DNA of 31,989 nt from a virus: positions 1-31,989 of the IMG/VR virus record IMGVR_UViG_3300029286_000167; one strand, 5' to 3'. Below the pieces are notes generated by a model. The model saw nothing but the letters and a program-made list of their open reading frames with translations. It did no database searches and had not been told where the DNA came from. Positions 1 to 31,989 of this stretch are shown one piece after another (the first letter of the stretch is position 1; every line of letters begins with the position of its first letter). A program made the translations under genes and the position numbers.

Positions 1-2
1 CA

Positions 3-50
3 GGTAGATCCGATAATATTAATGTTGTTCCGTATATAGCGTTGTCGTGA
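3..50 (+). CDS. 3' end of a tail-tip protein gene (partial, second allele)
   Basis: Only the last 15 codons are in the window. Read in frame 3 they end NINVVPYIALS, against NINVVPYIPLT at the end of the complete tail-tip gene at 28748-30673. The stop (TGA, 48-50) lies 10 bases before the thymidine kinase start, as in the other copy. The few bases visible differ clearly between copies, so this is a different allele and not a simple assembly overlap. Confidence 0.6.
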   Translation, partial: GRSDNINVVPYIALS

Positions 51-60
51 GGATAAAGAA

Positions 61-615
61 ATGGGAAAGTTATTTTTTCGTTATGGCGTGATGGGATCTA
101 GTAAAACAGCGTCAGCACTAATGCTCAAATATAATTTTGAGGAAAGAGGACAACAAGTATTATTAGTCAAGTCGTCAGTAGATACACGAGATGGTTTGAA
201 TCAAATTAGCAGTCGTACAGGATTAAGTGCAGAATGTATCACTTTTGAAGAATTATTAAATTACGATTTATTAAATTACGATTTAATTATTGTTGACGAA
301 GTACAATTTGTAAGCAAAAAAGATATAGACGTATTGATTCATATTACAGACAAAATAGGTGTTAACGTCGTTTGTTATGGTTTACGAACAGATTTCCAAG
401 GCAATTTATTTGAGGGAAGTCTACATCTTTTAAGTCACGCCGATAAGATCGAAGAATTAAAGAGCAGTTGTTGGTGTGGCCGAAAGGCTACACACAATGC
501 ACGATTAGACGAGACAGGAAAAGTTATCAAAATAGGTGATCAATTACAAATAGGCGGTAATGATAAATATGTCTCATTATGTCGGAAACATTTCATCACA
601 GGACGATCGTTTTAG
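61..615 (+). CDS. tdk: Thymidine kinase, type II (first allele)
   Basis: Phosphorylates thymidine to dTMP in the cytoplasm. The 184-residue protein has the type II layout: P-loop GVMGSSKTA (residues 9-17), DEVQF in place of the usual DEAQF (79-83), the lasso segment LRTDFQG, and a zinc ribbon with CWCG near 137 and CRKH near 174. The SD GAGGATAAAGAA precedes the ATG. It is the counterpart of 30685-31239. The first ~406 bases are well diverged from that copy, while the last ~210 are nearly identical, so the gene is mosaic. A 15-bp unit, TTATTAAATTACGAT, is tandemly duplicated at 253-282 (LLNYDLLNYDL) just before the DEVQF motif and is absent from the other copy. Confidence 0.9.
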   Translation: MGKLFFRYGVMGSSKTASALMLKYNFEERGQQVLLVKSSVDTRDGLNQISSRTGLSAECITFEELLNYDLLNYDLIIVDEVQFVSKKDIDVLIHITDKIGVNVVCYGLRTDFQGNLFEGSLHLLSHADKIEELKSSCWCGRKATHNARLDETGKVIKIGDQLQIGGNDKYVSLCRKHFITGRSF

Positions 616-637
616 AGTTCTTTATTGCGATCACTGA
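560..637 (+). pseudogene. Stub of the ThyX-like gene (deleted in this allele)
   Basis: The reading frame that begins the ThyX-like protein at 31184 is also present here, starting ATG 560 (or 569) inside the end of the thymidine kinase gene. It stops at TGA 635-637 after FRVLYCDH. Relative to the other copy, the 611 bases equivalent to 31259-31869 are missing between 634 and 635. The rest of the ThyX-like gene is therefore absent and only about 25 codons survive. Confidence 0.7.
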
Positions 638-754
638 AGTGTCACAGAGGGGGGAGAAGTCAAACTATAAAAATTGTTGTGAACTAGCTAACATCATCCA
701 AGCTAAAATGGAGGTAAACGATTTTGTGGGATGTTGTAAGTAACAACGGTGTAG
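635..754. repeat. 120-bp direct repeat, identical to 31870-31989
   Basis: The 120 bases match the last 120 bases of the window exactly, offset 31,235. The simplest reading is that the genome is circular or circularly permuted and the window runs past one unit length. Because the sequence just before each copy differs (deletion of the ThyX-like gene in one), the ends come from two alleles or from a real duplication. Confidence 0.9.
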
Positions 755-800
755 AGGGTGGGAGTCCGCGGAGAGCGGAACAAGATCGAAGGAGGATAAA
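635..800 (+). other. Non-coding leader before the lysis genes with two small hairpins
   Basis: No clear gene occupies this stretch. Two short hairpins can be drawn: GTTGT/ACAAC (733-747, loop AAGTA) and TCCGC/GCGGA (765-779, loop GGAGA). A 34-codon open frame starts at GTG 639 and ends at TAA 741-743 (CELANIIQAKMEVNDF in its middle), but it has no convincing SD and is not called as a gene. The SD of the amidase, GAAGGAGGATAAA, ends the leader. Confidence 0.4.
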
Positions 801-1439
801 GTGAAAGTATATCTTGATGCAGGACACGGAGGTTTGGATTCGGGCGCCGTAGGTAGTGACCGAAACGAAAAAGACGACAACGGAACTTTAACAAATCTAG
901 TTGGAGATATATTAGAGTCGTCAGGAATAACAGTCTTTAAAAACTTAACACCAAATGATAGTTTACAAACAGTTACGAAACAATCCAACGAGGTAAACGT
1001 GGATTTGTTCGTAAGTATACATAGAAATGCTTTTGACGACACTACCGCAAACGGTTTAGAAGTTTGGGTATGCAAAAATGCAAGAACAGTGACACGTAAA
1101 AATGCTCAAATCGTTTACGACAAAATGTGTAGTGTAACGCCAGAGATGAAAGCACGTGGAATAAAAGAATCCAACTTTTACGTCTTAGTCAACACAAAAG
1201 CGCCCGCAATGTTATTGGAAATGGGATTTGTTACCAATACGAACGATAACAAATTATTTGACAAATATATTTTTGATTATGCCGAAGCAATTGCTAAAGG
1301 TATTTGCGAAATTTTAAATGTTCCGTTTTTAAAGAGAATGTACGCCGTACAAATAGGAGTTTTTACCGATAAAGTGCAGGCGACTCAAAAAATGGACGAG
1401 GCTAAAAGTAAAGGATTTTTGGAGGCTTGTGTTGTATGA
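801..1439 (+). CDS. N-acetylmuramoyl-L-alanine amidase (endolysin) with a short SPOR-like tail
   Basis: Zinc amidase that cuts the bond between muramic acid and the stem peptide at lysis. The Amidase_3 domain covers residues 1-175, with the expected zinc and catalytic residues visible: H9 (DAGHGG), E23 (NEKD), H74 (SIHRN) and E140 (LLEMGF). Residues ~179-212 begin like a SPOR peptidoglycan-binding domain (MYAVQIGVFTD), but the protein ends after about 34 residues of it, roughly half the usual length. The GTG start has a strong SD (AAGGAGG). Its stop codon overlaps the ATG of the holin gene (ATGA). No signal peptide is seen, so export would depend on the holin. Confidence 0.9.
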   Translation: MKVYLDAGHGGLDSGAVGSDRNEKDDNGTLTNLVGDILESSGITVFKNLTPNDSLQTVTKQSNEVNVDLFVSIHRNAFDDTTANGLEVWVCKNARTVTRKNAQIVYDKMCSVTPEMKARGIKESNFYVLVNTKAPAMLLEMGFVTNTNDNKLFDKYIFDYAEAIAKGICEILNVPFLKRMYAVQIGVFTDKVQATQKMDEAKSKGFLEACVV

Positions 1440-1693
1440 AGGACTTTATCACGTGGGAAAGCATTTCTCATGTCACAGGTGTAACAATGGTAACAGGATT
1501 AATAACTCAATTGCTTAAAAATATTGTGCCGATTCCGACACAAATACTTGCTTATATTGTGGCCACGCTGGTATTGATTGGTTGTGATATTAAAAACAAG
1601 AATTTCAGCGGGATACCTTTATCTCTCATAAATGGATTTGTTGCAGCGTCTATTGCATCAAATTCTGTCTCACTGGTCAATCGTTTGTGTTGA
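1436..1693 (+). CDS. Putative holin
   Basis: An 85-residue protein with two hydrophobic stretches: around residues 36-50 (AYIVATLVLIGC) and 60-80 (IPLSLINGFVAASIASNSVS), with a weaker one at 12-28. Size, membrane segments and ATGA coupling to the amidase fit a phage holin, which opens the membrane to let the endolysin out. The ATG at 1436 was chosen because GGAGG (1421-1425) lies about 10 bases upstream; the TTG at 1427 is too close. The exact holin family is not recognised. Confidence 0.75.
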   Translation: MKDFITWESISHVTGVTMVTGLITQLLKNIVPIPTQILAYIVATLVLIGCDIKNKNFSGIPLSLINGFVAASIASNSVSLVNRLC

Positions 1694-1746
1694 CGATGAA
1701 TAATGCACAAATTCGAGCCATACGTGAGGTATACGGGTAGGTTTCT

Positions 1747-1893
1747 ATGTTAGTCGTATGTTTTCTTGTTTTAATAGTAAATGCTTGCTATGGTACTTTA
1801 AAACGTCTAAAAAAAGAAAAAGAAACATTTGACAATAACAACAATTGTTGTTATACTATTAATGAGGAGGTGAATGCATGGATACGCTATTAA
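1747..1893 (+). CDS. Small single-span membrane protein (hypothetical)
   Basis: A 48-codon frame beginning MLVVCFLVLIVNACYG, a good single membrane segment, followed by a lysine-rich stretch (LKRLKKEKE) that would face the cytoplasm. The SD is weak (GGTAGG, 5 bases before the ATG). Its second half contains the early promoter and palindrome (1829-1857), and it overlaps the next gene's start. It could be a second small lysis protein or chance; the membrane segment and basic tail favour a real gene. Confidence 0.4.
   Translation: MLVVCFLVLIVNACYGTLKRLKKEKETFDNNNNCCYTINEEVNAWIRY
1829..1857 (+). promoter_or_regulatory. Early promoter with a 20-bp palindromic operator in the spacer
   Basis: The -35 TTGACA (1829-1834) and -10 TATACT (1852-1857) are 17 bases apart, close to the sigma-A consensus. 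The spacer and the first three bases of the -10 form a perfect palindrome, ATAACAACAATTGTTGTTAT (1835-1854). A dimeric regulator bound there would block RNA polymerase directly. The promoter faces the small membrane gene at 1878, ERF and the early region. Confidence 0.75.
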
Positions 1894-2078
1894 ATGTAGC
1901 GATTTTAGTACTATTAAGTATAGGATTAATTTTACAGATTAATCACAGATACTCAACCTTGCGACGTATTCAAAAAGTAGAACAACATGTTTTCGGAGAG
2001 TGCGATGAATATTTACAAAAAAATTCAGCAAGTAAAAAGAAAATTGCTAACAGCAAACATAAAAAAAAGCGGTTATAA
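1878..2078 (+). CDS. Small membrane protein (hypothetical)
   Basis: Sixty-six residues with one membrane segment (about 4-21: LLNVAILVLLSIGLILQI) and a very basic C-terminus (ASKKKIANSKHKKKRL). The ATG follows a strong SD (GAGGAGGTGAAT). It is the first gene after the palindromic early promoter, and its last 74 bases overlap the ERF gene in another frame. Early phage membrane proteins are often host-takeover or superinfection-exclusion factors, but nothing in this sequence says which. No family recognised. Confidence 0.65.
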   Translation: MDTLLNVAILVLLSIGLILQINHRYSTLRRIQKVEQHVFGECDEYLQKNSASKKKIANSKHKKKRL

Positions 2079-2532
2079 TCCGTACGCTAAATTCAATTAT
2101 TATGAATTGACCGATTTTGTACCATACATTGTTCAATATTGTGATGATATTGGTTTATACACAACTTTTACATTCAATCCCGCTGAAGGGATCTTGAAAA
2201 TAATAAACATTGATAAACCCGAAGAAATCGTCGAGTGTGCCATGCCAATGGCACGTGCCGAAATAAAAGGATGTAACGAAGTACAGTTGTTGGGTGGAAC
2301 AGTAACTTATTTAAAACGTTATTTGTACCTTAACGCTTTTGATATTGTCGAAAGCGATCTTTTCGATGCTCAAAATTTCACAGATAAGGAATATCGTTGT
2401 GAGACTTGTAAAAAGAAGTTCGAACACCTAGTAAACGAAGATGGTACAGTACTTAGCGCTGAAACGCAATACAAACAATTAGAAGTCAAATATGGTCGGG
2501 TAATATGTCAACAGTGCAGGAGGACAAACTAA
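2005..2532 (+). CDS. erf: ERF-family single-strand annealing protein
   Basis: Phage recombinase that anneals complementary single strands during replication and repair. The N-terminal ~125 residues match the ERF family: IYKKIQQVKRKL, then the YAKFNYYELTDFVPYI segment and the conserved core GGTVTYLKRYLYLNAFDI. A C-terminal zinc-finger-like part follows (CETC near 134, CQQC near 171). The ATG at 2005 is preferred over 1987 because GGAGAG lies just upstream. The stop overlaps the next start (TAATG). It works naturally with the YqaJ exonuclease at 7537. Confidence 0.8.
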   Translation: MNIYKKIQQVKRKLLTANIKKSGYNPYAKFNYYELTDFVPYIVQYCDDIGLYTTFTFNPAEGILKIINIDKPEEIVECAMPMARAEIKGCNEVQLLGGTVTYLKRYLYLNAFDIVESDLFDAQNFTDKEYRCETCKKKFEHLVNEDGTVLSAETQYKQLEVKYGRVICQQCRRTN

Positions 2533-2729
2533 TGCAATACAAAATCGTAGGTGAATTGGATTTGAAAAAGGCAAGAGAAAGAATAAAGATTAATAAAACA
2601 GATATAGAAGATGCACCATTAGATTTTTTTCAAAAAAATAATTTCAAAACTTTAATTCAGATGGAGACTTTTCAAACCAAGAAGACTTATTATATAGTTT
2701 TTTCTTCTAATTGTCTCACTTTTCTGTAA
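2532..2729 (+). CDS. Small unknown protein, probably truncated
   Basis: Sixty-five residues beginning MQYKIVGELDLKKARERI; no family recognised. The ATG overlaps the ERF stop and has SD AGGAGG. The last 13 codons run antisense into the end of the serine resolvase gene (stop of that gene at 2690) and read as an unrelated-looking tail, YIVFSSNCLTFL. This suggests that a longer gene lost its end when the recombinase island was inserted. The first part looks like a normal charged cytoplasmic protein. Confidence 0.55.
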   Translation: MQYKIVGELDLKKARERIKINKTDIEDAPLDFFQKNNFKTLIQMETFQTKKTYYIVFSSNCLTFL

Positions 2730-3259
2730 AAACTGTTGTGTGGCATATTCATATACTCCCTAAACTCTACCGCTTTAATCTCCTTGTTTTTCCATTTCAC
2801 ATAATATTTGTTCCACTTTTCTTCGTCTAACTGGTTAGGTTTACGTCCTTTATATTTACCTTTATTTTTTGCTAGGTCTATACCTTCCCGCTGACGTTGT
2901 AACAAGCAATCTCTTTCCAGTTGAGCAATAGCTCCAAATATAGTCAATACGCACATTCCTACAGCTGTGCTAGTATCAACCGCCTCTTTCTGAATAATCA
3001 ATCCAACTTCTTTCTTCTTTAAAAAGTCAACGATATCTAATAAATCTTTAGTATTACGTGCTAATCTCGAAATACTTTCAACTACTACACAATCACCTTC
3101 ACGGACAAATTCCAACATTGTCTGTAACATTGGTCGATCTCGATTCTTTCCACTAAGTTTATCAATGTAAATTTTTTGTGCACCTAATTTTCTTAAAATT
3201 ATTTCTTGTCTTTCTATGTTTTGTTCTTCTGTGCTTACTCTGACATATCCTATTTTCAT
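2690..3259 (-). CDS. Serine recombinase (resolvase/invertase family)
   Basis: Cuts and rejoins DNA at paired short sites through a serine-DNA link, to resolve multimers or invert segments. The 189-residue protein has an N-terminal catalytic domain with R7 and the nucleophile S9 (YVRVSTEEQN), the arginine pair R65/R68 (SRLARNT), and the long helix (QLERDCLLQRQREG). A C-terminal helix-turn-helix ends it (VEFREYMNMPHNSFYRKVRQLEE). It is small, like Tn3 resolvase or Hin, not a large phage integrase. The start at MKIGYV has SD AGAGGTAAG; the longer open frame upstream has none. It is transcribed against the phage genes from its own promoter (3299-3327). Confidence 0.9.
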   Translation of the reverse strand: MKIGYVRVSTEEQNIERQEIILRKLGAQKIYIDKLSGKNRDRPMLQTMLEFVREGDCVVVESISRLARNTKDLLDIVDFLKKKEVGLIIQKEAVDTSTAVGMCVLTIFGAIAQLERDCLLQRQREGIDLAKNKGKYKGRKPNQLDEEKWNKYYVKWKNKEIKAVEFREYMNMPHNSFYRKVRQLEEKTI

Positions 3260-3421
3260 ACTTACCTCTTTTTTTTGTACCGTTTGAATCCTTATATAAT
3301 TATAGTACATACAACAATTAAAATCAAACTTTATTGGTACAAAAATAAGAGCAAAAATTTAGTACAACTATGGTAATCCCTTATGGTATAATTTTTCAAA
3401 AGACATCAGGAGGTTTTTAGC
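3260..3421. promoter_or_regulatory. Divergent promoter region between resolvase and small gene, with repeated motifs
   Basis: On the minus strand, TTGATT (3327-3322) and TATAAT (3304-3299) are 17 bases apart and serve the resolvase. On the plus strand an extended -10, TGGTATAAT (3384-3392), serves the gene at 3422. GGTACAAAAA occurs inverted at 3281-3272 (minus) and 3336-3345 (plus), and TATGGTA is repeated at 3369-3375 and 3382-3388. These could be operators or the recombinase's own crossover site. Confidence 0.6.
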
Positions 3422-3616
3422 ATGAACGAAATAGTATTTCAAATTGTGACTGGTTACCCTATCGATTATTTCGAACAAGAAAACAAAAAACTAACTCAAG
3501 AGGAAATACAAAAAATTGAATCATTGACACTTATCAATGATACTTTATCTAGTGATATTAATCGATACGAAAAAATAAGATATTTGACTCGTGCATTTTG
3601 GAAATCTGAAAACTGA
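3422..3616 (+). CDS. Small unknown protein of the recombinase island
   Basis: Sixty-four residues, MNEIVFQIVTGYPIDYFEQ at the start and a charged, probably helical remainder. The SD AGGAGG is well spaced and an extended -10 promoter lies 30 bases upstream, so it is expressed separately and divergently from the resolvase. The arrangement resembles a recombinase with a small partner or regulator, but there is no recognisable DNA-binding motif. Immediately downstream is the TnpB element. Function unknown. Confidence 0.6.
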   Translation: MNEIVFQIVTGYPIDYFEQENKKLTQEEIQKIESLTLINDTLSSDINRYEKIRYLTRAFWKSEN

Positions 3617-3668
3617 AAAAAGAAAATGTAACCGAATGCAGAATTTGGCGAAAAGGCGAAAAATTTAT

Positions 3669-4953
3669 CCTCAACGCCGTAAGACCCCCTAACTTCAGGA
3701 GGGGGATATAAGGCGAAGATTCGAAAGAATCTTAAAAATATGGTATAATAAATGTACTATGAAGAAGAATAAGTCATTCAAATATCGATTCTATCCAAAC
3801 AAAGAACAAACTGAAATGTTGAATCAGACATTTGGGTGTGTGAGGTATGTATGGAATCAGATATTAGATTGGAGAAGTAGGGAGTATTCACTTCGTGGAA
3901 ACAAGATAAACTATTGTGCTACCAGCAAAAGATTAACCGAGTTAAAGAAAGAAAAAGAATGGTTAAAATTAGTAAGTTCAATAGCACTACAACAGGGATT
4001 AAGGAATCAAGATAGTGCATTCTCAAACTTTTTCAAGAAGAGAGCAAAATATCCAACATTCAAGAAGAAGATAAGTAATCAATCGTTTAGGTTAACAAAT
4101 GGTGGATTCACTTTGAAAGATGGAAAACTATACATAGCCAAATGCAGAGAACCATTAGCGGTGAGATGGAGTAGACAACTTAAAGGCGAAACAAAATCAA
4201 TAACAATAAGTAAAGATAGTTCGGGAAGATTTCATGTTTCGTTTTGCAGTGAAGTAGAAATAGAGCAATTGTGTCAAGTTTCGAAAAGCGTTGGTATAGA
4301 TTTAGGATTAACAGATTTTGCAATAACAAGCGACGGCGAAAAGATAAAGCCTTTGAAATGTTTGGTAAAGAATCAAGCTAAACTAAAGAAGTATCAAAAA
4401 AGATTAAGTAGAAAAACAAAAGGTTCAAATCGCAGAAACAAAGCAAGAATAAAAGTAGCTAAGATTCATGCCAAAATAAGTGATTCAAGGAACAATTTCC
4501 TGCACAAATTAAGTACTAAGCTGATTAACGAAAACCAAGTAATTTGCATGGAAGACTTAAACGTTGCAGGAATGATTAAGAATAGAAAATTAGCAAAAGC
4601 AATAGCTGATGCAAGTTGGTCAAAGTTTGTGAACATGCTTGAATATAAAGCTGAATGGTATGGCAGAACAGTCGTTAAGATATCGCCATGGTATCCAAGC
4701 AGTCAAATATGTTCGAGTTGTGGAACTCTAAGTGGCAAGAAACCTCTAAATATTAGAGAATGGACATGCCAGAAATGTGGTGTTACACACGACCGAGATA
4801 TAAATGCATCCATAAATATACATACCGCTGGACTAGCGGAAATTCACGCACAGGGAGATACCTCTATCGGGGCTACTATTGGTAAAACGGTATTAGCTAG
4901 ACACGTGTCGTAGAACTGTGAATCCCCCTTCCTTTAGGTGGGGGAGAAGTCAA
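3669..4953 (+). mobile_element. IS605/IS1341-type element carrying only tnpB
   Basis: The left end carries a hairpin, CCCCCT/AGGGGG (3685-3705); the right end a second one, CCCCC...GGGGG (4923-4944), followed by GAGAAGTCAA ending in TCAA at 4950-4953, the right-end motif known from ISHp608. There is no tnpA, so it would need a Y1 transposase in trans. The left boundary is approximate. The right flank, 4954 onward, is where the TnpB guide sequence would be read from (TTGCTTAGGATCGTTACCAA). Confidence 0.75.
3759..4913 (+). CDS. tnpB: TnpB RNA-guided nuclease
   Basis: Ancestor-type relative of Cas12; guided by an RNA copied from the right end of its own element, it cleaves DNA and helps the element persist. 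The 384 residues are full length. All three RuvC acidic residues are present: D181 ([10 protein letters not shown]), E265 ([10 protein letters not shown]) and D347 ([10 protein letters not shown]). The zinc ribbon has CSSCG (318-322) and CQKCG (337-341). The N-terminus ([14 protein letters not shown]) is the usual OrfB helix-turn-helix. An extended -10, TGGTATAAT (3741-3749), sits only 9 bases before the ATG, so the transcript is nearly leaderless. The gene appears intact. Confidence 0.95.
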
Positions 4954-5040
4954 TTGCTTAGGATCGTTACCAAATTCACCATGTGAACTACAAATCGATT
5001 CTTTACCGCTTGCATCCAGCCCTTCCACCACTATTTGCAT
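4954..5040 (-). pseudogene. Remnant of a P-loop nucleotide kinase (thymidylate-kinase-like)
   Basis: Reading the minus strand from 5040 gives MQIVVEGLDASGKES, the start of a thymidylate kinase-type protein with its P-loop. A strong SD (AGGAGGTTGAAAAA) precedes it and its ATG overlaps the end of the degenerate recombinase gene. Homology fades after the P-loop, and the frame then enters the TnpB element and stops in it at a TAG. The sequence on the far side of the element does not obviously continue the kinase, so the gene was deleted as well as interrupted, or was already damaged. Confidence 0.5.
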
Positions 5041-5528
5041 TTTTTCAACCTCCTATAAAATGTTGAATAAGGAATATCCATTGCTACCATCCATTGTTTT
5101 TGTGTTATTGACTTATTTTTCCATAAGGTGTAATATGCATTCCAGAGTTGCATATCAATTTCTTTAGGTTTAGCACCAGCATTTTTCCAAGTACTGGCAC
5201 GCACTTGCTGGAAACGGTGCAATTCTACATCGCGAAGTACATATAAAGTTGCACGTGTGATTGGATTACTAGTATCAAATTCATCATCGATAGCAATTAT
5301 GTTTATTTCTCTTTTCAACATTTTTATAAGCATTTGTAGGACTATTCTTGTACTACAACCGAGTTGACACAATTTCCGTACAACTAAAGTATCACCAGAT
5401 TGCAAGACGTTTTTTAAAACGTCTAATTGTGGTCGCTTGCGTTCGCTAAAACTCACACAATCATAATACATTTGATCTACATTTTTTAATTGTTTGTCGT
5501 TGTCGTTGTCAGCGTAACCATAAACCAT
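5031..5528 (-). CDS. Catalytically degenerate serine recombinase-like protein
   Basis: A relative of the resolvase at 2690-3259. The C-terminal part aligns clearly (KPKEIDMQLWNAYYTLWKN against KPNQLDEEKWNKYYVKWKN, and a final STFYRRLKK against NSFYRKVRQ). The catalytic domain keeps the fold outline (ERKRPQLDVLKNVLQSGD) but has lost the active site: D9 replaces the serine, D7 the first arginine, and CQLGC replaces SRLAR. It should still bind DNA but not cut it. Start chosen at ATG 5528 after SD AGAGGTGA; GTG 5540 lies inside that SD. It may act as a regulator or competitor of the active enzyme, which is inference. Confidence 0.8.
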   Translation of the reverse strand: MVYGYADNDNDKQLKNVDQMYYDCVSFSERKRPQLDVLKNVLQSGDTLVVRKLCQLGCSTRIVLQMLIKMLKREINIIAIDDEFDTSNPITRATLYVLRDVELHRFQQVRASTWKNAGAKPKEIDMQLWNAYYTLWKNKSITQKQWMVAMDIPYSTFYRRLKKCK

Positions 5529-5551
5529 TATTATTATCACCTCTTAGATTT

Positions 5552-5560
5552 ATTATATCA
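5552..5560 (-). promoter_or_regulatory. Extended -10 promoter for the degenerate recombinase
   Basis: On the minus strand TGATATAAT gives a perfect extended -10 upstream of the SD at 5546-5539. No good -35 is visible at 16-18 bases, which extended -10 promoters can do without. Confidence 0.45.
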
Positions 5561-5587
5561 CAATTAAATTAGGAGTACATATATAAT

Positions 5588-5950
5588 ATGGATAGAAGTA
5601 GATTAAACAAACGAAAGATATCTAGAGATAAATTACACTATTTACGTGTCGAATTATATTGTTATCCTGACACGAAACGTGCAATTGCTAGCAAGAAGTT
5701 AACACGCAAGCAAAATGCCTATATGGGTAAAATTGTGAAAGCGATAGAGGACGCGTTGGCACAATTATCTAAAACGTCAAACGGTGACTTGAAAGTGAAA
5801 TTATTGCAAGATATGTATTGGTATTCCAGACACGTAAACTATATGGGTATAGCAATGCGACACCACGTACACTACAACACCGTGAGAAATTGGGAGATTG
5901 AATTTTTTGCCATATTATCTGAAATTTTAGGTTTGACACTATTTATTTAA
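5588..5950 (+). CDS. ArpU/RinA-like phage transcriptional regulator
   Basis: A 120-residue protein whose C-terminal half, from MYWYSRHVNYMGIAMRHH to the end, has the pattern of ArpU/RinA-type late-gene activators, related to sigma region 4 helix-turn-helix (HVHYNTVRNWEIEFFAILSEIL). The N-terminus is basic and ends in a helical region, as in that family. The ATG is preceded by AGGAG at an unusually long distance (about 13 bases). In related phages such proteins switch on packaging and structural genes, but here it sits at the head of the main early block. Function by resemblance only. Confidence 0.55.
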   Translation: MDRSRLNKRKISRDKLHYLRVELYCYPDTKRAIASKKLTRKQNAYMGKIVKAIEDALAQLSKTSNGDLKVKLLQDMYWYSRHVNYMGIAMRHHVHYNTVRNWEIEFFAILSEILGLTLFI

Positions 5951-5962
5951 TTGTGGTATAGT
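5933..5962 (+). promoter_or_regulatory. Promoter for the nuclease/replication block
   Basis: TTGACA (5933-5938) and TATAGT (5957-5962), 18 bases apart, with TG two bases before the -10. It lies within the end of the upstream regulator gene and about 30 bases before the acidic protein gene, so it probably starts the long transcript through the replication genes. Confidence 0.6.
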
Positions 5963-5993
5963 GATAAATAACCGCAAGGAGGTGGAAAAATGA

Positions 5994-6155
5994 GTGGATG
6001 ATTTTGATCCTTATTACGACGACGACGAAGAAGAAGATTTAGAAGAACAATTTAATAATACATTGACTTTTGAAGATTGGCAGAAAGGTATTGAAAAAAT
6101 ATTAAAAGCCGAAATAGATGAATCACAGTTTCAAGGAATTTATCTAATCGACTAA
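5994..6155 (+). CDS. Small acidic protein (hypothetical)
   Basis: Fifty-three residues starting DDFDPYYDDDEEEDLEEQF, then FEDWQKGIEKILKAEIDESQ. The GTG start follows SD AAGGAGGTGG. An ATG four bases upstream (5990) opens a three-codon frame that stops at TGA 5999-6001, overlapping the GTG start; it may be the actual ribosome entry point with re-initiation, or chance. A strongly acidic small early protein could be a DNA mimic, but there is no direct evidence. Confidence 0.6.
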   Translation: MDDFDPYYDDDEEEDLEEQFNNTLTFEDWQKGIEKILKAEIDESQFQGIYLID

Positions 6156-6174
6156 TATAAAAAAGGTTATTTGT

Positions 6175-6462
6175 ATGTTAACAGAAAAGTCAATTGAAAA
6201 CAAGATCAAGCGGTTATTAGCAAGCCGAGGTGCATATTTTTTCAAGCATTTCGGATGCAACTTTTCAACAGCGGGTGTACCCGATTTAATTTGTTGTGTA
6301 AATGGTCGTTTTATTGCAATTGAAGTAAAAGCGCCAAACGGACGTCTTAGTGCAATTCAGAAGATACATATTCAGCGGATTATAGAAGCTGGAGGGATTG
6401 CAATTGTAGCTCAGTCCGTCGAGGAGGTAGAACATTGCTTGAACTATTTGATTATCAATTGA
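6175..6462 (+). CDS. VRR-NUC domain nuclease
   Basis: Ninety-five residues that make up a stand-alone VRR-NUC domain, a PD-(D/E)XK fold nuclease found in phages and in FAN1. Visible are the helix IENKIKRLLASRG, the catalytic strand pair GVPDLICCVNGRFIAIEVKAP with D45-type aspartate and the E-x-K, and a terminal helix with QKIHIQRIIEAGG. Such proteins cut branched or flapped DNA and may act as a junction resolvase for the phage. It overlaps the start of the next gene by 28 bases. Confidence 0.85.
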   Translation: MLTEKSIENKIKRLLASRGAYFFKHFGCNFSTAGVPDLICCVNGRFIAIEVKAPNGRLSAIQKIHIQRIIEAGGIAIVAQSVEEVEHCLNYLIIN

Positions 6463-7601
6463 ATTACATACGCAAAGCACGTCCAAATTGGCTATATGAT
6501 TGTGACACAGGGATAGGTAAAACCGTGATGGGACTTGCTCATTATAGGGCTCATTTTAGTGATGTACCACTTGCTATAGTAGCACCAGCAAGCAAAATCA
6601 AAGAGGGTGGCTGGCAAAGAACATTAAAACAAATGTGTCCAAATAAACCGTATAGAATTTGTTCTTACAATAAATTAAAAAACAGTTTGGAATCCTTATT
6701 TGGTCACTTTATTATTTTCGATGAGTGCCATAGGCTAAAAGACTCATGCGGTGTCTGGGGCAAAGCTGCTTACAAAATATGCACAAAAGCAAAAGGATTT
6801 ATTATGTTATCAGCAACCCCAATTCCCAACACTTGGGAGGATGCGATAAATTACTTTAAAATTTTTGGACTCATTAAAAATAAGACAACATTTATTAATC
6901 GTTTTGCATTGTACACCCGACGATATGGTTATTTCGAAGTGATAGGTTGGAGAAACGAACATAAAATTAAGGCAATGTGGCAATCCATCTCAAAACGACT
7001 AAATAAAGAAGATTGTATTGATTTACCACCAATCGTTTTTAAAGATGTTTTTTTCGAGCAATCCAGAGAATACAAAAAAATATTAAAAACAAGAGTATTA
7101 GACGGGGTACCTTATGATTGTTCAATGTCGTGGAGACACGCATTGCGTAAATTTACATCACCACACGAGAAAATGGATTATCTGAAAGACTTTTTGGAAT
7201 CTACTAATCAAAATGTAGTGATATTTTACAACTACAAATACGAACTGGAATTACTCAAACAGTCTATAAAAGATAAGACCATTTACGAGTGCAATGGACA
7301 AACCAAAAATCTACCACCATATGGCACAAAAATTAAAAATAGTGTCACTTTAGCAAACTACAAAAGCGGTAGCGAGGGGGTCGAATTTACCTATGCAAAT
7401 ATAATCATCTATTTCAGTCCAACAGAAAGTTATACGGAATTTTACCAATCCTATGGTCGTTGTCACAGACTTAATCAAGACAGTAAGGTTACGGTTTATC
7501 AATTTAAAACACTCAACAGCATTGAGGAGGCTATTTATGATGCATTACAAAATAAACAAGATTTTGTGTTCGATCTGTGGGAGGCAAAAATTGCAGGATA
7601 A
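6435..7601 (+). CDS. SNF2-type DEAD/H helicase
   Basis: An ATP-dependent DNA translocase of superfamily 2, 388 residues. Motif I DCDTGIGKT (near 21-29), motif II DECH (near 95), motif III SATPIPNTWED (near 125), and motifs V-VI SGSEGVEFTYA and QSYGRCHRLNQ (near 310-348) are all present. The pattern TPIPNTWEDAINYFKI is characteristic of the small phage SNF2 helicases found next to VRR nucleases. It starts with TTG at 6435 after SD GAGGAGGT. It probably works with the neighbouring nuclease on replication or recombination intermediates. Confidence 0.9.
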   Translation: MLELFDYQLNYIRKARPNWLYDCDTGIGKTVMGLAHYRAHFSDVPLAIVAPASKIKEGGWQRTLKQMCPNKPYRICSYNKLKNSLESLFGHFIIFDECHRLKDSCGVWGKAAYKICTKAKGFIMLSATPIPNTWEDAINYFKIFGLIKNKTTFINRFALYTRRYGYFEVIGWRNEHKIKAMWQSISKRLNKEDCIDLPPIVFKDVFFEQSREYKKILKTRVLDGVPYDCSMSWRHALRKFTSPHEKMDYLKDFLESTNQNVVIFYNYKYELELLKQSIKDKTIYECNGQTKNLPPYGTKIKNSVTLANYKSGSEGVEFTYANIIIYFSPTESYTEFYQSYGRCHRLNQDSKVTVYQFKTLNSIEEAIYDALQNKQDFVFDLWEAKIAG

Positions 7602-8439
7602 AAATATAACCGAGAAAAGGGATCGTTATTTGGGTGGATCAGATTTGCCCAAGGTTATGACGACTAGCAATTTATACCGACTTGCTCACGAAAAACTTAA
7701 CCCTAAATTTCACGGCAATGAGTACACCTTTTATGGGCAATTTATCGAGCCAAAAATACGTCAATATATCAATTATAGTCAAGGTTATGAGTTTGCCCCA
7801 GCAACAATAATACGAGGCGAGTATCGTGGTAATTGTGACGGTATAGACGACCGATTTGGAAAATTATTAGAGATTAAGACGTATGGTGCAGATTTAGACT
7901 TAAATTATTATTTACCGCAAATTCAATGCTATTTAGAATTGTTTGATTTGAAAAATTGTATTGTTGCAGCATATCAACGACCAGATAATTTTTTCCATTG
8001 GGGGGATATTACTAGTCCGCAGAGTTATAACCTTGAATTCAATACCGACAGAATCGAAATGTATCTGGTACAAAGGAACAAGGCAACATGGCGTAAAATC
8101 GACCGTCGAGCGTCTAATTTTATGCGAGGACTTAATGCATTACGGACAAATCCAGCATCGAAAGAACGGGATTTCAACATTCAAGTTTACGGCAAGAGGT
8201 TTGTTGAATTGACAGAAGCATGGCGAGATTCTAAAGAACTACAAGACTTGTGTGTCCGTGAGGATATTTACAAAGCACAAATTGGAGGTGTGCATATTGC
8301 CCGAACAGATATATCTGAATTAGTGATCGATGTCGGTCGGTTAGCCGAAGAAATGCCCGAAGTTTTTGAGAAATATAAGAATATCAAGAATTCAAAGAAA
8401 TTTGCGATCAGGAGAAACAAGTATGTTATTGCCGATTAA
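7537..8439 (+). CDS. YqaJ-type recombination exonuclease
   Basis: Lambda-exonuclease-like enzyme that resects double-strand ends to feed the annealing protein. The fold's marks are present: RYLGGSDLPKVM at the N-terminus, FIEPKIRQYI, GNCDGIDD, the catalytic LLEIKTY and YYLPQIQCYLEL. The start is ATG 7537 (or 7540) after GAGGAGG at 7524-7530; the longer open frame lies inside the helicase gene. The gene overlaps the helicase by 65 bases and the following ATPase by 17. The N-terminal CSICGRQ stretch is unusual for the family. Confidence 0.85.
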   Translation: MMHYKINKILCSICGRQKLQDKNITEKRDRYLGGSDLPKVMTTSNLYRLAHEKLNPKFHGNEYTFYGQFIEPKIRQYINYSQGYEFAPATIIRGEYRGNCDGIDDRFGKLLEIKTYGADLDLNYYLPQIQCYLELFDLKNCIVAAYQRPDNFFHWGDITSPQSYNLEFNTDRIEMYLVQRNKATWRKIDRRASNFMRGLNALRTNPASKERDFNIQVYGKRFVELTEAWRDSKELQDLCVREDIYKAQIGGVHIARTDISELVIDVGRLAEEMPEVFEKYKNIKNSKKFAIRRNKYVIAD

Positions 8440-9079
8440 TATTCCCAAAATTGCCAATGTCACACCAAAGAACTTTTTTATTTGGGGTGAAAGTATGTCT
8501 GGAAAGACGTATCTTGCAACAGAGTTTCCAAATGCTTTATTGCTCAACACGGACGGTAATGCAATTAAAGTCAAAACACCGTCGCTTGATATACGTGATT
8601 ATAGCGAGTTTTTACAAACCATTGAAGAATTAGAAAAAGGGGGACACACCTATGAGTCCATAATTATTGATCTTATCGATGACGTCCGCACAATGGTCAA
8701 CAACCACGTTTGTGCAAAATACAAGATAGAGACACTCAGTGACTTGAAATACGGCAAAGCATCAGGTGAATTTAAAGATTTATGGATCAAATTAATGACA
8801 AGGTTATCACAATTACCTTACAACGTTATTTTTGTCTCTCATATTATCGAAGCAAACGGATTTGAGGCAAAAGACGTAGACAAACCATCTTTACCACAAC
8901 GAGAACTCAATGTGTGCATGGGACGTTGTGACTTATCCATACGTTGCAAAAAGATAGGCGAAAACTATATTAGACAATGCGATCGAAAAAGACACCATTA
9001 TAAACCCGAAGATATCCAAGATAAACGAGTTACCGAAATACTTAACAATGTAAAAAATTTAATTGAAAAAGGAAATTGA
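8423..9079 (+). CDS. Sak4-like / AAA_24 ATPase
   Basis: A RecA-fold single-domain ATPase of 218 residues, of the group called Sak4 or phage nucleotide-binding protein, which helps single-strand annealing. The Walker A is GESMSGKTYLA (near 21-31) and the Walker B SIIIDLIDD. A histidine-containing VIFVSHIIEANG follows, typical of the family. The start is ATG 8423 with SD AGGAGAAACAAGT; the upstream ATG at 8366 lies inside the exonuclease gene. It is followed by a DUF669-like protein, a common pairing in phages. Confidence 0.8.
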   Translation: MLLPINIPKIANVTPKNFFIWGESMSGKTYLATEFPNALLLNTDGNAIKVKTPSLDIRDYSEFLQTIEELEKGGHTYESIIIDLIDDVRTMVNNHVCAKYKIETLSDLKYGKASGEFKDLWIKLMTRLSQLPYNVIFVSHIIEANGFEAKDVDKPSLPQRELNVCMGRCDLSIRCKKIGENYIRQCDRKRHHYKPEDIQDKRVTEILNNVKNLIEKGN

Positions 9080-9084
9080 TAAAT

Positions 9085-9468
9085 ATGGAATTACAAGCAA
9101 TTATAGAACGAATCGTTGTAGAAAATACCCCTAAACCAGCAGTAGAACAAGGTACTTATGATGCTACAGTTTGCAAAATAGAAGCACGCAAAAACGACAA
9201 AGGTACGCATTGGTTGTCTTTTATCTGCGAATTGGAGGATGGTCGTACAATCGACGTACGTTATTATTTCACTGAAAAAACAGCGGGACGATCGTTTCAC
9301 GAGATAAAAAGATTGGCACGTGACTTTGAATTAAAACTCAATGTACAAGAATTCAAATCTTTAAATTATTTAGCAAACCTTTTCGCACCAATTTTAGGTC
9401 TAACAATCGCACTAAATATTGCGGTAAACGGAGAATACACAAATTACGTTATAGGCAGGTGTAAATGA
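9085..9468 (+). CDS. DUF669-like single-strand DNA-binding protein
   Basis: A 127-residue protein with the pattern of the DUF669 family, thought to bind single-stranded DNA and usually encoded beside Sak4-like ATPases. Seen: an OB-like strand set beginning EQGTYDATVCKIEARKNDKG, then HWLSFICELEDGRTIDVRYY, and a final region ILGLTIALNI. The start is ATG 9085, because SD AAAGGAAA is properly spaced to it and not to the TTG at 9076. It ends one base before the polymerase start. Confidence 0.65.
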   Translation: MELQAIIERIVVENTPKPAVEQGTYDATVCKIEARKNDKGTHWLSFICELEDGRTIDVRYYFTEKTAGRSFHEIKRLARDFELKLNVQEFKSLNYLANLFAPILGLTIALNIAVNGEYTNYVIGRCK

Positions 9469-9469
9469 T

Positions 9470-11155
9470 ATGTATGCTTACGATTTCGAAGTTTTCCCAC
9501 ACGATTGGTTAGTAGTTTTCAAAAATTACGAAGAAACCATTGTCGTACATAATGATGTGAATAAACTAAAACAAGTGATCGTCGGAATGAAAATTCCGAC
9601 GTTGGTCGGCTTTAATAATTATCATTACGACGATCTAATACTAACCAAACTATTGTCACCCGATGTGACAAAATCAGAGATTTATAACTTATCTCAAAAA
9701 ATAGTAAAAAGCAAGGATAATTTATTTGCCAATTTGAAAATATTAACTTTAGATGTCAAACAAGAATTAGCGTTAGATTTGTCACTAAAATCAATAGAAG
9801 CGCATTTAGGTTTAGATATTGTTGAGTGCTCAGTACCGTGGAATATAGACAGACCGTTGACACAGGAAGAAATCGCAGAGGTTACAAAATATTGCATTCA
9901 CGACGTGGACGCTACCCTTAAAATTTGGAAATTAAGACAGGATTATTTTTCAGCAAAAGCAAATCTAGTTAGGGAATTCAACTTGCCTTATACCGCTCTC
10001 AAAAAGACGCAAGCATCTTTAGCAGCAGAAGTTTTGAATTGCATACCCGTTACACCACCACACGATCGTCTAAAAATTGATTACGATCCTAATATCGATT
10101 GGGAATTAATACCCTACAACGTCCGAAAATTTTTCGAAGATACAACAAAAAGATATGCACGTAATGAAAGTTTTGAAAAGTTAGAAAAACGCGAAATGTC
10201 TATAATTCTGAATTCCGTTCCTCATTGCGTGGGATTTGGTGGTCTACACGGGGGACTAATCAATTACATAGGGGAAGGTGTATTTTGGCACATAGACGTT
10301 AGTTCTTATTACCCTAGCTTGATTATCAATAATAATTGGATGTCACGTGCATCTCTCAAACCAGAGAAATACAAAGAAATTAGAGACACTAGATTCAAAT
10401 TGAAAGCACAAGGTGATACACGAGAATATGTCTACAAAATTATTCTGAATTCCACTTTTGGAGCGATGAAGTCCAAGTACAATAAATTATTTGATCCAAA
10501 ACAAGCGAACAATATTTGTGTCAATGGTCAGCTTATTTTGATTCAATTAATCAGGGAATTAAAACCTTTTATACGATTAATTCAGTCAAATACAGACGGT
10601 CTAATCGTTGAAGTTTTAGATGCTGAGGGGATTAAGTTAGTACTCAATTCATTCAGTTGTCGTTTCAACCTAGACTTTTCAGTTACTCATCTCAAAAAGA
10701 TAGTTCAGCGGGACGTGAACAATTATGCAGCACAAACAATAGACGGCAAAATTAAAACTAAGGGCGTTTTTTCAGAGAAAAGCTGGAAGAATAACAGCCT
10801 CAACATCATTCCAAAGGCACTCAAAAAATTGTATTTTGAGGGAGGTGATTTGTTAGATACTATTAGGAATTCCAATATTTTGGATTATCAAATTGTCGCT
10901 AAAGCTGGTAGCAAATACGACCATATCAGCCAAAACGGAATGAAGTTGCAAAAATGTAACAGGATTTTCGCAACCCCCAATGGGTCACCAATCTACAAAT
11001 GTAAGATTAAAGCCGACCAATTAACCTACAACAAGATACCGAACACCAGTGATAAAAGTACCCCATGGAATGGGTCAGATTATGACAACAATGTAACTAT
11101 TGACTACAACTTTTATCACAATCTAATTTCGCAAGAGCTCAAAAGTTTTCAATAA
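9470..11155 (+). CDS. Family B DNA polymerase (short, phage type)
   Basis: The replicative polymerase, 561 residues, with an N-terminal 3'-5' proofreading domain: Exo I DFE (5-7), Exo II FNNYHYDD, and Exo III YCIHDVDATLK near 142. Polymerase motif A is HIDVSSYYPSLII (near 273), motif B KIILNSTFGAMKSKYN (near 322) and motif C SNTDGLIVE (near 372). Motif C is NTD rather than the common DTD, as in several other short phage enzymes. The protein is short even for the family. It is followed by the primase-helicase gene. Confidence 0.9.
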   Translation: MYAYDFEVFPHDWLVVFKNYEETIVVHNDVNKLKQVIVGMKIPTLVGFNNYHYDDLILTKLLSPDVTKSEIYNLSQKIVKSKDNLFANLKILTLDVKQELALDLSLKSIEAHLGLDIVECSVPWNIDRPLTQEEIAEVTKYCIHDVDATLKIWKLRQDYFSAKANLVREFNLPYTALKKTQASLAAEVLNCIPVTPPHDRLKIDYDPNIDWELIPYNVRKFFEDTTKRYARNESFEKLEKREMSIILNSVPHCVGFGGLHGGLINYIGEGVFWHIDVSSYYPSLIINNNWMSRASLKPEKYKEIRDTRFKLKAQGDTREYVYKIILNSTFGAMKSKYNKLFDPKQANNICVNGQLILIQLIRELKPFIRLIQSNTDGLIVEVLDAEGIKLVLNSFSCRFNLDFSVTHLKKIVQRDVNNYAAQTIDGKIKTKGVFSEKSWKNNSLNIIPKALKKLYFEGGDLLDTIRNSNILDYQIVAKAGSKYDHISQNGMKLQKCNRIFATPNGSPIYKCKIKADQLTYNKIPNTSDKSTPWNGSDYDNNVTIDYNFYHNLISQELKSFQ

Positions 11156-11179
11156 ACCCATTACAAGGAGGATAAAACC

Positions 11180-13036
11180 GTGCTATATATTCCACTTAAT
11201 TATAACAAAGAACCGATAATTCCGCAAGTAATTCCACAGAATTGTGTAGCAGATTTGGACAAACTAGAAAACGCAGGAATATTATTACCGAAGGATATTG
11301 TGGTTATTGATTTCGATGGTCACAATACAAATGAAAAACACTATGTTGATTGGTTACTTGAAAATTATCCAACACTATGTGTTACAACAGATCGAGGTTA
11401 TCATATTTATTATAAGAAGGCACCAGGCGTACGATTCACCCACGTTTCTAATAGATTGTGTGCTTGTGGCCTAATAGTTGATTTCGTTTGCGGAAAGTTT
11501 GTCACAATAAAACGTGGTGGTATTGAACGCAAAAGAACGGGGGATTTTGAGTTTTCTAAGTTACCTACATTACCTAAATGTCTTTATCCATTAGGTAATA
11601 TAAGAGACCAAGTTTCTTTAGCGGGTACAGACGAGGGTGAAAGAAACAATAATTTGTATTATCACTTGCTACATATTAGACGGAAATATGGAAGCGAGGA
11701 CTTTTCAGAAATTGCACAAATTATTAATAATGTTATGTTCCGCAAACCATTACCAGAGAAAGAACTCAAAACTACATATCACAGTGCTATGGAGGCTAAC
11801 CTAGAGGGTAATTCAACTACACGTGGTGGCAATAATGGTGGAAGTAGTACATTTGAGTTGGCAAAGTGGCTCATAGATACTTTTTCAGTTAGAAAGTACA
11901 AAGGTCAGTTATGGCACAAAAACGGTATTGGTTACGTGGCCGACGAGAGTTTGCTAGCATCTGAACTCAATAATATTAAGCCAATAACCGCAAATAAGTG
12001 GAGTGAAATATTATTTCAGTTACACCATTGTAAAAAAATAAGAATACCAGATGAACACAAGTCTCATATTAGGGTCGACAACGGTGTTATATACGATGGT
12101 AAATTCATGGATATACTACCCTCCGATGATTTCACAGCGTTCTATTTGCCCATTGCCTACAATCCCAATGCATACGACGAACATGTAGATGGATTCCTCA
12201 ATTTCTTATCCGCTAACGACCGAGATATGAGAAACGTGATAGAAGAAATGTTCGGCCACATAATACTAACCGAAGACGCACCACACGCCTTTTTCTTGAT
12301 CACTGGTAATGGCGAGAATGGTAAAAGCACATTCCTCAATATGATAAAAGCATTCACTAAAGGACTACACTCAACAGTAGATATTAAGAACTTTAGTAAC
12401 CCTAACGCACTAGTGAGGATGTACAACAAATTGGTCAACGTAGCCGACGATGTTGATCCAGACTTTTTCGAAGATTCTAAACCGCTGAAAGTTATTTCGA
12501 GTGGTGGAGAAATGGAAGTAAAAGTGCTATTCAAAGACACTTTTTCAATCACACTAAGATCATCATTAATTTTCACAGCTAACCGTGCACCAGTATGGAA
12601 AGATAAGACACACGGAATTTATAGACGATTCAATATTATTCATCTAGACAATATAATCCAAGAAACAGAGATTGATTTTCTTGAGAAACTAACTACAAAT
12701 AATGCCAAACAATACATATTACGGTTAGCACTTGAGGGTGTAGATAGATTTTTCAAGAACAACATGAAAGTTTCTTATTGCAAAAGAGCTGAAGAGGCGA
12801 AGCATCAATACATGACAGAAAGTGATCCTATGCTTTACTGGTTAGATGAAACAGGTGAAGATATCAACGACCAAAATTTACAAGAAGTTTATGAAATGTT
12901 CACCTTGTGGTCACAAGTATCAGGTGTAAAACAATTATCTAAAATTGAGTTTGGTAGAAGACTAAGAAACATTGGATATTATACAGAATCGAGAAAAGAG
13001 AACGGTCAAAGCAAGAGGAAAATATTCAAAAGATAA
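11180..13036 (+). CDS. Primase-helicase (prim-pol domain plus D5/SF3 helicase)
   Basis: A two-part replication initiator of 618 residues. The N-terminal part resembles the bifunctional primase/polymerase domain (VVIDFDGH near 43 and DRGYHIYYKK). A PriCT-like linker follows (ERNNNLYYHLLHIRRKYG), and then a D5-type superfamily 3 helicase with Walker A TGNGENGKSTFL (near 373) and a C-terminal winged-helix region (QVSGVKQLSKIEFGRRL). It starts with GTG after SD AAGGAGGATAAA. The candidate origin (13037-13345) lies directly after it, so it is the likely initiator and replicative helicase. It is typical of phages and mobile plasmids. Confidence 0.9.
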   Translation: MLYIPLNYNKEPIIPQVIPQNCVADLDKLENAGILLPKDIVVIDFDGHNTNEKHYVDWLLENYPTLCVTTDRGYHIYYKKAPGVRFTHVSNRLCACGLIVDFVCGKFVTIKRGGIERKRTGDFEFSKLPTLPKCLYPLGNIRDQVSLAGTDEGERNNNLYYHLLHIRRKYGSEDFSEIAQIINNVMFRKPLPEKELKTTYHSAMEANLEGNSTTRGGNNGGSSTFELAKWLIDTFSVRKYKGQLWHKNGIGYVADESLLASELNNIKPITANKWSEILFQLHHCKKIRIPDEHKSHIRVDNGVIYDGKFMDILPSDDFTAFYLPIAYNPNAYDEHVDGFLNFLSANDRDMRNVIEEMFGHIILTEDAPHAFFLITGNGENGKSTFLNMIKAFTKGLHSTVDIKNFSNPNALVRMYNKLVNVADDVDPDFFEDSKPLKVISSGGEMEVKVLFKDTFSITLRSSLIFTANRAPVWKDKTHGIYRRFNIIHLDNIIQETEIDFLEKLTTNNAKQYILRLALEGVDRFFKNNMKVSYCKRAEEAKHQYMTESDPMLYWLDETGEDINDQNLQEVYEMFTLWSQVSGVKQLSKIEFGRRLRNIGYYTESRKENGQSKRKIFKR

Positions 13037-13436
13037 AAATATTGACTACGGATACTACGGATGACTACGGATGTTTTAATACATCCGTAACCGCATCTAA
13101 TCCAGTAATAATGCAAGGTTGAAGGTTATAGACTACAGATACTACAGTATTTTTTTTATATATTATATATTATATATTATTATGTTGTTTGGAAAGTGTA
13201 TGAGTAACTTCTAAGGTATATAATGCCAAGGTTGAAAAAACGCAAGATCCGTAGTTTGTAAAAAAACAACCCTCAAACCCGCATTATAGAGGGATTTCTA
13301 ATCCGTAGTAATAGCAAAAAATAGCAATATCATCCGTAGTTTTTAGAAATCCAATTATTGCAACATGAACAGTCTTTTACCCTAATAGCGGTATAAATTA
13401 TATTTTAAAATAAAAACACATGAAGGTAATTTCGAA
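13037..13436. other. Candidate replication origin: iterons around an A/T-only tract
   Basis: A 400-base gap without a gene. The nonamer ACTACGGAT occurs at 13045-13053, 13054-13062 and 13064-13072, with variants ACTACAGAT (13132-13140) and ACTACAGTA (13141-13149). Its complement ATCCGTAGT occurs at 13247-13255, 13301-13309 and 13332-13340. A 9-bp stem TACGGATGT/ACATCCGTA (13066-13089) combines both. Between the two sets lies a 36-base tract of only A and T (13148-13183). Position next to the primase-helicase and the layout fit an origin, with the A/T tract as unwinding region. Confidence 0.7.
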
Positions 13437-13925
13437 GTGAATACGAAGAAGAGAAATGATGTTTATTTTGATTGGGATCATAGTAATGAATATTATGTAA
13501 AGACCGACAAAGAGCTCAAAAATAGGTATTTTGTTCTTAATAAGAATTTTGTAATAGATTTCCGATTTGCAGACTGTGAGAGACAAATTAATAACAATCA
13601 GATAGGTAGGCGATTTGCAATTCTGGATAGCATTGCCAGTTCAGACAATTTAATCGTATGTTTTTTTGATTTCAAATGTGATTCGAAATACTTAAAACAA
13701 AAAGAGTATAACAATTATTCATTAAAAAGGATTATAGAATACATTCAAGCAAACTTTTCAAAACTTTACAGCAAGAAACACGAATCAACAATTAGAAAAG
13801 AATTGACTAGTTTTACCAACATAAAAGATAAGTGCCATTTCATCCACAAAGATTTAGGAGGATTTTTGAATCAAGAATTAGATTCATATATTAAAGAATT
13901 ATTGTACATTGGATTTGTGAAATAG
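13437..13925 (+). CDS. Unknown protein between origin and structural genes
   Basis: A 162-residue, basic and aromatic-rich protein starting MNTKKRNDVYFDWDHSNEYY; I recognise no family. It starts with GTG after a weak SD (GAAGGTAATT) and is followed by a terminator (13979-14003), so it is a unit of its own between the origin and the structural operon. Codons here look even more A/T-biased than in neighbours. That and its isolation suggest a recently gained cargo gene. It could equally be a replication or copy-number factor. Confidence 0.6.
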   Translation: MNTKKRNDVYFDWDHSNEYYVKTDKELKNRYFVLNKNFVIDFRFADCERQINNNQIGRRFAILDSIASSDNLIVCFFDFKCDSKYLKQKEYNNYSLKRIIEYIQANFSKLYSKKHESTIRKELTSFTNIKDKCHFIHKDLGGFLNQELDSYIKELLYIGFVK

Positions 13926-13936
13926 GAGGGGTGCAT

Positions 13937-13981
13937 ATGGTTTACAATATCTTTTGTCAGCTCCAAAATGTTGAAATATAA
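13937..13981 (+). CDS. Tiny ORF of 14 codons (doubtful)
   Basis: MVYNIFCQLQNVEI, with a strong SD (GGAGGGG, 6-7 bases before the ATG). Its stop lies in the first base pairs of the terminator stem. It may be a leader or leftover ORF; the SD is the only support. Confidence 0.25.
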   Translation: MVYNIFCQLQNVEI

Positions 13982-14003
13982 TCGTCTACACGATTATTTT
14001 TTT
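13979..14003 (+). terminator. Rho-independent terminator
   Basis: Stem TAATCGT/ACGATTA with loop CTAC and a run of seven T directly after it. It ends transcription after the orphan gene and separates it from the structural operon. Confidence 0.8.
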
Positions 14004-14054
14004 GTAGTCTAGCTAACCTCTTTTTGTGTATTGTATAAATGAGAGAGGTGAACA

Positions 14055-14519
14055 ATGAAAACATTAACTTTAGTTTATCTAGAGAACGGCAAAGTGCATA
14101 ACGACGGTAATGCATTTGCTTTTGATGGTGAGAATTACGGCCTTACAGTCAATATAACCGTACCCGAAGGTTACGAAACCTATACTTTTGTTATGGAATG
14201 TACCAACGACACAGTAACCAAACAAATAGCGTTAGTGAGAGGTTTGACAGAATATGAGTTCAGTGTGGACGACGAACTAAGTAGTACTGGAACTTTAGAA
14301 ATGCAATTAATAGCAACTACCACAGATGATCAGAATGAGACGTTAGTAGTTAAGTGGCAAAAGTACAACATTCTAGTGGATGAGGAAACCAATACCACGG
14401 TAGATGGAACAGTCACAAAAGCGTATGTGAATACTCAAGACACAGCAACACTAACGGCAGCGAAAGATTACACAGACCAAGCAATCGCAGGGGTAATGGA
14501 GATAATAAATAATTTATAG
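14055..14519 (+). CDS. Phage structural protein, BppU-like N-terminal type (tentative)
   Basis: A 154-residue protein rich in beta strands and threonine, with LTLVYLENGKVHNDG at the start and a helical end AATLTAAKDYTDQAIAG-type segment that resembles trimerising stalks in phage fibres and baseplates. Its beginning recalls the N-terminal domain of upper baseplate proteins (BppU/DUF2479). The location just before the terminase is unusual for a baseplate protein. SD GAGAGAGGTG is strong. It is the first gene of the structural operon; no good -35 is visible, but TATAAA at 14033-14039 is a possible -10. Confidence 0.45.
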   Translation: MKTLTLVYLENGKVHNDGNAFAFDGENYGLTVNITVPEGYETYTFVMECTNDTVTKQIALVRGLTEYEFSVDDELSSTGTLEMQLIATTTDDQNETLVVKWQKYNILVDEETNTTVDGTVTKAYVNTQDTATLTAAKDYTDQAIAGVMEIINNL

Positions 14520-14529
14520 AGTGGTAAAT

Positions 14530-14898
14530 ATGAAGAAAAAAGTAGGGAGAGGACTAGCATTCAAATCAGTTGAAGAATTGAATTCAAAACTAGAAAACTA
14601 CAAGGAGTACCTAACTAAGACGGGTAAGCCACCGACAATGGCGGGATTAGCCTATTATTTAGGAATAGACAGACGTACGCTTTACAACTATGCAGAAAAG
14701 GATGAATTTTTTCACACTATAAAAAACTTTAGGGATTGGATCATGATGACACTTGAAGAATCAGCAATAGAAAAGGGAAATGGTGGAATAGTCTTTTTAC
14801 TCAAGAACTATGGATACACAGACCAGCAGAATGTTGACGTCACTGGTGGGGTAGATTTACATATCAAGTGGGTAAGTGATGGAAATACAACTAAATAG
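14530..14898 (+). CDS. terS: Terminase small subunit
   Basis: DNA-packaging subunit that recognises phage DNA. About 122 residues, with the terminase small-subunit pattern PPTMAGLAYYLGIDRRTLYNYAEK (a helix-turn-helix, around 35-60) and a later ESAIEKGNGGIVFLLKNYGY, which is the signature shared by this family. The ATG 14530 is taken as start; the GTG at 14521 overlaps the end of the previous gene. The last 20 or so bases overlap the large subunit gene. Confidence 0.85.
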   Translation: MKKKVGRGLAFKSVEELNSKLENYKEYLTKTGKPPTMAGLAYYLGIDRRTLYNYAEKDEFFHTIKNFRDWIMMTLEESAIEKGNGGIVFLLKNYGYTDQQNVDVTGGVDLHIKWVSDGNTTK

Positions 14899-16063
14899 TG
14901 CCTATAAGCCAGCAAGAGAAACGAAAGCAAGATATCGAGTGATTTATGGTGGTGCTGGATCAGGCAAATCACGGTTTGTCGGACAAGAAACTATTATAAA
15001 TATGCTAATAGACAGCAACTTTAAATATCTTGTGGTACGTAAAACAAGCAGAAGTATCCGTGAATCAGTCTATGCCGAACTTGAGAGTCTTATTAACTCA
15101 TATAATCTCCACAAATATTTCAGAATCAACAAAACAGAAATGTCGTTCGAGTGCATTAATGGTTCGAAACTAATAACCAGCGGATTAGATAATGTTGAAA
15201 AACTTAAGTCTATTCAGGGAGTCAATAGGATTTGGGTAGAGGAAGCATCAGAGATTTCAGAGAACGATTTCACTCAACTTGACTTACGTATGCGAGGTAA
15301 AAACAATCTTAATTACCAAATGACCGTTACATTTAATCCTATTTCAGAATTACATTGGTTGAAGAAAAAGTTTTTTGACGTTGGAATGCAAGACTGTTTC
15401 ATACTCAAAACAACATACAAAGACAACTCATTTCTAGATGAGAGATACATAAAAACCTTAACCGAACTGAAGGAAATAGACTACCAATATTACAAAATTT
15501 ATTGTTTAGGGGAGTGGGGTAGTTTAGGAAATTTAATTTATAACAATTGGGAAAAGCAGGATTTATCTAAGATAAAAGATACTTTTGACAATCATTTCAA
15601 CGGTCTAGATTGGGGATTCTCCGATGATCCTACCGCAATAATACGTGTACATTTGGATAGTAAGCATAAGACTTTATACGTTGTGGACGAAATTTATCAG
15701 CGGGAATTACATACCGACCAAATCGCCAACATTTTGAAAGACAAAATTGGTAATGAATACATTACTTGCGATTCATCCGAACCTAGAAGTATAGCAGACT
15801 TAAAGCGACACGGAATAAAAGCTAAAGGTGCGAAAAAGGGAAAGGGAAGCATAGAACACGGAATCAAGTACTTGCAAGGTTTAAAAATTGTAGTTGACAA
15901 TGTGTGCATAAACACCATAAAGGAGTTGACAAGTTACAAATGGCGAGAAGACAAAGACGGCAATGTTATTGCTAATCCAGTAGATCGAAATAATCACTTA
16001 TTAGATGCTTTACGGTATGGACTAGAAGATGAAATGATTAGTAAAGATAAATGGGGATGGTAG
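14879..16063 (+). CDS. terL: Terminase large subunit
   Basis: Packaging motor ATPase and nuclease. The Walker A is YGGAGSGKSRF (near 24-34) and the Walker B region RIWVEEASEI. The C-terminal nuclease shows GLDWGFSDDPTAI, the SSEPRSIADLKRHG segment and the terminal HLLDALRYG. The pattern is that of Terminase_3 (PBSX/SPP1-like headful packaging). A GTG at 14876 would add one residue. Headful packaging fits the circular permutation suggested by the window ends. Confidence 0.95.
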   Translation: MEIQLNSAYKPARETKARYRVIYGGAGSGKSRFVGQETIINMLIDSNFKYLVVRKTSRSIRESVYAELESLINSYNLHKYFRINKTEMSFECINGSKLITSGLDNVEKLKSIQGVNRIWVEEASEISENDFTQLDLRMRGKNNLNYQMTVTFNPISELHWLKKKFFDVGMQDCFILKTTYKDNSFLDERYIKTLTELKEIDYQYYKIYCLGEWGSLGNLIYNNWEKQDLSKIKDTFDNHFNGLDWGFSDDPTAIIRVHLDSKHKTLYVVDEIYQRELHTDQIANILKDKIGNEYITCDSSEPRSIADLKRHGIKAKGAKKGKGSIEHGIKYLQGLKIVVDNVCINTIKELTSYKWREDKDGNVIANPVDRNNHLLDALRYGLEDEMISKDKWGW

Positions 16064-16067
16064 AGGA

Positions 16068-17549
16068 ATGAATTTAATAAACAGTATTACAGATACGAAG
16101 AATGCAACCGAAGCAATTAACAATCTAATTTATCAATTTGAGAACAGTGAATTAAGAAAAAAGATGGTTGACGGTTATAACTATTATCGTAGTGAAAATA
16201 CAGCTATAAACGACCGTCAAATGCTTGTTTATGTACAAGACGAAAACGGAAATCCAGTTGAAATGGAAGATCCTTATAAGGCGAACAATCAGTTAGCAAG
16301 CGGATTTATGCGAACATTAATAGATCAAAAAATAAACTATTCATTGGGTAAAAAAATAACATTAGATGTTGATAATGAAAAATTATTTTATGAAACAGTG
16401 GGTAAAGATTTTCAGGTTTATTTGAAACGATTAGGAAAAGAGGCAAGCATTAAGGGTATTGGTTGGTTGCACGTATACATGAAAACAGATGGTACTTTAG
16501 GATTAACAATTGTACCAAGTGAACAAATAATACCTATTTACAAAACGTACGACAGCAAGGAATTAGATTTGATAATACGTTATTACAATTTTAGTAAGAT
16601 TACACAAAAGGGTACTTATGAGATTGTGACACGTGTGGAAGTTTGGGACTCTCAACAAGCAACTTATTACGAACGTAGTGATGAGAGTGGATTCTATTAT
16701 TTGCTAACAGACGAGCAAATGTTCGATACTTTTGGGGAGTGTCAACCTAATCCTAAATATCATTTTCAACGTGCGTTTATTTATGGTGATAGTGTAGCCA
16801 GTAGCGAGGGTGTGCCGTGGGGTAAAGTACCGTTTATTCCTCTTTATAACAACGATGAAAGTGATTATGATTTACAGTCAGTAAAAACGTATGTTGATGC
16901 TTATGATATCGTCAATTCCGATTTCATTAATAACCTTGTCGATTTCCAAGATATTTATTGGATTCTAAAAGGATATGATGGGGAAAATCTTTTAGAATTT
17001 TTGACTCAAGTAAAAAGATATAAAACATTAAAAGTCTCAGAATCAGGAGATGCACGAGCCGAGAAATTAGATGTACCGTATGAGGCACGAAAAGAAGCGA
17101 AGGAAAGTTTAGAAAAAGATATTTATGCATTTGGAATGGGATTCAATCCTAATCAAATAGGTGATGGAAATATTACCAACATAGTTATACAAAGTAGATA
17201 CACACAATTAGACTTGAAAGCCGACGCCTTCGAAGAACAGGTTGATATTTTTGTTGGCAAGTTTCTTTATTTTATAAATACATTTTTACAATTACATAGT
17301 AAACCACTGTTGATTATTGATGCTATTACCTATAACAGATCAATGATGATGAACGAAGCCGAGTTACTCAAATCCAACGCAGAACAAAAAGGTGTGATAT
17401 CCGAACAAACAAGGTTGAAGAACCATATTTGGGTAGATAACGTGGACGAAGAAATAACGATGATGGAAGATGAAATACAAACGCCAGATTTGAGTGATAC
17501 GTCAGATTTAGAAAACAACAACGAGGTTGTAAATGACGAACAATTATAG
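16068..17549 (+). CDS. Portal protein (SPP1 gp6-like)
   Basis: Ring protein at the head vertex through which DNA passes. 493 residues with the pattern of the SPP1 gp6 portal family: MVDGYNYYRSENTAIN near the start, ASGFMRTLIDQKINYSLGK (the family's conserved helix), then VPFIPLYNNDESDYDLQSVK and the long acidic tail TPDLSDTSDLENNNE. The first gene after TerL, as in all relatives. The end overlaps the next gene's start by 17 bases. Confidence 0.9.
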   Translation: MNLINSITDTKNATEAINNLIYQFENSELRKKMVDGYNYYRSENTAINDRQMLVYVQDENGNPVEMEDPYKANNQLASGFMRTLIDQKINYSLGKKITLDVDNEKLFYETVGKDFQVYLKRLGKEASIKGIGWLHVYMKTDGTLGLTIVPSEQIIPIYKTYDSKELDLIIRYYNFSKITQKGTYEIVTRVEVWDSQQATYYERSDESGFYYLLTDEQMFDTFGECQPNPKYHFQRAFIYGDSVASSEGVPWGKVPFIPLYNNDESDYDLQSVKTYVDAYDIVNSDFINNLVDFQDIYWILKGYDGENLLEFLTQVKRYKTLKVSESGDARAEKLDVPYEARKEAKESLEKDIYAFGMGFNPNQIGDGNITNIVIQSRYTQLDLKADAFEEQVDIFVGKFLYFINTFLQLHSKPLLIIDAITYNRSMMMNEAELLKSNAEQKGVISEQTRLKNHIWVDNVDEEITMMEDEIQTPDLSDTSDLENNNEVVNDEQL

Positions 17550-18411
17550 TCTTGCAGACAACATAGAAGAACGCCTAACAAATAAACAAGTACGATTGTT
17601 AGTTAAGAATTACAAAATAGCATTAAAAGAAATTAAGTCGTCAATTGCAACAGGATTTGAACAATACGGTGGCGATTGGGTAGAGATGAATAAATACAAT
17701 CGTCTTTTAATGCTTGAAAAATCCATAACTGAAGAAATACGTAAATTAACAGCTAAGAATGCAGTGAGTATGATATCGGGAACAAAGAACACCTACATGG
17801 AGTCTTATTATGTCACAGGATACGTATTAGAGAGTGATTTAGGGGTGAAGTTAGGATTTGGTTTATTAGATCCAGTAGCAGTAACTAAAGCCATTCAAAA
17901 TCCACTAGATCGTGTTGGTTTCTTGCAACGCAACAGGGACAACCAAGCCAAAATGACAAAACAATTATTAGAAACATTAACACAAGGATTAATCAAGGGT
18001 GATTCTTACCATACAATCGCCAAAGCAGTCACGAAAAATATGGAAGTTGGAGCGTCCAACGCTGAAAGAATTGTACGTACTGAAAACCACAGAGTATTAT
18101 TGCAAGCACGCCTAGATGGTATGGGTAAAGCAGAGAAAAAAGGGATCGATATAAAAAAGCAATGGTCGTCCGCCCGAGACGAACGTACGAGAGCAGCACA
18201 CAAACAACTAAACGGTGTAACAATCCCGCTGAACGCTCTTTTTCAGTCAAGTACAGGAGCACGAGGAATGGGGCCAGGACAAATGGGATCGACAGCAGAC
18301 GATATTAATTGTCGTTGTAGTTTAGTATCAATAGTAGACGATTACGAACCTAAAACCACCACTGAAAAGTTTGTAAATTACGAGGGGTGGTATAAGGATA
18401 GAATACAGTGA
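17533..18411 (+). CDS. Minor head / head morphogenesis protein (MuF/SPP1 gp7-like)
   Basis: A 292-residue protein. The C-terminal domain is the MuF type: AERIVRTENHRVLLQARLDG near 175-195, then KKQWSSARDERTRAAHKQLNG and DDINCRCSLVSIVDDYEP, with the conserved N-C-R-C. Ejected or internal head protein with a role in portal assembly. The overlap with the portal gene suggests translational coupling. Two hairpins follow in the 91-base gap before the next gene (18415-18435 and 18457-18471), neither with a T run. Confidence 0.9.
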   Translation: MTNNYSLADNIEERLTNKQVRLLVKNYKIALKEIKSSIATGFEQYGGDWVEMNKYNRLLMLEKSITEEIRKLTAKNAVSMISGTKNTYMESYYVTGYVLESDLGVKLGFGLLDPVAVTKAIQNPLDRVGFLQRNRDNQAKMTKQLLETLTQGLIKGDSYHTIAKAVTKNMEVGASNAERIVRTENHRVLLQARLDGMGKAEKKGIDIKKQWSSARDERTRAAHKQLNGVTIPLNALFQSSTGARGMGPGQMGSTADDINCRCSLVSIVDDYEPKTTTEKFVNYEGWYKDRIQ

Positions 18412-18502
18412 AACGGCGTTTTTAAAGGTTACGCCAAAAAGAAACGTAACTATTAGAGCGGAAAGACCGCTATAAAAACTTAATAATAGCAGAGGTATTG
18501 AA
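18412..18502. other. Intergenic hairpins between minor head and scaffold genes
   Basis: GGCGT/ACGCC (18415-18435, loop 11) and AGCGG/CCGCT (18457-18471, loop AAAGA). No T run follows, so these are not classical terminators. They may slow transcription or protect the scaffold-capsid mRNA. Confidence 0.4.
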
Positions 18503-19120
18503 ATGGAATGGTTGGATGAAATACTCAATAATACAGAATTAACAGACAAAAAAGATGCAATTTGTAAGGAATTAGCAAAACATTTTGTTCCTAAACATGT
18601 TTTCAATGAACAGTCGGAAAAATTAAAAGATAAAACAACAGAATTAGAAACGGTAAATAGCAAGTTTGAAGAAACCGTTAACAATTTACCGAAAGTTGAG
18701 AGTGAGCGAGAAGAATTGAAAACAAAACTGGAACAAATAAAAACAGATTTCGAAAACTTTAAAACCGAGACAGATAATAGAGTTTTGATTCTAAAAAAAC
18801 GTCAAGCGGTTGAAAAAGGTTTGAGAGATGCCCGAGCTAATCCAGACACGATTGATTTATTGTTAGACAAATTTAATTACGATGAAATAGAGTTAGATGG
18901 TGATAAGATTTCAAATTTTGACAAACTCATCGAACCTATGAGGAGTGAAAGAAAGTCACTTTTTGGTGAAATAAAAATCAGCGGGACAGATATAACCAAA
19001 GGAGTCAATGCACCAACTACAACATATAGGACTAAATACGACGAAGCGTTACGGAACGGTAAAACTTTAGACGCTATAAAAATTAAGCAAGAAGCGTTTA
19101 AGCAAGGTGAATATATTTAA
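18503..19120 (+). CDS. Capsid scaffold protein (GP20-like)
   Basis: A highly charged 205-residue protein, mostly one long coiled coil (about 35-105: EKLKDKTTELETVNSKFEET and following KxE-rich heptads) and then a segment with RDARANPDTIDLLLDKFNYD, the pattern seen in phage minor structural GP20/scaffold proteins. Its place directly before the major capsid gene is the standard one. It would shape the procapsid and then be removed or degraded. SD AGAGGTATTGAA. Confidence 0.85.
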   Translation: MEWLDEILNNTELTDKKDAICKELAKHFVPKHVFNEQSEKLKDKTTELETVNSKFEETVNNLPKVESEREELKTKLEQIKTDFENFKTETDNRVLILKKRQAVEKGLRDARANPDTIDLLLDKFNYDEIELDGDKISNFDKLIEPMRSERKSLFGEIKISGTDITKGVNAPTTTYRTKYDEALRNGKTLDAIKIKQEAFKQGEYI

Positions 19121-19136
19121 AACGGAGGATTAGAAA

Positions 19137-20093
19137 ATGGCACAAATCACAGGACAAGGAACTAATTGGAATTTACCTAATTATGCAGGTGAATTATACA
19201 CAGCTGATGCTATTAATACCCCTATATTGACAATGTTAGGTGGATTAACAGGCGGAGGAATGCAAACACAGAATTTTGAATTTCCTTGTTCGTCTGAATA
19301 CGATTTCCCAGCCGTGACACAACCTGCCATTACAGAGGATACATCATTAACAGCCCCAAGTGCAACAGCAGCGGTAAGAACTCAAATAAAGAACGTTGCA
19401 CAGATATTCCAGCAAGCAGTTTCTTTATCTTATGAAAAATTATCCAATGCTGGAAGACTAATTGGGATTAATACACAGGGACAGGTTAACAACATATCCG
19501 ATGAATTAGCGTGGCAGATAGATTACAACCTCAAAATTATTGCAAGGAATATTGAAAACACTATTCTAAACGGTGTTTATCAAATTTCTACAGCATCCGA
19601 CGTTGCCAACAAAACACGTGGTCTAATTGCAACAACTTCACTAAGTGGTGGTACAACCATCAACGCAGCAGCTGCAACATTATCTAAAGAGTTATTACAA
19701 CAATTATTTAGGACTATGTTTACAGCGGGTGCAATGTTCATGCTACCAGTTATTTTTGTGAATGGATTCCAAAAACAAAAAATTAGCGATATTTACGGGT
19801 ATGCACCAGAATCCATAAATGTCGGTGGTGTAAATATTAAGCAAATTGAAACAGATTTCGGAAATATTGGTATTGCCCCAGCACACAGATTTATGCCTAC
19901 ATCAAGTTTATTGCTTGTGGATATGTCTGTTGTAGCACCAGTATTCCAACCCGTACCAGGCAAAGGTAATTTCTTTTACGAAGATTTATCTAAGACAGGT
20001 GCAAGCGATAACGGTCAAATATACGGTAAATTTGGATTAGATCATGGCCCAGCTTTTGCACACGGATCAATTACTAGTTTAGCAACATCTTAA
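19137..20093 (+). CDS. Major capsid protein (SU10-like)
   Basis: Shell subunit of the head, 318 residues. NLPNYAGELYTADAINTPIL at the start and QIDYNLKIIARNIENTILNG in the middle follow the SU10 major head protein family (HK97 fold). It directly follows the scaffold gene and has SD ACGGAGGA. Confidence 0.9.
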   Translation: MAQITGQGTNWNLPNYAGELYTADAINTPILTMLGGLTGGGMQTQNFEFPCSSEYDFPAVTQPAITEDTSLTAPSATAAVRTQIKNVAQIFQQAVSLSYEKLSNAGRLIGINTQGQVNNISDELAWQIDYNLKIIARNIENTILNGVYQISTASDVANKTRGLIATTSLSGGTTINAAAATLSKELLQQLFRTMFTAGAMFMLPVIFVNGFQKQKISDIYGYAPESINVGGVNIKQIETDFGNIGIAPAHRFMPTSSLLLVDMSVVAPVFQPVPGKGNFFYEDLSKTGASDNGQIYGKFGLDHGPAFAHGSITSLATS

Positions 20094-20115
20094 TTAAAAA
20101 GGAGGTGAAAATAAC

Positions 20116-21441
20116 ATGGCAACAATAGAAATTAATACATTACGTGAACCAGAGTTGCGAAAAGTATTCACAGATTTATTAGATACCACCGACGGACACG
20201 ACCATGATGGAATTAATAGCAAATCCTTGTCAGCATCCGCCGTAGTAGCTAATAATAGTGTCAATGAGGCAAAGATTGTAGATGGGGCAGTTACCGCCGC
20301 AAAATTAGCAAGCGACGCGGTGACTACCGTAAAAATTCTTGATGGTAACGTGACCGCAGCAAAACTAGATAGTGATGCAGTGACTACAGTCAAAATTCTT
20401 GATGCTAATGTCACAGCGGGAAAACTGGCAAGCGACGCCGTAACTACAGTGAAAATATTAGACGGGAATGTAACTACAGGAAAACTAGCAAGCGACGCCG
20501 TAACTACAGTGAAAATATTAGACGGGAATGTAACTACAGGAAAACTAGCAGCGGGAGCGGTAACAGCAACCGAGTTAGGAAGTGACGCGGTTACAACCGC
20601 AAAAATACTAAACTCAAATGTAACAGCAGCAAAATTAGGAAGTGACGCGGTTACAACAGCTAAGATTTTGAACGCTAATGTTACAGCGGACAAATTAGCA
20701 ACCGATTCAGTGACTACAATCAAAATTGCAGATGCTCAGGTTACTACCGCTAAAATTACAGACGCCAACGTGACAGCGGATAAATTAGCGAGTGACGCGG
20801 TGACTACAGCTAAAATACTAAATGCCAATGTAACAGCCGATAAGTTGGCAGCCGATGCGGTTACTACCGTAAAAATACTAAACGCTAATGTGACAACAAC
20901 TAAGATTGCAGATTTGAATGTTACAACCGACAAATTAGCAGCGAGTGCGGTTACGACCGCTAAAATTACAGATGCAAATGTAACAGCTGGAAAACTAGCA
21001 AGTGATTCAGTAACTACAGTGAAAATTTTGAATGGTAATGTGACAAGTCCGAAGATATCACCACAATTTATGCACGTTGCGGTCGTTGAGTTAACAGCGG
21101 GTAACGCCAATGCGGTTGCTTTTGCATGGGAGAACGAAGAGGCGACAGATGCAATAGTACATAGAGTACTTGTGGATATTACAGCAGCGGGAGGGACAGC
21201 GACGTCCGTTTTAAATATTGGATCAGCGGCAACAGCGGTAACAGAGTCAGATAATTTGCTGGATGGTATTGACGCCAACGCTCAAGCAGTTTATGACAAC
21301 TTAAGCGACGCCGGTACTAATGGCACAACAAAACAGCGAGTTGATGCAGGTAAATTTGTAACGGGAACAATCAAAATAGCAAACGCCGCCTCTTTAGCAG
21401 GTTACGTTTACATTTATTACACAGCAATTCCAGCAGCGTAG
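20116..21441 (+). CDS. Head fibre-like protein with 27 decapeptide repeats
   Basis: 441 residues. A short N-terminal part carries HDHDGINSK (near 29-36), a motif common in phage fibres, and then residues 48-317 are 27 units of 10 residues with pattern [A/N]VT-x-x-K-[I/L]-x-x-x, alternating AVTTVKILDG and NVTAGKLASD types. Such regular short repeats form beta-prism or beta-helix shafts, often as trimers. The C-terminal ~125 residues (HVAVVELTAGNANAVAF...) form a separate globular domain. Encoded between capsid and connector genes, it is probably a capsid decoration. Part of the repeat is a recent exact 60-bp duplication (about 20428-20550). Confidence 0.6.
   Translation: MATIEINTLREPELRKVFTDLLDTTDGHDHDGINSKSLSASAVVANNSVNEAKIVDGAVTAAKLASDAVTTVKILDGNVTAAKLDSDAVTTVKILDANVTAGKLASDAVTTVKILDGNVTTGKLASDAVTTVKILDGNVTTGKLAAGAVTATELGSDAVTTAKILNSNVTAAKLGSDAVTTAKILNANVTADKLATDSVTTIKIADAQVTTAKITDANVTADKLASDAVTTAKILNANVTADKLAADAVTTVKILNANVTTTKIADLNVTTDKLAASAVTTAKITDANVTAGKLASDSVTTVKILNGNVTSPKISPQFMHVAVVELTAGNANAVAFAWENEEATDAIVHRVLVDITAAGGTATSVLNIGSAATAVTESDNLLDGIDANAQAVYDNLSDAGTNGTTKQRVDAGKFVTGTIKIANAASLAGYVYIYYTAIPAA
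20428..20550. repeat. Exact 60-bp tandem duplication within the decapeptide array
   Basis: The unit starting GCAAGCGACGCCGTAACTAC is repeated at exactly 60 bases, spanning two decapeptide pairs. No silent changes separate the copies, so the duplication is young and the repeat number probably varies among phages. Confidence 0.85.
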
Positions 21442-21455
21442 GAGGGTGCAATAAA

Positions 21456-21686
21456 ATGAAATTTTATTCCAACGTTCCCGCTGAAATATTTTGGGATAAT
21501 TCCGAACGAAAGGCGTTATGCGCCTTTTCGGACGGGGTATATGAAACAGAAAATCCAAGAGAGATCGAGATATTAAAACAATATTATCGATATGATGAGG
21601 AGGTGATAGTAGATGAGTCAGTCCAGAACAACGCAATTAGCAGAGTTCGAGAACGAAAGACTAACATTGGCAAAAAGAGTAATTAA
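21456..21686 (+). CDS. Small unknown head-region protein
   Basis: Seventy-six residues beginning MKFYSNVPAEIFWDN, with aromatic and acidic residues in the first half and a basic end (RVRERKTNIGKKSN). The form (a beta-hairpin domain of 40-50 residues with EILKQYYRYDE) is common among small phage proteins between capsid and connector genes, but no function is known to me. SD GGAGGGTGC. It overlaps the next gene by 74 bases. Confidence 0.6.
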   Translation: MKFYSNVPAEIFWDNSERKALCAFSDGVYETENPREIEILKQYYRYDEEVIVDESVQNNAISRVRERKTNIGKKSN

Positions 21687-22200
21687 TACCGATCATGCTT
21701 ATATACACGAAAAGTTAGGATACATAATGTTTATAGAGCAGGCAACAGTAAGTAACAGTCAATATGCAATAAAAACACCAGCCTTAAAATATTTACACTT
21801 TAAGAATCTAAAAATGAGTGCAGCGGGAGGAACAGTAAGGTTTGCAATACGCAGATCCACTGTTACCAATCCTATAGATATTAATTCAGCGGGATCAACG
21901 TCCGCAGATGTGACAGGGCCACACAATATGAACGAGTACGGTCTAGCCTCAGGAGTTGTTGTGACTAAGACAGCAACATACAACAACGCGAAAAGTGGTG
22001 AGGATTGGTTTGTTGGAATTGTTCAGGGTAGCGCAACGAATCAATTTACATCTATTGGTGAAACCTCCATGGGTGAGAATCAAGAGTTTGTGATGAAACC
22101 TAATAGTTACTACATTATCGATATAAAAAAGGTTGGTAGTGATACAGCAGCAAACGTCACAATGTCGGCGTTTTGGTATGAAGAGACAGGCGGTGCATAA
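21613..22200 (+). CDS. Virion structural protein of the head-tail region (unknown)
   Basis: A 195-residue beta-rich protein with RTTQLAEFENERLTLAKRVI at the start, a middle region with GGTVRFAIRRSTV and an end with NSYYIIDIKKVGSD and NVTMSAFWYEE. The pattern resembles phage decoration or fibre heads rather than enzymes. SD AGGAGGTGATAGTAG is excellent, and the start lies within the previous gene. Stop and the next start overlap as TAATG. It may bind the repeat protein at 20116, an idea only from proximity. Confidence 0.5.
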   Translation: MSQSRTTQLAEFENERLTLAKRVINTDHAYIHEKLGYIMFIEQATVSNSQYAIKTPALKYLHFKNLKMSAAGGTVRFAIRRSTVTNPIDINSAGSTSADVTGPHNMNEYGLASGVVVTKTATYNNAKSGEDWFVGIVQGSATNQFTSIGETSMGENQEFVMKPNSYYIIDIKKVGSDTAANVTMSAFWYEETGGA

Positions 22201-22445
22201 TGGTTGATTATCTTTTAAGACAGAAGTTAACCGAGTGGGCGGTAGGATGGTCAAATAACGATGACGTGAGAGATGCACCCGAACTTGATTTATTTTTAGA
22301 TCAAGCAACAACAAGGATAAATAATGACGGGAAAACGTCTGAAAGTTTAGGAGATTATTCAGTCAGTTACGGGACAGCCAGTGAGAACAGTTTGCCCGCA
22401 ATTGCAGAACGCTTTTTAGGTCGATATAGATGTTTGAGGTGGTAA
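22200..22445 (+). CDS. Head-tail connector protein (gp6/gp15-like)
   Basis: Eighty-one residues, mainly helical: LRQKLTEWAVGWSNNDDVRDAPELDLFLDQATTRINN and AIAERFLGRYRCLRW. Length, helical pattern and position directly before the head-closure gene fit the adaptor that binds beneath the portal. Overlap TAATG with the gene upstream. Confidence 0.65.
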   Translation: MVDYLLRQKLTEWAVGWSNNDDVRDAPELDLFLDQATTRINNDGKTSESLGDYSVSYGTASENSLPAIAERFLGRYRCLRW

Positions 22446-22448
22446 ACG

Positions 22449-22772
22449 GTGTTAGAGGGAATCGAGAATTATTTTGTAGAAGGAATAGAAGTTTACACCA
22501 AAACAACAAGTAAAGACGATTATGGTGCAGATATAGAAACGTGGACAAAAGACCGTGATATCACTGGTAGATTAAGACCGTTACGAGGAAACGAACGTTT
22601 TGTATCTGGTGCAGAACATCAAATATCCACACACAGAGTATATACACACGACGATGATATTACAGAGAACGACAAGATAAAATACGAAAATACAGAATAC
22701 GATGTTGTTTTTGTTTCCAATCCTATGACTTTTAACAGTTTTTACCAAATTGATTTGGAAGTGATCAAATGA
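22449..22772 (+). CDS. Head closure / head-tail joining protein (gp16-like)
   Basis: A 107-residue small beta-barrel type protein with the head-tail-joining pattern: VYTKTTSKDDYGADIETWTK, GRLRPLRGNERFVSG and HRVYTHDDD. The family (SPP1 gp16, Phage_H_T_join) seals the DNA-filled head. It starts with GTG and its end overlaps the next gene. Confidence 0.8.
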   Translation: MLEGIENYFVEGIEVYTKTTSKDDYGADIETWTKDRDITGRLRPLRGNERFVSGAEHQISTHRVYTHDDDITENDKIKYENTEYDVVFVSNPMTFNSFYQIDLEVIK

Positions 22773-23095
22773 AATTAAAAAAGAATAGGATTCCCGACGC
22801 CATTAAGATGATCCAAGAAGAGAAAGAAAAGGCGTTATTAAAGGCAGCATTGATTGTCGAAGGTGGGGCAACAAAAATAGTGCCCGTCGATACTGGACGT
22901 TTGAAAGCGTCCATCACACACAGGATCGAAGGGGATAAGGTATATGTTGGAACAAACGTTGTTTATGCCGCAAAGATTGAATATGGCGGATCGAAAAAAG
23001 CGCCTCAAGGATATTTGCGACCAAGTTTGTATGCTAACGATAAAAAGATAAGAGAAATTTTGATAGCAGGACTAAAGGGGTTGAGTGGATTATGA
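22769..23095 (+). CDS. HK97-gp10-like tail terminator-region protein
   Basis: A 108-residue protein with the HK97 gp10 signature: VPVDTGRLKASITHRI, VYVGTNVVYAAKIEYGG and GYLRPSL. These proteins sit at the head-tail interface. Start and stop overlap both neighbours by 4 bases (ATGA). Confidence 0.85.
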   Translation: MKLKKNRIPDAIKMIQEEKEKALLKAALIVEGGATKIVPVDTGRLKASITHRIEGDKVYVGTNVVYAAKIEYGGSKKAPQGYLRPSLYANDKKIREILIAGLKGLSGL

Positions 23096-23439
23096 TTGAA
23101 AAAAAAGTATTTGATTTGATTGAAAATATAGCACCCACTAGCCCTATTTTGCACCAAAAAATTTATCCATCTATAACATACAACGTAATATCCGCAAGCG
23201 AACAGTATAACCATGATGGAAATAGTAACGTCAAACAATTAATGATGCAGATATCAACGTGGGGAAAAACATACGCAGAAGCGAAAGATACGCAAGATTT
23301 AGTTTTTGTAACATTGGACGCTTACAAAAATCAAGATATAACAGGAATATTTCTTGAGACAACTGTTGATCTATACGACGGCGAGACAGAGGTATACAAG
23401 TGTGCAAGTGATTATCGTGTGAATTATAGGGAGGTTTAA
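23092..23439 (+). CDS. Tail completion protein (DUF3168/gp17-like)
   Basis: 115 residues; APTSPILHQKIYPSITYNVIS, then NVKQLMMQISTWGKTYAEA and an end TVDLYDGETEVYKCASDY. The pattern of DUF3168 tail-terminator proteins, which cap the tail tube and join it to the head. Next gene is the tube protein, the usual order. Confidence 0.75.
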   Translation: MIEKKVFDLIENIAPTSPILHQKIYPSITYNVISASEQYNHDGNSNVKQLMMQISTWGKTYAEAKDTQDLVFVTLDAYKNQDITGIFLETTVDLYDGETEVYKCASDYRVNYREV

Positions 23440-23440
23440 A

Positions 23441-24097
23441 ATGGCAGGTATTTTTGGGTACGGTACAATCTTTTCGGCAACAGTAAGTAACGTCTTAACA
23501 CCTATTGCCGAGTTGCTAGATATCGCAGGATTAGAACTAGAAGCAGACGACGTTGATTTAACGACACACAGTTCGGCAAACGGTTATCGTCAATACGTTC
23601 AAGGGTTGAAGGATGGCGGAGAAGTATCGTTAGAGGGTAATTTTGCAAGTGACAGTAGTCAGGTTGCTTTAAAAACATTATTTGACAGCGGGACAACTGT
23701 TGCGATGACAATTGCATTTCCTAATGGGGGAGGGGTCTGGTCGTTTAATGGGTACGTGAAAGGTATCTCAACAGATGCACCACATGACGATAAAATCGAG
23801 TTTACCGCAACAATTAAAGTAACAGGGCAACCGACTTTAACAAGCAGTTCAAACGTTTACAGTGCAGTTTTGACAATTCAGGACGAGTTGGCAGCAGCAG
23901 TTGAGGGTGCAATAGTGTACTTGAACGATAAAACTGTGGAAACTTTAGCAGACGGTGTGGCAACATTTACAAACTTAACAAATGGTACGTATGGTTGTTT
24001 GATAGCAAAAGATGGATATGTAACACAAACCGCAAGCGCAGAAGTGAATAACGCAAATGTGTTGGATACTATTACTTTTGTAGCCGTACCTAACTGA
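23441..24097 (+). CDS. Major tail (tube) protein with C-terminal Ig/PEGA-like domain
   Basis: The 218-residue protein has an N-terminal tube domain (1-135) with AGLELEADDVDLTTHSS and VQGLKDGGEVSLEGNF, the pattern of siphovirus tube proteins. A C-terminal domain (about 138-218) has VTQ-, LNDKTVETLADGVATFTNLT and GTYGCLIAKDGYVTQTASAEV, which looks like a PEGA or carboxypeptidase-regulatory-like beta-sandwich. Such domains decorate tails and may bind host surfaces weakly. SD GGAGGTTTAAA. Confidence 0.85.
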   Translation: MAGIFGYGTIFSATVSNVLTPIAELLDIAGLELEADDVDLTTHSSANGYRQYVQGLKDGGEVSLEGNFASDSSQVALKTLFDSGTTVAMTIAFPNGGGVWSFNGYVKGISTDAPHDDKIEFTATIKVTGQPTLTSSSNVYSAVLTIQDELAAAVEGAIVYLNDKTVETLADGVATFTNLTNGTYGCLIAKDGYVTQTASAEVNNANVLDTITFVAVPN

Positions 24098-24114
24098 TAT
24101 GGAGGGGATAATCC

Positions 24115-24444
24115 TTGAGAAGTTTTACTTTCGATGTGAAAGACAAAACATACACACTCAGATATAATTTCAACGCCGTTTGCGATTTGGAAGAAGAGGC
24201 GGGGTATGGAATACAAACCTTATTTGATCCGAAAAAGGTAGGATTGAATATAATTAGATTGCTCATTTGGGCAGGGTTGAAGTGGCAAGACAGAGGTATT
24301 ACAAAACAAAGAGCAGGTGAAATACTCAATCTATACATTGAACAGGGTGGGGATTATTCCGAGTTAGTAAATAAGGCAAGTGAACTATTACTAACAAGTG
24401 TCACAAACGACAAAATGAAACAGGTGGAAACGGCGGGGGAATAG
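24115..24444 (+). CDS. Tail assembly chaperone, upstream part (gpG-like)
   Basis: 109 residues: SFTFDVKDKTYTLRYNFNAVCDLEEEAGYG, then LIWAGLKWQDRG and GEILNLYIEQGG. The pattern is that of the phage tail chaperone GTA-type family, placed between the tube and the tape measure. It starts with TTG after SD GGAGGGGATAATCC. The protein ends with TAG 24442-24444, directly after the probable slippery site, and a fused form with the next ORF is expected. Confidence 0.8.
   Translation: MRSFTFDVKDKTYTLRYNFNAVCDLEEEAGYGIQTLFDPKKVGLNIIRLLIWAGLKWQDRGITKQRAGEILNLYIEQGGDYSELVNKASELLLTSVTNDKMKQVETAGE
24435..24444 (+). other. Probable -1 ribosomal frameshift site
   Basis: The zero frame ends GCG GGG GAA TAG; the next ORF is in the -1 frame, open far upstream, and would give AGGIDAPLSFFEV. 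The run of G at 24435-24439 (G GGG GAA) is the best slip site, imperfect at the A-site codon. A run of C (24448-24452) follows within a few bases and could pair with it. Confidence 0.55.
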
Positions 24445-24452
24445 ATGCCCCC

Positions 24453-24782
24453 TTGTCGTTTTTCGAAGTCGCAAAGAAATGCGAAATCGAAGCGTACAAA
24501 TTGGGGGCAACACCTAGTGTATTTTGGGAAATGATTCCCGCCGAATTTTTTTGTTGGCAAAGAGCACGTATTGATGCACTGAAGATTGATATTAAAAACA
24601 AACAACACTTAACAGGATTGATTTGCGCTACAATCGCAAATTTTGCACCGAGTAAGAAACGCAAAGTCTACAAGATAGAGGATTTCATAGCTAAAGAAAG
24701 AAAAAAGAAAACGGGAAAAGAAATGCTCAAAACGGTTGAGAGATTAAATAAATTATTTGGTGGTAAAGACACGAGGGGGTGA
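24453..24782 (+). CDS. Tail assembly chaperone, frameshift extension (gpT-like)
   Basis: This part is read only as a fusion with the upstream gene, if the frameshift is real: FFEVAKKCEIEAYKLGATPSV, FWEMIPAEFFCWQRARIDAL and a basic end KERKKKTGKEMLKTVERLNK. No SD precedes it and the only candidate starts are TTG, so independent translation is unlikely. The fused product (about 15-20% or less of the chaperone in other phages) recruits the tape measure. The gene ends 4 bases before the tape-measure start. Confidence 0.7.
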   Translation: MSFFEVAKKCEIEAYKLGATPSVFWEMIPAEFFCWQRARIDALKIDIKNKQHLTGLICATIANFAPSKKRKVYKIEDFIAKERKKKTGKEMLKTVERLNKLFGGKDTRG

Positions 24783-24786
24783 AATT

Positions 24787-26772
24787 TTGGCAGTAGCAGA
24801 ATTAGAAATATCGATAGATATAGATGAGAAGAGTGCGATCGCAGGTTTGACAAGGTTACAGGATACTTTTGCAAATATGCTAGACAATTTAGGTGCAGGG
24901 GTGGATGAACTCAAGAAAAAATGGGATCAGTTTGGGGGAGAAATACCAAAGTTACCAAAAGCACCAGATCCGTTCGAAACTCCCAAGAAAAGTTCGGATG
25001 AATTCCAAAAGAAAATGTTGTCTATGGGAACAGCGTTGTCAGCGTCGGGTATGGCAATGACTCAATCTTTAACACAACCTATTACTCAGTTTGGACAAGC
25101 GTCGTTCGAAGCATATGGAAATTTTGAAAAAGCATTATCTGGTGTCAAAACAGTTACAGGTGGAACGGCTGAAAGTTTGACACAATTAGAAGCTAAAGCA
25201 ATGAGTATAGGGTCAACAACAAAATATTCAGCAACCGAAGCAGCTAACGCTATGTATTTCATGGGATCAGCGGGATGGTCAACTGGTGAAATTATGTCTG
25301 GTTTGGAAGCAGTCACCACGTTAGCTACAGCAGCAGATGTGGATTTAGCGACAGCATCAGAATTTTGTACAAGTACTATGGCAGCATTTGGACTAACCGC
25401 AGATCAGACGTCACAATTCACCGACGTTTTGGCAGTAGCTGCAGCAAAGACAAATACAGACGTAACAGGTATGGGTGCAGCGATGAAATATGTTGCTCCC
25501 GTAGCGGGTGCATTGGGATATAGCGTGCAAGATACAGCGCTTGCAATAGGATTAATGTCAAATGCAGGAATCAAGGGTGAGCAAGCTGGTACGTCGTTAC
25601 GTGCGTCTTTAAGTAGTTTGATTAGTCCGAGTTCCGAGGCAGCGGGAGTGATGCAACAATTAGGGATTAACATGACAGACTCATCGGGTAAAGCGTTACC
25701 ATTCAATCAGGTTTTAGGCAATTTGAGAACGTCTTTTGGTGGATTATCCGAGGATCAGAAAGTACAAGCCGCAAGCACCTTGTTCGGTCAAGAGGCAATG
25801 TCTGGAATGCTTGCGGTTATTAATGCATCTGATGAGGATTTCAACGGGTTACAAACATCATTACAAAATTCCGATGGTGCCGCCAAAGATATGGCTAAAA
25901 CGATGGGAGACAACGCACCATCAAAAATCGATCAAATGAAAGCTAAAATAAACACACTACAAATAGAATTGGGGGAGAAATTAGCACCCGCAATTGAGGG
26001 CGTTTTAACTTTTGTAAGTAATTTGTTAGATTGGTTTAGCAAACTAGACGGGACAACACAAGGATTAGTTTTGATCATTTTGGGTTTAGTTGCAGCAATA
26101 GGGCCGGTAGCAGGTATTTTGGGTGGTATTGCTACAATTGCAGGTGTGTTGGCGCCGCTTTTAGCAACCGTCGGGGGTGCATTTGCCGCAATTACAGCCC
26201 CAGTTTGGTTGGTTATTGGAGCTATAGCAGCAGCAATAGCGATTGGTATTTTGTTGTGGAAGAATTGGGACACAATCAAAGAATGGTGTGGGAAGTTGTG
26301 GTCGTGGATTAAGGAAAAATGGGACGCTATAAAAGATGCGATTGTGAATGCAGTAAGTCGTGCGATTGATTGGGTAAAGTCAATCGATTTATTCCAAATT
26401 GGTAAAAACATGATTCAAGGTCTGATAAATGGTGTGGTCAATATGGCAACAGCTATATGGAACGCAATTGTAAATACAGTAAAGGGAGCAATCGATGGAG
26501 CAAAGAAGTTTTTAGGTATATCATCACCATCCAAACTCATGATGGACGTCGGAATAAATACAGGTAAAGGTTTGATTATTGGTATCGATGATACTTACGA
26601 TAATGTCGCTAAAGCATCAAGCGGATTGGGAAAGGCGGTAACGGATGGTTACGGTCAAAATAACAATTATAGTAATAACATGCAGAGTAACGTCACAATC
26701 AACGTCCGTTCAGCAGCTGAAGCGGTAAAAGAGATAATGGTGCTAAATAAACAGCTAGCGATGGGATGGTAA
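24787..26772 (+). CDS. Tape measure protein
   Basis: Sets tail length and is ejected into the host. 661 residues, so a tail of roughly 100 nm if the common ratio of about 0.15 nm per residue holds. Seen: the conserved N-terminal helix AELEISIDIDEKSAIAGLTRLQ, a family domain (FGQASFEAYGNFEKALSGVKTVTGG, near 85-110), a hydrophobic region around 430-490 with GLVLIILGLVAAIGPVAGI and AAIAIGILLWKNW, and a C-terminal MIQGLINGVVN. It starts with TTG after SD GAGGGGGTGA. Confidence 0.9.
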   Translation: MAVAELEISIDIDEKSAIAGLTRLQDTFANMLDNLGAGVDELKKKWDQFGGEIPKLPKAPDPFETPKKSSDEFQKKMLSMGTALSASGMAMTQSLTQPITQFGQASFEAYGNFEKALSGVKTVTGGTAESLTQLEAKAMSIGSTTKYSATEAANAMYFMGSAGWSTGEIMSGLEAVTTLATAADVDLATASEFCTSTMAAFGLTADQTSQFTDVLAVAAAKTNTDVTGMGAAMKYVAPVAGALGYSVQDTALAIGLMSNAGIKGEQAGTSLRASLSSLISPSSEAAGVMQQLGINMTDSSGKALPFNQVLGNLRTSFGGLSEDQKVQAASTLFGQEAMSGMLAVINASDEDFNGLQTSLQNSDGAAKDMAKTMGDNAPSKIDQMKAKINTLQIELGEKLAPAIEGVLTFVSNLLDWFSKLDGTTQGLVLIILGLVAAIGPVAGILGGIATIAGVLAPLLATVGGAFAAITAPVWLVIGAIAAAIAIGILLWKNWDTIKEWCGKLWSWIKEKWDAIKDAIVNAVSRAIDWVKSIDLFQIGKNMIQGLINGVVNMATAIWNAIVNTVKGAIDGAKKFLGISSPSKLMMDVGINTGKGLIIGIDDTYDNVAKASSGLGKAVTDGYGQNNNYSNNMQSNVTINVRSAAEAVKEIMVLNKQLAMGW

Positions 26773-26773
26773 T

Positions 26774-27646
26774 ATGGAATATTTAAAATATGTAAATGCT
26801 ATAGGACAGGAAGCAACCTTTTCCGAAAACAGTAAATATTTATGGTTATCCGTTGATGATTTGGGTGCAAACAGTGTATCGTTTCAAACAGTAGCATCAC
26901 CGTATCAAGACGGAGAGACAGCTATAGGCACACCATATTTTGATGCTAAAATAATATCGTTGAAATTTGCAATTGTTTCTAATACGGTTGTTTCCGATAT
27001 GAGGTCACTCAATCAAATTCTTAATCCAAAATTAGGTATGGGGCAATTACAATATTTTCGGGATGGTATTACCTATATTTTAGACTCAGTCAAACCGAAA
27101 GTATTACCAACCTTACCAGGCGGATCGGAACGTGGTAGTTCTTTTCAAAAATCGTTGGTAATATTTGAAGCATTCAATCCGCTTTATACCGACGTTGATT
27201 ACACCTCAGCAACGGTTGGATCTGGACAATTATTGTTTAGTTTTGCAGTCAACATTACAGATACTTTTGAATTTGACGTTTTAGATATTCAGGGTGTTAT
27301 TGTACAAAACACAGGAGACGTTGCAGCACCTATACGAGTACAGGTGGATGGGGAATTTGAAGGGCCATTAAGAATCACCAATATGACCACAGGGGAAAAG
27401 ATAGTTATTCAATTAGGATTAACAAACGACGAAAGACTTATTATTACAACCGACACAGAGAACACAAATGTTTTAAAAGAGACGATATCAACAAAGGTTT
27501 TTGTGTCTGCTTTTAATTATATAGATATCACAGAAACAGAATTTTTTTTGTTGGCACTAGGTAACAATCAAATTTTAATAGAGAGTCAAAATTCTGAAAT
27601 TGTGGGTGCTATTATTCAATACAAAAACAGATATGTAGGGGTGTAG
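26774..27646 (+). CDS. Distal tail protein (Dit)
   Basis: A 290-residue ring protein at the tail tip. The N-terminal half has the siphovirus Dit pattern: SVDDLGANSVSFQTVASPYQDG near 26-47 and YFDAKIISLKFAIV. The C-terminal domain shows GSGQLLFSFAVNITDTFEF and GDVAAPIRVQVDGEFEGPL. Genes upstream and downstream (tape measure, hub) are the usual neighbours. Confidence 0.9.
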   Translation: MEYLKYVNAIGQEATFSENSKYLWLSVDDLGANSVSFQTVASPYQDGETAIGTPYFDAKIISLKFAIVSNTVVSDMRSLNQILNPKLGMGQLQYFRDGITYILDSVKPKVLPTLPGGSERGSSFQKSLVIFEAFNPLYTDVDYTSATVGSGQLLFSFAVNITDTFEFDVLDIQGVIVQNTGDVAAPIRVQVDGEFEGPLRITNMTTGEKIVIQLGLTNDERLIITTDTENTNVLKETISTKVFVSAFNYIDITETEFFLLALGNNQILIESQNSEIVGAIIQYKNRYVGV

Positions 27647-27648
27647 TA

Positions 27649-28740
27649 ATGAAGTCTTTAAATGTAATGAATTTGGATTTCAACCTATTAGCAATTCTAA
27701 ACGGTTACAATTCTATAGTTTTAACAAGAGTTTGGAATGAAATGGGCACTATGCATATTGAAATTAATTCAGAAGTTACAAACGCATCATTGATTACATT
27801 GAATACTATTGTGTGGTTGGGAAAAGATTTCGACCGTGTCTACATAGTTGAACGTATTGAAGAAGTTTTTGAAAATGGAATAATAGTACGCAAAATTGAC
27901 TGTTTAGCAATTGAATCCTTATTACGAGATTATATTACAATACCACCGACAGGGGATGAAAGAGATACTATAACAGGGACAAGGGAGCAGATTGTACGTG
28001 GATGGGTAGACAATAATACCATCAATCCAGAAGATGCAAATAGAGTGCAGTATGAAATTGCATTAGGGACTTATAACGGATATGGCACAACAATTACAGA
28101 AGGAAGCAGATACAAGAATTTAGCCGAAGAAATTAAGCGAGTTTTATTACCAGAAAGTTTAAGTTGGAAACTAATACTTGACGTGCTAAATTCCACTTTT
28201 GTTTTTAATGTTTATGAAGCAGTGGATAAGAGTTATGGTAGTTTGACACCAGAATCTAAAATACTTTTTGGATCTGAATATGGAAACATATCTACATATA
28301 CCCGTGTTGTGGATAATTTAAGCGAAAAAACGTATGTTTATGCAGGTGGTCAAGGTGAAGGAATAGCAAGAACAATTGTAGAGGTGGCGGCAACAGGAGA
28401 CAGACGGAAAGAATTATTTGTTGATGCACGAGATATATCAGACACAGGAGAGTTACAAGAAAGAGCTTTACAAAATTTGTCCGACAATCAAGTGATTGAT
28501 AATTTTGAATTTGAAGTTATCGAAAGACAATACACGTACGGGACAGATTATGATTTGGGTGATATTGTCACAATCGTTATAGATAAAAATACATATTACG
28601 ATAAACAAATCATCAAGATTACAGAAATTCACGAACGTAATAAAATTCAAGTGATACCAGAATTTGGTAGCACAACACAAGGATTAAGCGATAAATTAAA
28701 AAAATTCGTTTCACGACTAAGTGTTGTAGAAACGGTGTGA
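27649..28740 (+). CDS. Tail hub / tail-tip protein (ReqiPepy6 gp37-like)
   Basis: 363 residues matching the siphovirus ReqiPepy6 gp37-like family, relatives of the gp27/Tal hub. Visible: SIVLTRVWNEMGTMHIEI, YIVERIEEVFENGIIVRKI, CLAIESLLRDYITIPP (a highly conserved segment), then LSEKTYVYAGGQGEG and the C-terminal TYGTDYDLGDIVTIVI. The protein closes the tube and opens upon contact. SD AGGGGTGTAGTA. Confidence 0.9.
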   Translation: MKSLNVMNLDFNLLAILNGYNSIVLTRVWNEMGTMHIEINSEVTNASLITLNTIVWLGKDFDRVYIVERIEEVFENGIIVRKIDCLAIESLLRDYITIPPTGDERDTITGTREQIVRGWVDNNTINPEDANRVQYEIALGTYNGYGTTITEGSRYKNLAEEIKRVLLPESLSWKLILDVLNSTFVFNVYEAVDKSYGSLTPESKILFGSEYGNISTYTRVVDNLSEKTYVYAGGQGEGIARTIVEVAATGDRRKELFVDARDISDTGELQERALQNLSDNQVIDNFEFEVIERQYTYGTDYDLGDIVTIVIDKNTYYDKQIIKITEIHERNKIQVIPEFGSTTQGLSDKLKKFVSRLSVVETV

Positions 28741-28747
28741 GGTATAA

Positions 28748-30673
28748 ATGGCAAATATCAACGATTATGGATTTCCATTCACGTCTGTTGCAGGCGACCG
28801 ACAGTATGGATCAGATGATTGGCGTACATATTTTGATGCTTTAGGGGACAGTGGTGTGGTTGATGATGTTCTGAATGAGTTAGCAGTTGCTGAATCCACA
28901 GTACCAGCAAGGAGTGTGCAAATAGCTACTGGTGCAGTATGTATTAAAGGTGCTTTAATATATGCGGATTCCATTTCAACTCTCACTTTTACAACCAATA
29001 CATCAGGTAGTACAAGAATTGACCGAGTCGTGGCAAGACTGAATTATGACGACAGAAAAATAGAGTTTGCAGTTTTGCAGGGTACACCGTCAGGGTCGCC
29101 AGTCGCCCCAAGTTTGACACAAAATACAACGTATTGGGAATTATCTTTAGCAAAAGTAACATTAGCAAATGGGTACACAACAATTACAAATGCTAATATC
29201 ACAGACGAACGTTCGGATGATACGGTATGCGGATATACTACATTCAGAGCGTTGAATAAAGTAGACAAAATAGTAACAGGTACAAATGCTAAAACGTACG
29301 CTTACACACGTACTCAGACTAGTGACAGTACAGCTACGCAAGGAAGTATAGAAGTAGAGACAGTGCCAGTGGCAAGTAGTAGTAATGTAGTGACTTCGGG
29401 GGGTGTGTACTCTAAGGATATTAGGATTGTAGAGACTTCGGATACTATTGATCAAGCACAATTGGTAAGAGAGATTACAAACAAAATATATCATCAACTA
29501 AGCAAAGGGGTGGAAACAGAGTACGAGAGTGCCAACACCTCTTATATTTCTATAGCAGAAATTAATGCAAACACTTTTGTTATAGCTTATAAAGATGCTG
29601 GAAATAGCAACTATGGTACAGCAGGAGTAGTTACGGTTGACGATGATGATATAACACTAGTAGATACAGTAGTATTCGAGAGTGCTAACACTAGTTATAT
29701 ATCAGTATGCAAGGTAGACACAAACAAGGCGTTAGTATGCTATACGGATGTTGGCAACAGTGCTTATGGCACAGCCTGTGTTTTAAGTTATAACGGTACG
29801 GATGAGTTAACAGCAGGCACACCAGCGGTTTTCGAGAGTGCTACAACTACTCATATTTCTGTCTGTCAATTGGACACTGACAAAGCGATAGTGTGTTATA
29901 GGGATGATGGTAATAGCTATTATGGTACAGCAAATGTATTAACAGTGTCAGGTACAGATGTGGCAGGCAATACACCTTATGTATACGATTCTAGACGATC
30001 TGATAATAATGTAGTAGTGCAAGTAGCTACTGATAAGGCAGTAGTTATTAATAGTTGTGTTGCTGATGGATACAACCACACTTGTATTTTAAGCGTGAGT
30101 ACAACGACAATATCGTCGACAACTGCGTCCATATTCTCAACTAATTATTCTTCTCAGAGTTCTGCCACCCTGATAGATACTGGCAAAATACTCGTGTGCT
30201 ATAACTATGCTAATGTTGTAGATTACAAAGCATATGGCAAAGCAAAACTCATCAGCATAGTAGCTCCTTACACCGCGTTAACTTACTCCAACATTTCACG
30301 AGAGTACCTATTCGAGGCTGGGGATGTATATCTAATGTCTCTCAGTAAAATTGATACCAATAAGGCAATGGTTTTGTATACCAATAACTCAGCAACCAAT
30401 AATGCACGTATAATCACTTACGATGGACGACAGCTCAACATAGGAGCACCTCTAATTTTAACTAAATTTTATGCTACAAGCATTGCAACCGCACAAGTAA
30501 CTACAGATAAGATAATTAGTGCTTATGACGATGAGACTAATAATTATGGTAAAGCAACTATTTTTACTCGCAATGATGCTACAGGATATGCTCTAGCTCC
30601 ACAATTCTCAACAAACGAGCTCAGTGGGAATGCAAGCAATATTAATGTTGTGCCTTATATACCATTAACTTAA
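28748..30673 (+). CDS. Tail-tip / receptor-binding protein with seven repeats (beta-propeller)
   Basis: 641 residues. The N-terminal ~200 residues resemble the attachment domain of Clostridium-type phage tail proteins (FPFTSVAGDRQYGSDDW and ANITDERSDDTVCGYTTF). Residues about 260-625 hold seven repeats of ~50 residues, best seen as ESANTSYIS...DTNKALVCYTDVGNSAYGTA. The count and the pattern fit a seven-bladed beta-propeller, a sugar- or protein-binding form. The C-terminus (NINVVPYIPLT) is shared with the partial copy at position 3. It is most probably the host-binding protein of this phage. Confidence 0.65.
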   Translation: MANINDYGFPFTSVAGDRQYGSDDWRTYFDALGDSGVVDDVLNELAVAESTVPARSVQIATGAVCIKGALIYADSISTLTFTTNTSGSTRIDRVVARLNYDDRKIEFAVLQGTPSGSPVAPSLTQNTTYWELSLAKVTLANGYTTITNANITDERSDDTVCGYTTFRALNKVDKIVTGTNAKTYAYTRTQTSDSTATQGSIEVETVPVASSSNVVTSGGVYSKDIRIVETSDTIDQAQLVREITNKIYHQLSKGVETEYESANTSYISIAEINANTFVIAYKDAGNSNYGTAGVVTVDDDDITLVDTVVFESANTSYISVCKVDTNKALVCYTDVGNSAYGTACVLSYNGTDELTAGTPAVFESATTTHISVCQLDTDKAIVCYRDDGNSYYGTANVLTVSGTDVAGNTPYVYDSRRSDNNVVVQVATDKAVVINSCVADGYNHTCILSVSTTTISSTTASIFSTNYSSQSSATLIDTGKILVCYNYANVVDYKAYGKAKLISIVAPYTALTYSNISREYLFEAGDVYLMSLSKIDTNKAMVLYTNNSATNNARIITYDGRQLNIGAPLILTKFYATSIATAQVTTDKIISAYDDETNNYGKATIFTRNDATGYALAPQFSTNELSGNASNINVVPYIPLT

Positions 30674-30684
30674 GGAGATTTACT

Positions 30685-31239
30685 ATGTCTAAATTGCATT
30701 TTAGGTATGGGGTAATGGGATCAAGCAAGACAGCACACGCATTGATGCTCCATTACAACTTTAAAGAGCGAAATAGATCATCGTTATTAGTTAAGCCAGC
30801 CATAGACGACAGAGATGGATCAGATATTATCAAATCTAGATGTGGATTAGAATCTAAGTGTTTATTATTTGATAAATTAAGTGTTAAAAAAGCACAAGGA
30901 TATGAAATTGTAATAGTAGATGAAGCTCAGTTTTTGAAATTGGAAGATGTAAAGTTACTAATTAGTTTAGTTGATGATTATGATGTAACGGTAATTTGCT
31001 ATGGATTAAGGACGGATTTTAAGGGCGAACTATTTGAGGGAAGTCTACATCTTTTACGTCACGCCGATAAGATCGAAGAATTAAAGAGCAGTTGTTGGTG
31101 TGGCCGAAAGGCTACACACAATGCACGATTAGACGATACAGGAAAAGTTGTCAAAATAGGTGATCAATTACAAATAGGCGGTAATGATAAATATGTCTCA
31201 GTATGTCGGAAACATTTCATCACAGGACGATCGTTTTAG
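30685..31239 (+). CDS. tdk: Thymidine kinase, type II (second allele)
   Basis: Same enzyme as at 61-615, with the standard motifs: GVMGSSKTA (9-17), DEAQF with E80 as likely base (79-83), lasso LRTDFKG, and zinc residues C137, C139, C174 and H177. SD AAGGAGATTTACT. This copy is followed by a full ThyX-like gene, overlapping it by 56 bases, so salvage of thymidine and de novo-type synthesis would be made together. Confidence 0.9.
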   Translation: MSKLHFRYGVMGSSKTAHALMLHYNFKERNRSSLLVKPAIDDRDGSDIIKSRCGLESKCLLFDKLSVKKAQGYEIVIVDEAQFLKLEDVKLLISLVDDYDVTVICYGLRTDFKGELFEGSLHLLRHADKIEELKSSCWCGRKATHNARLDDTGKVVKIGDQLQIGGNDKYVSVCRKHFITGRSF

Positions 31240-31864
31240 AGTTCTTTATTGCGATCACGATTTAATACTTAACCATTTAGCTGAATCTTTAGTATTTGCA
31301 GGATTCCCAATGCGAGCATCAATTCCCGCTGCCTCAGTGGGATTAGAAGTAGAGAGTACTCTCAACGCCTTAAAAAATCGCAATCTAAATACTATAGATT
31401 TCAAAAGAGCAATGAAGTTAGGACAAGCAAAAGGTGGGGGAGGTCACGATTGTTTCCTCAAAGGAATTACAGTCAGTGCAGTATTCAAAGCACCACAATA
31501 TTTTTGGCAACAGATCAAGAGATATCATTTTTTCGATATTATCAGTAGTCAAAGTACTATGCACAGAATAGTTTCCATGGATATTCAAAAGAATTGCACT
31601 AAAGATACAGATGAAAGAATAATCAAAATAGTCAATGAGTACATAGCACTATTTACAGCTACACACGATCAACAATATTTCCAAAAAATAATAAGCAACC
31701 TACCGTCTGGATTTATGTTGTCAGCGGGAATTACTACAAACTATTTACAACTGAAAACAATAGCTAATCAAAGAGGTAATCACAAATTACCAGAATGGAG
31801 TGTCAACTTTATGGACTTTATTTATGGTTTGCCGTATTTCAAAATACTAGTAGGATGTGAGTAG
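31184..31864 (+). CDS. ThyX-like protein (divergent flavin-dependent thymidylate synthase fold)
   Basis: 226 residues that follow the ThyX fold order: GGGHDCFLKGITVSAVFKAP for the HD-x-x-L-x-H region, QQIKRYHFFDIISSQSTMHRI for the substrate-binding motif, and LPSGFMLSAGITTNYLQLKTI with NHKLPEWSVNFMDF for the C-terminal helix pair. The canonical RHR-x7-S motif is altered to RYH and the spacing of the serine changed, so activity is uncertain. The start is ATG 31184 (31193 also possible), well inside the thymidine kinase gene and without a strong SD; translation is probably coupled. Known phage relatives are often annotated as ThyX. Confidence 0.6.
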   Translation: MINMSQYVGNISSQDDRFRVLYCDHDLILNHLAESLVFAGFPMRASIPAASVGLEVESTLNALKNRNLNTIDFKRAMKLGQAKGGGGHDCFLKGITVSAVFKAPQYFWQQIKRYHFFDIISSQSTMHRIVSMDIQKNCTKDTDERIIKIVNEYIALFTATHDQQYFQKIISNLPSGFMLSAGITTNYLQLKTIANQRGNHKLPEWSVNFMDFIYGLPYFKILVGCE

Positions 31865-31869
31865 CTGGA

Positions 31870-31989
31870 TGAAGTGTCACAGAGGGGGGAGAAGTCAAAC
31901 TATAAAAATTGTTGTGAACTAGCTAACATCATCCAAGCTAAAATGGAGGTAAACGATTTTGTGGGATGTTGTAAGTAACAACGGTGTAG
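31870..31989. repeat. 120-bp direct repeat, identical to 635-754
   Basis: The last 120 bases match 635-754 without a difference; see the entry there. It follows the ThyX-like stop by 5 bases, whereas the other copy follows the deletion joint. Confidence 0.9.

Follow-up and report, generated by a model that had tools for sequence, protein, structure and literature searches.

A candidate host Chi octamer over-represented in two phages

We found that the exact eight-letter word CAGCGGGA occurs in 19 copies (14 on the plus strand and 5 on the minus strand) in a viral contig (31,989 bases, 36.5% G+C), the whole of which we call the window, and that the same word is the top 8-mer of a second phage, G309 (IMGVR_UViG_3300042991_000439; 40.8 kb, 33% G+C; loci L142-L144), which carries 14 copies (12 on the plus strand and 2 on the minus strand) compared to about 0.2 expected. 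We think it fairly probable, from the sequences, that this word is a candidate Chi of the phage's host, which is itself probably Gram-positive and equipped with an AddAB-type helicase-nuclease, and that the word would have accumulated by selection. This reading is the best supported, because the word has the same statistical signature as Chi has in phage P1 and because G309 carries the same word at non-homologous sites.

The window encodes TerS, TerL (the latter assigned through PHROG terminase families), a portal protein, a tail-fibre-like protein, DNA polymerase, primase, helicase, an SSB-like protein and an Amidase_3 endolysin, as well as three recombination genes of its own (Table 1). Strong Shine-Dalgarno sites precede many of its genes, and a Gram-positive host therefore fits. 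Since the last 120 bases (31870-31989) are exactly repeated at 635-754, the genome is probably a closed (circular) or permuted molecule of 31,235 bp; the stretches before the repeat (371-634 and 30995-31258) are 94% alike. The contig looks like this genome plus a variant 5' end without the ORF that follows the thymidine kinase gene; that ORF (31184-31864) is the conserved phage ORF phrog_6721, which adjoins thymidine kinase and is missing at the variant end. There are two thymidine kinase genes (61-615 and 30685-31239), of which the second looks recombinant, with a 5' part like that of L148, a contig of the same species, and a 3' part like the first copy. A resolvase gene (2690-3310, minus strand), an IS605-type TnpB gene (3759-4913, plus strand) and a shorter resolvase-like gene (5031-5540, minus strand) separate the Erf gene from the replication module; the last of the three has a counterpart in G309.

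Table 1. Copies of CAGCGGGA in the window, and recombination and terminase genes
Feature	Coordinates	Strand	Location or family
CAGCGGGA	1606..1613	+	small ORF 1427-1693, holin-like position after endolysin
CAGCGGGA	2178..2185	-	Erf-like gene
CAGCGGGA	2886..2893	-	minus-strand resolvase gene, on coding strand of that gene
CAGCGGGA	9281..9288	+	SSB-like gene
CAGCGGGA	10706..10713	+	DNA polymerase gene, conserved residues VQRDVNNY; other codons there in G309
CAGCGGGA	15698..15705	+	terL
CAGCGGGA	18224..18231	-	gene downstream of portal gene
CAGCGGGA	18979..18986	+	gene before capsid gene, scaffold-like position
CAGCGGGA	20414..20421	+	repetitive tail-fibre-like gene
CAGCGGGA	20549..20556	+	repetitive tail-fibre-like gene
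CAGCGGGA	21185..21192	+	tail-fibre-like gene
CAGCGGGA	21476..21483	-	ORF 21456-21686
CAGCGGGA	21821..21828	+	ORF 21613-22200
CAGCGGGA	21887..21894	+	ORF 21613-22200
CAGCGGGA	23686..23693	+	ORF 23441-24097
CAGCGGGA	25268..25275	+	ORF 24757-26772, tape-measure-like
CAGCGGGA	25640..25647	+	ORF 24757-26772, tape-measure-like
CAGCGGGA	31324..31331	-	ORF 31184-31864
CAGCGGGA	31722..31729	+	ORF 31184-31864
Erf-like ssDNA annealing protein	1987..2532	+	PHROG 155, Pfam ERF
RecE-like recombination exonuclease	7453..8439	+	PHROG 434
Sak4-like ssDNA annealing protein	8366..9079	+	PHROG 124, Pfam AAA_24
Terminase large subunit (would make DNA ends)	14876..16063	+	PHROG terminase families

Excess of the octamer over composition and codon usage

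Every one of the 14 plus-strand and 5 minus-strand positions given by the first-pass annotation was correct, and the over-representation that it claimed was borne out by dinucleotide shuffles, masked Markov models and codon shuffles alike. Dinucleotide shuffles of the window gave 0.30 expected copies (maximum 2 in 100), and the word was the most over-represented 8-mer in the window under both order-2 and order-4 models, with an observed/expected ratio of about 75 (order 2), a density of 0.59/kb and an over-representation score of 63.8. With the sites masked before training, Markov models of orders 3, 4, 5 and 6 predicted 0.43, 0.30, 0.32 and 0.21 copies, so that the excess stands at orders 5 and 6, the orders that the first-pass annotation had named for its check. 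When the sites were left unmasked in training, order 5 predicted 9.0 copies (P = 0.002), but this figure is circular, as most subwords of the octamer then come from the octamer itself.

In coding DNA the word is used in three frames (Ala-Gly 9, Ser-Gly 3, Gln-Arg 2), and the claim that codon preference is insufficient to account for it was upheld by shuffling synonymous codons, which gave 0.54 expected copies on the plus strand (maximum 4 in 1000) compared to 14 observed, and 0.09 on the minus strand (maximum 2) compared to 4 observed. Thus, codon or amino-acid preference does not explain the excess. We considered that composition, codon pairs or internal repeats might nevertheless produce it, as three of the plus sites lie inside a repetitive fibre gene (20116-21441) and the unmasked order-5 model comes as high as 9 copies. 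However, 18 of the 19 sites remain after repeats are collapsed by flank, and neither the masked models (0.2-0.4) nor the codon shuffles come near the observed counts; we consider this origin very improbable. On the same shuffles and masked models we rejected codon, amino-acid and high-order Markov explanations.

The enriched word and its strand distribution

The enriched unit is the octamer and not the pentamer AGCGG within it, since AGCGG is at its order-3 expectation outside the octamer and the neighbours of the octamer are not enriched. Most words that differ from CAGCGGGA by one substitution are absent and none exceeds 3 copies, which is at background; the flanks of the word are unconserved, except that C is never found directly before it, and AGCGGGA without a leading C is absent from the window. 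AGCGG itself is present 40 times on the plus strand and 16 times on the minus strand, close to the approximately 39 and 15 counted in the first pass, but the enrichment ascribed to this core does not extend beyond the octamer, outside of which we observed 36 copies compared to 36.6 expected at order 3 (17.8 at order 2). Thus, the tie to AGCGG as the Chi of the Bacillus subtilis AddAB enzyme is one of containment only, and the pentamer is contained in 0.8% of octamers. Stimulation of recombination by AGCGG has itself been described as unclear (PMC8022716).

The strand bias of the sites, which the first-pass annotation had remarked on, turned out to be no stronger than coding composition produces. 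The split of 14:5 in the window is not significant alone (P = 0.064), and that of 12:2 in G309 has P = 0.013, but codon shuffles alone give plus:minus ratios of approximately 6:1 in the window and 4:1 in G309; therefore, the bias is no evidence of polarity, and we saw no polarity beyond coding composition in the phage. The polarity of Chi is a feature of host chromosomes and is not required in a phage with nearly all of its genes pointing one way. We set aside a signal at the level of RNA, as the word is far over-represented on the minus strand too; both strands being far above expectation, recognition as DNA is favoured over recognition as RNA.

The octamer in G309 and in other relatives

The window and G309 have a replication-recombination module in common, with 50-72% identity for most of its genes and a lower value for the SSB-like protein. 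The helicase, RecE, Sak4, the polymerase, the primase, thymidine kinase and the endolysin are shared at 50-65%, whereas the TerL proteins are only 23% alike, over part of the length, and most structural genes of G309 have no match. In G309 the octamer has a density of 0.34/kb and a score of 46.4, its excess again goes beyond codon composition in codon-preserving shuffles, and 5 of the 8 CGG codons counted fall inside it. The sites in the two phages are non-homologous, and at shared residues only one phage uses the word. Specifically, VQRDV in the polymerase is written GTTCAGCGGGACGTG in the window, whereas G309 has GTTCAACGAGATGTT (QRD is CAAAGAGAT in L036, a further relative), and NSGIT in the endolysin carries CAGCGGGA in G309, but AATAGTGGAATTACA in L147, a fragment overlapping L036. 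Because shared residues carry such synonymous alternatives, the sites were not inherited together, and the two phages gained the octamer independently.

The shared module also raises the possibility that the phage itself encodes the reader of the word within that module, be it the RecE-like nuclease, the SNF2-type helicase or the primase. The word might then mark, for example, a place to pause or to prime, and would be the phage's own analogue of Chi. However, L036/L147, which has the same replication and lysis modules at the same distance, has no copy of the word in about 14 kb, although only approximately 2-5 would be expected there (the homologous stretch holds five sites in the window and about two in G309), and the excess is also absent from 25 other loci of a polymerase scan and 54 loci new in a second such scan. 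We consider a phage-encoded reader unlikely, though not far-fetched; the motif-free L036/L147 weakly favours a host-specific reader over it. L036 contains another word, CTGGGACA, 7 times compared to 0.2 expected, which may be a different Chi-like word; it is absent from L147.

Likewise, the word might have nothing to do with recombination and be a double-stranded DNA signal that serves the phage life cycle in another way, in replication, in packaging or for a virion DNA-binding protein. Its sites are denser in the structural half of the window than in the replication module, but genes of every kind contain them, and the word is also present in G309 in spite of its dissimilar TerL and mostly unmatched structural genes, so that we regard a signal of this kind as unlikely.

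Three further loci, L062, L148 and L205, are not independent evidence, because they belong to the window's own species, with approximately 99.5% DNA identity (L062 and the shared parts of L148) or near-identical proteins (L205); four additional copies of the word come from a divergent fibre segment of L148 and L205. When viral contigs were scanned for a paired-site pattern, the matches listed were fragments of the same species and others due to chance or repeats. Phage records gave no DNA match to the window, and all protein matches there were below 60% identity. G309 also has a second, weaker over-represented word, GGTTACAG (8/3 compared to 0.9), and has genes for type I-like restriction-modification, for DNA methylases and for sugar-modifying enzymes. 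It also has a short ORF whose leader is double-glycine-like, and L147 has a similar short leader ORF.

Known Chi systems, the host and the meaning of the word

Phage P1 provided a calibration for the same statistic, as the E. coli Chi GCTGGTGG, which is read by RecBCD, was its single outlier (50 copies, score 74.6; the runner-up, at 33.6, overlaps Chi). Like Chi in P1, CAGCGGGA is a lone outlying octamer, dispersed and of nearly equal density (0.53/kb in P1 compared to 0.59/kb). In a set of 142 other loci, each 12 kb or longer, with repeats collapsed and the loci somewhat shorter, the best unrelated word scored 28.0 and the median was 10.9, compared to the 63.8 and 46.4 of the window and G309. 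Two features by which Chi is recognized were thus found here: an excess beyond composition and codons, and an exact short word without conserved context. A dispersed, frame-indifferent exact octamer in two phages is, by analogy, what Chi looks like in P1. Unlike P1, in the annotation of which we saw only RdgC-like and Ref-like recombination genes, the window has a different word and RecE-, Sak4- and Erf-like genes.

As of 2021, five species had a known Chi word (PMC8022716); a 2019 paper described that of Clostridioides difficile as undetermined (PMC6344619). The Staphylococcus aureus Chi, GAAGCGG, resembles CAGCGGGA in placing AGCGG within a longer, more specific word (PMC8022716), but the flanking letters differ, and it occurs once in the window compared to 1.1 expected. 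The Lactococcus lactis Chi, GCGCGTG, is likewise short, G-rich and from a Gram-positive host, but it is an unrelated word and is absent from the window. Since phages of these hosts show little or no excess of Chi (phi11 of Staphylococcus has GAAGCGG 5 times compared to 2.0 expected, and TP901-1 of Lactococcus lacks GCGCGTG), an excess of Chi is no general rule for phages whose hosts have AddAB-type enzymes. When the literature was searched for the octamer, the ten papers listed of 69 contained it once each and dealt with unrelated topics.

AddAB switches at Chi from degradation to recombination. If CAGCGGGA is the Chi of the host, a phage DNA end exposed by packaging or breakage could be entered and degraded by host AddAB until the enzyme met the word on the strand that it reads, whereupon it would switch to making a 3' tail for RecA; phage DNA ends would thereby be spared, and could serve in repair or in the formation of concatemers.

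Two features do not fit the Chi reading simply, namely the motif-free L036/L147 and the phage's own recombination genes, which make it less than obvious that the phage simply depends on host recombination. The Chi-dependent phages of Bobay et al. 2013 (PMC3784561) are without a recombinase of their own, in contrast to the window. In that study, coliphages with recombinases but no RecBCD inhibitor had Chi at about host level (median observed/expected approximately 2.4-2.5), compared to medians of 3.1-4.8 for coliphages without recombinases (PMC3784561); the corresponding ratio in the window is about 75 at order 2. The idea of a host-specific Chi recognized by AddAB, raised in the first-pass annotation, is partly supported: it gains from the P1-like signature and from a second phage with non-homologous sites, but the strand bias lends it nothing, AGCGG as such is not enriched outside the octamer, and the phage has recombination functions of its own.

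We found no matching host in the genome collections that we searched. A TerL scan found only distant or partial relatives, at 41% (Sporomusa, G001) and 71% over part of the protein (a contig binned as Riflebacteria), and an endolysin search of 399 genomes of Sporomusa's phylum gave one match, at 36%. In 300 genomes of that phylum there was no signal comparable to that of the phages, with densities of the word at or below about 0.15/kb; in 12 sampled genomes it was at 0.6-3.1 times the order-2 and 0.4-2.0 times the order-3 expectation (samples per genome were small). Nowhere in 40 genomes of the phylum of G002 was the density comparable. These results also bear on a different host signal, such as an FtsK-orienting KOPS/SRS-like or segregation motif copied for a plasmid-like or lysogenic phase. 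Such motifs in bacteria are likewise short, G-rich and polar, but the strand bias here is compositional with both strands enriched, it is not evident why a phage of approximately 31 kb should need FtsK guidance, and the matching host was not found among the 340 genomes of the two phyla; we consider a signal of this type quite improbable.

We conclude that CAGCGGGA is probably a candidate new Chi word, not previously recorded as one. More tentatively, it could be the Chi of an unstudied lineage, readable from phages alone, in which recombinase-bearing phages would keep an excess of Chi far above that of coliphages and use host AddAB alongside their own system. According to a published idea, phages that use host recombination keep Chi, and those that supersede it lose Chi; this case tests that idea, as the word and phage recombination genes coexist here. 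If phages advertise the Chi of their hosts so clearly, the Chi words of uncultured bacteria would be readable from viral contigs, and the matching of phages to hosts by Chi would be possible.
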